DNA of 64,000 nucleotides from positions 2,724,986 to 2,788,985 of the forward strand of contig NZ_LT745763.1 of assembly GCF_900166595.1 (NCBI RefSeq), given 5' to 3'. The stretch comes from Virgibacillus dokdonensis (GTDB lineage Bacteria > Bacillota > Bacilli > Bacillales > Amphibacillaceae). The translations under genes were made by a program, and so were the position numbers. The notes beneath the pieces were generated by a model that was given only the letters and a program-made list of their open reading frames with translations, was not told where the DNA came from and ran no database searches. How positions within the stretch are numbered: the first letter of the stretch is position 1; each line of letters starts with the position of its first letter. Shown here in pieces: positions 1-64,000 of this stretch.

Positions 1-533
1 GATATGTTGACTATGAACGATTTGACCGAATGACGGATGAAGGCTACTTTTTCGTGTCCAGACTAAAGAAAAACGCCGTCATTCGTGAAGTAGAATCATT
101 TTCTGTACCTAAAGATGCTACAGCTTTATCCGACAAGATGGTTTACATCGGTTCGACGCAAAATCGCACAGAGAATGTATTCCGTCTACTTGAAGTAGTG
201 GATACAAAGGGGAACATTTTGCGATTAATTACTAACCGTTTCGATCTAAATTCCGAAGAGATTAGTGAAATTTACCGTCAACGGTGGGCCATAGAGCTAT
301 TTTTCAAATGGCTCAAACAGCATGTAGAGATCAAACACTTTTATGGTATGAGCGAAACTGCCATTCAAAATCAAATCTTCCTTGCGCTCATTGCTTACTG
401 TTTACATGTACTTATCCAGTTAGAGATGAGGAGTAAGAAGTCCTTACTCCGAATTAGCCGCTGGTTAAATAAAGTGCTGTGGAAACCTGCGTACATCTGG
501 ATCCGCAGATTTGACGATAGATCTATTCCGTAA
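1..533 (+). CDS. IS4-family transposase, C-terminal part (partial at window edge)
   Basis: This is the C-terminal ~177 residues of a DDE transposase, open at the left edge and in frame from base 3. It carries the YRQRW-IELFFKWLKQH block, the Y-(2)-R-(3)-E-(6)-K signature of IS4-type transposases, which includes the catalytic Glu. It is nearly identical to the 371-residue transposase at 40977-42092, differing by a few conservative residues, so the two copies are recent relatives. An upstream ATG at base 30 is internal and is not a start. No frameshift is visible in this part. Confidence 0.93.
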   Translation, partial: YVDYERFDRMTDEGYFFVSRLKKNAVIREVESFSVPKDATALSDKMVYIGSTQNRTENVFRLLEVVDTKGNILRLITNRFDLNSEEISEIYRQRWAIELFFKWLKQHVEIKHFYGMSETAIQNQIFLALIAYCLHVLIQLEMRSKKSLLRISRWLNKVLWKPAYIWIRRFDDRSIP

Positions 534-680
534 ATACATACACTGTCGTTGTTGCTAATAGTTTAATTGTATAATTTTTCCAAATGGACAGCCCACCTTT
601 GCTTAGGTAATGTCTTATTGGCAAAAAATCTTGTGCAAATGATTACTGAATTTTCAAACCAATTTTATGCAACGCTAGTG
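1..680 (+). mobile_element. IS4-family insertion sequence, right part (5' end outside window)
   Basis: Bases 1-680 align without gaps to 41560-42239, the right part of the complete element near 41 kb, with scattered substitutions. The right terminal inverted repeat, ending in GCTAGTG, stops at 680. The element sits inside a BceB-like permease gene that resumes at 681. The left end and the left target duplication lie outside the window, so the duplication cannot be checked. Confidence 0.9.
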
Positions 681-1349
681 AATAAAAGTATTAAAATAAA
701 TCATAAAGAATATCCACTATCAGGATTTCAATTCATGTCTGTTAGAACAGATACGTCAGCTAGAGACACTATGATTGTAGTATTACCAGATCAAGCAGTA
801 TCAGAAATGGAACCATCTAGAATTTCGCTAAATATACAGTATGAGGGAGAAGCAAACAAAGCAGACCAAGAACTGTATAACTTAATCGAAACGTATAACA
901 AAAACGCTGATAAAAACACGTATTTATTGGGAATGACTAAAACTTTAGCATATGAAGATGCTACAGGTACCTCTACGATGATAGTGTATATAGGAATATA
1001 CTTAGGAATTATATTTCTAATTTCTAGTGCTGCAATCTTAGCATTACAACAGCTTTCCGAGGCTAGCGATAATAAGGCACGATATGACCTGCTAAAAAAG
1101 ATAGGCGTAACACAAAAGGAAGTAAATCAATCCATTTTCAAACAAATATTCATTTATTTCATGATGCCACTTTCTCTAGCTATCATTCACTCAATTTTTG
1201 GTATAAAGGTAGTGAATAGAGCCATTGTGTCTGCTGGAGAATCAAATGTATTCTTCCCTTCCCTTCTTACTGCTGGAGTTATTATAGTAGTGTATGGAGG
1301 ATACTTTTTAGCAACATATTCTGGGTATAAATCAATTCTAAAGAAATAA
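681..1349 (+). pseudogene. BceB/VraG-like ABC transporter permease, C-terminal fragment cut by IS
   Basis: The reading frame from the IS end onward encodes ~222 residues resembling the C-terminal third of FtsX-type permeases that export or sense bacitracin-like peptides (BceB, VraG, YtrF families, normally ~620-670 residues). It shows three membrane segments (near 985-1050, 1140-1210 and 1250-1320). A cytoplasmic stretch between the first two contains the typical RYDLLKKIGVT motif. An open frame continues back into the IS to an ATG at 567, but those residues are IS-encoded. The N-terminal part should lie left of the window. The gene is judged inactivated by the insertion; the substrate of the intact transporter is unknown. 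Confidence 0.8.
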
Positions 1350-1725
1350 ATTTGTACTTTTTAAGCTGAAATTTATATGCTGTTGTGCTTTAAATGGGAT
1401 TAGGGTTATTAGTTTAAATTTCCGAGAACTCATCAATGATTAAACCAATCACATACCAGCTAAATTCAGTTTTAATTGTTGTAGATAATTAGCGGAGTCT
1501 TCTTTTATATCCCATACTTCTACTTGGTTAGCTTTTATCCCCAATAAATTCTATGATAAGATAATATTGCACTCTTTCCCTCTCCTTTACCTTTTTTTGT
1601 CAGCAACTCAAGGTTATCAAAAGAGAGAGGAATGAGTGTATTTTTTGCTTCTTTCTGCGCAATTGGCACAATAAGGAGTGCCACCACATTCCTAGAGCCC
1701 TATATATAGCCTTTTGTACCCAAGT
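1350..1725. other. Intergenic stretch with no convincing gene
   Basis: No ORF with a ribosome binding site is seen. On the minus strand around 1450-1560 a short frame reads like the end of a protein (IKANQVEVWDIKEDSANY, then a stop soon after), which could be a gene remnant, but I do not recognise it. The minus ORF at 1600-1818 has no homology I can name and overlaps a terminator. Confidence 0.4.
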
Positions 1726-1764
1726 ACAGAAAAAGAAGCCGTACTCCAAATGGAAGACGGCTTC
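1726..1764 (-). terminator. Intrinsic terminator, minus strand
   Basis: Arms GAAGCCGT (1735-1742) and ACGGCTTC (1757-1764) form an 8-bp stem. On the minus strand this is followed by a T-rich run (TTTTTCT). It lies ~95 nt beyond the 3' end of tmRNA and is the first terminator met by its transcript. Confidence 0.65.
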
Positions 1765-1857
1765 GAACCAGCTAAAATATTTAAATTTAAATAAAAGTGT
1801 TACCACGAGTCTTACCACGCTGTTTTTAACACTATCACACCAATACTTGTATGTATT

Positions 1858-2221
1858 TGGTGGAGACGGTGGGAATCGAACCCACGTCCAGAGATATCGC
1901 CACTCAGGTTTCTACACGCTTAGTCGATATATTATCATTCGCTTACTCTACAGCCTACCGACAGGCTTTCGAGCAGCTAGTCTGGTTCATTTCAACGATC
2001 ATCCTCAGACGGTGAATGATAGTATAGCCCGCTTCATTTGAGACCCTTCAAATCTGCCACACGGGCGATAGCAGGAAGGATCGCTTAGCAGTGCTTAGGC
2101 AGCTGCTAAAGCAGTGTTATTGTTTGTTTTGCCAGTTATTATTAGGCATAACGTTTTACGAGTCGTAACCTCGACGTGCAACCTGAGCTCAATCTATCCC
2201 TGTCGAATCCGTAACGTCCCC
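1858..2221 (-). ncRNA. ssrA: Transfer-messenger RNA (tmRNA)
   Basis: This is the ribosome-rescue RNA that acts with SmpB. On the minus strand the 5' end begins GGGGACGTTACGGATTCGAC and the 3' end closes with the T-arm GGTTCGATTCCC and CCGTCTCCACCA, with CCA encoded. The tag frame at 2133-2095 reads GKTNNNTALAAA and then TAA, so the tag with the charged alanine is 13 residues. Length is 364 nt, typical for Bacillaceae. It lies directly downstream of smpB, as in B. subtilis. The plus-strand ORF at 1847-2041 is only a shadow of this RNA. Confidence 0.97.
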
Positions 2222-2277
2222 ATAAAAAGGATACGCTATGGAAGATTGGGCAACTATTCTTTTTTTGTCCACTAGTT

Positions 2278-2305
2278 ATTATAACATTTGTAGAAAAAAA
2301 GTCAA
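2278..2305 (-). promoter_or_regulatory. ssrA promoter (sigma-A type)
   Basis: On the minus strand TTGACT (2305-2300), a 16-bp spacer and TATAAT (2283-2278) form a near-consensus sigma-A promoter. The mature tmRNA 5' end lies 57 nt beyond the -10 box, leaving room for the leader normally removed by RNase P. Confidence 0.8.
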
Positions 2306-2328
2306 CTACCACGAGTCTTATCTATTTA

Positions 2329-2793
2329 TTAGCGCATATGGTCTTTGATAGCTCGATCAACGTCTCGTTTCATTTGCTTTCTTTTCAAATCTTCACGCTT
2401 GTCGTATTTCTTTTTACCTTTTCCTAGCCCTAACAGTACCTTTGCATAACCATTTTTAATGTAAATTTTCAATGGCACAAGTGCATACCCTTGCTGTTGG
2501 GTTAAGCCAATTAATTTATCAATTTCTTTACGGTGTAAAAGCAGTTTTCTTGTACGAGTTGGATCGTGATTAAATCGATTTCCCTGTGCATATTCTGCAA
2601 TATGCAAATTAATTAATTTTACTTCACCACGATCAATCCGCGCATGCGCATCCTTAATATTTACCCTTCCGGCACGAATCGACTTAATCTCTGTGCCTTG
2701 CAGAACAATCCCTGCTTCATACGTATCTTCTATAAAATAGTCATGAGATGCTCTTTTATTTGTTGCAATTACTTTTCCTTGTCCTTTTGGCAT
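2329..2793 (-). CDS. smpB: SsrA-binding protein SmpB
   Basis: SmpB binds tmRNA and places it in the A site of stalled ribosomes. The 154-residue protein has the usual length. It has the N-terminal oligonucleotide-binding barrel ([30 protein letters not shown]) and a basic C-terminal tail ([16 protein letters not shown]) that mimics an anticodon stem in the decoding centre. A GGAGG box lies 8-10 nt upstream of the ATG. It lies between rnr and ssrA, as in B. subtilis, and all three belong to the same quality-control pathway, since RNase R degrades the non-stop mRNA. Confidence 0.98.
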
Positions 2794-2940
2794 CGGTACT
2801 TCCTCCTACTTCTTACATGCACCTTATTCTACCAAATTACGAGCCATATTCCAATAAATACATGTATATTATTCTGATGAATTATATATTTATATCAACC
2901 ATACAAACAAAATCTAAAAGCTAAACGATGTAAAATGCTT

Positions 2941-3027
2941 AGAAAGACTTGGCTTATCTTCAAGTCTTTCTGACGTAAGCTGTAGTTTTTCTTAGACTAT
3001 AAGCCTTAAAACTCTATACTATCCCCT
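2941..3027 (+). repeat. Dispersed intergenic repeat, copy 1
   Basis: Full-length copy between smpB and rnr. The head hairpin is extended here to a perfect 11-bp inverted repeat (AGAAAGACTTG ... CAAGTCTTTCT). The tail reads TTTTTCTTAGACTATAAGCC, TTAAAA and CTATACT, matching the other copies. Confidence 0.7.
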
Positions 3028-3035
3028 CGTAACAC

Positions 3036-3064
3036 AAAACCGCCATCCATAATAGGAAAGCGGC
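3036..3064 (-). terminator. Possible rnr terminator
   Basis: Just after the rnr stop on the minus strand, GCCGC pairs with GCGGT across a ~15-nt loop, followed by TTTTGTGTT. The stem is short, so this is a weak call. Confidence 0.45.
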
Positions 3065-3070
3065 TGTAGA

Positions 3071-5239
3071 TTATTTCTTTATTCGTTTCGCTTTGATTTT
3101 TTTCTTTGGTTTCGTTTCTTCATCGTATACAATGGAAAAATCAACCGTGCGTTCATCAATGTTAACACTTGCTACTTTTACTTGTACTTCTTCGCCAATG
3201 CGGTACACTTTAGCTGTTCTTTCTCCGATCATTGCTTGACTCCGCTGATCATAGTGATAATAATCATCCGTTAAATAGCTAACATGTACCAAGCCTTCTA
3301 CTGTATTCTCTAATTCCACAAATAAGCCAAAATTCGTAATAGAACTAATTACCCCAGTATATTCTTCACCAATTTTATCCTGCATAAATTCTGCCTTTTT
3401 CAAGTCATCTGTTTCTCGTTCAGCGTCGACCGCTCGGCGTTCAGCAGCAGAAGTTTGTCTGGCTATTTCTGGAAGTTGGCCTTTCCACTTCTGCAATGTT
3501 CGCTGATCCATCTTTTTATCAATTAAATAGGTACGAATCAAGCGGTGTACAATTAAATCTGGATAACGACGAATTGGAGAAGTAAAATGTGTATAAAAAG
3601 ATGTCGCTAAACCGAAATGTCCAATACTTTGGGGGTCATATTTTGCTTGTTGCATCGACCGAAGCATTAATTTTGAAACGATCATTTCTTCAGGCTTTCC
3701 TTTTACCTCTTCCAACACCTTTTGAAGTGCTTGTGGATGAATTTCATTATTCGTACCTTTGACCACGTAACCCAGACCCGCTAAAAATTCAAAAAACGTT
3801 TGTAATTTATCAGGATCTGGATCTTGGTGAATACGATGAATAAACGGCACGTCCATCCAATGGAAATGCTCTGCTACCGTTTCATTTGCCGCTAACATAA
3901 ATTCTTCTATCAGTCGCTCTGCAACGGAACGCTCTCGTAACACAACATCCTGTGGCTTTCCATTTTCATCTACTACTACTTTCGCTTCTTTGAAGTCAAA
4001 ATCAATCGCACCTCGATTCATTCGCTTCCTTCGTAAAATAGCAGCTAATGCTTCCATATTTTCAAACATAGGAACAAGCTCTTGATAGCGTTCTTGTAAA
4101 GAACTATCTTTTTCTACCAAAATTTGATTCACATCATGATAGGTCATCCGCTCATTTGTTCGAATAACGCTTGGGAAAATTTCATGTTTTACAACGTTGC
4201 CAGAAGTATCTATTTCCATTTCGCAACCCAATGTCAATCTATCCACTTTAGGATTCAATGAGCAAATTCCGTTAGACAAACGATGTGGAATCATCGGAAT
4301 GACGCGATCAACTAAGTAAACACTAGTACCTCTTTCAAAGGCTTCTTCATCCATAGGACTCCCTTGATCAATATAATGGCTCACATCAGCAATATATACT
4401 CCGAGAAGGTAGTTACCATTGTCTAATTGCTTTACAGAGACAGCATCATCTAAATCTTTTGCATCTGCACCGTCAATGGTTACAATTGTTTCCTCCCGAA
4501 GATCCCTGCGCCCTTCCATTTCTTCTTCAGTAATGGCTTCAGGTGTATTCGCTGCTTGCTCTAACACTTTTTCAGGAAAATCTACTTTAATGCCATGCTT
4601 ATGAATAATGGACATAATATCAATGCCAGGGTCATTTTTATGTCCTAAAATATGAATAATTTCCCCTTCCGCACTTTTCCTTCCTTCTGGATATTTCGTA
4701 ATATGCGCAATTACCTTATGTCCGCTAACAGCGCCATTCGTACTATCCTTAGGGATAAAAATATCATTAGGAATACGCTTATCATCTGCAATAACAAAAC
4801 CAAACGAACGATTATTTTCAAATGTACCGACAACTTGTAATGTCGCTCTTTCTAAGATCCGAATGACAGTTCCTTCCGAGCGATTTCCAGAATCACTTCT
4901 TTTCTCAATGCGGACAAGCACTTTATCTCCGTTCATAGCCGAGCCAAGATCAGAATAATGAATATAAACATCATCGCGTGATTCGTCATCTGGGATTAAA
5001 AAAGCAAACCCTTTGGCATGCATTTGAATTCTACCACGGACAAGGTTCATCTTTTCTGGTAATCCAAATCTGTTTTTTCTTGTTCGTACGAGCTCCCCAG
5101 ATTCCTCTAAAGCATTTAATGATTTGATGAGCTCTTTAAATTCTGTTGCATCTTCAATCTCTAGCGCTTCTTCTATTTCATGGACTGTTAAAGGCTTTGT
5201 ACCATTTTCTTTAAAATATTGTTGAATTTTTTCTTTCAT
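3071..5239 (-). CDS. rnr: Ribonuclease R
   Basis: A 3'-5' exoribonuclease of the RNB family that degrades structured RNA and the mRNAs released by tmRNA. At 722 residues it has the normal length. In order: an N-terminal winged-helix domain, cold-shock domains, the RNB catalytic domain ([16 protein letters not shown] with its metal-binding Asp cluster near residue 265, and [16 protein letters not shown] near 560), an S1 domain ([19 protein letters not shown]) and a lysine-rich tail. Start ATG is preceded by AGAGGG. It lies 51 bp from est and is probably co-transcribed with secG and est. Confidence 0.97.
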
Positions 5240-5290
5240 TGTTTCTTCACCCTCTTTCTATTTATTATTCTCATTTGACTGTTATTATAA

Positions 5291-6037
5291 TCATTGTTCC
5301 CATTTTAATGTTTCGAGAAACTGATAAATATCCTCAAAAACTTGCTCTTTTTCTTTTCCCATTGTAATAACGTGTCCTGACTCTTCATACCATTTGATCG
5401 TTTTATGCTCTGCTTCTACATTTTCATAAATATAGTTTGCACTGTCCGTATTTATCATTTGATCCTTTCTAGCTTGAACGACCATTGTTGGCGTATAAAT
5501 CGTATCTACTTCATTTTTCACTTCAGTAATGAATGCACCTAATTGTTTAAATAGCGGTTTAGAATTTGTTAATAACGTATCTAATTCTTGTTCTATCACA
5601 TGATCATCTTTACGTTCCAGCTGTTTATATTCTTTGGCAAATAGTCGAAATCCTTTTGTTAATTGCGTTTCATTATCAAAAAACATAGGTGAACACATTG
5701 GAATAACAGCCTTTGTTTGTTCTGTGTATGCTAATTTCAAGCCTAGTACCCCACCTAATGATAAGCCAGAAACAGCAATTTCTCTATACCCCAAATCTTT
5801 TAAATGCTGGTATGCTTCTAACACATCCTCCCACCACTCGCCTGGTGTCGATTGAATTAAGTCTTCAGGCGGTAACCCATGCCCTCTGTAGATGGGTGCA
5901 TGACTAGTATACCCGCGTTTTTCTAAATATCGCCCTAACATACGGACGTCTGCAGAATGTCCAGTAAATCCATGTAATAATAATACGGCACGTGGTCCTG
6001 CTTCAAAAGTAAAGGGTTGAGGTTGTTTTATTTTCAT
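5291..6037 (-). CDS. est: Carboxylesterase, Est30/YvaK type
   Basis: An alpha/beta hydrolase of 248 residues that hydrolyses short- to medium-chain esters; the natural substrate is unknown. The triad is visible: Ser93 in GLSLGG, Asp192 in ARKDQM and His222 in ESGHVIT. The oxyanion-hole HGFTG motif is at residues 22-26. Spacing matches the Geobacillus Est30 family. Start ATG has an AAGGAG box 7-8 nt upstream. Lying between secG and rnr is the conserved Bacillaceae arrangement (yvaK). Confidence 0.93.
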   Translation of the reverse strand: MKIKQPQPFTFEAGPRAVLLLHGFTGHSADVRMLGRYLEKRGYTSHAPIYRGHGLPPEDLIQSTPGEWWEDVLEAYQHLKDLGYREIAVSGLSLGGVLGLKLAYTEQTKAVIPMCSPMFFDNETQLTKGFRLFAKEYKQLERKDDHVIEQELDTLLTNSKPLFKQLGAFITEVKNEVDTIYTPTMVVQARKDQMINTDSANYIYENVEAEHKTIKWYEESGHVITMGKEKEQVFEDIYQFLETLKWEQ

Positions 6038-6221
6038 GATTGATAACTCCTTTTCCTGCTTTAATACAATTACCTATTTTCGTTTATTGTAAACTCCTTA
6101 TTGAAACAAGTTACTCCTTTTTAGTAACCTTGCAGTTTTAATATACTATTTCATCAACGAATACGGCATAATTTATTTTAATCGAATTAGAACCCTTTTA
6201 ACAAAACTTCTGTTTTTTATT

Positions 6222-6282
6222 AAAAAGCTTGACTATCTTTAAAGTCCTTATGGCGATAGGATATCGTCGTTTTTCTTAAGAT
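6222..6282 (+). repeat. Dispersed intergenic repeat, copy 2 (head)
   Basis: Head module: GCTTGACTATC, then ATGGCGATAGGATATCGTCG, then TTTTTCTTA. The second-hairpin arm GGCGATAG is conserved. The tail does not follow directly but a tail-like piece lies ~300 bp downstream. Confidence 0.6.
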
Positions 6283-6584
6283 AAGAAACAACCATGGCTT
6301 GCCAAGACCGCGAGCCGCCATCTTTCATGAAAAAACTTTTGCTTTATAATGTTTAGATGCTTAAAATACTGTCAAATAAATGAGTTAGATAAGTGTAAAT
6401 AGAGTTGTTTTTTCATACAAACGTATTAAATGAGGTGCTTTGGATAACGAAATATCCAGATAGCCAAGTCTGGCTCCATCTCCCAGCAACGAGGCGACTT
6501 TACTCCATTGCACTAAGCTAAGTCATCATCGGTTCGACGTTAAGAGGAAAGCCGACTAAAAACAGGTGTCCCTCGCCTTTGTTC

Positions 6585-6640
6585 TACTATAGATCCTAAA
6601 ACGTTTAATACTTTCCTGTAGTGCAATGAAAAGAACGAAC
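6585..6640 (+). repeat. Dispersed intergenic repeat, tail piece
   Basis: TTCTACTATAGATCCTAAAA followed by TTTAATACTTTCCTGTAGTG resembles the tail of the copy at 39592 (TTATACTATAAACC ... CTTTCCTAAGTGCAA). It is likely the separated tail of the copy at 6222. Confidence 0.45.
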
Positions 6641-6677
6641 TTCTCAACATGAGCCATAGACTTTCTAATAATAGAAT

Positions 6678-6714
6678 AAAACCCTTACCTGCCAATTTAG
6701 AAGCGGTAAGGGTC
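6678..6714 (-). terminator. secG terminator
   Basis: On the minus strand ACCCTTACC and GGTAAGGGT form a 9-bp stem, followed by TTTTATT. It lies directly after the secG stop and could attenuate transcription into est and rnr. Confidence 0.8.
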
Positions 6715-6725
6715 TAAAATATCAT

Positions 6726-6959
6726 TTATTGTAATACATAGGCACTTAAAAATGCTAATACAAAGAAAATGACCGCTGTGACAATTGTTCCTCGATGTAA
6801 TACAAGATCAATTCCCCTTGCTTTCTGCTTACCAAACAACTGCTCAGCACCTCCAGAAATAGCACCTGATAAACCTTCACTTTTTCCAGATTGTAGTAGA
6901 ACTAATATAATCATTATAATTCCATCAATAACTAACAATACATTAACTATTCCAAGCAT
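6726..6959 (-). CDS. secG: Protein translocase subunit SecG
   Basis: Auxiliary membrane subunit of the SecYEG channel. It has 77 residues with two membrane helices (about 2-22 and 54-75) flanking the conserved cytoplasmic loop with [17 protein letters not shown] and the FGKQKARG stretch. The longer frame to 6998 is unlikely: the ATG at 6959 matches the family start and has AGGAGG ~11 nt and GAGG ~2 nt upstream. It is the first gene of the secG-est-rnr-smpB cluster. Confidence 0.95.
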
Positions 6960-7020
6960 AACCTCAATATACCTCCTGTAACAGATAAGCAACCACATCG
7001 TACACTTTTCCCGAATTTAC

Positions 7021-7043
7021 AAGTATGCTTTGGGAGCATACTT
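7021..7043. promoter_or_regulatory. Perfect 9-bp inverted repeat in the secG upstream region
   Basis: AAGTATGCT, a 5-nt spacer (TTGGG), then AGCATACTT, in the divergent region between secG and the hydrolase at 7156. No T-run follows on either strand, so it is more likely an operator or an mRNA leader hairpin than a terminator. The binding protein is unknown. Confidence 0.4.
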
Positions 7044-7155
7044 AGACTTACGTATAACTTTAGCATAGTTATAGGAAATATAGCAAGCCTTTTTAAGTAG
7101 ACGAAGAAGAAATTTACAATTATGATAGAAAATAAGAAATGGAGGCTGATGTCAT

Positions 7156-8070
7156 ATGAAACAGCAAACTTTTTGGTACCAAACCGATGATCATACAGAC
7201 GTATTTATTAAAAAATGGGAACCCGCTTTTCCTGCAAAAGGGGTTATTCAAATTGCTCATGGCATGATGGAGCATATAGAAAGGTATCATGATTTTGCTA
7301 CTTATTTAACGTCTCAAGGGTTTATCGTTTATGGAAATGATCATAGAGGGCACGGAAAAACTGGTGAAAAACAAGGTATGCTTGGTTATTTCGCTGAAAC
7401 AGATGGCTTTTACAAAGCGGTTCATGATCTGCGCCAAGTATCGGAACTTATTCAGACTTCTCACCCATCTTTACCTGTATTCTTATTCGGACATAGCATG
7501 GGGTCTTTTTTTGTCCGCTCTTATATCCAATCTTACAGTAATTCCATTTCTGGAGTTATTCTTTCTGGAACTGGATATTATCCTACAACTCAATTAATAG
7601 CAGGGCAACGTTTAGCATCTCTCCTTCCGCCGAAAGAAAAAGCGGTTTGGATGAATAAGCTTGTTTTTGGTTCATTTAATAAAAAAGTAGATTACGCTCC
7701 TACTGGATTTGAATGGTTAACGCGATCAACAGAAGCAATTGATAAGTATATGAAAGATCCGTACACTGGATTTATTCCAACCGGACAATTTTTTTACGAT
7801 TTATTTACCGGTTTGCGAAGTATTCATAACTCGAACAATTATCTACAAATACGGTGCGATCTTCCAGTACTATTGATTAGCGGGGATCATGATCCAGTTG
7901 GAAATTACGCAAAAGGCGTTTGGAAGACAGCTGAATTTTATACCAATTGCGGTTTAACTCAGATTGTGACAATGCTATTTGCTAACGGTAGACACGAGCT
8001 GATTCATGAATGGAACAAACAGGAAGTATATGAAGTGATTATGCAGTGGACGAAGAAAGCGATTGCTTAA
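7156..8070 (+). CDS. Alpha/beta hydrolase, monoacylglycerol lipase-like
   Basis: A 304-residue serine hydrolase of the S33/Hydrolase_4 (PldB-like lysophospholipase) family, probably cleaving mono- or lysophospho-acylglycerols. Visible features are HGMMEH near residue 35 (oxyanion region), the nucleophile elbow GHSMGS near 115, an Asp in SGDHDPVG near 240 and the C-terminal His in NGRHELIHE. No signal peptide, so cytoplasmic. GGAGG lies 9-10 nt upstream of the ATG. It is divergent from secG and stands alone; the exact substrate is an inference from the family. Confidence 0.85.
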   Translation: MKQQTFWYQTDDHTDVFIKKWEPAFPAKGVIQIAHGMMEHIERYHDFATYLTSQGFIVYGNDHRGHGKTGEKQGMLGYFAETDGFYKAVHDLRQVSELIQTSHPSLPVFLFGHSMGSFFVRSYIQSYSNSISGVILSGTGYYPTTQLIAGQRLASLLPPKEKAVWMNKLVFGSFNKKVDYAPTGFEWLTRSTEAIDKYMKDPYTGFIPTGQFFYDLFTGLRSIHNSNNYLQIRCDLPVLLISGDHDPVGNYAKGVWKTAEFYTNCGLTQIVTMLFANGRHELIHEWNKQEVYEVIMQWTKKAIA

Positions 8071-8306
8071 AACGCTATTTATAAAAGTTTTGCTCATAAA
8101 CACTTTTATAGCTCTATTTACACGCCTGTACATTGTCATGAACCTTAAATATACTGGATAAAAATACATGGAGTGGAAATAATACACATAATTCACTGCT
8201 TTTTGCGCTTGTTTTCGACAAAGTTTTTAAAATCTCTTTTAATTGCTTGTACGTTCCTACACAAGCAGTTAAAATAGATATGATTGATACAAAGAAAGGT
8301 TGGAAA

Positions 8307-10025
8307 ATGATTATGGCTAACATTCAAGGAATTGCTGCATCTTCAGGTATCGCTATTGCCAAAGCATACCTATTAGAAACTCCAGACTTATCATTTGAAA
8401 AAATCACGACAGCTACCCCTCAAGTGGAAATAGAACGACTTGATAAAGCACTTGAAATTTCCAAGCAAGAATTAGAGCAAATTAAAGCTCATACGAAAGA
8501 AAATATTGGTGATGAGCATGCGGAAATTTTTTCTGCTCATTTGTTAGTACTTAGTGACCCTGAATTGATTAATCCTATGAAGAATAAAATGAATGAAGAA
8601 AATGTAAACGCAGAAGCTGCGCTAGATGAAGTTGCTACCATGTTTATCGACATGTTCAAAAATATGGACAATGATTATATGCGAGAAAGAGCAGCAGATA
8701 TATACGATGTAACAAAGCGTGTTAAAGCCCATCTATTAGGGGTTACTTTCCCAGACCCTGCATTGATTGATGAAGAAGTAATTGTAATTGCAAAAGACTT
8801 AACACCATCCGATACTGCGCAATTAAACAGAGATTTCGTTAAAGGCTTTGCGACAGATATTGGTGGCCGTACATCCCACTCAGCTATTATGGCAAGATCG
8901 CTTGAGATCCCAGCAGTTGTTGGTACAAAAGAAGTGACGAGCACCATCCAAAAAGATGATTTAATCATCGTTGATGGTAATGAAGGGGTTGTAATTGTTA
9001 ACCCAACGGAAGAAATAGTCGCAACTTATGAGAAAAAACAAGAAGAATTTGCCAAGCAAAAACAAGAGTGGGCAAAACTAAAAAACGAACCTACATTAGC
9101 TGCAGATGGCGAACAAGTAGAACTAGCAGCAAATATTGGTACACCAGATGACGTACTAGGCGTTTTAGACAATGGTGGGGAAGGTGTCGGCTTATACCGT
9201 ACAGAGTTTTTATATATGGGGAAGAGTCAGCTCCCAACAGAAGAAGAACAGTTCACGGCATATAAATCCGTGCTTGAGCAAATGGATGGAAAACCTGTTG
9301 TTGTTCGTACTTTAGATATTGGTGGGGACAAAGAGTTAAACTACTTAGATCTCCCTAAAGAATTAAATCCATTTCTAGGTTTCCGTGCCATTCGTTTTTG
9401 CCTAGATAATGAGCATGTATTCCGTCCACAATTACGTGCATTACTACGGGCTAGCGTTTATGGAAATCTAAAAATTATGTTCCCAATGATCGCTACGTTG
9501 GAAGAGTTTCGCCAAGCAAAAGCCATTCTAATGGATGAAAAAGAGGCTCTTTTAAAAGAAGGAAAAGAAGTATCCGATCATATTGAAATAGGGATCATGG
9601 TAGAAATCCCTTCAACTGCCGTTATTGCAAAACAATTTGCAAAAGAGGTAGACTTCTTCAGTATCGGTACAAACGACCTTATCCAATATACGATGGCCGC
9701 AGACCGAATGAACGAACAAGTTTCCTACTTGTACCAACCATACCACCCAGCCATTTTAAATTTGGTAAACAATGTTATTGAAGCTGCTCACAGTGAAGAT
9801 AAATGGGTAGGCATGTGTGGGGAAATGGCAGGAGATGCTATTGCGATTCCTATTTTACTCGGTCTTGGTTTAGATGAATTCAGTATGAGCGCTACATCTA
9901 TTTTACCTGCACGTACACAAATACGTGACCTAGATAAAGGAAAGTTAGCATCCTATAAGGACGAACTTCTTTCTATGAGCACCGCTGAAGAAGTGGTCCA
10001 ATTTATTAAAGAAAAAACAGAATAA
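8307..10025 (+). CDS. ptsI: PTS enzyme I (phosphoenolpyruvate-protein phosphotransferase)
   Basis: Enzyme I takes phosphate from phosphoenolpyruvate and passes it to HPr to drive sugar uptake. With the ATG at 8307 the protein has 572 residues, the family length. The longer frame from 8247 is disfavoured because GAAAGG sits ~7 nt before 8307. Domains: N-terminal HPr-binding part, phospho-histidine domain ([12 protein letters not shown], active His near 190) and the C-terminal PEP-binding barrel ([38 protein letters not shown]). There is no ptsH upstream, unlike the usual ptsHI pair, so HPr must be encoded elsewhere. Confidence 0.97.
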
Positions 10026-10032
10026 GTTAGAT

Positions 10033-10064
10033 AAAACCGCAGAACGCTTTCGTTTTGCGGTTTT
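10033..10064 (+). terminator. ptsI terminator
   Basis: AAAACCGCA and TGCGGTTTT form a strong stem just after the ptsI stop. It ends in T-rich sequence and is nearly symmetric, so it could work in both directions. Confidence 0.85.
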
Positions 10065-10456
10065 ATACTACTATTTTAATATGTCTTTTGTTGTCATCGT
10101 ACAATTGCAAATGCGTTTTCGTTTTTCTTCATTCCCTCCCCCTGCAGGTCTACGGTATACAGGGCTAACTAAGAAACACTATTCGCATCTTTTATTATTC
10201 ATGCTAATAGCCTACGTAGTACTTTTCATCCTCCCTTCTCCCCTAAGTGAAGAAAAATTTTTTAGTAGGACTGTTGTTATTACATTTTCCCTGTCATGGT
10301 ACTATTTCCCCGTCTCATTATAACCGCTTATAACTAACGACTATTCCTTTTTTAGTACGCTGGGTATTGGAAAGATATTTTCTGTTATTTAAGATAAAAG
10401 CATTTTATTTGCCCACTTATTAGTCTGTTTTTCTCATTCAAGAAAAATTGTTTTGT
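10065..10456. other. Gene-free stretch between ptsI and the TatD-like gene
   Basis: The plus ORF at 10081-10323 (80 codons) has no ribosome binding site and no recognisable family. I see no other gene, RNA or clear terminator for the minus-strand thi operon here. Confidence 0.4.
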
Positions 10457-11236
10457 TTAAAACAGCGAGAAAAAATAACTTGCATTCGCGTATAATTGCT
10501 TATATACAACTTCTAATGGTGCTGCTTTCAGTTGTGACATTTTATGTACTGCTCGATGAATCATACTGGGTTCTGTCATTTCGCCTGCGAACGGCCCTTC
10601 AAAAGGCCACGGTCCATCTGTTTCCACCATCATATGCGTTAAGGGGTACCTTCGTACAAGCTGTTGGATCTCTTTTTCATAGCAAACATCTGGCGTAATC
10701 GATATTAAATATTCATTTTCTATCATCCGTTCTACGGTTCGTTTACTGCCTTTGAACCAATGAAAATGTGCTTTTTGAATAGAATGCTTTTCTAATAGAT
10801 CACATACGACATCTGCATCTTCATAAACGGCATGCAAACTAATTGGTAGGTCAAGCCGCTTGGCTAGCTTTATAAATGCCTCTAGGACTTTGATATAAGC
10901 TTCTAATTTTAATTTTGGATCTGCTTGCCGTTTATAATATGGTAAACCAACCTCACCAATAGCGACCACTTCATAATGGTGCTTTTCGATATACAGCAAC
11001 AAATCTGCCAGATCTTCCTCTGTTGGAAGGGTTTGCTCAGGATGAAAACCAAACGCAGGCTTCACCCTTTCAAATTGTTTGTGTAAATCAAGATTTACTT
11101 TGCAAGATGGTAAGTCATAGGACACGCTAACCATTGCTTCTAGTTTCGTTCGCTCTGTTTGCTGGAGGATTTGTTGTCGTTCCTTTTGTTTATACATGTC
11201 TAGATGGATATGTGCATCGATAATAGCTACATTCAT
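10457..11236 (-). CDS. TatD-family metal-dependent hydrolase
   Basis: A 259-residue amidohydrolase-fold protein of the TatD group. Metal ligands are visible: DAHIHLD near residue 8, a Glu in AIGEVGLPY near 95, a His in SLHAVY near 132, HFHWF near 155 and Asp in ETDGPWPF near 203. It is the last gene of the thiYXZ operon, 2 nt after the ABC ATPase stop, so translational coupling is likely. Other TatD members are deoxyribonucleases; the operon context suggests a role in processing a thiamine-related pyrimidine instead. That is inference only. Confidence 0.8.
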   Translation of the reverse strand: MNVAIIDAHIHLDMYKQKERQQILQQTERTKLEAMVSVSYDLPSCKVNLDLHKQFERVKPAFGFHPEQTLPTEEDLADLLLYIEKHHYEVVAIGEVGLPYYKRQADPKLKLEAYIKVLEAFIKLAKRLDLPISLHAVYEDADVVCDLLEKHSIQKAHFHWFKGSKRTVERMIENEYLISITPDVCYEKEIQQLVRRYPLTHMMVETDGPWPFEGPFAGEMTEPSMIHRAVHKMSQLKAAPLEVVYKQLYANASYFFSLF

Positions 11237-11238
11237 GC

Positions 11239-11973
11239 TTACTCCCTCAATTCATAATAAAGCTGTTTTTTATAATCTAAAAAAGATTTGCTTAACACAA
11301 GTTCCTCTTCACGTGGTCTCTCAAAGGGGATAACAAGCTCCCTTTGAATCCTTGCTGGTTTATTTGACAATACAAGAATTCGATCGGATAAAAATAATGC
11401 TTCTTCAATATTATGGGTAACAAACAAAATGGATCTTCGATGTTTTTCCCATATAGATAGTAACCACTTTTGCATTTCCGCTCTCGTAAATTCATCCAAA
11501 GCAGAAAAAGGTTCATCTAAACAAATCATCGATTGTGGACTCTTCATACTACGAAGAAAAGAAACACGCTGTTTCATGCCTCCTGACAATTCATGCGGGT
11601 ATGCTTGCTCGTAACCTTGTAACCCAGCTTTGGCAATCATTTCCCGTGCTTCTTCTTCATCTGTCTTGCCAAGAACAATTTCTTCCCCAAGCAAAACATT
11701 TTGTAAAACCGTTCGCCATGGAAAAAGCGAAGCGTTCTGTGGCATATAGCTAATATTTCCACGTAATCCCGAAATATCCTGTCCATTTAAATAAATAGCA
11801 CCTGTATCTGGAGCGGTAATGCCACCAATTATATTAAATAATGTACTCTTCCCGCTCCCTGATGGACCTAATATAGACACAAACTCACCATCTTGAACCG
11901 AAAAAGAAAGTTGCTGTAACACTTGCTGATTACCAAACGATTTACTTACATTTTGTACGTCTAATTTCCCCAT
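11239..11973 (-). CDS. thiZ: ABC transporter ATPase for thiamine pyrimidine precursor
   Basis: A 244-residue ATP-binding subunit of the nitrate/taurine/HMP importer type. Walker A GPSGSGKST at residues 36-44, Q-loop YMPQN near 77, signature LSGGMKQR near 129-136, Walker B MICLDEP near 149-155, and the H-loop in VTHNIEEA. AAGGAG precedes the ATG. It works with the permease and binding protein encoded upstream in the same operon. The thiamine assignment rests on the riboswitch and on the THI5/NMT1-type binding protein. Confidence 0.88.
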   Translation of the reverse strand: MGKLDVQNVSKSFGNQQVLQQLSFSVQDGEFVSILGPSGSGKSTLFNIIGGITAPDTGAIYLNGQDISGLRGNISYMPQNASLFPWRTVLQNVLLGEEIVLGKTDEEEAREMIAKAGLQGYEQAYPHELSGGMKQRVSFLRSMKSPQSMICLDEPFSALDEFTRAEMQKWLLSIWEKHRRSILFVTHNIEEALFLSDRILVLSNKPARIQRELVIPFERPREEELVLSKSFLDYKKQLYYELRE

Positions 11974-12017
11974 TTCATTCTCCTTCTTCCATATCGCAAT
12001 GAAAAACTATAGCGTTA

Positions 12018-12782
12018 TTATTCATCTTCTTGAGCAGGCGCTTTTACCACTTTTCGTTCTACAAAAGAAAGCAGTCCAAAAAACAGTAAACTTAACGTGA
12101 CAATAAACAAAATCGCAACAAATACGCGATCCGTTCGAAACGATGAGGAAGCAAGTGTCATATAATAACCAATTCCCTCACTCGCACCAAGCCATTCGGA
12201 AATAACTGCCCCCATTACACTATAAGTAGCTGCGATTTTCAAGCCACTGAATAGGGATGGTAAGGCATGTGGCCATTCTAATTTGAAGAAGATTTGCCGT
12301 TTATTGGCACCAGCCATTAGCATATAATGATGTAATTCACGACTTGTTTGTCGAAACCCACCCAAAGTAGCTATCGTGATTGGAAAAAAACAGACGAGTG
12401 TAATCACAATTAATTTAGGTAATATGCCAAAGCCGAACCAAACAACGAGTAATGGAGCTAAAATAATGATTGGAATATTTTGTGAAATTATTAATAATGG
12501 ATAGATCGCCTCTCGTAAAACTGGCACTAAATGTAAACAAATAGCAACTAGGATTCCAACACTACTGCCAATAACAAATCCTATCACAGATAGTTGAATG
12601 GTTGCCCAGAGATGATGATTGTAATCGCTCCAGCCAATGATGGTTTCTTGCCCAATAGATGTAGGGGGAGGCAAGATCCATTCCGGAACCTCAAATAGCT
12701 TACTTGCTGTCTCCCAAATGATAATCAAAAGGATGAGGACCAAAGCTGGCCGCCATCCTCTTCTCAATACATTCCTATCCAT
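12018..12782 (-). CDS. thiX: ABC transporter permease for thiamine pyrimidine precursor
   Basis: An inner-membrane permease of the BPD_transp_1 family with about six membrane helices and the EAA-type loop (HYMLMAGANKRQIFFKLEWPHALP) that docks the ATPase. The longer frame from 12866 is unlikely. The ATG at 12782 overlaps the stop of the preceding gene as TAATG and gives 254 residues, a normal length. It lies between the MTH1187-like gene and thiZ and is co-transcribed with them. Confidence 0.86.
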   Translation of the reverse strand: MDRNVLRRGWRPALVLILLIIIWETASKLFEVPEWILPPPTSIGQETIIGWSDYNHHLWATIQLSVIGFVIGSSVGILVAICLHLVPVLREAIYPLLIISQNIPIIILAPLLVVWFGFGILPKLIVITLVCFFPITIATLGGFRQTSRELHHYMLMAGANKRQIFFKLEWPHALPSLFSGLKIAATYSVMGAVISEWLGASEGIGYYMTLASSSFRTDRVFVAILFIVTLSLLFFGLLSFVERKVVKAPAQEDE

Positions 12783-13072
12783 TACCGATATTTCTCCGTT
12801 AACGTATCCATCGAAGCCCCTGATGGCTGGAAAAATATCTTCACTTGCGAAATAACGCTTGGACAACCTAATTCTTCCATCCGCTGGTTCATTTTCTCCA
12901 CAATCTCAAGCAAGTTGGATAATTCCCCTTCCATCGTCGTTTCCAAAGGGCTTACATGATAAGGAACCCCAGAAGCATCAATAATCGCAATCGCTTCATC
13001 TACATAAGGAATTACATCTTCCCCGTTTTTCGTTTTTGGTATAATTTGTACACTTACAAGTGCATTAGCCAT
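12782..13072 (-). CDS. MTH1187/YkoF-type thiamine-binding protein
   Basis: A 96-residue protein of the MTH1187 (Thiamine_BP, formerly DUF77) family, with VSVQIIPK at the start, the VSPLETTMEGE segment and SVISQVKIFFQPSG near the end. Relatives form small ferredoxin-like oligomers, and the YkoF branch binds thiamine. It sits between thiY and thiX under the TPP riboswitch, consistent with a ligand-buffering role during uptake, which is inferred. GGAGGAG lies ~7 nt before the ATG. Confidence 0.82.
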   Translation of the reverse strand: MANALVSVQIIPKTKNGEDVIPYVDEAIAIIDASGVPYHVSPLETTMEGELSNLLEIVEKMNQRMEELGCPSVISQVKIFFQPSGASMDTLTEKYR

Positions 13073-13168
13073 GACGTCTCCTCCGTTACTTCTGTTTTGA
13101 ATCTAAGTGTTCGCCACAAAATAATGTGACGTTTGCTCATTTATTGTTTAACGAATCCTTGCTCTTGC

Positions 13169-14170
13169 TTAGTTGTTTGGTAAAAATTCATTCGTAAACG
13201 CTTTTTCACTGTCAAGAGGCTTATCAAGTAAATCATTGTCATACATCCAGGTCGAATAATTTTCCCATACTTCTAGTTTTTGTTCGCCCCATCTAGCTGC
13301 ATCATCTTGATACTTATCCGCTAACCATTTTTGACTTGCCTTTACTAAGTCTGCGTCCAAATCAGGCTCGGCTTGAATTAAAATCTCGGCCGCTTCATCA
13401 GGGTTTTCAATTGCTAGTTCATACCCTTTTGTTACAGCAGCTAAAAATTGCTTAATCGTATCTGGGTCTTCTTCTATCATCGTTTCATTGGTTGCCAATA
13501 CTGGCGTATAGTAATCTAATTTTTCCGTATAATCAGTAAGATAAACCATATTGATCTCTTCATTTCGAAGTTCCGCTTCAATGCCTGTCCAACCATAAAA
13601 TATCCAAGCAAAATCAATATCACGTTCTACCGCAGTAAAGAAATCGGTATCGCCCATATTAACAATGTCCACTTTCTCAACGTCAGCATCATCTTGCTTC
13701 ATCAACGAGCTAATTACTGCTTTTTCAAGGGGGGCACCCCAGCCGCCATACGTTTTTCCTTCGAAGTCTTTAGGCTCGGTAATATCTTTTTCCTTTGGCG
13801 AGGCAAATCCAGACGTATTATGCTGAATAACTGCTGCAATTGATACAATAGGGATATCTTGTACTCTTGCTTCCGTAATCCCTTCTTGGTAACTTACACC
13901 AAAATCAGCCTTACCAGAAGCCACTAATTGATCAGCACCTGCTTCTCCTGGCATCTTAATATCAACATCCAATCCTTGCTCTTCAAAGTAACCTTTTTCC
14001 TTCGCTACATAGAGTCCTGTATGATTCGTATTTGGCGTCCAATCAAGCACTACAGAAACTTCTTTTCGTGCTTTATCTGCTGATTTTTCTTCTTTACCTT
14101 GCTCACTGTCATTTGCATTGCATGCTGTTAGTAAAACAATGAGCAAACTAAGCATAATAAATCTTTTCAA
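13169..14170 (-). CDS. thiY: Thiamine pyrimidine-precursor binding lipoprotein
   Basis: A 333-residue NMT1/THI5-like periplasmic-type binding protein, first gene after the TPP riboswitch. It begins with a lipoprotein signal and lipobox LLTAC (Cys17 would be acylated), a linker, then the ligand domain VSVVLDWTPNTNHTGLYVAK, with GKADFGVSY near 110. In B. halodurans the homologous ThiY binds a formylated aminopyrimidine salvaged from degraded thiamine; the same ligand is likely here but not proven. Anchored outside the membrane, it delivers to ThiX/ThiZ. Confidence 0.88.
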   Translation of the reverse strand: MKRFIMLSLLIVLLTACNANDSEQGKEEKSADKARKEVSVVLDWTPNTNHTGLYVAKEKGYFEEQGLDVDIKMPGEAGADQLVASGKADFGVSYQEGITEARVQDIPIVSIAAVIQHNTSGFASPKEKDITEPKDFEGKTYGGWGAPLEKAVISSLMKQDDADVEKVDIVNMGDTDFFTAVERDIDFAWIFYGWTGIEAELRNEEINMVYLTDYTEKLDYYTPVLATNETMIEEDPDTIKQFLAAVTKGYELAIENPDEAAEILIQAEPDLDADLVKASQKWLADKYQDDAARWGEQKLEVWENYSTWMYDNDLLDKPLDSEKAFTNEFLPNN

Positions 14171-14363
14171 TCTGTCTCCTCCTCCAGTATAACTACAGCT
14201 ATGTAAGGTGCAGAGAATAAGGAAAACTTTATTTCACGATCGACTTAGCTTTCCCTTCATTGATGGATAAATAACCTGATTGGGAAGTCTAGCAACAATC
14301 CATTCTCTCTTAGATTTGTTGTTGATATTGGATGTTTATCATTTTGAAAAGCACGCATGAGTT

Positions 14364-14405
14364 TAAAAAAAGCCTTAGGCGATTACGTACACCTAGGGCT
14401 TTTTG
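14364..14405 (-). terminator. Expression-platform terminator of the TPP riboswitch
   Basis: On the minus strand AAAAAGCCCTAGG and CCTAAGGCTTTTTTT pair into a stem with a run of seven T. It lies ~32 nt after the aptamer and ~190 nt before thiY, as expected for transcription attenuation when thiamine pyrophosphate is bound. Confidence 0.88.
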
Positions 14406-14436
14406 CACATGCAAATGATACTTTCTTGTCGACATG

Positions 14437-14520
14437 TTCCCTACGCTGGTTTTACCCAGATCAGGTTCTAAGAGTCCGTATCTTAAGGATACAATCTCAA
14501 CCAGCAACACTGGTCCCCCT
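14437..14520 (-). promoter_or_regulatory. TPP riboswitch aptamer (THI box)
   Basis: On the minus strand the conserved THI-box elements appear in order: AGGGGGACC, the GCTGGTTGAGA core, a variable hairpin, GGACTCTTAGAACCTGATCT and GGGTAAAACCAGCGTAGGGAA. It controls the thiYXZ operon by binding thiamine pyrophosphate. Confidence 0.96.
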
Positions 14521-14536
14521 ACAACGCTTGTATGCT

Positions 14537-14562
14537 ATTATATAGTTGTCTTTCCATAAGTA
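14537..14562 (-). promoter_or_regulatory. Promoter of the thi operon
   Basis: On the minus strand TATAAT (14542-14537) lies ~17 nt before the aptamer; a weak -35 region (TTACTT) sits 15 bp upstream of it. The decayed helicase gene ends immediately upstream of this promoter. Confidence 0.55.
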
Positions 14563-14569
14563 ACTATGC

Positions 14570-15974
14570 CATATTTGAAGGGATTTAGCAAGTTTTACTG
14601 CCCCCTAATAACGTGTCTTCAAGCTCTGCGTATATTTAATCCCTGTAAAACAAGAATTTCTCTTTTCAATTCCTTTAAGTCTATATCATCTACCGACTTT
14701 TCCAACGGAACATTCCATTTCTCTTATTGTTCAAGACCCTCTTCTAAATAATTTTCTGTATCTAGTTTCTTGATTTTCCTTAAAAATCTTGAACGTTCCT
14801 TATCGGTTTGTTTATATAATTTAACCAACCTTTTATATCTTCTTTTTAAGGATAAATAGAGTTGCCTCAATAGATGAGCTTAGTCTTCTTTGCAATAACA
14901 TCATCGCAAATGCCGTACTTTGACTACCATTATTTATTGCTCGATTGAAATATTGAGTTCCATATTCCGTTACTGCATCATATAACTCTAAAATAAAATG
15001 GAATTGTCTTTGACGTACGTTTTGGAAAAATCAGTGTTCCATTCAAAATTGCTGAGATTTTCTTTTAAACGTCTAATGTTTCCTGGATTGGCTCATCCAT
15101 ACTCATACTAGAAAAGACGTCTTCATCATTTAATTCCATTAAATGTCTGAATTTTCCTTATCCTCTTTATGTGGTGTTGCGGTTAACAACAGACAATGTT
15201 CCGATTTTCTTAGCAATGCTTCTCCCAACTGATAGAGTTTTGTTCTAAAGGTTTTCTTCTTAGCAGTTCCTTGTGTATAAGCAGCCATTTTATGAGCTTC
15301 GTCAATTATTATTAAGTCAAAAAACTAGCTTCTTGCATAAGTACTCTTACATCATCACGTATATCCCAATACACGAAGCTAGACAGCAGGAATTTCCCGC
15401 AAAAGGGTTTTTTACTCCATATTCATTTACCACATTCCGATTGATAATGTGAAAATGTAGACCAAATTTCTCACTCAGTTCTGCTTGCCATTGTTTCCAA
15501 ACAAAAGGTGGAACTAGAATAAGAATACGATTGACGACTACCCGTGCTTTTAACTCCTTCATCAGCATACCTGCCATAATTGATAATTGTTTTACCTGCA
15601 CCTGGGTCGTCTGCTAGCAAAAAACAGGTCTGTGGTACTTGAAGCATTCTGCCATATACTGCTTCTATTTGATGTGGAAGTGGCAATAATTTTTCATTTC
15701 CTAGTGTTCTTGTTCCGGAAAACCTCATTTCATTTTCAAGAAGCAAGTATTGAATATAATTTAGTACATCTGCTGCCTGTATATAGTCATTCTTTTTCGA
15801 ATTCAGTTGTTGGAAGTCTTTTATCCTTTCTTGTTCCATCATTAATTCATAATATTAATTTGTATCACGTCCAATTGCTTCCAGGATACAAAAACCTTCA
15901 ACGAACTCACAGTTTTTTATTTCTACACCCTCTGGAAAGTATGTACTTGATACGACATCTCCTCTTTTAAACAT
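14570..15974 (-). pseudogene. brxHII: BREX type 3 SNF2-like helicase, decayed and truncated
   Basis: The gene starts at ATG 15974 with MFKRGDVVSSTYFPEGVEIK, 26 bp after brxA. An in-frame TAA follows Thr-Asn near codon 43, after which the same frame resumes YYELMMEQER. Walker A (ADDPGAGKTI) near 15600 is followed by a frameshift into VNRILILVPPFVWKQW. Further frame changes separate LIIIDEAHKMAAYTQG (DEAH box, ~15310) and LLLTATPHKEDKEN (~15180). The frame dissolves at ~14570, so the C-terminal helicase half is missing. Intact relatives are ~1000 residues, of which perhaps 450 remain. It is certainly not expressed as a working helicase. Confidence 0.85.
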
Positions 15975-16000
15975 ACTAAAAAACCTTATTCTGCGGGTTT

Positions 16001-16717
16001 TTATATTGGATTTCTTTCAATTACTAAATCTTTAACTCCTTGGCGATAAAAAGAAAATGATTTTCTTTCCCGTAACTCTGTGATATTTAGTTCACAGTTA
16101 AACGGGAAAAATAATGGATGATTTTCGATTAAATCTACGTGTAGTGCATCACTATCCAATACATTTAATAAAATTTGCACGAAGAATGATTGTATCAGTG
16201 AACTAGTAATTATGATCTTTTCACTTATAGTATAAATACTTTTACTTACTGGTTGAATGATATTCCAAGCCTTCATACTTCCTAATACCGCGCTAGTTGC
16301 AACCTCAACCCGTCTTCGGTCACCATATGCTTCCTTCATCCGATTGTTAATTGCTTTACTTGAAACTTCGTCTTGTAATTGAAACAGTCGACCAAATTCA
16401 TTCGAAACATCTTTGAAAAAGGGGTACGCAGCAATCGTTAATCCCCAGTGTACAAGAAGCCTCTCTTCATTTGTTAATTGACTAAATTCCTCCAGAATTT
16501 CGTCACGAATTGGTTTCAACTCATCATCAACTCGATACCATATTTTCATTAACATCGTAATGGCATTTTTTCTTGATTTTACACCTGTAATATCATCACG
16601 TAAATAGTTGTCTAAAACGGTGTACATCTCTTTACGCGAATGCTTCTTGGTTTGATTAGCTGTATAATCCAGGTGATTTAGCAAAACTTTTTGATCAAAA
16701 CCGACTGGTTTACTCAC
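16001..16717 (-). CDS. brxA: BREX protein BrxA (DUF1819)
   Basis: A 238-residue BrxA/DUF1819 protein, a small predicted DNA-binding component of BREX phage-exclusion systems. Visible features are RKEMYTVLDNYL near residue 30, KSRKNAITMLMKIW near 48 and LLVHWGLTIAAYPFF near 84. It starts with GTG and overlaps the pglZ stop by 8 nt, indicating translational coupling. In other BREX types brxA is usually first; here it is the last intact gene before the helicase relic. The start and reading frame look intact. Confidence 0.85.
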   Translation of the reverse strand: MSKPVGFDQKVLLNHLDYTANQTKKHSRKEMYTVLDNYLRDDITGVKSRKNAITMLMKIWYRVDDELKPIRDEILEEFSQLTNEERLLVHWGLTIAAYPFFKDVSNEFGRLFQLQDEVSSKAINNRMKEAYGDRRRVEVATSAVLGSMKAWNIIQPVSKSIYTISEKIIITSSLIQSFFVQILLNVLDSDALHVDLIENHPLFFPFNCELNITELRERKSFSFYRQGVKDLVIERNPI

Positions 16718-18674
16718 CTAATCCACTTCCTTCATTTTTTTGTACCTTTACAAAAGGAACAATTACTTCTTCTATACTAGCTCCACCATGTGTTACAATT
16801 GATTGGCTTTTAGGAACAAAAGCTTGGCCATATTCTGCAAGTAAAACATGGTAATTTTCAGGCAAGCCAATACTAGGCCATTTTTGAACAGGTAGTTTTG
16901 ATGCAGCATCTTCATATAACGTCATATCATTATAAATTCGTACACGCTCTCCTTTTTGCTCGACAAGGACACCTTCGGATATACGCCCAACTCCAGTTGC
17001 ATCGGTGTTTCCATGATCAGATGTTAGATAAATGGAAAAACCAGCATCCGTCAAATCAGACAGTAAATTCACAAGATAGTTTGTTTGTAGCCATATTGTT
17101 ATGTTTGAAGTAATGCTTTTTTCTCCAAGTACTGCATGATGTGTAAACCGATCTATCACGTCTATAACAGCACCATATATTTTGGTAGACCGTTGTTTTA
17201 AAGCTTTAATATTATTACGTTCATAATTTTCGTTTCCAAGTCCCTTCTGATAGGTGACATATTGTTTTAAGACACCTTGATTCTCCCAGAACGATTTCCA
17301 AAGCCTTTCTTCCGCTGTTGTTGTTTGAATCGTTTTGCCGAAGGTTATAGGAATATTTCCAGAGAAGATTGCTTGGCGCGATACGGATGTTAAAGTTGGA
17401 ACCCAGGCATAGACCTGTTGCTCTTCAAATAAAAAATCTTTCTCTTTCAAAAAGCTTTGAACCATTCGCCATTGAACAAAATTCATCCCATCAAGGACTA
17501 ATAACGCTATTTTTTCATCACCTTGTCTGTTTTTACTCATCACATGTGGAATGTGATGAACAAGTTTTGGTTTTGGATATGGCGGCAAACTTGTTAATGT
17601 ATGGTATTGATTAAACATCCAATGAATAAATTTACTATTAACATCTTTTAAGATTTTTTCTACTTTGACAACATGACTGTTATTTTTTATTAAAGCCACC
17701 TTAAGTTCTGCAATTAAATCATTTATATGAAACCAATCTTTATATTGAGTAGCACTAGATAAACAATTTACTATTTTATCGCACAAATATTTTAGTTGCG
17801 TGTCGACTTTCTCTTTATTAGAGACTTCTTCGATTCCCATACGCATCCATTCAGGAACAGCATCTGGTATTGTTACGCCTTTCACCTTAGATAACTTTCC
17901 TTCAAGAAATAAATCATTCATTAACCTTCTTACATCATTATTTGCTAATGGACTGCTTTCATACATAAAAAATGCATCGTTAATCTGCCCTTGTTCCATT
18001 TGCAGGCATTGTTTAACAAGATCTTGCCAGCTGCGCTCTATAAAATGATAAAAGAAGGTTTGTGATTTAATTATCTGTTTTAAAGGCAAAGATTTTAAAG
18101 CAGGAACTCTCAGCCATTTTTCTATTAGGTAATCCTGGACAATATTGGGTAACTGCTTTGTTTGATAGTGAATAGACAATAAAATCTTATATAAACCTGC
18201 TTCACTGTCTATCATTTCATAAGGAATTTTATATACGTGTTTAATAATATATTCTAATGTTTCTCGCTCAGATGAAGTGCCCTGATACTGTTGATGGACA
18301 GTATACAAGACATCTAAATCTTCTCTATCCACTTGTCGGATGATATTTGCTGAGAACTTCGGGAATAACGTTTGTAAACTAACCTTTATACTCAATGCTT
18401 TTCTTTGAAATTCGTACGGAAATACAACATCTTCATTTACATAAATTAGTAACTGACGTTCAGACATATTTGCACGATACTGTTGTTCATACAGAAATCG
18501 AAATGTAATACTATCTTCAAATCTAATTGCATCAAACCCCTGTGATTGCAACTCTTTTAACACAAATTCATCGTTTAATAAATTATCCTTATCAAGCACC
18601 AAAATTATAGGTGCTTGTTGAAATTGAATTTTATCGATTATATGTTTACGCCATCCGAGCATTTTTTTCACCAT
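16710..18674 (-). CDS. pglZ: BREX phosphatase-like protein PglZ
   Basis: A 654-residue PglZ-domain protein, an alkaline-phosphatase-fold core component of all BREX systems. The catalytic region shows ALLVLDGMNFVQWRMV near 390-405 (metal-binding Asp), PTLTSVSRQAIFSG near 426-439 (nucleophile region) and YLTSDHGNTDATG near 555. The N-terminal ~370 residues are helical and variable. The ATG directly follows the pglX TAG; a second ATG four codons in is also possible. All expected PglZ motifs appear intact. Confidence 0.88.
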   Translation of the reverse strand: MVKKMLGWRKHIIDKIQFQQAPIILVLDKDNLLNDEFVLKELQSQGFDAIRFEDSITFRFLYEQQYRANMSERQLLIYVNEDVVFPYEFQRKALSIKVSLQTLFPKFSANIIRQVDREDLDVLYTVHQQYQGTSSERETLEYIIKHVYKIPYEMIDSEAGLYKILLSIHYQTKQLPNIVQDYLIEKWLRVPALKSLPLKQIIKSQTFFYHFIERSWQDLVKQCLQMEQGQINDAFFMYESSPLANNDVRRLMNDLFLEGKLSKVKGVTIPDAVPEWMRMGIEEVSNKEKVDTQLKYLCDKIVNCLSSATQYKDWFHINDLIAELKVALIKNNSHVVKVEKILKDVNSKFIHWMFNQYHTLTSLPPYPKPKLVHHIPHVMSKNRQGDEKIALLVLDGMNFVQWRMVQSFLKEKDFLFEEQQVYAWVPTLTSVSRQAIFSGNIPITFGKTIQTTTAEERLWKSFWENQGVLKQYVTYQKGLGNENYERNNIKALKQRSTKIYGAVIDVIDRFTHHAVLGEKSITSNITIWLQTNYLVNLLSDLTDAGFSIYLTSDHGNTDATGVGRISEGVLVEQKGERVRIYNDMTLYEDAASKLPVQKWPSIGLPENYHVLLAEYGQAFVPKSQSIVTHGGASIEEVIVPFVKVQKNEGSGLGE

Positions 18675-21434
18675 CTATATTCCTAAACGTATACATGCAT
18701 TATCATAATACATTAGTAATTTATCGTCTTCTTGAATTACTTTTTCAGGAAGACGTTCTCCTACCTTGACAATCTTATTAAAATCCTTTTCACTGTAAGC
18801 CTTCTTAAATCCTGCACGAATAGCTTCTGTACGGAACTGACGTAACTTCTTTTTATTTCCTTCCATTTCTTCTACATAACCATTAAACTCGCGTAAAAGA
18901 GATTTTTCACGGAGTTTTTCTAAATCGGCTTGCTTTGTTGGATTAGGAACATACCAACGATTTTTGGCTTTCTCTACAACCCTCGAATCACTAGGATCCA
19001 AACCACGTAAATCTTTATAAGTTCTGCGTAAATAAGCTACAATTTGATTAGGAACTCCTTCATCCCCATCATATAATAAGAAATTTTGATTTAATAGATC
19101 ATCTAATTCAGGCAACAATTCATGCTTTGCAATATGCTGAATTTCCTTCATAAAATTAGGATGTATATCCTGACGTGATTGAGGTTTCTTCAACAATTGT
19201 TGACGGATCCACTCGATAGCACTAGTCTCATCTGAAACAAATAGACTTAGTTGAGAAAACTCCTTCATCAATGTTCGTTTTTTATCATATTCAGCAACTT
19301 GGTCTTCTAGAAAAGCCATTCCATCTCTCATTGGAAATCTTTGAGAAATACCTTCTTGAAACTCTGCTGAAGAAATGGGAACTGGTAAACCATTTTGAAC
19401 ATGAAATGCTACCATCCTATCAAATAAAATACGTGGTGTTCGTTCAGATATTAATTGTGCTTCTCCTTTTTGTCCTATAAATATGGGTAATTGCTCTAAG
19501 TGCTGAGTAACGAAAATCCAGACTGATTCTCCATTGCTCTGCTCATGCCTCATTCTTACTAGATTTTCTTGTCTAGGTTTATATGCCGAAATGATTAAAT
19601 CTTGTTTAACAGCAGTGGTAGTTGTAACAGCTTTAAAACTTCCTTGTTTTTTATCCAGAGCGGATACGTTAGCTATAACAAAACCCGCCCTTTGTATTGC
19701 TTCTTGAATTGAATTCCATACTGCCGCCTGGGAGTTGCTAAATTCAACCGTCATCCAACGACCTGGCTTTAGGACTCTATAATAATTTCTAAAACATTTC
19801 TCCATTAAGAACTGATATTCAGCAATTCTTTTTCTTTGCGTGTTATTAATAATTGCTTCCTGATTATTATTAGTTAATAATTTTAGCCAGGATTCCCATA
19901 AATAATTCAATTCTGAATACATTAAGTTTTTTCCGAAAGGCGGGTCTGTAAAAATATAGTCAACAGAGTCGTTTTGAATATTTGACAAATCCGTCGTCGA
20001 TTGATTTGTAACTATTGTTTTATACTTAATTTCCTTACTTTCTTCCTCTAAAACTTTTTTGTAATCCCGCAACTTTTTTTCGAGTAAGGCAATCGCATTT
20101 CTCTCAAATATCAATGATGGTATGTAGAGTGTACCACTTAAGCCACCCGTTCCGCCAAATCTAAATCGATTTGTTTTTGTTGCTCTTGTAATTGATGCTT
20201 GGAAAAAAAACAATAAATGGCCGAAAAATTTAGAGCCCTTTGAATGTTTTACAAAAGAAGACAATGTAAGTAAATTCCGTTTTGTATAAAAGTGATGCAC
20301 GTGAGTATATCCCATTCTGTCATTTCTCCTAGATTCATCACCCTCAGGCATTCTGTCTTTAGGAAACCAGTTTTCTATAACTTTATTTTCTATTTCCTTT
20401 AGAAGATTAAGATCCTCTCGATTAATACTTCTTGCAACTCTTTTTGATCCAACAGAATAGTATACATATACTGGAACTTGTTTTGCAAAGCTTTTGGTTT
20501 CATTTAGATATTTGTCAAGTCTAGTTTCCCATGCTCTTTCAAGATTCTTTTTTTCTATATAACCACCACAATAAGTACACTCAATCTTGTTTTTTATCTT
20601 TTTATTACTAATATCAACTGCAACATCCCAGTAAATAATTTCTCTTGAGCAATTTGGACAAATGAATACATCACTCCAAACCACATTGTTAATTTCACCA
20701 GAAGAAGATCCATTATGGCTTGTAGTAAACATCCATTTACAGTCTTTTTTTACTTTGCTAATTACTAATTCTGCTTCATTAACAAAATCCTGAACTTCGG
20801 GAATACTGTTATAATTGTATGAGATAAGTGTTGCCGAAGGTGATAAATCACTAAGTATTGCTTTTCTTTCCCCCAACTTAGCATATTTTTTATTAACCGT
20901 TCTTGCATTTTCTGGATTGAGATTATAGCCAAGGCTTTTAACAAGCTCCTCATCTCCACACCTTCTTGCTGCTAGACCAGTCATACCCGTCCCCGCAAAA
21001 CCATCCAACACTACATCGCCAGGGTCTGTGTAATGAAGTAAATACCTCATAATAGCTTTATAAGGAACCTTTGTATGGTAACTATGTGCATTATATACAG
21101 CGTCATTTTTACCTTCACTAATATCAGCTGAAAAAGGTTTCTTTTTATAATCCACATCTATTACATCTATGTTATCCTTAGTAATTATGGAAATCCAAGG
21201 ATTCGGACATGCAGTATAATACGGAGGATCAGATAAGGCAATAATATCCTCATCTTCTCCAATCGGAAATCCTTCTATCTTCTTCAATTCAGGTAATTTC
21301 TTTCTCAATTCATTCCGAAAATATTCCCTACGTTCATCTTCATTTTTAAAAGTCATGCCTAAGCAGACAACTGGACTGTTGTCTGCTTTAGGCTGCTCCT
21401 CCGTAAATGAAAGTTGTTCATTTTCTTTAGCCAC
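18675..21434 (-). CDS. pglX: BREX type 3 DNA methyltransferase (PglX-like)
   Basis: A 919-residue predicted adenine-specific DNA methyltransferase, which would mark host DNA. Motifs: SDPPYYTACPNPW at 68-80, the AdoMet-binding DGFAGTGMTG at 144-153, an inserted zinc ribbon (CPNC 259-262, CTYC 286-289) and a second catalytic-type box FTDPPFGKN at 495-503. The C-terminal ~250 residues are probably target recognition. It starts with GTG after AGGAGG, 12 nt from the brxC stop. It appears intact; I assign the PglXI kind from gene order. Confidence 0.85.
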   Translation of the reverse strand: MAKENEQLSFTEEQPKADNSPVVCLGMTFKNEDERREYFRNELRKKLPELKKIEGFPIGEDEDIIALSDPPYYTACPNPWISIITKDNIDVIDVDYKKKPFSADISEGKNDAVYNAHSYHTKVPYKAIMRYLLHYTDPGDVVLDGFAGTGMTGLAARRCGDEELVKSLGYNLNPENARTVNKKYAKLGERKAILSDLSPSATLISYNYNSIPEVQDFVNEAELVISKVKKDCKWMFTTSHNGSSSGEINNVVWSDVFICPNCSREIIYWDVAVDISNKKIKNKIECTYCGGYIEKKNLERAWETRLDKYLNETKSFAKQVPVYVYYSVGSKRVARSINREDLNLLKEIENKVIENWFPKDRMPEGDESRRNDRMGYTHVHHFYTKRNLLTLSSFVKHSKGSKFFGHLLFFFQASITRATKTNRFRFGGTGGLSGTLYIPSLIFERNAIALLEKKLRDYKKVLEEESKEIKYKTIVTNQSTTDLSNIQNDSVDYIFTDPPFGKNLMYSELNYLWESWLKLLTNNNQEAIINNTQRKRIAEYQFLMEKCFRNYYRVLKPGRWMTVEFSNSQAAVWNSIQEAIQRAGFVIANVSALDKKQGSFKAVTTTTAVKQDLIISAYKPRQENLVRMRHEQSNGESVWIFVTQHLEQLPIFIGQKGEAQLISERTPRILFDRMVAFHVQNGLPVPISSAEFQEGISQRFPMRDGMAFLEDQVAEYDKKRTLMKEFSQLSLFVSDETSAIEWIRQQLLKKPQSRQDIHPNFMKEIQHIAKHELLPELDDLLNQNFLLYDGDEGVPNQIVAYLRRTYKDLRGLDPSDSRVVEKAKNRWYVPNPTKQADLEKLREKSLLREFNGYVEEMEGNKKKLRQFRTEAIRAGFKKAYSEKDFNKIVKVGERLPEKVIQEDDKLLMYYDNACIRLGI

Positions 21435-21446
21435 TCTTTTCTCCTC

Positions 21447-24400
21447 CTATTTCCCAATCGTTAAACGAACACGGTCTTGATCATTATTACCCACAATCAC
21501 TCTTAATAGCTTATCTACATTATCCTTTGCCTCTTTGATTGTGATTGGATTACCATTACCAAACACTTCTTTTAATTGTTCCACATCTACTTTCTCCCGA
21601 TGAATTCCCTTTAGAACTTTGTTAATCGCATGAATTAACTTTATGGAGATTGGCAAAGTGAAAGCTTTTCTTTGAATAAATTCATTCATTAATTCCTTCT
21701 CTTCCGCCTCTAAGAGTTCAATACTCTCTTTAACAGATGCATCATTAAAGTTTGTTAATAATGTATCCGTCCACGTTTCTAATAATTCATTTAATTCCTC
21801 CTCAAGCTCCGTAAGAGAAGGCCTTTCATTTAGTTGCTCTTCACGTGGATTAAAGTGGCACTTTTGACACTCTGGTGTGTGTTGCAAGTTATCTGCCGTT
21901 ACATGATAACAAACTTTAAGAGAATTCACTTTTTCTTGCCATTCTTTAAAAACACCACTAGGTAATAATTCGATCTTTGAAGATAATACTTGTAATGCAT
22001 CACATTGTTTATTCTGTAATAACTCAGATTTTTTCTTGCTTTCTGTAGCATTCAATCGCATTTTTTGATGCAAAGATAAATAGTAATCGATATAAGTTTT
22101 TTTCAGATGCTCTAGTTCCTGAATTTCACTTGTACAATCTTCACCATTTTTTAATGCCATGCTTAGATTATCTAATGATACATCGACATCGTCAATCCAA
22201 TCCTTACTAGGAGAAGTAATAAACTTAGCTTTAACAAGGTAATCAGCTACTTTAGTAAATTCATTTATTTTCTTTTGCAAGTTATCCAATGTATCCAGGA
22301 GTTTTAGATTTTCCTTTTCTTTTTTAATTCGTTCCATATTAAATTTTAAGTTCATCATTTTTGCCCTTGTATTATAAACCTGCAACCCTTGTAAGAATTC
22401 ATTTAACCTTGAAAGCCTGTCCGTCTTTTCTTCTATTTCTTCCTGCGTAAAGAGTGGACCGTCCCAAACTTGAAATTTATTACGGATATTAGCGAGCATT
22501 TCAACTGTCCGATTCGTAGCTCTCTTCGCACCAGCAATAATTTGTTTTATAGTAAAATCGACTTTTTCTTGGTTAGAAAAATCAATTTTGATTGACTCAA
22601 ATAAATCTGATAATGCTTGTACTTCACGAACAGGTAATCCAGTTGGTTTTTTTATATGATCAAAATAAGTAATATCTTGGATAGGAAGTCGGATAAACTC
22701 GCTGAAGTTCATGGCCTCATATTGCGTTCCCTTAACTGTAACTACAATTTGTCCATCTTGAATCAAGGAACCAAGTATGACAACGAGTAATTCTGGTTCC
22801 ATAGTGAATTTTCTTGTTATTCGTTGATCTGGAGTACCTTGTGTTGTATTTATCACTTCAATTAGCTCACTTTGGTTTAATACTTGTCCATTTCCCTTAC
22901 TATCAAGTAGATCAGTCACCCATTTTGCATACCCTGATTTTTGGGTAGTAGGATTTCCTCGTTGATCAAGTAAGAGCAAACCATCAAGAATTGCTTCGCC
23001 TTGATTTGTTTTACGACCATTCAAATAATCTAATGCATCTTTCACATAGGTAGCTATGTTCTTTTTCGTCAAATAAGAATGTTCAAGCTTTCGAAATGAA
23101 GGATACTCTTCATATTTCACTTCAAACCATTGGGAAAGCAAGTCTTGTGAAACGGAATCAACAAGTTCAACCAACGTATCAGGATTACTTGGTAAAAACA
23201 TTCCATGCTCTAGTACACCTGCACTTTTTCCTCGATATACAATTTCATAAGTATCAACGAAATTTTCTTTAATCCATTTTACTAATTTCTTTTTATATTC
23301 TTCCATTTTAGGCTTATATAATTTTTTATTTGTTGTCGTATCATTATACATCTCCGTTGCACCACCGTATAAGCGCAACAAATCAACAAATGTATCATTC
23401 TTTTTCTTTAAACGAAAAAATACTTCATCCTCTTTTTGTTCATCTTTAAAATTAGGTTCTTCAAATGCCTGAAGCATATATATGTAGAAATCTCTTTCAG
23501 GTTGGGCAGTTGATCGCTCATTTGGCGCCCCAAAGAATAAATAACCTTCTCGTTTCACTCTTCGATCTACCCAAGGAATTTCGTGAAGCCAAATTTTATA
23601 ACCAAAAACATAGGCTGTAGTCTCCGATACTTCAGTAGCCTGTTTTAACACATCAAAATAATAACTATCTAATTGACTATCCTTCAAACCTTCACCACGT
23701 TGACGTATTAGCTCATCCACTGGTATAGACTCATCGATGTTAATATAAAACTGGCCATTATCATTATTTAAAGATATATACTGAAAACTAGCTGCAGTCC
23801 TTAAATCTTTCATTGCTGCTTCAATAGTTGTTTGTAAAAAACCAGCTGCTTCATCTTCAAAGTCTAGCAAAGAAGGCTGACTCAAGAATAATTTATCTCT
23901 AAGTGTGTATGAGCTTAAGCCAATGGGTGTCTTTAGATCCTCTGTAGTTAAACGAAATACAGCTAACGCATTTACCATCTGTGTTGCCATGGCTTTATAC
24001 TGCCTTTTCACACTGGATTGAATAATACCCTTCAATGTTTCGACCTTATCTGTAATTAACTTCACGCGATCATCCGATCGTAATGAAGAATCTTCTTCTA
24101 TATACGTCCAATACCTATCAAAAGATATAAGTCCTGTTGCATCTTGAGGGACTTCTTCAGATAGTAATTTTTTAATCTCACCTGTTATTGTTTGCAAGGC
24201 AACGCGTTTTTCGCCAATATGTACTCTTTCAAACATTTCAAGATATGCTGGATGAATTGGGAACAAATTAACGTAGGTTTCTAGTTCTTCTGATAGCCCG
24301 CTATACAATTTTTTGAACTTACTTAAATGTTCACGAATAAGTGCCTTTTGCTCATCATTTTTCTTTAACAGACGTTCTGATACTACAAATGCAATATCTT

Positions 24401-25148
24401 CACGGACAATACGTGTTTCTTTAAAGCGTTCCTTTACTCTGCGTAGTGAGTCTGCAACAAAACTGAATTTCGGATTATCAAAAAGCATTTCCTGTACACC
24501 AGAAACAAAGCGAAAACGGGTGTTATTACAAACCTCTCCAATTTCCCGTAAAAATCCTAGATCAAGCGTTAGGTCCTGTTCTTTCCTTCCCCTCAAATAG
24601 TCAAGAAGCTCATCAATAACAAGTAATAATCCTTTATCAGGATATTCTTCATGGAATAATTCCATCATTTCGTACATCATATCTTTATTATTTGTCACTT
24701 GATCAGCAGTAGGAAAAGTATAATCTATTCCCATGTTTGCTAGTCCCTTTTCCAGTTGCCTACAAACAATTTCACGAAGAGGCATTGTCACTGCACCAAA
24801 CTCAGCACGAATAACTTGAAATTTCCCTTCTATTTCTTTTGCTTTTTCAGCTACTTGTTTATTGCGTAAATGCTTACTGGCACCTGGTAATTCTGCAATC
24901 GTGGAAACGACACTCATTAAGTGGGACTTACCAGAGCCGTAGTTACCGACAATAAGCATACCTTTGTTATCTACCATACGTTCAAATTGAATGTTTTCAA
25001 ATATATCGTTCATTAACTTTTCAGCCATATTATCTGAGATTACATATGTTTTTAATAGTGAAATAGCACGACTTTGATCGTCCGCTTCTCTTAATTGGAC
25101 AACAGATTCAACTGGATCGAATGCAATTAATTCATCATAACGAAGCAT
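21447..25148 (-). CDS. brxC: BREX type 3 ATPase BrxC/PglY (DUF6079)
   Basis: A 1233-residue P-loop ATPase, core component of BREX. In the frame counted from an upstream ATG at 25163, Walker A is GNYGSGKS (73-80) and Walker B LLLVIDELLDYL (179-190). Long coiled-coil stretches occupy roughly 900-1050, and a C-x-x-C pair in PECQKCHFNP lies near 1110. I choose the ATG at 25148 (MLRYDELIAFD) because GGAGGA lies 7 nt upstream and the five extra codons are the ribosome binding site itself. It follows brxF by 24 nt. No disruptions are seen. Confidence 0.9.
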   Translation of the reverse strand: MLRYDELIAFDPVESVVQLREADDQSRAISLLKTYVISDNMAEKLMNDIFENIQFERMVDNKGMLIVGNYGSGKSHLMSVVSTIAELPGASKHLRNKQVAEKAKEIEGKFQVIRAEFGAVTMPLREIVCRQLEKGLANMGIDYTFPTADQVTNNKDMMYEMMELFHEEYPDKGLLLVIDELLDYLRGRKEQDLTLDLGFLREIGEVCNNTRFRFVSGVQEMLFDNPKFSFVADSLRRVKERFKETRIVREDIAFVVSERLLKKNDEQKALIREHLSKFKKLYSGLSEELETYVNLFPIHPAYLEMFERVHIGEKRVALQTITGEIKKLLSEEVPQDATGLISFDRYWTYIEEDSSLRSDDRVKLITDKVETLKGIIQSSVKRQYKAMATQMVNALAVFRLTTEDLKTPIGLSSYTLRDKLFLSQPSLLDFEDEAAGFLQTTIEAAMKDLRTAASFQYISLNNDNGQFYINIDESIPVDELIRQRGEGLKDSQLDSYYFDVLKQATEVSETTAYVFGYKIWLHEIPWVDRRVKREGYLFFGAPNERSTAQPERDFYIYMLQAFEEPNFKDEQKEDEVFFRLKKKNDTFVDLLRLYGGATEMYNDTTTNKKLYKPKMEEYKKKLVKWIKENFVDTYEIVYRGKSAGVLEHGMFLPSNPDTLVELVDSVSQDLLSQWFEVKYEEYPSFRKLEHSYLTKKNIATYVKDALDYLNGRKTNQGEAILDGLLLLDQRGNPTTQKSGYAKWVTDLLDSKGNGQVLNQSELIEVINTTQGTPDQRITRKFTMEPELLVVILGSLIQDGQIVVTVKGTQYEAMNFSEFIRLPIQDITYFDHIKKPTGLPVREVQALSDLFESIKIDFSNQEKVDFTIKQIIAGAKRATNRTVEMLANIRNKFQVWDGPLFTQEEIEEKTDRLSRLNEFLQGLQVYNTRAKMMNLKFNMERIKKEKENLKLLDTLDNLQKKINEFTKVADYLVKAKFITSPSKDWIDDVDVSLDNLSMALKNGEDCTSEIQELEHLKKTYIDYYLSLHQKMRLNATESKKKSELLQNKQCDALQVLSSKIELLPSGVFKEWQEKVNSLKVCYHVTADNLQHTPECQKCHFNPREEQLNERPSLTELEEELNELLETWTDTLLTNFNDASVKESIELLEAEEKELMNEFIQRKAFTLPISIKLIHAINKVLKGIHREKVDVEQLKEVFGNGNPITIKEAKDNVDKLLRVIVGNNDQDRVRLTIGK

Positions 25149-25172
25149 AATACTTTCCTCCATATTTATATT

Positions 25173-25607
25173 TCAAATAACTTTCCCTTCAAATTCACGG
25201 CAAGTAAAATACTCTGGATGACCATATTCAGCATAAGAAAGTTGATCATCCCTATATATTCCTGGCCATTCAACAATTAATTTATAGGTTTTACTGATAT
25301 TCTCCAATAAACGTATTGGATGAATTTGTAATACTGGATCAAAAAGAATATCAATATGTTGAAGGAGATATACCTTATTTCTATGTGAAATAGTATTCAA
25401 AAGTATCTCTTCAACATATAACGGATATTTATTTTCAGCTTTATTTATTAATCCCTGACTTAAGATAAGATTAACGTTTACTTTTTCGAAATGATCTATG
25501 ATTGGTATTGTTGTATTAAATCGTCCATCCCTATTGCATAGAAATATCAATTTATGCCACACATGCTCCATTTCTTGAATCTCGTTTTTTATACTATTTA
25601 TATTCAC
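25173..25607 (-). CDS. brxF: BREX type 3 protein BrxF with degenerate P-loop
   Basis: A 144-residue protein matching the small ATPase-like BrxF that marks BREX type 3. It has KLIFLCNRDGRFNTT where relatives carry a Walker A motif, a Walker-B-like VYLLQHIDILFDP (~93-105), HPIRLLENISK and the C-terminal YAEYGHPEYF. The Gly-Lys-Ser/Thr of Walker A is absent here, so ATP binding is doubtful. GTG start with AGGAG 6 nt upstream; first gene of the operon. The family comparison is from memory. Confidence 0.8.
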   Translation of the reverse strand: MNINSIKNEIQEMEHVWHKLIFLCNRDGRFNTTIPIIDHFEKVNVNLILSQGLINKAENKYPLYVEEILLNTISHRNKVYLLQHIDILFDPVLQIHPIRLLENISKTYKLIVEWPGIYRDDQLSYAEYGHPEYFTCREFEGKVI

Positions 25608-25723
25608 CGGAAACTCCTTTTCTGATACGTTCAGGAATGATAGTTTATCAAATTGATATGATCTTAAATTTATTTAGCCATATAATCATCTACTACAAAT
25701 AATATTGTAATATATCTATACTT

Positions 25724-26800
25724 TTATAACAAACTAGGACAAAAATTATTAAAGTTCATCAAAAAAACAGTATTTTCTCCTGGTTTAATATTGAGTAGTA
25801 AACGACGATCTAAAAGTTGATTTCCACACTCACAGGATGTTTCTGAAACATAAGAGCAAAAAATTATTTGCAGTTGACTGAAATTTAAATTCGCCTTCTG
25901 AACATTTTGGGTCAGAAGAACAATACATCATACGTCCAATCGCTCGTATAAAAATAGGGTATAGTTTTTATTAGGTTTAGTTTGCTCTATTAGCCCACCT
26001 AGACTTCCCTCAGAGTCACCAGATGCTGAATAACCAAGTTGATTCCTATTCCTATTATATCTTAATATAATATCAGAGGTTACCTCTGAATGATTTGTAT
26101 TAAGTTCCCATTCTTTTAATTTATGCTCATCAAATCTAAAAAAAGATAACCTCACCATCATTTCGTATCCCTGGCAGCCGCTTGTTGTTTTTATATTTCA
26201 TAACTGGAATTAGATCCTTTGTTTTCGCTAACTCAGATCGATCTAAGTTTTCTATTCGTGTAAATTCTTGTAATACTTGAATTTCTGGTAATGACCCTAT
26301 TTTATGAACAACTGAAAAATAGGGGATCATTTTCTGTTTTCGTATCGACAGGAAACTTATTTCTTCTGCAAATTCACCCGAGAGTGTTTTTTGGATTTTA
26401 TCTGTTTCTGATTCTTTAAAATCTAATATGTTTAATAATGTTCCGAAAGAATTTGATCCCTTTTCATTTGCCTTTTTAAATTTTATTTTATTCTCAAGCA
26501 CTTTAGAAACCAGTGGATTATTATTTTGTTACTTAACGAAATCTGCAAAAAACTTGTCACTGCTGGTGAGTAGATGTTAGACGCACCACGTAAATAAGTT
26601 TTCATCGATTCTTTGTATGCTTCTGTTTCACCAATCCATGGTCTATTACCTATACAAGATAATAGAATAGATTTCAATGCGCCTTTTTGCATGATTTTAC
26701 CTAATGATTATTTCTCTCTACACTTGACGCATTGTATGGAAAGATCTGATATTGGTATTCTTAATAATTTCAACTTACCTTTAAGTTTAATGTAGTACTA
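25724..26800 (-). pseudogene. DrmB-like (DUF1998) gene, frameshifted relic
   Basis: Pieces in several minus-strand frames join into a DUF1998/DrmB-type protein: GNRPWIGETEAY and LRGASNIYSPAV (26483-26692), VLQEFTRIENL and LPGIRNDGEVIFF (26136-26501), RFDEHKLKEWE and ASGDSEGSLGGL (25928-26161), then cysteine-rich CSSDPKCSE (~25910) and ETSCECGNQLLDRRLL (~25835), ending at ~25724. A C-x-x-C pair near 26740 marks decayed upstream sequence. DrmB is a DISARM component. No drmA, drmC or DISARM methylase is in the window. It points toward brxF and may once have belonged to the same defence operon or an older island. Confidence 0.72.
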
Positions 26801-27211
26801 TAGTAACACAAGAGTTGTATTATTTTCCAAAGTTAGTATCAATTATTCATAATACTATAGTCAGTGAATTAATCAAACAAAAACTTTGAATAGATTTGAA
26901 AAATCTAAAATTAATATTGATTAAAATCGCTTTATAAAGTGTATCCTCAATCGATATGGGACTTTCATCCCCTATGGATTGCTAGTAGCCCAAGGGCATG
27001 AATTAAAAGCTTCTGAACGATTCCGGGGACTTAAATTTGTAGAACTCGTATATTCCAATTTTAAAGCAGGAGTCTTACAACAAGTTCTATCTGGGATAAA
27101 ATTATGAGCTTCACAAGTTTATCTTTAAAGGATACTTATTAAGTTCTTTATAGTTTTGGTGCTAAGCGTCATCACATACAATTTACTACCTTTTCACACC
27201 AACTCATTCAT
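26801..27211. other. Gene-free stretch in the pseudogene zone
   Basis: No ORF with a start and ribosome site. On the plus strand near 26965-27105 a short frame (LLVAQGHELKASERFRG, then LKFVELVYSNFKAGV) looks protein-like and is probably a remnant, but I cannot name the family. Confidence 0.35.
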
Positions 27212-27661
27212 TTACCGAGTTTCTATATTCGCTCCATCATTTACAGCTAAGATCCTAAACAATATGAAATAAATGACTGCACTAATTAAAGCGCAAACCA
27301 TAATAAAGCCAAAAACAAGTATCGGTGGAAAAGATACTGAAAGAATAACGATAATTGGTGCGAGAAACCTACCCAGCGAATACTGAAGATCAGATGCTCC
27401 CATGTATTTTCCTCTGGCAGTTTTAAATGTATAATTACTTACAAACTTATGTACAGATGGGCCATGAATAATTTCACGGATAGTTAAAAATATTGCAATT
27501 CCAAATAAGAACCACGCACTTGTTGCAAGTACAACTAGTAACATGTGAAAACCAGATAAACAGGCTGCGAGTATTAGTGCATTTCGATCCCTCCAATTTT
27601 CTAATAGTTCAGTCACAGGAATAATTAGAAGTATAAAGAGAAGCCTATTCAATTCTACCAT
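27212..27661 (-). pseudogene. MFS transporter, C-terminal fragment
   Basis: A 149-codon frame with about four or five membrane helices and YMGASDLQYSLGRFLAPII, like the C-terminal third of drug-efflux MFS proteins (normally ~400 residues). The N-terminal part is missing and there is no ribosome binding site at the first ATG. It belongs to the decayed region between drmB and eno. Confidence 0.65.
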
Positions 27662-27711
27662 CTACCCAAATACTTCCTCATTATTTAGTGAAACATACCA
27701 TTAACCCAGTG

Positions 27712-28240
27712 CTACAAACTAAGATCTTTTCGCAAACCATCTAGCACCTTTTCAATTTCTCTGGCTTTTTTATATCAATTACATAAGTTTTTCCTTTAAA
27801 TACAATTTTATTGCGCTTTTACCAATAATTATGTAACCCGTTTCTCCTTTCGTATTTACTGAATTCCCCAACCACCAAAACGTTCTAATGGACTATACAT
27901 AATGAAGTCATAATGCTTTATTTCTTCAAACCCAAAATTTTCTATAGCGAATGTGAAAAGGCATAAATCGAACGTATAGACCATCATCACGAACTTCTAA
28001 TACTAATTTCAAAAAGCATAGAAAAACAATCGGAAATACAACACCAAAGATAAGCCAGAAAACAATTAACTGACATTTGACATCGGATTATTGCCAACAG
28101 GTACTCCAAGGGCAATTTGCAGAATAAAGATGCACCAAAATAAACCAGAAACTATAAAAATGAATATCGAAAGTGGAATTGACCATAGTTTTTGAACTTC
28201 TCTATACAGAACGCTATTTTGCTTCTTTATTTTCTACACC
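27712..28240 (-). pseudogene. Decayed small membrane protein (DUF6141-like)
   Basis: Translation of the minus strand in mixed frames gives YREVQKLWSIPLSIFIFIV, a second hydrophobic helix, EVRDDGLYVRF-like residues (as VRDDGLYVRF in one frame), KHYDFIMYSPLERFGGWGIQ and a C-terminal KVLDGLRKDLSL before a stop. This pattern resembles a ~170-residue two-helix membrane protein with a PH-like soluble part. Several stops and frameshifts interrupt it. GGGAGGTG near 28252-28245 may be the old ribosome site. Confidence 0.5.
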
Positions 28241-28599
28241 TCCCTTAAAGCTATCAAATAGCCTTATATCATGTTACCGATACTTTTTCTTTTATATATG
28301 AATTTTCAATATATTATACTGCTATTCTAACAGATCATGAATGACATTCTCTTTATAGATGTTTGGCTGGTTCAGCCATACCTGACCTTCATGTAGTAAC
28401 ACAGCGGAAAGAAGGAAAAACTTGACTTACCAACAAGTCTATATAACGAAAATCATTGTATCTTTTTATACTATAGCCATAGAATCTTAAGCATTTTCTG
28501 AAAGCTAATTTGGGATAGCATGAAAAGCTTCCCAATCCTTCACTACACAGTAATACATAACCTCATCGTTTATCTTAAAGTTGCGGGTGAAAAGCCAAT
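28241..28599. other. Gene-free stretch downstream of eno
   Basis: No gene seen. It contains one dispersed repeat copy (28413-28500) and AT-rich sequence. A possible promoter for the decayed genes lies near 28310 (TATTATACT on the plus strand) but is not convincing. Confidence 0.4.
28413..28500 (+). repeat. Dispersed intergenic repeat, copy 3
   Basis: Head AAAACTTGACTTACC then AACAAGTCTATATAACG; tail TTTTTATACTATAGCC and CTTAAGCATTTTCTG. The first hairpin (ACTTG/CAAGT) is kept; the second arm is degraded. Confidence 0.6.
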
Positions 28600-28638
28600 T
28601 AAAAACCTCCCTATTCGCTATTACACGAACAGGGAGGT
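28600..28638 (-). terminator. eno terminator (end of the glycolytic operon)
   Basis: On the minus strand ACCTCCCT and AGGGAGGT pair across an 18-nt loop, followed by TTTTTAATT. It begins 13 nt after the eno stop. Confidence 0.88.
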
Positions 28639-28651
28639 CGTTAACTATTTG

Positions 28652-29938
<1,287 letters not shown>

Positions 29939-29978
29939 TCAAATCGTCTCCTTTTTTTCAAAACGTTTGTTAGTTTTA

Positions 29979-31514
29979 TTATTTTATTAATGATTCGCCA
30001 GTCATTTCTTTTGGCTTTTCAATATTTAATAAATCAAGTAAGGTTGGTGCTAAGTCTGCTAAAATTCCGCCTTCACGTAAGCTGATACCCTCTTTTGTAA
30101 CGATAACAGGAACCGGATTCGTTGTATGAGCTGTCATTGGCTTTCCTTCTGGCGTAATGACTTCATCCGAATTACCGTGGTCGGCTGTAATAATAGCGTG
30201 TCCGCCAAGTTCAATAATTTTATCAACAATTTTTCCGAGGCATTCGTCAACAGTTTCGATAGCTTTAACAGTTGGCTCTAATTTGCCAGAGTGTCCAACC
30301 ATATCTGGATTGGCGAAATTTAAAATAATCGCATTACGATCACCCGTTTCGAGTTCTTCTAATAACGCGTCCGTTACTTCATAAGCACTCATTTCTGGTT
30401 TTAAATCGTATGTCGCTACTTTTGGTGAATCAATTAAGATTCTTTTTTCACCTGGAAATTCCGCTTCACGTCCCCCACTCATGAAATACGTAACATGTGG
30501 GTATTTCTCCGTTTCAGCGATTCGCAATTGCTTCATATCATGCTGTGCTAAAACTTCACCAACTGTATTATCTAAATTAACCGGCTCATAGGCAACATAG
30601 CCGTTTACTGTTTCGCTAAAGTTCGTTAACATAACAAAGTCTAAGTTTTTCGGCACTTTGTCTCCACGGTCAAAGTCATGAAAATCTTCATTGGCAAATG
30701 TACGTGAGATTTGAATAGCTCGATCTGGACGGAAGTTATAAAAAATAATGGAGTCCCCATCTTCCACAGTTCCAACTGGGTCACCAGCTTCATTCGTAAT
30801 AACGGATGGAATGACGAACTCATCATAAATTTCACTAGCATAAGACTCTTCCACAACAGCGAGTGGATCCGTATATTTCGGACCTTCTCCGTACACCATG
30901 GCGTCATATGCTTTTTTCACACGATCCCAACGCTTGTCCCGATCCATGGAATAATAACGTCCAGAAATCGTCGCAATTTGCCCGACTCCGTATTCTGCTA
31001 TCTTATCTTGTGTTTGCTTAATATATGTTTTAGCAGTCTGTGGACCAACATCTCGTCCGTCTAAAAATGCATGGATATAAACTTTCTCTAGTTCTTGTTC
31101 TTTTGCAAGCTTCAAAAGCGCAAACAGGTGATTAATATGGCTGTGTACACCACCATCAGAAAGCAAACCAAAAATGTGTAGCGCCTTCCCATTTTTTTTC
31201 GCATGTTGCATCGATTTTATGAACGCTTCTTTTTCAAAGAATTCGCCTTCTTTAATCGATAGATTAACACGGGTTAAACTTTGATACACAATTCTCCCTG
31301 CACCAATATTCAAGTGACCGACTTCAGAGTTACCCATTTGCCCTTCTGGTAAACCGACAGCCTCACCACTAGCTGTTAGCTGATTATGGGCGTATTGATT
31401 CCAATAGCGGTCAAAATTAGGCTTGTTCGCATGTTTGACAGCATTCCCTTTTTCTTCGTCACGAATAGCGAAACCATCTAAGATGATTAATGCCGCTAGT
31501 TTGTTTTGTTTCAT
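29979..31514 (-). CDS. gpmI: 2,3-bisphosphoglycerate-independent phosphoglycerate mutase
   Basis: Manganese-dependent mutase of the alkaline-phosphatase superfamily converting 3- to 2-phosphoglycerate. 511 residues. The phosphoserine nucleophile is in [16 protein letters not shown] (Ser about 62), with [13 protein letters not shown] and [11 protein letters not shown] following and metal ligands in [10 protein letters not shown] and [11 protein letters not shown]. Its ATG overlaps the tpiA stop as ATGA, giving translational coupling. Precedes eno by 40 bp. Confidence 0.98.
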
Positions 31515-32269
31515 TTGGCACCTGCCTCCACTAATTGCAAGAATGATGCTGGTTCAAGGCTTGCTCCGCCAACTAATGCGCCATCAATATCAGATTGAGC
31601 CAGTAATTCATCAACATTTGCAGGTTTTACACTGCCACCATATTGAATAATGACTTTGCTTGCCGTTTCTTTAGAAGTAAGTTTTGCAACCACTTCACGA
31701 ATATGCGTACAAACTTCATTTGCTTGTTCACTCGTTGCTGTTTTTCCTGTACCAATTGCCCAAATCGGCTCATAGGCAATAATTGTGTTAGCAACTTGTT
31801 CTTCGCTAAGTGCTTCTAGAGCTTTTGTAACTTGCATTTCGACATGATCCATTGTTTCGTTAGCTTCACGCTGTTCTAGCGTTTCACCAACACAAACAAT
31901 TGGTGTTAGTCCGTGTTTAAATGCAGCATGCACTTTCTTATTCACTGTTTCATCTGTCTCGTTATAATATTCTCTACGCTCTGAATGCCCTAAAACAACA
32001 TAAGTTACACCTAAGTCCGCAAGCATTTCAGGACTTACTTCGCCTGTAAATGCACCACTTTCTTCATAATGCATCGTTTGAGCAGCAACTGCTAACGTTG
32101 TACCTTTTGCTTTTTCCACAAGCTGAGCTAAGTAAGGAAATGGGGAACAAACGATAGCCTCCACCTTGTCTGATTGAGGTAGTTTTACTTTCACCTCATC
32201 GACAAACTGATTCGCTTCACTTGCTAGCTTGTTCATTTTCCAGTTTCCAGCAATTACTTTTTTGCGCAT
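31511..32269 (-). CDS. tpiA: Triosephosphate isomerase
   Basis: Interconverts dihydroxyacetone phosphate and glyceraldehyde 3-phosphate. 252 residues, TIM barrel. GNWKMNK near residue 9 (Lys), [10 protein letters not shown] near 90 (catalytic His), [14 protein letters not shown] near 168 (catalytic Glu and flexible loop) and VGGASLEP near the C-terminus. GAGGTGAG precedes the ATG. It lies 19 bp downstream of pgk and overlaps gpmI. Confidence 0.99.
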
Positions 32270-32288
32270 CGTCTCACCTCATACCAAT

Positions 32289-33470
32289 TTATTTGTCAGT
32301 TAAAGCAGCTACACCTGGAAGAACTTTACCTTCCATAAATTCCAAAGAAGCTCCTCCACCAGTAGATACATGATCCATTTTATCACTTAGACCAAATTTT
32401 TCTACTGCAGCAGCAGAATCGCCACCACCGATTACTGTATAGCCTTCTGTTTTTGCTAATGCATTAGCAACTGCCTTTGTACCATCCGCGAAAGCTTCCA
32501 TTTCGAAAACTCCCATTGGACCATTCCAAATAATTAATTTAGATTTAGCAACAATTTCAGCATACTTTTCTGATGTTTTAGGACCAATATCCAATGCTTC
32601 CCAGTCCGCTGGAATTTGATCAATGTCCACTTCTTTTTTATTTGCATCTTCAGCAAATTTGTCAGCTACAACAGCGTCAACTGGAAGAACAAAATCTACG
32701 CCTTTGTCTTTAGCTTTTTGCATAAATTGCTTGGCTAGATCAATTTTGTCTTCTTCCAATAGGGAATTACCAATTTCATAACCTTGCGCTTTAATAAACG
32801 TATAAGCTAAGCCACCACCAATAATTAAATGGTCAACTTTTTCAAGTAAATGATCGATAACATCGATTTTATCTTTTACTTTCGCACCACCAATGATAGC
32901 TGTGAAAGGACGTTCTGGATTTTCTAATGCTTTACCTAAAACGGATAATTCTTTTTCCATTAAAAATCCTGCAGCAGCTGGAAGCTTTTCAGCTACTCCA
33001 GTTGTGGAAGCGTGGGCACGATGAGCTGCGCCAAATGCGTCATTGACATACACATCAGCTAGATCAGCAAAGGCCTGAGACAATGCTTCGTCATTCTTTT
33101 CTTCGCCCGCTTCGAAACGAACGTTTTCAACTAAAATAATGTCGCCTTCGCTTACCTTAGAAATAGCCTCTTGCACTTCTTCACCATATACGGCATCTGT
33201 TTTAACTACTTCTTTCCCAATTAAATCACTTAGTCGTTTTGCTACAGGGTCGAGACGTAGTTCTTCTACGACCTTCCCTTTAGGACGACCAAGATGGCTT
33301 GCTAAAATGATAATCGCACCTTGATTGGATAAATATTCTATGGTAGGGAGAGCTGCTTTAATTCTTGTATCATCTGTTACCTCTCCATCCTTCATCGGTA
33401 CATTAAAATCCACACGGCAAAAAACTTTTTTCCCTTTAACATCAAGGTCTTTTACTGACATTTTATTCAT
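32289..33470 (-). CDS. pgk: Phosphoglycerate kinase
   Basis: Transfers phosphate from 1,3-bisphosphoglycerate to ADP. 393 residues. [13 protein letters not shown] near residue 14, ASHLGRPKG near 57, the hinge [13 protein letters not shown] near 150 and the C-terminal nucleotide-binding [17 protein letters not shown] precedes the ATG. It is separated from gapA by ~300 bp including a terminator, so the pgk-eno segment probably has its own promoter in addition to read-through. Confidence 0.99.
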
Positions 33471-33502
33471 GTTCTTCTGCCTCCTAAATGTAGGATATGT
33501 AA

Positions 33503-33532
33503 TTATCCCTCTATCGAATTGTTAGGTACAAG
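33503..33532 (-). promoter_or_regulatory. Possible secondary promoter for pgk-tpiA-gpmI-eno
   Basis: On the minus strand TTGTAC (33532-33527), 18 bp, then GATAAT (33508-33503), ending ~32 nt before the pgk start. It is imperfect. The rest of the 33471-33725 gap shows no other feature. Confidence 0.35.
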
Positions 33533-33725
33533 AAATAGAACTATCCAAAAAATTAATTTCTACTTCATTCATTCTTCGTCTTAGCAGCAACCAATCGCAT
33601 TGTTTTCATTTAAGCTATCGCTAAAATGTCAAGCGTAGTTCTAACTTTTTCAGTTTCTTCATAAACTATACAAAGATCCCTTTCTCCGAAGACTACTTAA
33701 ACATATTATATCTTTTCTTACAAGG

Positions 33726-33757
33726 AAAAACGGAGGAGGAATAACCATGCTCCTCCC
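33726..33757 (-). terminator. gapA downstream terminator
   Basis: On the minus strand GGAGGAG and CTCCTCC pair, followed by GTTTTTCC. In B. subtilis most cggR-gapA message also ends before pgk; this stem would have the same effect. Confidence 0.75.
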
Positions 33758-33770
33758 CCGCTATTTTTTC

Positions 33771-34805
<1,035 letters not shown>

Positions 34806-34814
34806 TTATATATA

Positions 34815-35846
34815 TTAAAGGGTGGATATTCCCTTTAAAATCTCTTCTGCTGCTGCTTCATCGGTGATGAGCAGGTTTGTTGTTGCTCGTTTGAAATAGG
34901 AAGCAATTGCTTGCGCCTTAGAGCGACCGCCAGCAACCGTAACAACAAAAGGAACTTGTCCTAAATCTTCTAGTTGTATTCCGACTGTACGCACCTTATG
35001 TACAACATTTCCCTTTTTGTCGAAATAATAACCAAATGCTTCACTAACTGCTTGATGTTTGCGTAGTTTCTCCACAATATCTGCAGTTGTTTTCCTTCTG
35101 TATGCCATCGTTAACGCATCACCAATACCATGCATTACAACAGTTGCAGTTTTTATTTGCTGCAATGTTTCTTTTACACTTGGCTCTTGGATAATCATTT
35201 GATAAGCTGATTCGCTTAACGGATCAGGGACATAAAGTAGTCGATAGTCACCATGAGCTTTACGAGCCATTTCAGCTGCGATCGTATTCGCTTGGTTTTC
35301 TACCTTTTCGCCAATCCCCCCTCGAGCTGGAAGAAAAAGAGCTTCATTGCTTTGTTCAAAAGGTGTCATTGCCGCTGCAATTGCAGCCATTGTCGTTCCA
35401 CCAGTTACAGCAATGGTCGGATGTTCACCAATCATATTTTTCAAACTGGTTACACAAGCCTTTCCCATTTCTTGCTTGACCCACTCATGATCATCACTAT
35501 TTCCAGGAACAACGATAACGTCAGTAATGGACAGTGCATCTTTTAGTTTGTTTTCTAGTGCGCGCAAGTCCATGATTTCATTCATAAATGCACCTAACTG
35601 TTCCAAGATTAATTTACCCGCTTTTGTGATAAACATACCTTTAGCAGTAATTTGAATTAAATCTTGTTCCTGTAAAAGTTCTATTTCTCCTCGTACAGTT
35701 CTTTCGGTAACATTTGTGTTATCAGCTAGTCCCCTGCGACCTATTGGCTCCAACAAATCTATGGTGCGTAACATTGCATAACGTCGTTGCATCACATCCA
35801 ACAGATCAGGTAGCAGCCTTTTTTGTAGTTGAATCAAGTTTCTCAT
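34815..35846 (-). CDS. cggR: Central glycolytic genes regulator CggR
   Basis: SorC-family repressor of the gapA operon, relieved by fructose-1,6-bisphosphate. 343 residues. An N-terminal winged-helix DNA-binding part (GRRGLADNTNVTERTVRGEIE near 37-57) precedes a sugar-phosphate-binding domain with VTGGTTMAAIA near 148, LFLPARGG and VTVAGGRSKAQAI. It is first in its operon and autoregulates through the operator just upstream of its ribosome site. Confidence 0.97.
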   Translation of the reverse strand: MRNLIQLQKRLLPDLLDVMQRRYAMLRTIDLLEPIGRRGLADNTNVTERTVRGEIELLQEQDLIQITAKGMFITKAGKLILEQLGAFMNEIMDLRALENKLKDALSITDVIVVPGNSDDHEWVKQEMGKACVTSLKNMIGEHPTIAVTGGTTMAAIAAAMTPFEQSNEALFLPARGGIGEKVENQANTIAAEMARKAHGDYRLLYVPDPLSESAYQMIIQEPSVKETLQQIKTATVVMHGIGDALTMAYRRKTTADIVEKLRKHQAVSEAFGYYFDKKGNVVHKVRTVGIQLEDLGQVPFVVTVAGGRSKAQAIASYFKRATTNLLITDEAAAEEILKGISTL

Positions 35847-35867
35847 TACTAAGGACTCCTTCGCCTG

Positions 35868-35903
35868 GTCTTTTGGAGTCCCGGGCGGAATTATTACGTC
35901 CCG
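35868..35903 (-). promoter_or_regulatory. CggR operator
   Basis: On the minus strand two CGGGAC half-sites (starting at 35903 and 35883) lie 20 nt apart. They are arranged CGGGAC-N6-ATTC-N4-CGGGAC-N6-AGAC, the same spacing as the B. subtilis operator (CGGGAC-N6-TGTC repeated). It lies between the promoter and the cggR ribosome site, so bound CggR would act as a roadblock. Confidence 0.9.
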
Positions 35904-35955
35904 GAAGCTGCAAAAAAAATTTTCCCTTGCTTTATGTTTTCTTGCTTACATGTAT

Positions 35956-35983
35956 ATTATACCAAATTTATTTAATTACACAA
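35956..35983 (-). promoter_or_regulatory. cggR-gapA promoter
   Basis: On the minus strand TTGTGT (35983-35978), 16 bp, TATAAT (35961-35956). The operator starts ~52 nt downstream. Confidence 0.75.
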
Positions 35984-36035
35984 CCGATTTAATGTTAAAA
36001 TTATGTGAAGCAAATTTCAATAGACAAAATATGAA

Positions 36036-36120
36036 GTATAACTTGACTTATCGCCAAGTCTTTATATCGATACTACAGTTTCTTAATTCAATAAACCTTA
36101 AAATTTTATACCGCCTATAG
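36036..36120 (+). repeat. Dispersed intergenic repeat, copy 4
   Basis: Head ACTTGACTTATCGCCAAGTC with TTTATATCGATAC; tail TTCTTAATTCAATAAACC, TTAAAATTTTATACC and CCTATAG. Full length, upstream of the cggR promoter. Confidence 0.68.
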
Positions 36121-36200
36121 TACAACCAAAACAAGTGATTTGGTGAAATTTATTTAGAATCTTTCATTAGTAATGGTTCACAAAATGAATATGAAGTCAG

Positions 36201-36846
36201 TCAGTTATTTACAAACAAATGATTTCTCTCATAAAAAGATTTTAGAATTTTCGCTAATTCTTTTGAAGCTTGTTCATTTACTTCATGTCCAGCATTTGTT
36301 ACCATTTGAAGTTCTGATTTTGGAATATGTTCAGCTAAACTTTTTTGATGCTTTTTTATTTATATGATCTTTCTCACCACAAACAACCATGGTATAGCAC
36401 ATAATATCACTTAATTTTTTACTGAAATTTAGCGTAGTCATTGTATTTGTTAATTGAATAAAGTCCTTCTTTTCAAACCCTATATTCTCAAAAGAAGATT
36501 TCGGAACAAATTTAAATACCATATTTTGCAATTTAAACAACATTTTAGGAATATTATATTGCTCACCTATTAATACTAATGAGGCTACCTTTTTGGGATA
36601 ATCGATTGCATAATTTAAAGCTAATACTCCGCCTAATGAAAGCCCACAAAGGTTTAACGGTTCGTCCAAATCTTTACAGTACGTGGTGAAACTAGCATAC
36701 AAATTTTGATACGTAACCTCTTTATGCTGAAGCATCGCAGAAAGGTTTGGACTATATATATTACGATATTCGCATAAATAAGCAATCGTTTCCTGCCAAC
36801 TGGATGCACTTTGCCCAAGCCCATGAATAAAAACAACATGCCCCAT
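36201..36846 (-). pseudogene. Alpha/beta hydrolase with frameshift in an A6 run
   Basis: The open frame (about 171 codons from ATG 36846) holds the fold start VVFIHGLGQSASSW, nucleophile elbow CGLSLGGVLALNY and acid residue VVCGEKDHINKKASKK. It then hits a stop just after a run of six A near 36337. Removing one A restores SLAEHIPKSELQMVTNAGHE and on to VNN with a stop at 36201, supplying the catalytic His. Restored length is ~215 residues. It is either a real single-base inactivation or a sequencing error. TTG at 36852 is an alternative start; ATG 36846 has GAGG at 10 nt. Confidence 0.78.
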
Positions 36847-37003
36847 ATTCAATAACCTCTCCCTATTATTTAAAAAAACTGCAGGATAATAACTGATAAG
36901 CTCTTCGTATAGTATGTTTAAGTATTTTATGTTTATATCAAATACTTGGATGAATTATTGAAAAAAGCACATAAAGCACTAACAAAAAAATAATGCGCTT
37001 ATC

Positions 37004-37252
37004 TCATCTTTTATTACCTACATATTGATCTAAAAAATTTCTTAGCGTCTCCCAATTTAGTTGGGATGCGTCCAATATTGCATTATTTACTTTTACACAA
37101 GGAATTAATAACTGATATTTCTCTAACCAAAGATCATTCGTATAAATATCACATTCTCGAACGTTAAAATCGTATTCATCTTGAAAAAATTCCAACATAA
37201 GTTTTGCTTCATCACATAAAAGACAAGCCTTTTTTGTATAAAAATGGATCAT
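37004..37252 (-). CDS. Glutaredoxin-like thiol protein
   Basis: An 82-residue thioredoxin-fold protein (DUF836/glutaredoxin-like) beginning MIHFYTKKACLLCDEAK, with a CLLC redox motif at 10-13 and the cis-proline region in LLIPCVKVN. Probably a small cytosolic redox protein. An upstream ATG at 37267, inside the sigL end, would add five residues; the ribosome site is ambiguous because AAGGA touches that ATG. It follows sigL closely and is likely co-transcribed with it. Confidence 0.78.
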   Translation of the reverse strand: MIHFYTKKACLLCDEAKLMLEFFQDEYDFNVRECDIYTNDLWLEKYQLLIPCVKVNNAILDASQLNWETLRNFLDQYVGNKR

Positions 37253-37260
37253 TACCAAAA

Positions 37261-38547
37261 TTAACATTCCTTTCTTTTCGTCGATGATGGTATTTGTAGT
37301 TGCTCTCTATACTTCGTGACTGTACGTCTCGCAATTTGAATCGTATATTTTTCAGCTATCAATTTTCGTAACTTCTCATCAGACAGTGGCTTACACTTAT
37401 CTTCCTGCGCTATAAGGTCAGCGATCATATTCTTAATTGCAAGTGCAGCAGCTTTGGTGCCGTTGCTTTGCTTTACACCAGATTGCAAAAAGAAATTCAA
37501 TGGTAAAATGCCATTTGGTGTTTGCACATATTTATGAGCAATAGCCCTACTTATAGTGGAAACGTGTAATGCCAATTCGTCTGCAATATCTTTTAATGTT
37601 AGTGGTTGCATCATATGTGTGCCATGTTCAAAATACAGAGATTGCTTTTCAAGCATACATTGAATAACACGTTCTAATGTATCACCTCGATAAGTAATAG
37701 CTTTTTTCACCATTTCTATTTGTGTCTGTTTCTCTTTAATATATTTCTCCGCCTCTTTTCCAATCCCTCTCATATGAAAATACGACTCATTTAAAGTGAT
37801 TTTTGGCGTGCTCCACGAATAAAAAGATAATTGCCATTTCTCTTTTTCTTTATAAATAGAAGCTTCTGGAATAATGTAATGATCTATTTTCGTATCAAGT
37901 AAGTGTCCTGGTTTGGGGTGACATGCTTTAATTTGTGCAAATAAACCCTTTACGTATGTTTCACTTTTACCGTATTCATTGGCTACAGCTTCCACATCTT
38001 CTTCCGCTACCCATTGTAAATGGTTTTCTAATAAATCATGTACAAGTGGTTTATCCACAGCAGAAATTTTTAATTGTAATATAATACATTCGCTTAAGGT
38101 TCTGGCACCGATTCCAGCTGGCTCTAGTGATTGGATAAGTTTTACTGCTTGCTCTACCTGCTCTAATGTCGAGTGACACTGCTTTGCCCAAAGTTGTAAC
38201 TCAACATCCAAGTAACCGTTTTCATTTATGGAATCAATACCATATAACACAATAGGTCGCATTTTTTCAGGTATATGTAATGTATATAACTGTTTTTTCA
38301 AAAGGTCGTACATACTTAACTTACTTGCATTGATTTCTCCAGGTCCTATAACATCATCCGTAGATGAATGATATGGAAGAGCGGCGTCATCATAGTTTAT
38401 TTCTTCAATGAGCGGGTTTTCTTTTTCCAATTCTTTTAAATACTCCACCAGTTCTGTATTGGAAAATTGTAATATTTGAATCGATTGCATTAAGGATTGG
38501 TTCATCTTCCACTGTAAGACTTGTTCATTAACAAGTTGTAACTTCAT
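37261..38547 (-). CDS. sigL: RNA polymerase sigma-54 factor
   Basis: A 428-residue sigma-54. Region I is the glutamine-rich N-terminus (QMKMNQSLMQSIQILQFSN-like, residues ~10-30), then the core-binding region, the HTH (LKDIADELALHVSTISRAI near 320) and the C-terminal RpoN box ARRTVTKYREQL near 405. It reads genes with -24/-12 promoters activated by enhancer proteins. I found no convincing sigma-54 promoter or activator gene in this window. GAGGAGG precedes the ATG. Family identity is clear. Confidence 0.96.
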   Translation of the reverse strand: MKLQLVNEQVLQWKMNQSLMQSIQILQFSNTELVEYLKELEKENPLIEEINYDDAALPYHSSTDDVIGPGEINASKLSMYDLLKKQLYTLHIPEKMRPIVLYGIDSINENGYLDVELQLWAKQCHSTLEQVEQAVKLIQSLEPAGIGARTLSECIILQLKISAVDKPLVHDLLENHLQWVAEEDVEAVANEYGKSETYVKGLFAQIKACHPKPGHLLDTKIDHYIIPEASIYKEKEKWQLSFYSWSTPKITLNESYFHMRGIGKEAEKYIKEKQTQIEMVKKAITYRGDTLERVIQCMLEKQSLYFEHGTHMMQPLTLKDIADELALHVSTISRAIAHKYVQTPNGILPLNFFLQSGVKQSNGTKAAALAIKNMIADLIAQEDKCKPLSDEKLRKLIAEKYTIQIARRTVTKYREQLQIPSSTKRKEC

Positions 38548-38806
38548 GATAATCCCCCTCCTCCTTTATTGTGCCACAAAAACAAAAATCCATCTAGAGA
38601 AGACCATATTATTCGGTTCAAGGCTTATAACTTATGTGGTAATTTTTCTTTTACTATCGTGAGTCAACATTTTATACTTTTATATAGTATAACAAAGCAT
38701 ATTTTATAGAGTTGAATACTTCTTTATCTATACATCAAAAGTATTAGCGTGTTATTACACCATCTCATATGCTATAATCAGCTTACACATAAGGAGGGCT
38801 ATGTAC

Positions 38807-39214
38807 ATGATAGAAGTATTTACAGACGGTGCATCCTATGGTAATCCAGGGCCAAGTGGTGCAGGTGTTTATATCAAGCATGAACAGCAACATTATAGAT
38901 ACAGCTTTTTTTTAGGGGATTTTTCCAACCACGAAGCGGAATTTCAGGCAGTTATTAAAGCTTTAATGATTTGCAAAGATAAATTTCCAACTGACATTTT
39001 ATCTTTTCGCTCTGACTCTAGAATTGTTGTTGATACAATTGAGAAAAATTACTCCAAAAACAAACTGTTCATCCCATTATTACACCAAATAAGTGAGCAC
39101 GCCTCTGATTTTCCGCACTTTTTTATTAAATGGATTCCTGAAAAACAAAATAGGCAAGCAGACAAATTAGCTAGACAAGCTATTCAGCACCAAACAAATA
39201 GGCAGTATAGTTGA
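38807..39214 (+). CDS. RNase HI-like protein (YpdQ/YpeP type)
   Basis: A 135-residue RNase H-fold protein. MIEVFTDGASYGNPGPSGAG carries the first catalytic Asp, NHEAEFQAVIKAL the Glu, FRSDSRIVVDTI the second Asp, and RQADKLARQAI the last acidic site. It may degrade RNA in RNA-DNA hybrids, though B. subtilis relatives lack measurable activity. ATG 38807 is chosen because AAGGAGG lies ~9 nt upstream; the earlier ATG at 38801 is too close to it. Monocistronic. Confidence 0.88.
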   Translation: MIEVFTDGASYGNPGPSGAGVYIKHEQQHYRYSFFLGDFSNHEAEFQAVIKALMICKDKFPTDILSFRSDSRIVVDTIEKNYSKNKLFIPLLHQISEHASDFPHFFIKWIPEKQNRQADKLARQAIQHQTNRQYS

Positions 39215-39255
39215 GTTTTTTAAAGTTATTCTTGTTTAGACAAGGAGTGTTTACA

Positions 39256-39480
39256 TTGGACCCTGGCGAAAATTTGTTTTAGTTGAAAGTATAAGGATAA
39301 GGGAAGAAAAGCATGGATTTACTATTATTAGTATGTCCCCTGCTTTAACGCTTATCGGAAGCGGAAGAAATGCAGTAGTATGTAAAATCCGATCGACAAT
39401 AAAGTAATTAAAGTATTTCCATAGATTATGAGCATATAGCACACTTGGTAGGCGAAAGCATGTTAGAAAAACTAGACTAA
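39256..39480 (+). pseudogene. Protein-kinase-like gene, N-terminal relic
   Basis: Plus-strand frames read GPWRKFVLVESIRIREEKHG, SPALTLIGSGRNAVVCKI (a glycine-loop-like motif) and, after a stop, KVIKVF and DYEHIAHLVGESMLEKLD in a shifted frame. This looks like the start of a small Ser/Thr kinase-like protein such as YrzF, interrupted by stops and truncated. The minus ORF at 39251-39487 is only its shadow. The family is tentative. Confidence 0.4.
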
Positions 39481-39502
39481 TTGCCAATTCTTTGTACAGA
39501 AA

Positions 39503-39556
39503 GCCGTATGCTGCTTATACGATAAACTTTAAATTTCTATACCTTCCCTGTAAAAC
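39503..39556 (+). repeat. Dispersed intergenic repeat, tail-only copy
   Basis: GCCGTATGCTGCTTATACGA then TAAACTTTAAATTTCTATAC and CTTCCCTG matches the tail of the copy at 63856 (GCCGTCGTTTTGCTTATACT ...). The head is absent; it lies ~35 bp before a complete copy. Confidence 0.6.
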
Positions 39557-39591
39557 AGCTCCATTCTGCTAATCAAACCATTGAAAAAACA

Positions 39592-39690
39592 TTAGAAAAA
39601 CTTGGCATGTCGCCAGGTCTTATGCGAAAGCCTTTGTTTTTCTTATACTATAAACCAAAAAATATGATGCTTTCCTAAGTGCAAGAAATT
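39592..39690 (+). repeat. Dispersed intergenic repeat, copy 5
   Basis: Full copy: GAAAAACTTGGCATGTCGCC and AGGTCTTATGCGAAAGCC, then GTTTTTCTTATACTATAAAC and GCTTTCCTAAGTGCAAG. The first stem here is ACTTGGC with GCCAGGT, including one G-T pair. Confidence 0.72.
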
Positions 39691-39789
39691 CAAATCGCTC
39701 TATTAGCGGCGAACAACTCCACCACTTCCCACCCTTGTGGGTTGCTTGAAGAAGTTGCGGAAGTACGTTAAAAATAACTTTCAACAGGC

Positions 39790-39826
39790 ACAGCTACATC
39801 GTTTTATAGCGGGGTAGCTTTTTATT
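39790..39826 (+). terminator. Terminator, plus strand
   Basis: GCTAC and GTAGC pair across ~16 nt and are followed by TTTTTATTTTTATTTT. It faces the end of aroD and would stop plus-strand transcripts from the relic region. Confidence 0.65.
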
Positions 39827-39827
39827 T

Positions 39828-40592
39828 TTATTTTGAATAACGATGGATCGTTTGTAGAATATACCTTAATTCAGCAGCTGTTATTTGTCCTGGTGCAGAA
39901 GCTTGTATCGCCGAGCCAAAAGAAGCAGCAGAACCTACAACTTCTCCTCCAACCCTACTTAATATACCTAATGGCCCCATAGCTATGGTAATGAACGGCT
40001 TTTGGGCATAGGTTGATTTCATTTTTGCCGCAACTTGTAATAGACGCAAAACATCTTCTTCATTTTGCGGCATTACCGCTAACTTTACAATATCTGCTCG
40101 GGTCTCTTGCATGGCTATTAGACGTGCTAGCATATCTTTATTAGCCGGAGTGGTTTGAAAATCATGATTAGACATCAGAACAATTACATTATTTTGTCGC
40201 GCAATTTGTACCAGTCTTTCTCGAATCGTTTGTTCTATGTATAGTTCAACATCAATGACGTCAATAAATCCTGACTGTATAACTTGACTTAACAATTCTT
40301 CATAGTAGTTAAGCGTTACTTCTTTCCTCCCCCCTTCTTTATAAGTACGAAAGGTGTAAAGCAATGGAATATCATCGATCAACTTTCTAATTTCTGCTAG
40401 CAAACGGAGAACTTCTTCTATATTAGTGACATGTAAGAAAGCATCCGCACGCCATTCTATCATATCAGGTTTTTCCTGTTTGGCTTCGCTTAATTCATGG
40501 TTAATCTCTTGCAATGTCTCTCCCATTATTGGAATGATAATCTTTGGCATTCCTTTTCCTATATGTATATCTTTAATTTTTACCCTCTTCAC
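39828..40592 (-). CDS. aroD: 3-Dehydroquinate dehydratase, type I
   Basis: Third step of the shikimate pathway, forming 3-dehydroshikimate through a Schiff base. 254 residues, TIM barrel. Visible motifs: EWRADAF near 45-51, MSNHDFQTTP near 140 (catalytic His), ADIVKLAVMPQNEEDV near 164 (Schiff-base Lys) and ITIAMGPLGILSRV near 203. GTG start with GAGGGGG ~11 nt upstream. Divergent from aroK, with an IS element inserted between them. Confidence 0.95.
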   Translation of the reverse strand: MKRVKIKDIHIGKGMPKIIIPIMGETLQEINHELSEAKQEKPDMIEWRADAFLHVTNIEEVLRLLAEIRKLIDDIPLLYTFRTYKEGGRKEVTLNYYEELLSQVIQSGFIDVIDVELYIEQTIRERLVQIARQNNVIVLMSNHDFQTTPANKDMLARLIAMQETRADIVKLAVMPQNEEDVLRLLQVAAKMKSTYAQKPFITIAMGPLGILSRVGGEVVGSAASFGSAIQASAPGQITAAELRYILQTIHRYSK

Positions 40593-40836
40593 ACCTTATG
40601 CCCCCTCGTATAATATATTTAGGCATTACTATTTCAACCAATTATTACTAACTTTATGTTTTTCTGCTTGAAATTTTATACGTACTGAGCCTCCGCACTC
40701 GCAAAAGCGCCAAGCTCATGCTTTTTCCGTTGTAGTCACCACCTTTGTTCAAGCGACTAATTACCTGCTCATCATTCATAGACAAATGCAAATCATCTGT
40801 TTTTACATGTCGTCGCTTCTATTAAATATTTATTAT

Positions 40837-42239
40837 CACTAGCATTGCATTAATTAAACCTGATGATTCAAAATACTGAAAATGTTTAATAATTACGTGT
40901 TCATGATACAAAAAAATCCTTTACAATGGAAGTACAGGTGGTTCCTGTCCAAATCCAAAAGTAAAGGATAATCCGTATGGACAAGAATACACTAAAATCA
41001 TCATTTGGTAAATGGGTTTCACCTATAAATACGAAAAAACTATTTGAACAAGTAGAAGAAAATAAACAAGATTACTACACAAAAAAGCTAACAACTGCAG
41101 GGTATATAAAGCTCATGTTACTTGCCCAACTGCAAGGATTCGAGAGCTTGGAAGAAATGAGCGATGCCCTAATAGATGATGGACTTCAGAAAGCACTGGG
41201 GTTTGAATCGATTAGTACATCTCAGCTATCAAGGAAGAATAATGAAATGAATCCAATGATCCTTTCCCATTTATTCTTGGACCTTGTTTACAAAATAAAA
41301 GGTATCCAATCTAAAAACGGGAAATACATGCCATTGAAAATCATTGATTCTAGCACGCTTCCATTAAACTTAACGAATCATAAGTGGGCAAAGTTCCGTA
41401 AAACAAAAGCAGGAGTTAAGCTACATTTACGACTTATATTTATGAATAAAGATACCGTCTATCCTGAAAAAGCAGTGATTACAACAGCCAAAGAACATGA
41501 CAGAAATCAACTGGAAGTTCTCGTAGACGACAAAGAAGCCATGTATGTGTTTGACCGTGGATACGTTGATTATGAACGATTTGATCGAATGACAGATGAA
41601 GGCTATTTTTTCGTATCAAGACTGAAGAAAAACGCCATCACTCGTGAAGTAGAATCATTTTCTATACCTAAAGATGCTACGGTTTTATCCGACAAGATGG
41701 TTTACATCGGTTCGACGCAAAATCGTACAGAGAATGTATTCCGCCTACTTGAAGTAGTGGATACAAAGGGAAACATTCTACGATTAATTACTAACCGTTT
41801 CGATCTAAATTCCGAAGAGATTAGTGAAATTTACCGTCAACGGTGGGCCATAGAGCTATTTTTCAAATGGCTCAAACAGCATGTAGAGATCAAACACTTT
41901 TATGGCATGAGCGAAACTGCCATTCAAAATCAAATTTTCCTTGCACTTATTGCTTACTGTTTACATGTACTTATCCAGTTAGAGATGAGGAGTAAGAAGT
42001 CCTTACTCCGAATTAGCCGCTGGTTAAATAAAGCGCTGTGGAAACCTGCGTACATCTGGATTCGCAGATTTGACGATAGATCTATTCCGTAAATACATAC
42101 AGTGTCGCTGTTGCTAATAGTTTAATTGTATAATTTTTCCAAATGGACAGACCACCTTTGTTTAGCCTTTGTCTTTTTGGCAAAAAATCCTGCAAAGATG
42201 CTTACTGAATTTTCAAACCATATTTATGCAATGCTAGTG
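40837..42239 (+). mobile_element. Complete IS4-family insertion sequence (IS4Bsu1-like), 1403 bp
   Basis: Terminal inverted repeats CACTAGCATTGCAT (40837-40850) and its complement ATGCAATGCTAGTG (42226-42239) bound one transposase gene and are flanked by 9-bp duplications. Size and transposase resemble the IS4Bsu1 kind of element in Bacillus; that name is by recollection. A second copy is cut by the left window edge. Confidence 0.93.
40977..42092 (+). CDS. IS4-family transposase
   Basis: A full-length 371-residue DDE transposase. First catalytic Asp in PLKIIDSSTLPLN (~125), second in AMYVFDRGYVDYERF (~200), and Glu in the Y-(2)-R-(3)-E-(6)-K signature YRQRWAIELFFKWLKQH (~298-314). The gene begins at ATG 40977, ~140 bp inside the left end. 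No frameshift, so the element may be active. It is almost identical to the partial copy at 1-533. Confidence 0.96.
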   Translation: MDKNTLKSSFGKWVSPINTKKLFEQVEENKQDYYTKKLTTAGYIKLMLLAQLQGFESLEEMSDALIDDGLQKALGFESISTSQLSRKNNEMNPMILSHLFLDLVYKIKGIQSKNGKYMPLKIIDSSTLPLNLTNHKWAKFRKTKAGVKLHLRLIFMNKDTVYPEKAVITTAKEHDRNQLEVLVDDKEAMYVFDRGYVDYERFDRMTDEGYFFVSRLKKNAITREVESFSIPKDATVLSDKMVYIGSTQNRTENVFRLLEVVDTKGNILRLITNRFDLNSEEISEIYRQRWAIELFFKWLKQHVEIKHFYGMSETAIQNQIFLALIAYCLHVLIQLEMRSKKSLLRISRWLNKALWKPAYIWIRRFDDRSIP

Positions 42240-42248
42240 ATTTATTAT

Positions 42249-42622
42249 AAGTCTATTAGACAGGATTGCCAACAAAAATATGATTTTCCTTGTACAAGTT
42301 GCTAGTTTTTCGCTTATAATAAATAAAATGTAACTTCCTGTTTGGATTTTTGTTAAAAGTAATTTGCATGCGCCATTATAAAATAAAGTGATCTTATTAC
42401 CTGTTATTTTCTAATGAAAGATATCAAAAGTTCCTAGATGTAAGGTACTGTTAGACCCCCTCCAAGAATTAGGAGATGAATACTTGGACAGGATAAAAGC
42501 AGGTAAAATGTACCCGCAAAGGACATTTTGATCATATTAATAACCAAATGAGAGAGGAATGAAATCCTCTTTAATTAGAAGATTCGCTTTATTTGTAAGT
42601 CAAAACAGAAAGAGGTAACCCA
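42249..42622. other. Stretch between the IS and aroK
   Basis: No complete gene. Around 42449-42528 a short plus frame (LLDPLQELGDEYLDRIKAGK, then a few residues and a stop) reads like the end of a protein, perhaps a gene remnant; I cannot name it. The aroK ribosome site lies at the right end. Confidence 0.35.
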
Positions 42623-43180
42623 ATGTATAATGAAATTCCTATACGTCAAAAAAGCATTGTTTTAATTGGATTTATGGGAGTTGGTAAAACTTCCATCGGT
42701 AAATCAGTAGCTGCAAAACTGTACAGAGATTTTATTGATGCTGATCAGGTCATCGAAGACATATTTAAAATGCCAACCACAGATATATTTAAAACATATG
42801 GCGAACCGTTTTTCAGAAAAAAAGAAAAAGAGATCATTCATGGTTTATGTGAGCAAAAATTAAAAATTATCTCATTAGGTGGAGGTGCTTTTCTACAAGA
42901 GGATATTAGAAGCATTTGCTTAGAAAAGTGTATTGTTTTCTACCTTGATTTGTCTTGGGATTCATGGAAGGATAGAATTAGTTTACTCATTGACAGTAGA
43001 CCTGTATTACAAGGAAAAAGCTTAGCAGAAATCAAGCAATTATTCCATGAACGTAAAGTCATCTATCAAACGCATCATTCAACGGTGCAGACGGATTTTC
43101 TCATGATAGAAGAAGTAGCAGATTATATTGTTAAAGCTTTAAAAACAGCCTGGGATATTTACGAACCGCAAGCGAAATAG
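42623..43180 (+). CDS. aroK: Shikimate kinase
   Basis: Phosphorylates shikimate at the 3-hydroxyl using ATP. 185 residues. P-loop GFMGVGKTSIGK at 16-27, substrate-binding DADQVIED near 39-46, FRKKEKEII near 64 and LGGGAFLQ near 86 (glycine-rich shikimate site), with the lid residue in DSRPVLQG near 133. AAGAGGTAA precedes the ATG. It stands alone, divergent from aroD across the IS. Confidence 0.94.
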   Translation: MYNEIPIRQKSIVLIGFMGVGKTSIGKSVAAKLYRDFIDADQVIEDIFKMPTTDIFKTYGEPFFRKKEKEIIHGLCEQKLKIISLGGGAFLQEDIRSICLEKCIVFYLDLSWDSWKDRISLLIDSRPVLQGKSLAEIKQLFHERKVIYQTHHSTVQTDFLMIEEVADYIVKALKTAWDIYEPQAK

Positions 43181-43256
43181 GTAGGATGTACACGAGTGAT
43201 ATTTATATTAATATACGACGGATACCTTCAAGAGCTGATAAATGCTTCATCATATT

Positions 43257-43305
43257 TGGAAAAATTTAGCTATCGCCAAGCTTTTCTGGCGATAGCAGTA
43301 GTTAT
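43257..43305 (+). repeat. Dispersed intergenic repeat, copy 6 (head)
   Basis: GCTATCGCCAAGC then TTTTCTGGCGATAGC. Here the second hairpin (GCTATCGCCA with TGGCGATAGC, 10 bp) is perfect while the first is weak (only the right half CCAAG remains). It follows aroK and the tail is not obvious. Confidence 0.65.
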
Positions 43306-43382
43306 TACATAAATATAGCGCAAGTTTGTCATACACACAAGGGTGGCGCGCCAATTAGAAACACACACCAACCATGATACTA

Positions 43383-43694
43383 TTACGTCCATATGTCCAA
43401 CACTTGCCCCCGCTTAATTGCTTTGCCTGATTGCAAATAAAGACACTCATTTGTGATCTGCTTTACCTTCCCTTTGCTAGTTAAAAAATCCCGACCATTA
43501 AAGTACTTAATTTCAATACAGATACCCTGACGAACGGCAGCTTGTAATTGGACGTCCAACTCCTCCAGCTTTTGTTCGTCCAAAATAGGCATTTCTTTGC
43601 GCTCAAGCTTTTCCCACATATCCTGAAGTACATCCACATGCTCTGGTAACATCATAGAGGTCCATTTTATCGTCCCTCGATCATATATCTTCAT
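43383..43694 (-). CDS. YolD-like protein
   Basis: A 103-residue protein of the YolD-like family (DRGTIKWTSMMLPEHVDVLQ near the start, ILDEQKLEELDVQLQAAV in the middle, and a beta-rich C-terminal half). Relatives often sit beside UV-damage DNA polymerases of the UvrX type; none is seen here. ATG 43694 is chosen over GTG 43703 because AAGGGA has proper spacing. It follows the gene at 43696-43911 directly. Function unknown. Confidence 0.75.
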   Translation of the reverse strand: MKIYDRGTIKWTSMMLPEHVDVLQDMWEKLERKEMPILDEQKLEELDVQLQAAVRQGICIEIKYFNGRDFLTSKGKVKQITNECLYLQSGKAIKRGQVLDIWT

Positions 43695-43695
43695 C

Positions 43696-43911
43696 TTATG
43701 CACTTCCCTTTCTTTTCACACGATCACAAGAAAGGATATAGCTAAATTTAAACCTGCGAACTTCTTTACGATAAAAACAAAATGCTATAAATGAGTCTTC
43801 ATATATCTCTATCACACGTATGAATCGTTGTGTTACTCGATTATTTTGATCCATATAAAATAGAACCAGTTTTTGCTTGTTCTCCTTTGACCACTGTAAC
43901 ATGGAGTTCAT
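43696..43911 (-). CDS. Small protein of unknown function upstream of yolD-like gene
   Basis: A 71-residue basic, beta-rich protein (MNSMLQWSKENKQKLVLFYM, ending DRVKRKGSA). AGGGGG lies 8-9 nt before the ATG at 43911; a longer frame to 43953 is less likely. The pattern of short strands with YMDQNNRVTQRFIRVIEI resembles the WYL-like small partner often found with YolD proteins, but this is only an impression. It is probably co-transcribed with the YolD-like gene. Confidence 0.6.
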   Translation of the reverse strand: MNSMLQWSKENKQKLVLFYMDQNNRVTQRFIRVIEIYEDSFIAFCFYRKEVRRFKFSYILSCDRVKRKGSA

Positions 43912-43997
43912 CGTATAGCCCCCTAAAGAACATTTGTTCTTATTATACCACAAAAACCGAACGTGTATACGTGTTTTTTAGTCATTTCAAAAGAAAT

Positions 43998-44249
43998 CTA
44001 CCCTTGTGATTCTGTTTCTTGCCGATCTTTCGTTAATGCTACCAAGGAAAGTGCTTCTCGAACAATGGAATTAATTTTTTCGTGAACAAGAGCTTCTCCA
44101 TATACTTGTTTAGCTGCTTCAATTTGCTCCACAACATCATCAGTAAAATGAATGAGGGGATCATCCGCTTCCATATTGTTATAAAGCTCAATAAAAGTAT
44201 CTAACGCTTTATCAAATTGTTTACTCTCTTCTTCTGAAGCCTTCATCAT
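43998..44249 (-). CDS. Hypothetical small acidic protein
   Basis: An 83-residue acidic, mainly helical protein (ESKQFDKALDTFIELYNNME, then DDVVEQIEAAKQVYGEAL). GGAAGGTG precedes the double ATG. I do not recognise the family. It lies alone between pxpC and the YolD pair, all on the minus strand. Confidence 0.6.
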   Translation of the reverse strand: MMKASEEESKQFDKALDTFIELYNNMEADDPLIHFTDDVVEQIEAAKQVYGEALVHEKINSIVREALSLVALTKDRQETESQG

Positions 44250-44368
44250 GCATCACCTTCCATAAGTTTGCCCTAAAAATAAAACGAACAAACTATAAAA
44301 AAGGAAAAGCGCTTTTTCCGCTTCAGATGTAGCACTCTCCTATTACCTCTCTCGGCACATATTCTCAC

Positions 44369-45364
44369 TCATCCTAAGACTTTCCATTTAATACGAGCTG
44401 CTATTTGCTGTAATATACGCTTATGTTCTAACAATATCGCCTCTGCTTCCTCTAAACGTACCTCTTGAAAACGAACAGAAGTATTTGGTTGCGTTTGAGC
44501 AAGCGTGGCTAAATCCGCCGAAATAACTTGAGCAATTTTTGGATAACCTCCTGTAGTTTGGCTGTCAGCCATTAAAATAATAGGCTGTCCATTTGGAGGA
44601 ACTTGAACGGTTCCAAATGTAACTGCTTCGGAAAGCATATCAAATTTTTCAGTCAAGGATAGCAAGAGACCCGTTAAGCAGTACCCCATTCGGTCTGATT
44701 GCGTTGTAATGGTATAATTTTCATGAAAGAACGCGTACTTACTTTCTTTATCGAATTGCTCAAATTCATTTCCTTTCATAATTCGAATGAATGAATGATT
44801 ATGAAAGGAAATGAGTGGGGAAGGATTGACTGACCAAGGTAAATAATCAGAGGCGCGTTCTAATTGATGCACGAGTGCTTCTGCTATAGGGCTCCTATCA
44901 CCACAAGCAAAAGTATCGCCTTTTTGTAAGGTCCTTCCACCATATCCACCTATGCCAGCTCTTACATACGTACTTTTACTATCCATTATTTTTGGTACAT
45001 GAATACCTCCAGCGAAGGAAACATAGGCATAGCACCCTTTAATAGCAAATTGAAACTGGAGAACAGAACCTTTTCTCACTAAAATCGGACGCCACATAGG
45101 TACTGGTTTCCCATCTAATTTAGGCGTTAAATCGCCTCCAGTAATAGCAATTACATGCGATTCTTTAAATTGTAAGGTTGCCCCAGCTAACGCCATTTCT
45201 ATTACCGCTTCTTCTTCTTCATTTCCTACAAGCAAATTAGCAATTCGTAAAGAATAAGCATCCATTGGTCCGCTTACAATTACTCCATATTTTTGATATC
45301 CAAATCGACCCAAATCCTGAATTGTAGTATACAGACCTGCCTGGAGCACACGTACACTATTCAT
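44369..45364 (-). CDS. pxpC: 5-Oxoprolinase subunit C (KipA-type carboxyltransferase-like)
   Basis: A 331-residue subunit of prokaryotic ATP-dependent 5-oxoprolinase, which opens pyroglutamate to glutamate. Visible motifs: LQAGLYTTIQDLGRFGYQKY near the start, VSGPMDAYSLRIANLLVGN and ILMADSQTTGGYPKIAQVI near 245. ATG 45364 is chosen because GGGAGGGAAGGAG precedes it and it overlaps the pxpB stop; the frame open to 45433 adds non-family residues. PxpB and PxpA are encoded alongside. Confidence 0.92.
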   Translation of the reverse strand: MNSVRVLQAGLYTTIQDLGRFGYQKYGVIVSGPMDAYSLRIANLLVGNEEEEAVIEMALAGATLQFKESHVIAITGGDLTPKLDGKPVPMWRPILVRKGSVLQFQFAIKGCYAYVSFAGGIHVPKIMDSKSTYVRAGIGGYGGRTLQKGDTFACGDRSPIAEALVHQLERASDYLPWSVNPSPLISFHNHSFIRIMKGNEFEQFDKESKYAFFHENYTITTQSDRMGYCLTGLLLSLTEKFDMLSEAVTFGTVQVPPNGQPIILMADSQTTGGYPKIAQVISADLATLAQTQPNTSVRFQEVRLEEAEAILLEHKRILQQIAARIKWKVLG

Positions 45365-46106
45365 TCTCCTTCCCTCCCCGTCGATATTGCCTATACTCCT
45401 CCAGGGATATGGATACGAACTGTATCGTATCACCAGCTTTTAACAAGGATGGCGGTACTTGATTAGGTAAAAATAAATCAATGGGGGTACAGCCAATAAT
45501 CTGCCAGCCTCCTGGCGTCTCTAAAGGATATACACCTGTTTGTGCTCCAGCAATTCCCACTGACCCTGGTGCAATAGTTAAGCGGGGTGTACTTTTGCGA
45601 GGAGTAGCAATTTGTTTACTCATACCACCAATAAAAGGAAAACCAGGGGCAAAACCAAGCATATAGACCAAATATTCTTTTTCCGTATGAATACGAATGA
45701 CATCCTCCATGGACAAATTGTGATAATTGGCGACATACTCTAAATCTGGGCCATAATCACTCCCATAGAGAACAGGGATGACAACCTTTTGTCCAGTAAA
45801 TCTTTTCCTGTCATCGTTTAATTTATGTAGTAGCCCATTTATGTAAGTCCTTACGATTTCAAAAGGAGATATAGGCGTTACATGGGAAGGCTGAGATTCA
45901 TACACCTTATAAGGGTCATAATAAACAGTCACATTAAGGTAAGCAGGTACACATTCTATAAATCCAACAAAAGGGGTCTCTTCTAAAAGAGTTACGAATT
46001 GCAATACTCTTTGGTGTACGATTGGATTTAAATCAGCTCCTAATTGTACTATAAGAGCAGATTCATTAAACGGCCAAACTTTTACTTTATTTAGAACACA
46101 ACTCAT
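45357..46106 (-). CDS. pxpB: 5-Oxoprolinase subunit B (KipI-like)
   Basis: A 249-residue subunit of 5-oxoprolinase, homologous to KipI. VWPFNESALIVQLGADL near the start, VYYDPYKV near 78, YLVYMLGFAPGFPFIGGM near 155 (family hallmark), TPRKSTPRLTIAPGSVGIAG and YPLETPGGWQIIGCTP near 205. AAGGTAATT precedes the ATG. It overlaps pxpC by 8 nt. In B. subtilis the homologue also binds the sporulation kinase KinA, a possible side role here. Confidence 0.93.
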   Translation of the reverse strand: MSCVLNKVKVWPFNESALIVQLGADLNPIVHQRVLQFVTLLEETPFVGFIECVPAYLNVTVYYDPYKVYESQPSHVTPISPFEIVRTYINGLLHKLNDDRKRFTGQKVVIPVLYGSDYGPDLEYVANYHNLSMEDVIRIHTEKEYLVYMLGFAPGFPFIGGMSKQIATPRKSTPRLTIAPGSVGIAGAQTGVYPLETPGGWQIIGCTPIDLFLPNQVPPSLLKAGDTIQFVSISLEEYRQYRRGGKENE

Positions 46107-46318
46107 CCAATTACCTTCTTTAATCCATTTTTCGAAATAATGATAAAAACATATACTGATTATACGACTTATTAAAATAGTACGTCAATATGACATATAG
46201 CAAAATTCTAATTAAACAATAAATAACAATCTTTTCAACATAAAAACAATATGCTACTATTTCTTTATACTAAAAATTTAAAAACTAGTATTAAATCTAT
46301 TAGAAGAGGAAGAAGAGA

Positions 46319-47077
46319 ATGGTATATCAAATAGACTTAAATTGTGATATGGGAGAAAGTTTCGGAAGGTATAAACTAAGCGAGCAAAAGGATATTTTAA
46401 CCTATGTCTCCTCAGCTAACATTGCTTGTGGTTTTCATGCTGGAGACCCTACTGTAATGAGAGAAACAGTGCAACTGGCTCTAGAAAACGGGGTGAAGAT
46501 CGGAGCACACCCTGGCTTGCCAGATTTAAATGGATTTGGAAGGCGAGAGATGGCGATCACAGCTCAACAGGCTTATGATATGGTTATATATCAAATTGGC
46601 GCATTACATGCTTTCTTAACTACATACAATGCGCAAATGCAACACGTGAAGCCCCATGGCGCCTTATATAATATGGCCGCCAAAGACAAGGAGTTGGCTG
46701 CTGCCATTGCGCAAGCTGTAAATGATTTTTCTACGAATCTAGTATTGTATGCTTTATCTGGCAGTGAACTTGCGAAAGCCGGAGAAAAAATCGGTTTAAC
46801 AACTGCCCACGAAGTATTTGCCGATCGCACTTACCAATCAGATGGCTCATTAACTTCTCGTAATGAAAATAATGCATTCATTACCAACAGAGAACAAGCA
46901 GTATCGCAAGTAATTCGTATGGTGACAGAGAGTAAAGTCATTTCTACACAAAAAAATGCTGTTCCACTAAAAGCAGATACCATTTGTATCCATGGAGATG
47001 GTAAACATGCTCTTGAATTTGCTGCTTATATAACCGATGCGTTCCAAAAACACAACATCCGAATTTCCCCAGTTTAA
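46319..47077 (+). CDS. pxpA: 5-Oxoprolinase subunit A (LamB/YcsF)
   Basis: A 252-residue LamB/YcsF-family protein. [13 protein letters not shown] near residue 6, [13 protein letters not shown] near 38, [15 protein letters not shown] near 60 and [10 protein letters not shown] near 108, with conserved acidic and His residues that likely bind metal. Together with PxpB and PxpC it forms the ATP-dependent 5-oxoprolinase. It is transcribed divergently from pxpBC and is followed by a transporter after 19 bp. Confidence 0.94.
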
Positions 47078-47096
47078 TTGAGAAAGGAAAAACTAC

Positions 47097-48326
47097 ATGA
47101 CTGCAAAGAAAATACATTCTCAACTTGAGACAAAAAAAGTGAAAAAGAAATCTAACAGAAGCATTCTTCTTGGAGCAGCTTTTTTAATGGCGACTTCGTC
47201 AGTAGGCCCAGGATTTTTAACACAAACGACTGTATTTACACAGCAGTTAGCCGCAAGTTTTGCCTTTGTCATATTCGTTTCCTTATTATTAGATGTGTTT
47301 GCACAGCTAAATATTTGGAGGATTATTGCAGTAACCGAGCTACGAGGTCAAGAAATTGCTAATAAAGTTCTCCCTGGGCTTGGTATTATTTTAGCAATTC
47401 TCATCGTGTTGGGAGGTCTTGCTTTTAATATAGGAAACGTTGCTGGAACAGGCCTAGGTTTAAATGCTATGCTCGGTTTAAACCCCATTTATGGAGCAAT
47501 AATAAGTGCCATTTTTGCTATCTTGATTTTCACCATAAAAGAGGCCAGTAAAGCAATGGATAAAGTGGTACAAGTTGCTGGCTTTATTATGATATTATTA
47601 ATGCTCTATGTAGCTTTTAAAACCTCTCCACCTGTTGGGGAAGCGATGATAAACACGGTAAAGCCAGAAAAAATTAGCATGTATGCCATCATTACTTTAG
47701 TTGGAGGAACTGTTGGTGGTTACATCACCTTTGCAGGTGGACATCGTTTGTTAGATGCTGGAATAAAAGGAGAAAAAAATTTATCCTACGTAACAAAAAG
47801 TTCTATAACTGGTATCGTTGTTACAGGTGTAATGCGTGTGGCCTTATTCTTAGCAGTTCTCGGTGTTATCTCACAAGGACTAAGCATAGACCCTAGCAAT
47901 CCCCCTGCTTCCGTTTTTCAACTAGCCGTTGGTGATATAGGGTATCGACTGTTCGGCGTAATTATGTGGGCAGCAGCTATAACTTCTATAGTTGGAGCAG
48001 CCTATACCTCTGTTTCATTTATTCGTTCTTTTAGTCCAGCGATTGAAAAATATCATAATTGGATTACCATTTTATTTATTATCATTTCTACAGCTACATT
48101 TGCTTTCATTGGCAAACCTGTTCAGATGCTTATATTAGTAGGGGCTTTAAATGCCCTTATCTTGCCACTTGCTTTAGGAACCCTATTGGTGGCTGCAAAT
48201 AAGAAAAAAATTGTTGGTTCGTATAAACATCCACTTTGGTTAACAATAACTGGAGGAATTGTAGTTGTGTTGATGGGTTACTTAGGCATTCTAACAATGG
48301 TAGAGCAAATTCCTTTGTTTTTTTAG
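47097..48326 (+). CDS. NRAMP-related membrane transporter (YcsG type)
   Basis: A 409-residue protein with about 11 membrane helices, related to the NRAMP superfamily. Helix 1 carries SSVGPGFLTQTT in place of the metal-binding DPGN motif, and the MPH motif of helix 6 is also absent (GGHRLLDAG lies there), so manganese transport is unlikely. Cotranscription with pxpA, as for B. subtilis ycsG, suggests uptake of 5-oxoproline or a related compound. This is inference. GAAAGGAAA precedes the ATG. Confidence 0.82.
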   Translation: MTAKKIHSQLETKKVKKKSNRSILLGAAFLMATSSVGPGFLTQTTVFTQQLAASFAFVIFVSLLLDVFAQLNIWRIIAVTELRGQEIANKVLPGLGIILAILIVLGGLAFNIGNVAGTGLGLNAMLGLNPIYGAIISAIFAILIFTIKEASKAMDKVVQVAGFIMILLMLYVAFKTSPPVGEAMINTVKPEKISMYAIITLVGGTVGGYITFAGGHRLLDAGIKGEKNLSYVTKSSITGIVVTGVMRVALFLAVLGVISQGLSIDPSNPPASVFQLAVGDIGYRLFGVIMWAAAITSIVGAAYTSVSFIRSFSPAIEKYHNWITILFIIISTATFAFIGKPVQMLILVGALNALILPLALGTLLVAANKKKIVGSYKHPLWLTITGGIVVVLMGYLGILTMVEQIPLFF

Positions 48327-48362
48327 AAAAACTTGGTTAGCGCCAATCTTTATAGATCGAGG
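48323..48362 (+). repeat. Dispersed intergenic repeat, copy 7 (head)
   Basis: GAAAAACTTGGTTAGCGCC then AATCTTTATAGATCG, immediately after the transporter stop. Only the head is recognisable. Confidence 0.55.
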
Positions 48363-48782
48363 AGAAAGGAACCTATCTTTTTGGATTGTGTTCCTTTCCC
48401 TCGTATATCTGTGTGGGAGTTATAAATGCACACGGATCCTCTCCAATATCTTTCTCAAAATGCAGCTAATCCTTTCCCTTCATTCGTAAATTTAAATCCC
48501 GGATTTCGGAAGTAGAAATTTACGCAAAAACAGCTGAACGCTTCCCATGTGAACGACTTATGCTTGCTTCTGCGGTTCGTCCACTTCATTTACAAGTTAT
48601 TTCCATAATAGATGCTGGCTCGAAATGCGTGCCATAGTAGTTTACTATAGTACAAATTAAGCGTATCCTTGAACCGATAGAGAAGAACCCCCACACCTCA
48701 AGCTAAGTTGTAATTAATTTGCCTGTTCTTTAGGGCGTATTACTCCAACTTCAACATGAAACTTTCCAGCAAATATAAAACA
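48363..48782. other. Gene-free stretch upstream of the ridA terminator
   Basis: No gene supported. GAAAGGAAC at 48362-48371 can pair with GTTCCTTTC near 48390, a hairpin without a T-run. The remainder shows no clear feature. Confidence 0.4.
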
Positions 48783-48821
48783 CACCCTCCATTGCTACGA
48801 AATGAGTAATAATGGAGGGTG
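48783..48821 (-). terminator. ridA terminator
   Basis: On the minus strand CACCCTCCATT and AATGGAGGGTG form an 11-bp stem, followed by TGTTTTATATTT. Confidence 0.88.
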
Positions 48822-48857
48822 CATACAAAACAAATTCCAAAATGCAAAGAAATACTT

Positions 48858-49256
48858 TTATTCAGGCTTAGCCGCCCATAGTTCGATTTCAATCTTTATT
48901 TCTGGTAAGCCTAATTCAGAGATATAGCCAATCGTCATTGCAGGGTAATTTTCACCAAATAGGCCATCCCACTCAGAATATAGATAGTCCCAATCGATTT
49001 TTTCTGTAGCCCAAATATTTACTTTAATGATGTTATTCTCATCTAATGCTTCCGATTCGGGAACATGTTTCATATTAATAAAGGTGTTTTTAACTTGAGC
49101 GTTAAAATCAATCGGGATATCTCCCTTCATGTCCACTCCAATTTGCCCTGAGGTTACAAAAAGATCTGCTTCTTTAGGTATTCTTGTAATATGCGTATAG
49201 TTACCCACTGGAGTGGGCATTGTTACAGGGTTTTTTCTAGTAATTTTTCCGTTCAT
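48858..49256 (-). CDS. RidA-family protein
   Basis: A 132-residue YjgF/RidA-fold protein, possibly an enamine/imine deaminase. ADLFVTSGQIGVDMKGDIP near 30 and YPAMTIGYISELGLPEIKIE near 105 align with the family. The classic catalytic Arg of RidA (usually in a C-x-x-R-x-x-V context) is not obvious, so it may be a non-canonical branch. GAGGTAA lies 7 nt before the ATG. Monocistronic with its own terminator. Confidence 0.85.
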   Translation of the reverse strand: MNGKITRKNPVTMPTPVGNYTHITRIPKEADLFVTSGQIGVDMKGDIPIDFNAQVKNTFINMKHVPESEALDENNIIKVNIWATEKIDWDYLYSEWDGLFGENYPAMTIGYISELGLPEIKIEIELWAAKPE

Positions 49257-49576
49257 TTTATTACCTCGCCATCAAATTATTCTACTATTATTCTTCAAAA
49301 GCTATTTTGGGCACACTTCACCAATTTATATAACTTTTAGAAAAAAACAGCAGTAGAGTATCCATATCCCATTGATAAATAAGCAAGTATTTTTTTCTTC
49401 ATGAGCTAGATACTCCTTCCTTAAAGATGACAAAGTAAATTCTTTATTCAATATACCACATTCTTTTTAAATCCACAATTATAGCATTAAGAATTAACCT
49501 CATTAGATTTTTTAATTCCATTCATTTTTTGGCATGCTGCACTTTTACTGCACAACTATTCCTTTATAGAAAAAAT
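49257..49576. other. Gene-free stretch between ridA and the tRNA terminator
   Basis: AT-rich, no ORF with a start site and no RNA recognised. The ridA promoter must lie at its left end but I cannot pick a convincing -10/-35 pair. Confidence 0.4.
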
Positions 49577-49627
49577 AAAAACGCCTCTTTTATTACTTAC
49601 ATAGACAGTAATACAAAGAGACGTTTT
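49577..49627 (-). terminator. tRNA-Arg terminator
   Basis: On the minus strand AAAACGTCTCTTT and AAAGAGGCGTTTTTATTTTTT pair into a long stem with one mismatch, ~85 nt after the tRNA. Confidence 0.8.
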
Positions 49628-49711
49628 AGTCATCTAATAAATTATAAAAAATCACAGTATGAGGTACCATAAAAACTTCCGATGGTTTTCTCGGATATAA
49701 AATCTTTTTTA

Positions 49712-49784
49712 CGCGCCCGGAGGGATTTGAACCCCCGACTCACGGTACCGGAAACCGTTGCTCTATCCCCTGAGCTACGGGCGC
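49712..49784 (-). tRNA. tRNA-Arg (anticodon CCG)
   Basis: 73-nt cloverleaf on the minus strand. Acceptor GCGCCCG pairs with CGGGCGC, with discriminator G; D-arm GCTCAGGGGATAGAGC; anticodon stem ACGGT/ACCGT with loop TTCCGGT, giving anticodon CCG; T-arm GGGGGTTCAAATCCCTC. CCA is not encoded. The ORF covering it on the minus strand (49642-49845) is spurious. Confidence 0.96.
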
Positions 49785-49926
49785 ATATTTTTATTTTGAA
49801 TGAAGACACATAGGATATTATAACCTGTATTCTAATAATAGACAACCCCTTTTTTCTTTTGTATGTTTATTTTCATAGAAAACGGGAATAAATGGATGTA
49901 TATTTGTCAAACTTCAATGTTTATTG

Positions 49927-49956
49927 TTTGACCTTATTTGACCTATTAGTTATGAT
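49927..49956 (+). promoter_or_regulatory. clpP promoter with CtsR operator
   Basis: TTTGACC-TTA-TTTGACC (49927-49943) is, on the opposite strand, GGTCAAA-N3-GGTCAAA, the CtsR heptad repeat. The first copy contains the -35 TTGACC (49928-49933); 17 bp on is TATGAT (49951-49956). CtsR would block polymerase until heat or protein stress. The ctsR gene is not in the window. Confidence 0.92.
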
Positions 49957-50006
49957 AAATATATCGATATCAAAGATATACGAATAGATAGAGGAGGATA
50001 ATTGTT

Positions 50007-50594
50007 ATGAATTTAATACCAACAGTAATTGAACAAACTAACCGCGGTGAACGCGCCTATGACATCTACTCACGCTTACTTAAAGATCGAATCATTATGT
50101 TAGGAAGTGCGATTGACGATAACGTTGCAAATTCCATTGTAGCCCAATTATTATTTCTAGACGCAGAGGATCCTGAAAAAGATATTTCACTATACATCAA
50201 CTCACCAGGTGGATCAATCACTGCCGGCATGGCAATTTACGATACGATGCAACTCATTAAGCCAGATGTTTCTACAATCTGTACAGGAATGGCAGCATCT
50301 ATGGGGGCATTCCTATTAACTGCGGGTGCCAAAGGCAAACGTTACGCATTACCTAATAGTGAGGTAATGATTCATCAACCACTAGGTGGAACACAAGGGC
50401 AAGCAACAGACATAGAAATTCATGCACGTCGAATCATTCAAATGCGTGAAAAAATTAATCAAATCCTTTCTGAACGAACAGGACAGCCAATTGAAGTCAT
50501 TGAACGTGACACAGATCGCGATAACTTTATGACAGCTGAAAAGTCTGTAGAATATGGTTTAATTGATAAGGTACTAGAGCGTAAACCTGATTAA
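50007..50594 (+). CDS. clpP: ATP-dependent Clp protease proteolytic subunit
   Basis: The tetradecameric serine peptidase that works with ClpC, ClpX or ClpE. 195 residues, no long propeptide. Catalytic triad Ser98 (GMAASMG), His123 (MIHQPLGG) and Asp172 (DRDNFM). GAGGAGG lies ~10 nt before the ATG. Regulated by CtsR through the operator above; also a main degrader of SsrA-tagged proteins made by the tmRNA in this window. Confidence 0.99.
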
Positions 50595-50595
50595 A

Positions 50596-50637
50596 GAACA
50601 TAGAAAGCCACCCTTTTTGGGTGGCTTTCTATGTTTC
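50596..50637. terminator. Bidirectional terminator between clpP and crh
   Basis: ACATAGAAAGCCACCC and GGGTGGCTTTCTATGT form a perfect 16-bp stem around TTTTT. It serves the convergent genes clpP and crh; the crh stop codon lies inside the stem. Confidence 0.92.
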
Positions 50638-50883
50638 AGAAACAAACTTTGTTAACCTTTCAATAGCCTGTTCTTCATCTGTTCCGTCAGCAATAAGTGT
50701 AATCTCTTCTCCAGCAACTATAGCTATGCTCATTAATCCCATAATGCTTTTTGCGTTCACTTTTTTCCCATTTTTTTCAATAAAAACATGAGCATGAAAA
50801 CGATTTGCTTCTTGAACAAATTCTGCTGCTGGTCTAGCTTGTAGACCAGTAGAAAGATTTACTTTAATTATCCGTTCAACCAA
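50629..50883 (-). CDS. crh: Catabolite repression HPr-like protein Crh
   Basis: An 84-residue HPr paralogue. Position 15 is Gln (STGLQARPAAEF), not the His that HPr needs to accept phosphate from enzyme I, while Ser46 (AKSIMGL) for HPr kinase is kept. So it is a regulator, acting with CcpA when Ser46 is phosphorylated, and not a sugar-transport protein. HprK is encoded near 63 kb. It ends inside a terminator. Confidence 0.96.
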   Translation of the reverse strand: MVERIIKVNLSTGLQARPAAEFVQEANRFHAHVFIEKNGKKVNAKSIMGLMSIAIVAGEEITLIADGTDEEQAIERLTKFVSET

Positions 50884-51092
50884 TTAGATCATCCTCTCTC
50901 CCTCTACAGTAAGCGTTATCATTCTCCTCTGATATCGCTAGCATCAACCTAAAAGCCTTCCCATATTGCTTTTACTTTATGCAAACTATTACTACAACAT
51001 GGAAGAGAGGAACCCCTCTCCATGTTATCTTATCTATGCAAAATATTTATAATTTACAACCATTATATCATGGTACATTTTGTAAGCAAAGG

Positions 51093-52037
51093 TTAAGGTA
51101 CAAACTCGCCATTTCTAATTTTTTCGGCGAAGTCATCGATTTTCTTCAAACGATGATTTACACCTGATTTAGATATCTTACCACTTTCTACTAATTCACC
51201 TAATTCTTTCAAGGAAACTTCTTGGTGTTTTACACGGAGAACAGCAATTTCCTTGAGCTTTTCTGGTAACTGCTCCAAACCAACTGTACGATCAATGAAC
51301 TGTATGTTTTCAATTTGGCGAAAAGCTGCTCCAATTGTTTTATTTAAGTTTGCTGTTTCACAGTTAACAATACGGTTAACCGAATTGCGCATATCTCGAA
51401 CAATACGCACATCTTCAAATTTAAATAGAGCATTATAAGCACCAATTATACTTAAGAATTCTGAAATTTTTTCTGCTTCTTTTATATAAACTATATACCC
51501 GTTTTTTCGTTCTAATTTACGAGCATGTAATTCAAATTGGTTAAGCAAATCACAAAATGAATTATTATGTTCCTCATAAATATTAAAAATTTCCAGATGG
51601 TAAGAAGACGTCTCTGGATTGTTCACTGACCCACCAGCAAGAAATGCTCCACGCAAATAAGCTCTCTTACAACAAGACTTATGAATAAGATGATCAGAAA
51701 TAACCCGATTAAACGTCATTGGTTCTTGCAAAATATGGAGATCTACTAAAATTGGTCTTACACCTTCATTCAAACGAACAATATATACATTATTTTTTTT
51801 CAATTTCATTTTCTTTCTTACTAATAATTCCACTCTTGTATCATAAGTTGCTTTAATTAAAGAATAAATCCTTCTCGCTATAGCAGCATTTTCCGTCTGT
51901 ATATCCAAAGTATATTTTTGCTTTGATATTGAAATTGCCCCATTCATTCGAACTAATGCAGCTAATTCCGCATATTTACAGCAATCATCTACTTCGATTG
52001 CTGTTAATTCTTTTTTTATTTCGGAAGCAAAGGACAT
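51093..52037 (-). CDS. whiA: WhiA-family DNA-binding protein
   Basis: A 314-residue WhiA with an N-terminal degenerate LAGLIDADG homing-endonuclease-like domain ([23 protein letters not shown] near 130-152) and a C-terminal HTH ([24 protein letters not shown] near 275-298). It influences chromosome segregation and cell division in Bacilli. GGGAGG precedes the ATG. It is last of the yvcI-rapZ-yvcK-whiA row and lies before crh, as in B. subtilis. Confidence 0.97.
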
Positions 52038-52217
52038 ACTTATCCCTCCCTTCTACAGATCAATAGTAGGTGCTATTAATGGCGGCCATCACGGCTACAG
52101 ATTACATTGTTTCGTTTTTAAAATAAATTTTTCTGTGAAAGCTATTTCCTTTCTTGCTCCTATTACACTAGTTCTTCAAATACAAAATTGACGTGACACC
52201 TTTTTTATCTACAATAT

Positions 52218-53177
52218 TCATTTGTTCAAAAGCGAATGTAGCAATGATGCAATTTTATGATTATCATGCCTTAAAGTAGGCTGTGTCGGATCAATAATAT
52301 CTCCCTCTATAATTTGCAGGCCCATACCTATTAAACGCTCTATATCATATACCACGGGAGAAGCGTTTTCTTCTGCATACATCTCTCGTATCGTTTTTTC
52401 AATGGGTTCATTATGTACGACAATCGCATCAACACTCGCTTCTCCAATATGATCACAAATAGCTTGCACGTGGTCAGCAGCTGTATAACCAGTAGTTTCG
52501 CCCTCTTGCGTCATGACATTACAAACATATACCACTTGGCATTTTGCATTTTTTATTGCTTCTGCTATTTGTGGCATAATGATGGTCGGCATGATACTTG
52601 TATACAAGCTACCAGGTGCAATAACGATTAAATCGGCATTATTTAGAGCACGTACTGCATTCGGTAATGGTTCAACAGGCTGCGGGCTTAAAAAAACACG
52701 TTTTATTCTTTTGTTAGATAAAGGAATTTTCGACTCCCCAGACACGATTGTCCCGTCCTCCATTTCAGCATGGAGCGACATGTTATCATTTGAGATCGGA
52801 TATATTTTTCCTTTTACATTTAGGACGCGAGAGATTTCTCTAATCCCCATATTAAAATTCCCCGTAATCGAACTCATTGCTGCTAGGAGTAAATTTCCAA
52901 GTGAATGACCAGATAAGCCATTACAAACATCAAAACGATGCTGAAATAATTCAATTAACATCGGTTCAGCATCAGATAAAGCTGCAATCACGTTACGAAT
53001 ATCCCCTGGAGCAGGAATTGCCATTTCATTACGTAACCTTCCCGTACTTCCTCCATCATCGGCTACAGTAACTAATGCTGTTAAATGAATAGGTAAATCC
53101 TTCAGACCTCGGAGTAGGACAGGCATCCCCGTTCCCCCTCCAACAACTACTACATTCGGACGTTTCTCCTCAGTCAT
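52218..53177 (-). CDS. yvcK: YvcK/MgfK gluconeogenesis factor
   Basis: A 319-residue protein related to CofD/UPF0052 that binds UDP-sugars and is needed on gluconeogenic carbon and for cell shape. VVVVGGGTGMPVLLRGLK near 9-26, TVADDGGSTGRLR near 40, GDIRNVIAALSD and LIVIAPGSLYTSIMP near 196. ATG 53177 is 1 nt after the rapZ stop with AAAGGGA upstream; the frame running to 53366 inside rapZ is not used. Confidence 0.94.
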   Translation of the reverse strand: MTEEKRPNVVVVGGGTGMPVLLRGLKDLPIHLTALVTVADDGGSTGRLRNEMAIPAPGDIRNVIAALSDAEPMLIELFQHRFDVCNGLSGHSLGNLLLAAMSSITGNFNMGIREISRVLNVKGKIYPISNDNMSLHAEMEDGTIVSGESKIPLSNKRIKRVFLSPQPVEPLPNAVRALNNADLIVIAPGSLYTSIMPTIIMPQIAEAIKNAKCQVVYVCNVMTQEGETTGYTAADHVQAICDHIGEASVDAIVVHNEPIEKTIREMYAEENASPVVYDIERLIGMGLQIIEGDIIDPTQPTLRHDNHKIASLLHSLLNK

Positions 53178-53178
53178 A

Positions 53179-54066
53179 TTATTGTCCCTTTCTTTTATCA
53201 ATATCACGATGCGTGACGTGTGTAATATAGTCTTTATGCAATTCTTTAGCGAAATGTTCAGCCAGTGCGACGGAGCGATGCTGCCCACCAGTACAACCAA
53301 TGGCAACAACCAATTGTGACTTTCCTTCTTTTTTATATTGTGGTAACATGAATTGCAATAAATCAAGTACTTTTACGATAAATTTTTGTGTATCTGTCCA
53401 TCGAAATACATAAGAAGATACATCTTTATTTAAACCTGTTAATGGTTGTAAATTTGTTACATAATGAGGATTCGGCAAAAAACGAACATCGAATACAAGA
53501 TCGGCGTCAATTGGTAAACCATATTTGAAACCAAATGAAACCATGTGCACAGAAAATACTTCTTGATCTTCTTCTGAATACTTTTGAACAATCTTTTCAC
53601 GAAGCTCTCTCGGCTTTAAATTCGTCGTGTCAATAATTCTTTGTGCTCTTCCTCTTAGTTCATCCAATATTTCTCGTTCTTGCCGGATTCCATTAAGCGG
53701 TAAACCTCCAACCGCCAGCGGATGTGAACGCCTCGTTTCTTTATACCTACTGACAAGCTTTTCATCTTTTGCATCTAAGAATAGAACATGTTCATCTAAC
53801 CATTCTTCATCTGCTAAAGTATCTAAAGCTTCAAACAAGGAATCAAAAAATTCTCTAGCACGTAAATCCATGACAATAGCTACCCGCTGTATATTGTTTG
53901 TAGAATCTCTCATGAGTTCAATAAATTTTGGCAATAATGTAGGAGGAAGATTGTCAACGCAATAGTACCCTAAATCTTCAAAGCTTTGCACTGCAACTGT
54001 TTTACCGGCACCTGACATTCCTGTAATAATTACTAATTTTGTTTCAAGATTTTCACTCATATTCAT
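53179..54066 (-). CDS. rapZ: RapZ/YvcJ nucleotide-binding protein
   Basis: A 295-residue P-loop protein. Walker A GMSGAGKT near 15-22, [18 protein letters not shown] near 256-273 and [12 protein letters not shown] near 35. In E. coli RapZ is an RNase adaptor for glucosamine-6-phosphate control; in B. subtilis YvcJ hydrolyses GTP and affects competence. ATG 54066 or the ATG two codons later (54060) may be used. It is followed directly by yvcK. Confidence 0.94.
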
Positions 54067-54111
54067 TATCTCCCTCTTTCATTGGCTTCCTTGCAGAATG
54101 ACATTAAAAAA

Positions 54112-54582
54112 TTACTTCATATCGGAGGAACCATCTATTCGATAGGTAATCAAATCATCTTTAGGTGTATAAGTAAAAGCTCCTGATACAACATGTTTAT
54201 TTTCAAAAATATGCCTATAAATTAACCGGTCACCTTCAGCCATCGGCAACTGTAACACTTGATTCACGGGAACCCATTGTAGCTCTCCTTCTCTACAAAA
54301 GTCTGCCAGTTTACCGCTGTAGTCTTGACAAGTAAATGTATACATCATCCATTCTTTCGTTTGTTGATCATCTTGTAAAACAGTGAATGTAAATACCCCA
54401 GCTAAACGCGGATTTTGAATTGTCAAATTGGTTTCTTCTTTATATTCTCTAATAACGGCTTCTTTTATCGTTTCACCAGATTCCATCTTTCCACCAGGCA
54501 TTGCATACCAGCCATGCTTCGGTTTTTTTAATAATAAAATGTGGTCTTGTTTTAATAATATGCAATTTGCTACTTGTTGCAT
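54112..54582 (-). CDS. yvcI: Nudix hydrolase (YvcI, 8-oxo-dGTP diphosphatase-like)
   Basis: A 156-residue Nudix protein. The Nudix box G-x5-E-x7-R-E-x2-E-E is GKMESGETIKEAVIREYKEE (about residues 35-54). It may sanitise oxidised nucleotides or act on mRNA caps; substrate unknown. ATG 54582 is chosen because GAGGTGATAG precedes it and it matches the family start; the frame open to 54717 is unsupported. First gene of the rapZ-yvcK-whiA row. Confidence 0.9.
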   Translation of the reverse strand: MQQVANCILLKQDHILLLKKPKHGWYAMPGGKMESGETIKEAVIREYKEETNLTIQNPRLAGVFTFTVLQDDQQTKEWMMYTFTCQDYSGKLADFCREGELQWVPVNQVLQLPMAEGDRLIYRHIFENKHVVSGAFTYTPKDDLITYRIDGSSDMK

Positions 54583-54788
54583 TCCTATCACCTCTAAATG
54601 AACAGAAACTAAAAAACAAACTTTCTTTCCCTTTCTAATTATACTAGTTTTATGTTGAAAATGAAACTTCCTAACAGCAAGAGAATGACAAGCACTACGA
54701 TATGGGGATGGAAACATATACTAATGGAGCGCTACTAACGAGAGAGGAAAACAGAGTTTTTGCTTCAGTATCTTCGTCTTTCTTCTTT

Positions 54789-54860
54789 TAGCAAAAACTT
54801 GTCTATCACCCGAGTATTTTGGAAAAATCACTGTCGTTTTTATTATACTTTGCGTCTAAA
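54789..54860 (+). repeat. Dispersed intergenic repeat, copy 10
   Basis: AAAAACTTGTCTATCACCCG then AGTATTTTGG, CTGTCGTTTTTATTATACTT and a poor tail. Located between yvcI and the trxB terminator. It is a diverged copy. Confidence 0.5.
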
Positions 54861-54864
54861 AACA

Positions 54865-54893
54865 GAAAAAAACACAGATACGTGATCTGTGTC
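54865..54893 (-). terminator. trxB terminator
   Basis: On the minus strand ACACAGAT and ATCTGTGT pair tightly and are followed by TTTTTTTCTG, ~130 nt after the trxB stop. Confidence 0.85.
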
Positions 54894-55025
54894 CATTAAC
54901 TAATCTATCTATTAAAAGGGGGTCAATTAGTTATTTTTATTATAACCCATGAATATTGCGCTTATATTACAGCGCGATTAAAAAGCAATGACTCATCGTA
55001 AATTTTTCTTAAAAGAAACCTCTAA

Positions 55026-56045
<1,020 letters not shown>

Positions 56046-56067
56046 CTATTATTCTGCTCAAGGCGCT

Positions 56068-57066
56068 TCAACCCTCATGCCAAGGTGTATTTTCGTTTTT
56101 CAATTCAGGATGTTTTTTACACCCTTCCCTCCAAATAGACATGGCTTTTTCATGGTCTCCTATATGGTATGCAGCTAATGCATAAAAGCGAAAATAAGAT
56201 AGATGCCCATTCAATTTGTCTTTTTTTAGCATTTTAAATCTATCTACAGCAGCTACATACTGCCCTGTTCGGGCTAATGTTACTGCAATACGTAATTTTT
56301 GTTGCTCGTGAATTGGATATACTTTTAGTAATGGCTCGATATAGAAATTATATGCTTCCATATGACCTAAATAATAATTAAATATAGCTAAATTATTGCA
56401 TCCATATAGTGAAATTGGATTTGATTCCATTTCTTCAAGCTCCATATTAACCGCTCGCTGTTCATGGCCTAAAAAAAAGAGCGTTTCTGCGTACTCATGC
56501 TTTATATTTGGTTGATTTGGAAACAAGATAAGCATTTCCTCTAAAATATGCATCGCCTTTTCCCACTCATGATGCTCCATATGGTAAAAAACCGTTTCCT
56601 GATAGATAAGAAGTTCATCCTCTTCTTCCAACTCTTCATCCTCTAGGTCTTCTTCAATTTCAAGTAGTTCTAATAAATGGAGAACTTCTTCTTTAAAGTC
56701 CCCATTCGGATCTTTTTCTATATAGAGATGAGCGTACTTTTTTGCATCATTTAATAATCCTAAATGAGCGAAATTGTTCGCTATTAAATAGTAACAATCG
56801 ACATTCTCAGAAACCTTTAGTACATTCATTAAAAGGTCATTAGCAGCATGGTAAGCGCCAATTTCCGTATATATAATAGATAATTGACATTGATACAAAG
56901 TTTCATCAGGCTTGTGATCAATTGCCTTTTTTACCCACTTGACAGCACTATCAAATTTTCTTTTTTGGAAAGCTTCTATACCTTTTGTAAAATAAAAATC
57001 ACCTTCAGGGATAAAAGGGAGAACGTTATTTTGTTTTCCTTTCGTTTTATTCGTAACTTGCTGCAT
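56068..57066 (-). CDS. yvcD: Tetratricopeptide-repeat protein (YvcD)
   Basis: A 332-residue protein of TPR-like helical hairpins (for example GIEAFQKRKFDSAVKWVKKA near 29, and MHILEEMLILFPNQPNIKHE near 178), with a very acidic linker (ELLEIEEDLEDEELEEEDEL) around 130-150. It is likely a protein-protein adaptor; partner unknown. ATG 57066 is chosen with AGGGGG ~10 nt upstream; the frame to 57156 is not supported. It lies upstream of trxB, as in B. subtilis. Confidence 0.85.
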   Translation of the reverse strand: MQQVTNKTKGKQNNVLPFIPEGDFYFTKGIEAFQKRKFDSAVKWVKKAIDHKPDETLYQCQLSIIYTEIGAYHAANDLLMNVLKVSENVDCYYLIANNFAHLGLLNDAKKYAHLYIEKDPNGDFKEEVLHLLELLEIEEDLEDEELEEEDELLIYQETVFYHMEHHEWEKAMHILEEMLILFPNQPNIKHEYAETLFFLGHEQRAVNMELEEMESNPISLYGCNNLAIFNYYLGHMEAYNFYIEPLLKVYPIHEQQKLRIAVTLARTGQYVAAVDRFKMLKKDKLNGHLSYFRFYALAAYHIGDHEKAMSIWREGCKKHPELKNENTPWHEG

Positions 57067-57198
57067 AATAAATATCCCCCTAATTTGTAGACATACAAAT
57101 TTAATTATACCATATTTAGTAGCACGTTGATATAGATTCGAATAAGAGTAAAGCATGAGGCAATCCTACGTGGACGGAATATTCTTAAGCTTTTTTCA

Positions 57199-57234
57199 AC
57201 AAAACGGGCATCTCCCAATAGATGCCCGTTTTTG
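57199..57234. terminator. glpD terminator (bidirectional)
   Basis: AACGGGCATCT and AGATGCCCGTT pair perfectly around a short loop with T-runs on both sides, directly after the glpD stop. Confidence 0.9.
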
Positions 57235-57236
57235 CT

Positions 57237-58907
57237 TTAATTATTTACTACTGGATGAGTAGCCTCTTCCATCGCTATATTTAATTCATCTGTATACTTC
57301 TCTACTTCCTCATTCGTCCATTGTAATACCTTAGCCATATATGAAATAACTTTGTCTTTATGTGCCTTTACCCATTCTATTTCAAAAAATAATGCCCCAG
57401 TTCGTCGAATAAAGAAGTCTACAGGCTTATACGCTGCCTCATACTCTAGCGCATATACTAGTTCTGCAAAAAGACAACGTTCGATCCCTTCAGCACTTGC
57501 TTCTTGCTGTCTATCACGGTAAAATTCCAAGATTTTATCAAAATTCGATCCATACCTGTAAATTAATCGTTTAGCTGTCGAATCATCTATCCCTTCTGCT
57601 ACTGCTTCCTCTGTCTTACGAACAACAAATTTGGCAAACCCTTGCGAGCCACCAACTTCTCCACCTGAGATTGGGAGATGTACTGTATCAGATTTAGAAT
57701 ATAAAATACCTTCTTCTTCTTTTAACTGCTGTGTAACTTTATCCACGACATCTTCGGCCATCTTACGGTAGCCGGTTAATTTCCCCCCAGCCATTGAAAT
57801 CAGCCCAGAATCAGAAACAAATATTTCGTCTTTACGTGATATTTCTCCTGGATTGTCTTTCCCTTCTTCAGCAATCAATGGGCGTAAACCAGCCCAGCTC
57901 GATTCTACATGGTCGGCAGTAATATTTAATGACGGGAACATATAGTTAATAGCATTCAAAATATAGTCCCGATCAGAAACTGTCGTTGCCGGATTCGCAA
58001 TATCCCCTTTGTAACTCGTATCTGTTGTACCGACATAGGTTACATTTTCACGAGGTATCGCAAAAATCATGCGACCATCTGGGCTATCAAAATAAATAGC
58101 TTGTTGTAATGGGAAAACTTTTTTTGAGAATACAAGATGAACCCCTTTTGTTAAATGTAGCGCTTTCCCTTGTTTTGATCCGTCTATCTCTCTTAATTCA
58201 TCCACCCATGGTCCACCGGCATTAATCATTTTTTTTGCATGCACTTGATAGCGTTTTCCTTTAATTTGATCTTCAATAATAGCACCTGTTATTTGTTTAT
58301 TTTTATCATATATAAAGTCAATCACTTTAGCATAGTTAGCTGCATGTGCCCCTTTTTGTACAGCTTTTTTCAATACTTCCATCGTTAATCGGGCATCATC
58401 CGTCTTATACTCTACGTAATAACCGGCTCCTTTCAAGCCATCTTGTTTAATCAACGGTTCCTTTGCCAAAGCTTCTTCCATATTTAACATTTTTCGCCGT
58501 TCTGATTTTTTTACACCAGCTAGCAAATCGTATACGCGCAAACCAATATTTGTCGTAACTGGTCCAAATGTGCCTCCTTTATAAAACGGCAACATCATCC
58601 ATTCTGGCGTTGTTACATGTGGGCCATTTTCATACACAATAGCTCTTTCCCGTCCTACTTCTGCTACCATTTTAACTTCCATTTGCTTTAAGTAACGAAG
58701 CCCGCCATGGACAAGTTTTGTTGAACGACTAGAAGTTCCTGCTGCAAAATCTTGCATCTCCACTAGCCCTGTTTTCATCCCTCGCATTGTAGCGTCTAAA
58801 GCAATACCGGACCCAGTAATCCCCCCACCAATGACCAATAAATCCAGTTGCTTACTTTCCATATGTTTTAAGTTATCCTCACGTTGAAAGCTTGAAAAAG
58901 TATGCAT
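57237..58907 (-). CDS. glpD: Aerobic glycerol-3-phosphate dehydrogenase
   Basis: Membrane-associated FAD enzyme oxidising glycerol 3-phosphate to dihydroxyacetone phosphate. 556 residues. FAD motif LLVIGGGITGSGIALDATMRG near 24-44, AAGTSSRSTKLVHGGLRYL near 56-74 (family signature), WAGLRPLI near 336 and GGKLTGYRKMAEDVV near 373. GGAG lies just before the ATG. Expression is expected to require GlpP antitermination at the leader stem; the product feeds TpiA. Confidence 0.97.
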   Translation of the reverse strand: MHTFSSFQREDNLKHMESKQLDLLVIGGGITGSGIALDATMRGMKTGLVEMQDFAAGTSSRSTKLVHGGLRYLKQMEVKMVAEVGRERAIVYENGPHVTTPEWMMLPFYKGGTFGPVTTNIGLRVYDLLAGVKKSERRKMLNMEEALAKEPLIKQDGLKGAGYYVEYKTDDARLTMEVLKKAVQKGAHAANYAKVIDFIYDKNKQITGAIIEDQIKGKRYQVHAKKMINAGGPWVDELREIDGSKQGKALHLTKGVHLVFSKKVFPLQQAIYFDSPDGRMIFAIPRENVTYVGTTDTSYKGDIANPATTVSDRDYILNAINYMFPSLNITADHVESSWAGLRPLIAEEGKDNPGEISRKDEIFVSDSGLISMAGGKLTGYRKMAEDVVDKVTQQLKEEEGILYSKSDTVHLPISGGEVGGSQGFAKFVVRKTEEAVAEGIDDSTAKRLIYRYGSNFDKILEFYRDRQQEASAEGIERCLFAELVYALEYEAAYKPVDFFIRRTGALFFEIEWVKAHKDKVISYMAKVLQWTNEEVEKYTDELNIAMEEATHPVVNN

Positions 58908-59041
58908 TCTCCATCACTCCCTAAATATTCGACTATTGTTTCTATATATCCATACCCCATTTACAGGATACGCATGTATAAAATGGAACGGAAATATATT
59001 TACACATAAAAGATAAACGATTATTATTCATCAATGCTGCG

Positions 59042-59080
59042 TTTAGAAAAACTTGGCTAGATGTATACGATAAACCAAGT
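59042..59080 (+). repeat. Dispersed intergenic repeat, copy 8 (hybrid head and tail)
   Basis: TTTAGAAAAACTTGGCTAG followed quickly by ATACGATAAACCAAGTG, as if the middle of the repeat were deleted. It lies within the glpD leader, on the strand opposite to glpD transcription. Confidence 0.5.
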
Positions 59081-59081
59081 G

Positions 59082-59140
59082 TAAAAAAAGAAAGCCACAA
59101 AACAAACTAATATAATATATATTAGTTGCTTTGCGGCTTC
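59082..59140 (-). terminator. glpD leader terminator (GlpP antitermination target)
   Basis: On the minus strand a long imperfect stem (AAGCCGCAAAGCAACTAATA with TATTAGTTTGTTTTGTGGCTT) ends in TTTTTTTA, ~175 nt before glpD. In B. subtilis GlpP with glycerol 3-phosphate acts on such a leader to allow read-through. It also ends the upstream hprK-glpP message. Confidence 0.82.
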
Positions 59141-59220
59141 TCCATATCTCCGTCCATCTATTAACTTACTTAAAGTATAACATATATGTAGGCAGTCAAC
59201 AATGATTTCCTTTTACCCTA

Positions 59221-59769
59221 TTACCAAAGATCTGTATTAGATGTTGAGACTCCTACAGCTCCAGCCTCTAGCGCTTGTCTTACTTGATCACTTGTTTTAA
59301 TGAGTCCCCCAGCAATAACTGGCAGCTTTGTTTGTTCATTTATCGATTGAATCATGGTAGGGATTAGACCTGGTAATACTTCAATACAATCCGGCTTGGC
59401 ATTTTCAATCTGCTTTAAATTTTGCTCCAGCGCTAAACTGTCCAATAGAAACACCCGTTGAATAGCCAGTAAGCCATGTTTTTTAGCCATGCGAATAACA
59501 TTTGCTCTTGTTGATAAAATACCATCTGGTTTGATTTCCCTAAGTACATATTCCATTCCGTAATCATCCGACTTTAAACCTTGAATTAAATCGAAGTGAA
59601 TTAAAATATTTTTATTTGATTTTTTAGTGTGCGCAACGAGACTCTTAATTTGTGCTAAACGCGTTTCTAAAATAACAATGGTCGGGTATCCTGTTTCTAA
59701 TGCTTTATCAAAGTCCTTCATCTTACGTATAGCCGGCAATATACCAGTCGGAACGTGCAAATCTTTCAC
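59221..59769 (-). CDS. glpP: Glycerol-3-phosphate-responsive antiterminator GlpP
   Basis: A 182-residue barrel-fold RNA-binding antiterminator. Motifs: VPTGILPAIRKMKDFDKAL at the start, IHFDLIQGLKSDDYGMEYV near 57, GILSTRANVIRMAKKHGLLA near 83, EVLPGLIPTMI near 129 and AGGLIKTSDQVRQALEAGAV near 152. GTG start overlapping the yvoF stop as GTGA. It is the last gene of the hprK row and acts on the glpD leader just downstream. Confidence 0.95.
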   Translation of the reverse strand: MKDLHVPTGILPAIRKMKDFDKALETGYPTIVILETRLAQIKSLVAHTKKSNKNILIHFDLIQGLKSDDYGMEYVLREIKPDGILSTRANVIRMAKKHGLLAIQRVFLLDSLALEQNLKQIENAKPDCIEVLPGLIPTMIQSINEQTKLPVIAGGLIKTSDQVRQALEAGAVGVSTSNTDLW

Positions 59770-60287
59770 CTGCCTTCATTTGAATTATGTTTTTCCTCCC
59801 TTTCTTTTTTTGTATGGATTATTTGCATTGGATTTCCCCCAACAAATGCTCCTTCAGGCACATCTTTGTGAATTAATGTACCAGCTGAAACAATCGCCCT
59901 ATCACCAATATGAACTCCCGGCAAAATAGTCGTGTTCGCTCCTATCATGACTTCATCACCGATCCTAACCTCTCCAAGCCGATACTCTGTAATTAAATAT
60001 TCATGAGCTAAGATCGTCGTATTATAGCCAATGACACTATTTTTTCCTACCGTAATCTTTTCAGGAAACATTATATCTGGCATAACCATAAGCGCAAAAG
60101 CAGTTTGTTTACCAATTTTCATCGATAAGCATGTACGATAAAGCCAGTTTTTCACAGGTAAAAAAGGCGTATATCTGGCTAGCTGAATGATGATAAAATT
60201 CCTCATGATTTTCCAAAATGACACTGTCTTATACATTTGCCATAAGGAATTTGTATGTTGCACAGGGTAACGCTTTGTTCTTCGCAT
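59766..60287 (-). CDS. yvoF: Left-handed beta-helix acyltransferase (YvoF)
   Basis: A 173-residue hexapeptide-repeat protein of the WbbJ/LacA-type O-acetyltransferase family (VTVGKNSVIGYNTTILAHEY, then GDEVMIGANTTILPGVHIGD and AGTLIHKDVPEGAFVGGNP). It probably acetylates a sugar or cell-wall component; substrate unknown. Position between ppaX and glpP matches yvoF of B. subtilis. 3 nt separate it from ppaX and 4 nt overlap glpP. Confidence 0.9.
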   Translation of the reverse strand: MRRTKRYPVQHTNSLWQMYKTVSFWKIMRNFIIIQLARYTPFLPVKNWLYRTCLSMKIGKQTAFALMVMPDIMFPEKITVGKNSVIGYNTTILAHEYLITEYRLGEVRIGDEVMIGANTTILPGVHIGDRAIVSAGTLIHKDVPEGAFVGGNPMQIIHTKKEREEKHNSNEGR

Positions 60288-60290
60288 GTT

Positions 60291-60926
60291 TTACACTCCT
60301 GTAAGGTTTAAAAGATCACGCATATCCTCTAGCATAAATGTTGGTTCATATTGTAATAAACGTTCTTTTCCTTTAAAAGACCATGCTACTCCAGCTGTTT
60401 GCACACCTGCATTTTTCCCAGCCTCTATATCGTGTGCGTTATCGCCGATCATCAATGTTGAAGGTTGTTCTGCAGTTAACTCTTCCATCGCTTTATATAC
60501 TGGTTCTGCGTGTGGTTTTGGGTTCTTGACATCATCTAATGTAATCACAGTATCAAAATAAGCTGTTAACTTTGTAGTAGATAACCCTTTTTCCACACCT
60601 GATCGCATTTTAGTTGTAACAACCCCTAATTTGAATCCGTTTCGTTTTAGCTGCTCCAATGTTTCTATAACATAAGGAAATACCTTAACATAATTATCAT
60701 GTTCTTTCATATTATGGCTTCGATACGTTTGCACCATGCTGTCTGCCTTTTCTGAATCGATTGCCTTAAACGTATCTACTAAAGGAGGACCATTAAACTC
60801 AATAATTTCTTCTCGCGTAAATTGTAGATTATATTGCTTAAATGTATGGAAAAACGAGGCGATAATTAACTCATTTGTATCTATTAATGTCCCATCTAAA
60901 TCAAAAAGTATTGTACGAATGCTCAT
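60291..60926 (-). CDS. ppaX: Pyrophosphatase PpaX
   Basis: A 211-residue HAD-superfamily phosphatase. Motif I LFDLDGTLIDTNE near 8-20, motif II VVTTK near 103-107, Lys in the KPHAEPVY region near 135-142, and motif III IGDNAHDIEAGKNAG near 160-174. It hydrolyses the pyrophosphate made when HprK dephosphorylates Ser-P-HPr, pulling that reaction. Its start overlaps the yvoD end by 26 nt. Cotranscribed with hprK. Confidence 0.95.
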   Translation of the reverse strand: MSIRTILFDLDGTLIDTNELIIASFFHTFKQYNLQFTREEIIEFNGPPLVDTFKAIDSEKADSMVQTYRSHNMKEHDNYVKVFPYVIETLEQLKRNGFKLGVVTTKMRSGVEKGLSTTKLTAYFDTVITLDDVKNPKPHAEPVYKAMEELTAEQPSTLMIGDNAHDIEAGKNAGVQTAGVAWSFKGKERLLQYEPTFMLEDMRDLLNLTGV

Positions 60927-61863
60927 TTGTTGTCGGTTCCTTCCTTTTATTTTTATCTAGTTTATTCCAAATATAAGCTATTGTCATCGTTAATACAATC
61001 GCTGTTACTAAACGAATGATTAATAGCGGCCAAACTGGTATACCTAGCGGAATAAAGACGAGCGTATCTTCTACAACAGCATGACAAGATACAAGAAAGA
61101 TCAGCGCAAGTATCATATCCTTTCTCTCGACTCCATCTTCTTTCACAGCCTGTATCATAACTCCAGCACCATAAGCTAAACCAATCGTTAGCCCTGCTAC
61201 CATCGTCATCGAAGTATTTTCTTTCATTCCAAGTGCTTTTGTAAATGGACCAAAGCCTTTGGAAAGTTTTGTTAGCCAACCCATTTCGCGCAAAAATTGC
61301 ATTACAATCATAAGCGGAATAACAATAAGTGCTAATTGAACTATCGCAATAGCTGCTGTCTGTAAACCGTGTAAAACAATTTCCCCCCAGCCATTTAAAG
61401 CAGGGGTTGAACTGGAAATAAAACCGTAAACAGCTTGTTCGGAACCACCTTCCCATACAAGGTTAATGACAATTGCGGCAAATAGCGCTAAACCTATACG
61501 AATTCCAGAAATGAGCCACCAACTAACTCCTACCCTGGACGCTACTGCCGATTCAATAAATAAGTTATGGGAAAATGACAGCATTATAGCCATAATAAAA
61601 ACTTCTTTTACCGTAAATTCAAAAGAAACAATAGCTGCTATACCTGCATATAGATTTAATGCATTTCCTAGCACTAATGGAACAGCTGCTTCTCCGGAAA
61701 GCCCAAATACCCCCATTATAGGTGTTAGCTGTTTGATCACCCATGGAAGTACGGGTGTAAATTGTAAAATGGTTACAATTAGCGTGATTGGGAAAATAAC
61801 TTTTCCTAATGTCCATGTCGTTAAAAGCCCTTGTTTTAATCCTCTTTGCGCTGTCCCCTTCAT
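60901..61863 (-). CDS. yvoD: Nucleoside-recognition (Gate) domain membrane protein YvoD
   Basis: A 320-residue protein with about eight membrane helices and the nucleoside-recognition (Gate) domain pattern (GNALNLYAGIAAIVSFEFTV, then LSFSHNLFIESAVASRVGVS). Function unknown; related to the SpmA/SpmB and transporter gate families. Conserved in the hprK operon of Bacillaceae between lgt and ppaX. There is an 87-bp gap after lgt. Confidence 0.88.
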   Translation of the reverse strand: MKGTAQRGLKQGLLTTWTLGKVIFPITLIVTILQFTPVLPWVIKQLTPIMGVFGLSGEAAVPLVLGNALNLYAGIAAIVSFEFTVKEVFIMAIMLSFSHNLFIESAVASRVGVSWWLISGIRIGLALFAAIVINLVWEGGSEQAVYGFISSSTPALNGWGEIVLHGLQTAAIAIVQLALIVIPLMIVMQFLREMGWLTKLSKGFGPFTKALGMKENTSMTMVAGLTIGLAYGAGVMIQAVKEDGVERKDMILALIFLVSCHAVVEDTLVFIPLGIPVWPLLIIRLVTAIVLTMTIAYIWNKLDKNKRKEPTTNEHSYNTF

Positions 61864-61950
61864 TCTCTTCCTCCTCGCATATTTAGCTAGTATACTTTAT
61901 AGTAAACCAAACGTATTTATGGCATAGTACGTGCGTGCTACTAATTAACC

Positions 61951-62835
61951 TTATTTCTTCTTCTTTTTCTTCTTCTTTTTTCCAACTAATTTGGTTTTCT
62001 TTGTTTGCGATTGTCGTTTCATGATATCTAAATAGCGAACGTGTAAAGTTTTACGACGATAAATAATGAACACAAGCGCAACCACTATAATCAAAACAGA
62101 GATGACTTGCGCTTGACGCAATTCACCGAATACATATAGACTGTCCGTGCGCATATCTTCAATAAAGAAGCGTCCTACAGAATACATGATGGCATAACTT
62201 AAAAACAACTCGCCACGAAGCGGGTTAAACCTTCTAAACAAAAGCAACAATGCAAAAACCAGCAAATTCCACACAGATTCATAGAGAAATGTTGGGTGAT
62301 ACATAACGCCATCAATACACATTTGATTCATAATAAAATCAGGCAAATATTGATGGAAGCTTTCATATGTAGATGCTGAAATAGGTCCACCATGAGCTTC
62401 TTGATTCATGAAATTACCCCAGCGTCCAATAGCTTGACCTAAAATAAGACTTGGCGCTGCAATATCAGCTAATTGCCAAAAAGATACACGCTTCACTCGT
62501 GCATATATAATAGCAGTCAGAACAGAACCGATAAGTGCACCATGGATAGCAATGCCACCTTCCCAAATAGCAAAAACATCCGTCCAGCTTCCACCAGCAT
62601 ATTGATCCCATTCAAAAATAACATAGTACATTCTCGCTGAAATAATGGCTATAGGGATCGCAAAAACCACTAAATCAACCATGATATCTTTTTTCATCCC
62701 TAAACGGCTGGCTTCACGATTTGCTAATAAAAGCGCTAAAAAGGCTCCAGCAGCAATAATAACTCCGTACCAATAAATTGGAAAAGTACCGATTTGTAAA
62801 AAAACTCTATCTAACGGTTCTGCTGAACAGCTCAT
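61951..62835 (-). CDS. lgt: Prolipoprotein diacylglyceryl transferase
   Basis: Membrane enzyme that attaches diacylglycerol to the lipobox Cys of lipoproteins such as the ThiY protein above. 294 residues, seven membrane helices. [18 protein letters not shown] near 21, [11 protein letters not shown] near 97 (essential His), and the signature [19 protein letters not shown] near 136-154 (Arg and Asn). The C-terminus ends in a run of ten lysines (after VGK), an unusual cytoplasmic tail. AGGAGG precedes the ATG; 13 nt from hprK. Confidence 0.95.
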
Positions 62836-62848
62836 TCATTCATCCTCC

Positions 62849-63784
62849 TTACAAGTGATCCTCTGTCTCTTGATCAATCATACTCGTTAATCGCTCTGAA
62901 AACTCTTCAGCAGCATTAACACCCATGCGTTTCAAACGAAAATTCATCGCAGCAACTTCGATAATAACTGCGAGGTTCCTTCCTGGGCGAACAGGTATCG
63001 TTGCTTTTGGTAATTCCACATCCATAATCTTCATCTTGTCTTCATCCAAACCAAGGCGATCATATTGCTTATGTTGATCCCAATTCTCCAAATTAATGAT
63101 TAAAGAGATCTTTTTAAAGTTTCGAACTGATCCAGCTCCAAATAATGTCATGACATTAATAATTCCTAATCCTCGTATTTCCAATAAATGTTCAATTAAA
63201 GGAGGGGAATTTCCAATTAAGGTATCATAATCTTCCTGTCTTATCTCCACACTATCATCTGCAACTAACCGATGTCCTCTTTTAACAAGTTCCAAAGCCG
63301 TTTCACTTTTCCCTACGCCACTTTGCCCCATAATTAATACACCTACTCCATAGACATCAACTAAAACGCCATGAATAGCTGTGAATGGAGCAAATTTGGC
63401 CTCTAAAAAGTTGGTTAGTCTACTAATAACTCGCGTTGTTTTTTGCTTTGAATGGAGAATTGGCACGCCTGATTCATTAGCAGCATCCATCAAGACTTGA
63501 GGGATTTCCATGTTTCTTGTGACAACTATCCCAGGAGTAATATCTGTACATAACTTGTCAACACGATGGGCTTTTTCTTCATCATTTAATTCCAAGAAAT
63601 ATGCCATTTCTGTTCTACCTATTAACTGAAGTCTTTCCTTAGGATAGTATTTGAAGTAACCTGTCATTTCTATCCCAGGTCTAGAAATATCTCCAGTTGT
63701 TATCTCTCTAAACAAACCATCTTTTCCTGCTTTTAATGTTAAATTAAAATTATCCAGTAAATCCTTCGTACGAACTGTTGACAT
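62849..63784 (-). CDS. hprK: HPr kinase/phosphorylase
   Basis: Bifunctional enzyme that phosphorylates Ser46 of HPr and Crh in response to fructose bisphosphate and ATP, and reverses this with phosphate. 311 residues from ATG 63784. Walker A GQSGVGKS at 153-160, [10 protein letters not shown] near 202 (HprK signature) and an N-terminal domain with [18 protein letters not shown] near 111-128. AAGGAGG lies ~11 nt upstream. It begins the lgt-yvoD-ppaX-yvoF-glpP operon and is the hub of catabolite repression here. Confidence 0.97.
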
Positions 63785-63855
63785 TGTTTCTATTTCCTCC
63801 TTGTAGTCAAACGGACACATGCTGTAAAATAACCATTTTTATACTTAAGTGCTTA

Positions 63856-63955
63856 TTAGAGAAACTTGGCTATCGTCAAGTATTTATGGCGATAAAGCGC
63901 CGTCGTTTTGCTTATACTTTAACCTTCAAAAATTTATACTTTGGCATGCTGTTGC
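63856..63955 (+). repeat. Dispersed intergenic repeat, copy 9
   Basis: Full copy: GAGAAACTTGGCTATCGTC and AAGTATTTATGGCGATAAAG, then GCCGTCGTTTTGCTTATACT and TTAACC, AAAAATTTATACTTTGG. Located upstream of hprK. Confidence 0.72.
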
Positions 63956-64000
63956 TTTTTTTAGATTAAATATGCTACGATCTCTTTTAACAAAATTATG

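Follow-up and report, generated by a model that had tools for sequence, protein, structure and literature searches.

Copies of the repeat in the window

The window, a stretch of 64,000 nucleotides from Virgibacillus dokdonensis that was analysed as a whole, carries between its genes a unit of about 92 bp that runs from TTAG to CTATAGTG and holds two rival hairpins. A sequence-only profile of this unit, R1, was built from 14 copies, six of them from the window, and these six match by construction. R1 finds ten copies in the window at E<=0.01, all on the plus strand, with E-values from 4.3e-22 to 0.0097. The best is at 63856..63950 (75.8 bits, E 4.3e-22). Another, at 2939..3027 (71.5 bits, E 9.4e-21), lies between an rnr-like gene (3071-5239) and an open reading frame at 2329-2793, and is found in V. 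chiguensis too. Further copies are at 36035..36119 (56.0 bits, E 6.3e-16) and 39592..39678 (67.3 bits, E 1.9e-19), the latter shortly after a decayed, full-length copy at 39463..39549 (34.0 bits, E 4.6e-9, model positions 1-88). The copy at 43257..43318 (43.3 bits, E 5.8e-12) has lost its tail and, as a preliminary description had noted, its second hairpin is perfect (43269-43296). Only the head half is present at 6222..6281 (35.7 bits, E 1.4e-9), and the weak match at 48323..48355 (13.7 bits, E 0.0097) is a head alone. The copies at 28415..28496 (27.5 bits, E 4.9e-7) and 54793..54863 (22.6 bits, E 1.7e-5) are decayed; past the second come an A-run and a ACACAGAT...ATCTGTGT hairpin.

Nine of the ten copies counted in the preliminary description are recovered by R1 at this threshold. 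The tenth, at 59042..59087 on the plus strand, falls above the cut-off; by eye it is a remnant, head and tail joined by an internal deletion, and a terminator-like hairpin comes after it. Two tail-only pieces had also been reported. The one at 6585 is real, a plus-strand fragment (6586..6623) recognized by reading the tail motif, and it abuts a second repeat, the B-unit; the one at 39503 belongs to the decayed full-length copy at 39463..39549. The B-unit itself (6415..6566, minus strand) is decayed and reversed, and blastn aligns it to the B-unit of locus L140 at 78% across 153 nt (E 8e-31). A reading of the B-unit as HEARO RNA, prompted by a resemblance, was set aside: the B-unit has no match in Rfam.

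The unit and its distribution

The 92-bp repeat is real. Its short head motif alone is weak evidence (four matches against 1.17 expected, a count reached by 5 of 100 shuffles); certainty comes from the full-length profile and from the copies throughout the genome, of which R1 finds at least 137 on the main contig of V. dokdonensis (G000). These copies show every stage of decay. Across 35 copies the 5' end is sharp and the 3' end defined. The head end, TTAGAAAA, and the tail end, CTATAGTG, are not inverted copies of each other, so there are no terminal inverted repeats. Exact head-to-tail tandems exist, for example in genome G006 (C9:5443-5534 and 5535-5627). Within one genus, matches to R1 number none in G003, one in G005 and at least 150 in G002 and G006; G030 has 28.

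The scan of the genome bears out the preliminary description, which had named few copies, random orientation or a known family as the signs that would count against it: copies are many, their orientation is non-random, and no Rfam covariance model matches the element at its gathering score. A permissive Rfam search gave sub-threshold matches only, or none, and a consensus query of plasmids and phages gave no match. Literature searches, made without a sequence comparison to the bcr repeats of Bacillus cereus, found no published description.

Two competing hairpins

The head has two possible folds, a local 7-bp hairpin (H1) and a longer one of about 20 bp (H2 plus H3), and these are mutually exclusive. 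This exclusivity had been proposed before; what had been described as the second hairpin, H2, is the core of the longer one, and the outer arms of the latter, AGAAAAACT / AGTTTTTCT, had been missed. In the best copy, on the plus strand, H1 (ACTTGGC / GTCAAGT) occupies 63864..63881, from the sequence and the predicted fold, and overlaps the H2 core (TATCGTCA / TGGCGATA) read from the sequence at 63871..63894. The predicted fold of this copy gives -3.5 kcal/mol for the H1 region with DNA parameters; H2 has one mismatch here and is missing from the fold. As RNA, the H1 region of the consensus reaches -11.4 kcal/mol. On the minus strand the element takes the shape of a hairpin followed by a T-run. 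The long hairpin alone carries GTAG or GTCG in some subfamilies, and CTTTG and CTTAG stand in the same place in G004 and G013, respectively.

H1 and H3 covary together between genera, as one triple covariation, and the tail stem, H4, covaries between genera as well. The triple covariation supports both competing hairpins. Among the copies of A5, double changes number 9 in H1 (shuffle maximum 8), 11 in the H2 core (maximum 9), 5 in H3 (maximum 6) and 5 in the inner extension (mean 5.6); such covariation within copies is weak, and the argument therefore rests on the change across genera.

Insertion sites and orientation

The preliminary description had suggested a mobilized, non-autonomous element, and the defined ends together with empty sites agree with this suggestion. 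The element is absent from sites of a sister species. Among eight sites aligned between G004 and G007, two have clean junctions: at 4044872 and 4068648 of G004, precise insertions of 91 and 93 bp face empty sites in G007, and neither shows target duplication. The comparison of V. dokdonensis with V. chiguensis yielded no empty site. It started from 100 sites; both flanks fell on a single stretch in 15 rows, which represent 14 distinct sites, and all 14 retain the element or part of it, as judged from gap lengths for the 14 and inspected alignments for seven.

The target lies on one side only. Seen on the bottom strand of the element it is a T-tract, in many cases preceded by a hairpin, and this T-tract is the conserved flank. 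Over 106 copies the target side has a mean fold of -8.2 kcal/mol (z -1.93), against -2.5 kcal/mol (z -0.02) on the other side, and on the target side a comparison between the 65 copies that carry an A5 run and 348 non-coding T6 tracts gave p 1.6e-8. The hairpin is a tendency, a strong one being missing from the target side in about half of the copies.

The window's copies all read on the plus strand, which reflects the chromosome arm on which they lie; the copies are oriented along the chromosome, as the idea of a strand-oriented motif had implied. Orientation is replication-dependent, not gene-dependent. Copies run counter to the sense of the leading strand, as deduced from GC skew at the loci examined rather than from dnaA or dif, in 120 of 137 cases in G000, 107 of 122 in G004 and 54 of 66 in G013 (82-88% in three genomes of two genera). 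Among 111 classified gaps of 113, the rule holds in 58/63 tandem-leading, 12/13 tandem-lagging, 12/12 divergent and 19/23 convergent gaps. Tandem-leading and tandem-lagging gaps do not differ (Fisher p=1), and since both follow replication, orientation is independent of gene direction. Where exceptions were sampled, in G004, only two of five tandem-lagging gaps obey the rule.

How the element may move

We think it likely, with a probability of roughly 0.7, that the repeats are a family of ~92-bp non-autonomous mobile elements whose bottom strand is moved as single-stranded DNA, in trans, by an enzyme of the IS200/IS605 type. The observed basis consists of defined ends, two insertions that left no duplication, an orientation that depends on replication, and a target on one side only; to this we add, by inference, the bottom-strand movement and the Y1-type enzyme. 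While the fork passes, the bottom strand would leave and enter the lagging-strand template as single-stranded DNA, through the peel-and-paste action of a Y1 enzyme. On the bottom strand, H4 closes a loop with a conserved GAAAG that could pair with the T-tract. The bottom-strand end, a hairpin plus TTTTTCTAA, would itself offer a fresh target, which would explain the tandem copies.

No gene with the element's ends was found when R1 was run on 33 Y1_Tnp (PF01797) loci (five matches at E<=0.1). One of these matches, at L013 (13.7 bits, ~140 nt before the Y1 match), was considered as a left end and is flank, because four sister IS copies lack it. A Y1 transposase as linked parent was rejected after PF01797 searches of the genome itself and eight others and a comparison of IS ends, which are not shared; TnpB-only elements lie outside this search. 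Nor does Y1 track copy number, G006 (75% complete) having two small fragments and G002 two partial matches. Loci were also scanned for longer parents in which a gene separates the head from the tail; this gave three head-tail pairs, two without an ORF and one consisting of two separate window copies. Seven tail-only loci in G013 showed nested insertion, decay or other sequence and no parent, and no R1 match lies close to either long Y1 gene of that genome (L337, L342). Five local IS200-type copies among the loci examined share a left end. In four of them the 37 nt that precede its T-rich stretch contain a hairpin of -9.7 to -23.4 kcal/mol; the right end, where intact, is a hairpin plus TTTTGATTT. 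The ends of this one local family differ in sequence from those of the element. The gene strand lies on the lagging-strand template in seven of nine Y1 loci of G000, and published work on IS200/IS605 members describes a preference for that template and a replication-linked orientation (PMC5371812).

Another candidate machine is the group IIC intron. The element would then be a mini-retroelement, its bottom strand an RNA ending in an intrinsic terminator that an IIC RNP or reverse transcriptase places behind terminator hairpins via the lagging strand. These genomes also carry group II introns, which start with GTGCGCC behind T-tracts; eight of nine inspected by eye have a hairpin before the 5' junction, their class being inferred from site and start rather than by model typing; seven of eight C15 intron copies in G000 (466-aa open frame) share the arm rule with the element's bottom strand. 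Published passages lend this idea support, in that bacterial-C introns insert directly after rho-independent terminators on the lagging strand (PMC8919778) and the IIC RNP binds a DNA stem-loop target, with IIC proteins using lagging strands at forks (PMC10190682). However, a ribozyme cannot fit in 92 nt, the element lacks a GTGCG start and any Rfam group II match, and the maturase domain PF08388 was not found in G002 or G030, which have at least 150 and 28 R1 matches, respectively. We consider this origin unlikely. Distinctly unlikely, in our view, is a hitch-hiker on group IIC introns, a 92-nt RNA with its own terminator and an H4 loop that supplies a GAAAG guide, copied behind lagging-strand terminator hairpins, in which an H1/H2 switch would set a terminated, mobile RNA against a long, silent hairpin.

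The preliminary description had held the repeats not to be ordinary terminators. They are not unrelated to them, given the minus-strand hairpin with its T-run and a target that is often a T-tract behind a terminator-like hairpin. A terminator or attenuator family, with minus-strand H1 and TTTTTC ending transcripts, H2 as antiterminator and copies kept for that role, would suit this shape, the RNA stability of H1, the location of many copies 3' of genes, and the two window copies marked on the minus strand by a simple scan. We judge it improbable, since copies occupy divergent gaps (always with replication), oppose the direction of the genes in 12 of the 13 tandem-lagging gaps, often adjoin hairpins that are already terminator-like, and are absent at sister-species sites; the simple scan, run over 36000-44000, adds little, because it found four terminator-like sites against 4.6 in shuffles. 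The orientation rule would also fit a protein-bound motif linked to replication or segregation and kept in orientation by selection, but copy number swings from none or one to at least 150 within one genus, G000 copies are in all stages of decay, and target preference explains the placement. This last possibility is very improbable.

One tiny element combines an orientation that depends on the fork, a homing preference for terminator-like hairpins, and two alternative hairpins that a triple covariation supports jointly. It accounts for some of the intergenic clutter of Virgibacillus, and its copies form a natural record, open to counting, of single-stranded DNA on the lagging strand in these Bacillaceae. 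As two candidate machines occupy its niche within these genomes, the question of what moves tiny palindromic repeats can be put to the test.

Relationship to known systems

The element has neither the terminal inverted repeats nor the target duplication of a MITE. REPs and REPINs with their RAYTs (PMC3116915, PMC3733652) are likewise mobile palindromic repeats of small size that lie between genes in many copies. The element is longer and lacks their conserved, unpaired GTAG or CGTC end tag, and occurs as single units in one orientation, whereas REPINs are inverted pairs. Group IIC introns (PMC8919778, PMC10190682) share with it insertion behind terminator hairpins, a replication-linked strand and a precise junction; the element, ~20-fold smaller than an intron of 1.9 kb, has no GTGYG 5' end, ribozyme domains or maturase. 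With IS200/IS605 insertion (PMC5371812) it has in common the orientation along the lagging-strand template, single-strand polarity and a one-sided target. Like the element, the local IS200-type copies sit behind a hairpin and T-tracts and end in a hairpin plus a T-rich stretch; the end sequences differ, and the element has no tnpA inside or adjoining.

A close parallel in structure is with the PATEs (palindrome-associated transposable elements) of Haloquadratum, related to IS605 and described in a 52-bp form among others (PMC3119063). Both lack terminal inverted repeats and target duplication (the latter seen at the two empty sites), carry palindromes near their ends (H1 or H2/H3 in the head and H4 in the tail of our element), are too short for a gene, and have other mobile repeats in or next to them. 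PATE palindromes resemble those of IS605-type transposons, whereas no such parent was found for the 92-bp element among the 33 Y1 loci. The passages on PATEs consulted here mention neither targeting of terminators nor a second, competing hairpin, both of which our element shows. In its structure, the element fits the definition of PATE-like, IS200/IS605-style elements.

The element and its distribution

The profile R1, built on sequence from 14 copies of the element (six of them from the window) with no structure assumed, located ten window copies, each of them on the plus strand. The preliminary description had listed ten full or partial copies and two tail-only pieces (6585 and 39503), every one on the plus strand. 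The common orientation is borne out by all ten matches. Nine of the ten copies and one of the two tail pieces were recovered, and the remaining copy, at 59042, is a recognisable remnant that lies below the threshold of R1. The short head motif taken alone is weak evidence for the repeat. The window also holds a tmRNA (1858-2221, minus strand), a TPP riboswitch (14421-14530, minus strand) and a transposase-like ORF (40977-42092 and 1-533), the last with near-full counterparts, at 92-100% identity, at 19 other places in the genome and partial ones at three.

The genome-wide scan proposed in the preliminary description, run with R1, revealed many copies: at least 155 in the 4.6-Mb genome (G000) that carries the window, with 137 among the matches listed on its contig C15, where the window occupies 2724986-2788985. 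The rnr protein of the window is 98% identical to that of Virgibacillus chiguensis. An R1 match at E<=0.001 is present in 33 of 61 genomes, our own included. Six of the eight Virgibacillus genomes have at least 65 matches; G003 has none and G005 has one. Other genera and families have between 0 and 63 per genome. Among named rnr loci, 9 of 80 carry a match at the same threshold: V. proomii, V. chiguensis, Thalassobacillus devorans (two records), “Roseburia sp. 1XD42-34”, Gracilibacillus sp., V. litoralis, Salirhabdus euzebyi and, marginally, V. subterraneus. The rnr of “Roseburia sp. 1XD42-34” (L054; contig C8 of G007) is Virgibacillus-like, with 93% identity to that of the window, and this record is probably misnamed. 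Literature searches, mostly of papers available without subscription, returned no paper recognisable as being on the element; among those listed was one on stem-loop sequence families (PMC2267715).

Ends and hairpins

In 35 copies, conservation begins abruptly at TTAG and continues to CTATAGTG, after which an A-rich stretch follows and conservation is lost. Tandem copies join TATAGTG directly to TTAG. In the head, hairpin H1 (ACTTGGC/GCCAAGT) uses the same bases as H2 (TCGCCA/TGGCGA with GGCTT/AAGCC) and H3 (AGAAAAACT/AGTTTTTCT), which encloses H2; these are hence alternative folds, in agreement with the two mutually exclusive hairpins described previously. Folded with DNA parameters, the V. 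proomii-type consensus head has -17.4 kcal/mol in its long-hairpin form and -6.8 over the H1 region; the predicted fold of the best window copy has H1 without H2. The tail forms H4 (ACTATA/TATAGT).

In an alignment of 121 distinct rows (A5), nearly all from Virgibacillus, H1 and the H2 core exceed shuffles only slightly in covariation, and H3 shows no excess. In G013, a complete chromosome from another genus, positions 9, 38 and 66 change jointly from A/T/T to T/A/A; position 9 has 38 as its partner in H1 and 66 in H3, and the triple change argues that both alternative hairpins are kept. A strict pattern over the loci, which misses most copies, gave 28 copies (18 T/A/A, 8 A/T/T and 2 A/C/T); the T/A/A copies are one evolutionary event, not 18. 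Single rows of A5 have one of the 9/38 or 9/66 pairs broken. For H4, G013 and Thalassobacillus have ACTTTA/TAAAGT, and a single copy from each of G025 and G030 has ACTGAT/ATCAGT.

Insertion, target site and an adjoining repeat

The comparison of orthologous gaps envisaged earlier yielded two empty sites in G007, which is ~93% identical to G004 at the locus compared. At G004 4044872, a 91-bp element is present where G007 joins CACAACATAA to TAAAC; at 4068648, a 93-bp element lies exactly at the G007 junction of CTTGAACA and GAACAAAGGCGC, in front of a second repeat common to both genomes. Neither site has a target duplication. Six more sites (three in that region, three in a second) differ in the element and are too rearranged to read. 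G000 and V. chiguensis have the element at least partly in common at all 14 comparable sites; thus, the family is also old.

In the 161 copies whose ends are intact, the 5' flank is nearly uninformative, and the 3' flank has A at +3, +4, +6, +7 and +8 in 140, 158, 142, 150 and 140 copies, respectively. On the bottom strand, this flank reads TTTNTTN up to the junction with CACTATAGG. Folds were computed with RNA parameters for 106 copies, a sample from which copies flanked by the B-unit, a larger repeat family, had mostly been removed, a few remaining. Past the T-tract, the next 37 nt have a mean of -8.2 kcal/mol (z -1.93; 55% at <=-6), versus -2.5 kcal/mol (z -0.02; 10% at <=-6) on the opposite side. 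A fold reaching -8 accompanies 51% of 65 copies with an AAAAA run, compared to 18% of 348 non-coding T6 tracts from the same loci (p 1.6e-8). About half of the copies are without a strong hairpin at the target side.

A GGAA or GGTA continuation occurs in 52 of the 161 copies; on visual inspection, 48 of them lead into the B-unit (GGAACAAAGGCGC...) and four do not. The B-unit, ~200-440 nt up to its TTTATACTTT tail, is rich in inverted repeats, and four stand in tandem in locus L154. It often ends in the element's tail motif and sits at similar targets, often abutting the element. Rfam gave no family match for it. Copies lie at window 6415-6566 (decayed, minus strand), at 1593-1890 of L140 and at many G004 loci. 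In L141, L150 and L224, a third module (GTGAACCTTC...GAAGTGGGAGTCTACAACGCC), which we presume may be IS605-like, is nested in B-units.

Orientation and replication

On C15, the minus strand carries most of the copies up to ~2.1 Mb and the plus strand most of those beyond it, and the GC skew of the loci flips sign at the same place. With arms assigned from GC skew alone (in G000 on C15, one contig of 15), the proposed test against replication direction found copies mostly opposite to leading-strand sense: 120/137 in G000, 107/122 in G004 and 54/66 in G013. The G013 count is partly circular, since the pattern of strand and skew also set its arm limits, and it is not significantly above a 75% bias (p 0.13). 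On an 894-kb V. proomii contig, 35 of 37 among the matches listed are minus.

Gene context came from a simple ORF caller applied to 83 C15 copies within the best 90 of G000 and to the best 30 of G004, with 111 of 113 gaps classified. Orientation follows replication in 58/63 tandem-leading, 12/13 tandem-lagging, 12/12 divergent and 19/23 convergent gaps. Twenty more G004 sites, chosen partly for exceptions, were excluded from this count; with them, G004 alone follows replication in 2/5 tandem-lagging and 3/5 divergent gaps. G000 obeys the replication rule strongly; in G004 the rule is less clear-cut.

Candidate machinery

We favour an IS200/IS605-type machine as the probable mobiliser of the element (probability about 0.7). 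Y1_Tnp has 13 matches at nine loci in G000, with the gene strand lying on the lagging-strand template at seven of the nine, and matches in seven of eight further genomes. No transposase gene with the element's ends was seen at the Y1 loci, and the copy-rich G006 and G002 hold Y1_Tnp as fragments or partial matches only.

Mobilisation by group IIC intron machinery appears unlikely. Group II introns of the same genomes do sit behind T-rich stretches: all nine junctions seen begin GTGCGCC there, with a hairpin, judged by eye, in eight. Further, seven of the eight intron ORFs (466 aa) on C15, at 577802, 766730, 1061448, 1207067, 3317911, 3635688 and 4179629, follow the arm rule of the element's bottom strand, the exception being 2014996; the introns are >99% alike where compared. 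PF08388 (group II intron) has matches in seven of 11 genomes; G002 and G030 have none. In G013 (L422, 418000-424000), a group II intron directly adjoins a broken element copy, whose bottom-strand end ...GGACAAGCCAAGATTTTCTAA is in the 3' flank of the intron.

An IS200-type family of these genomes was delimited from five copies (L013, L322, L323, L329 and L344) in four genomes. Its left end lies near ATGGTCTTAGAAAACCCC, with upstream flanks that differ between copies, and its right end, where intact, is a hairpin plus TTTTGATTT. Close to the T-rich stretch, four of the five flanks form a hairpin with -9.7 to -23.4 kcal/mol, and the fifth has a weak one (-3.6). This comparison of ends raised our estimate for the IS200/IS605-type machine from 0.68 to 0.70 and lowered that for the intron machinery as slightly. 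The end sequences of this family differ from those of the element, but the plan is alike. On the right arm, the element's bottom strand is the plus strand and thus the lagging-strand template, the strand that IS200/IS605 elements prefer according to PMC5371812.
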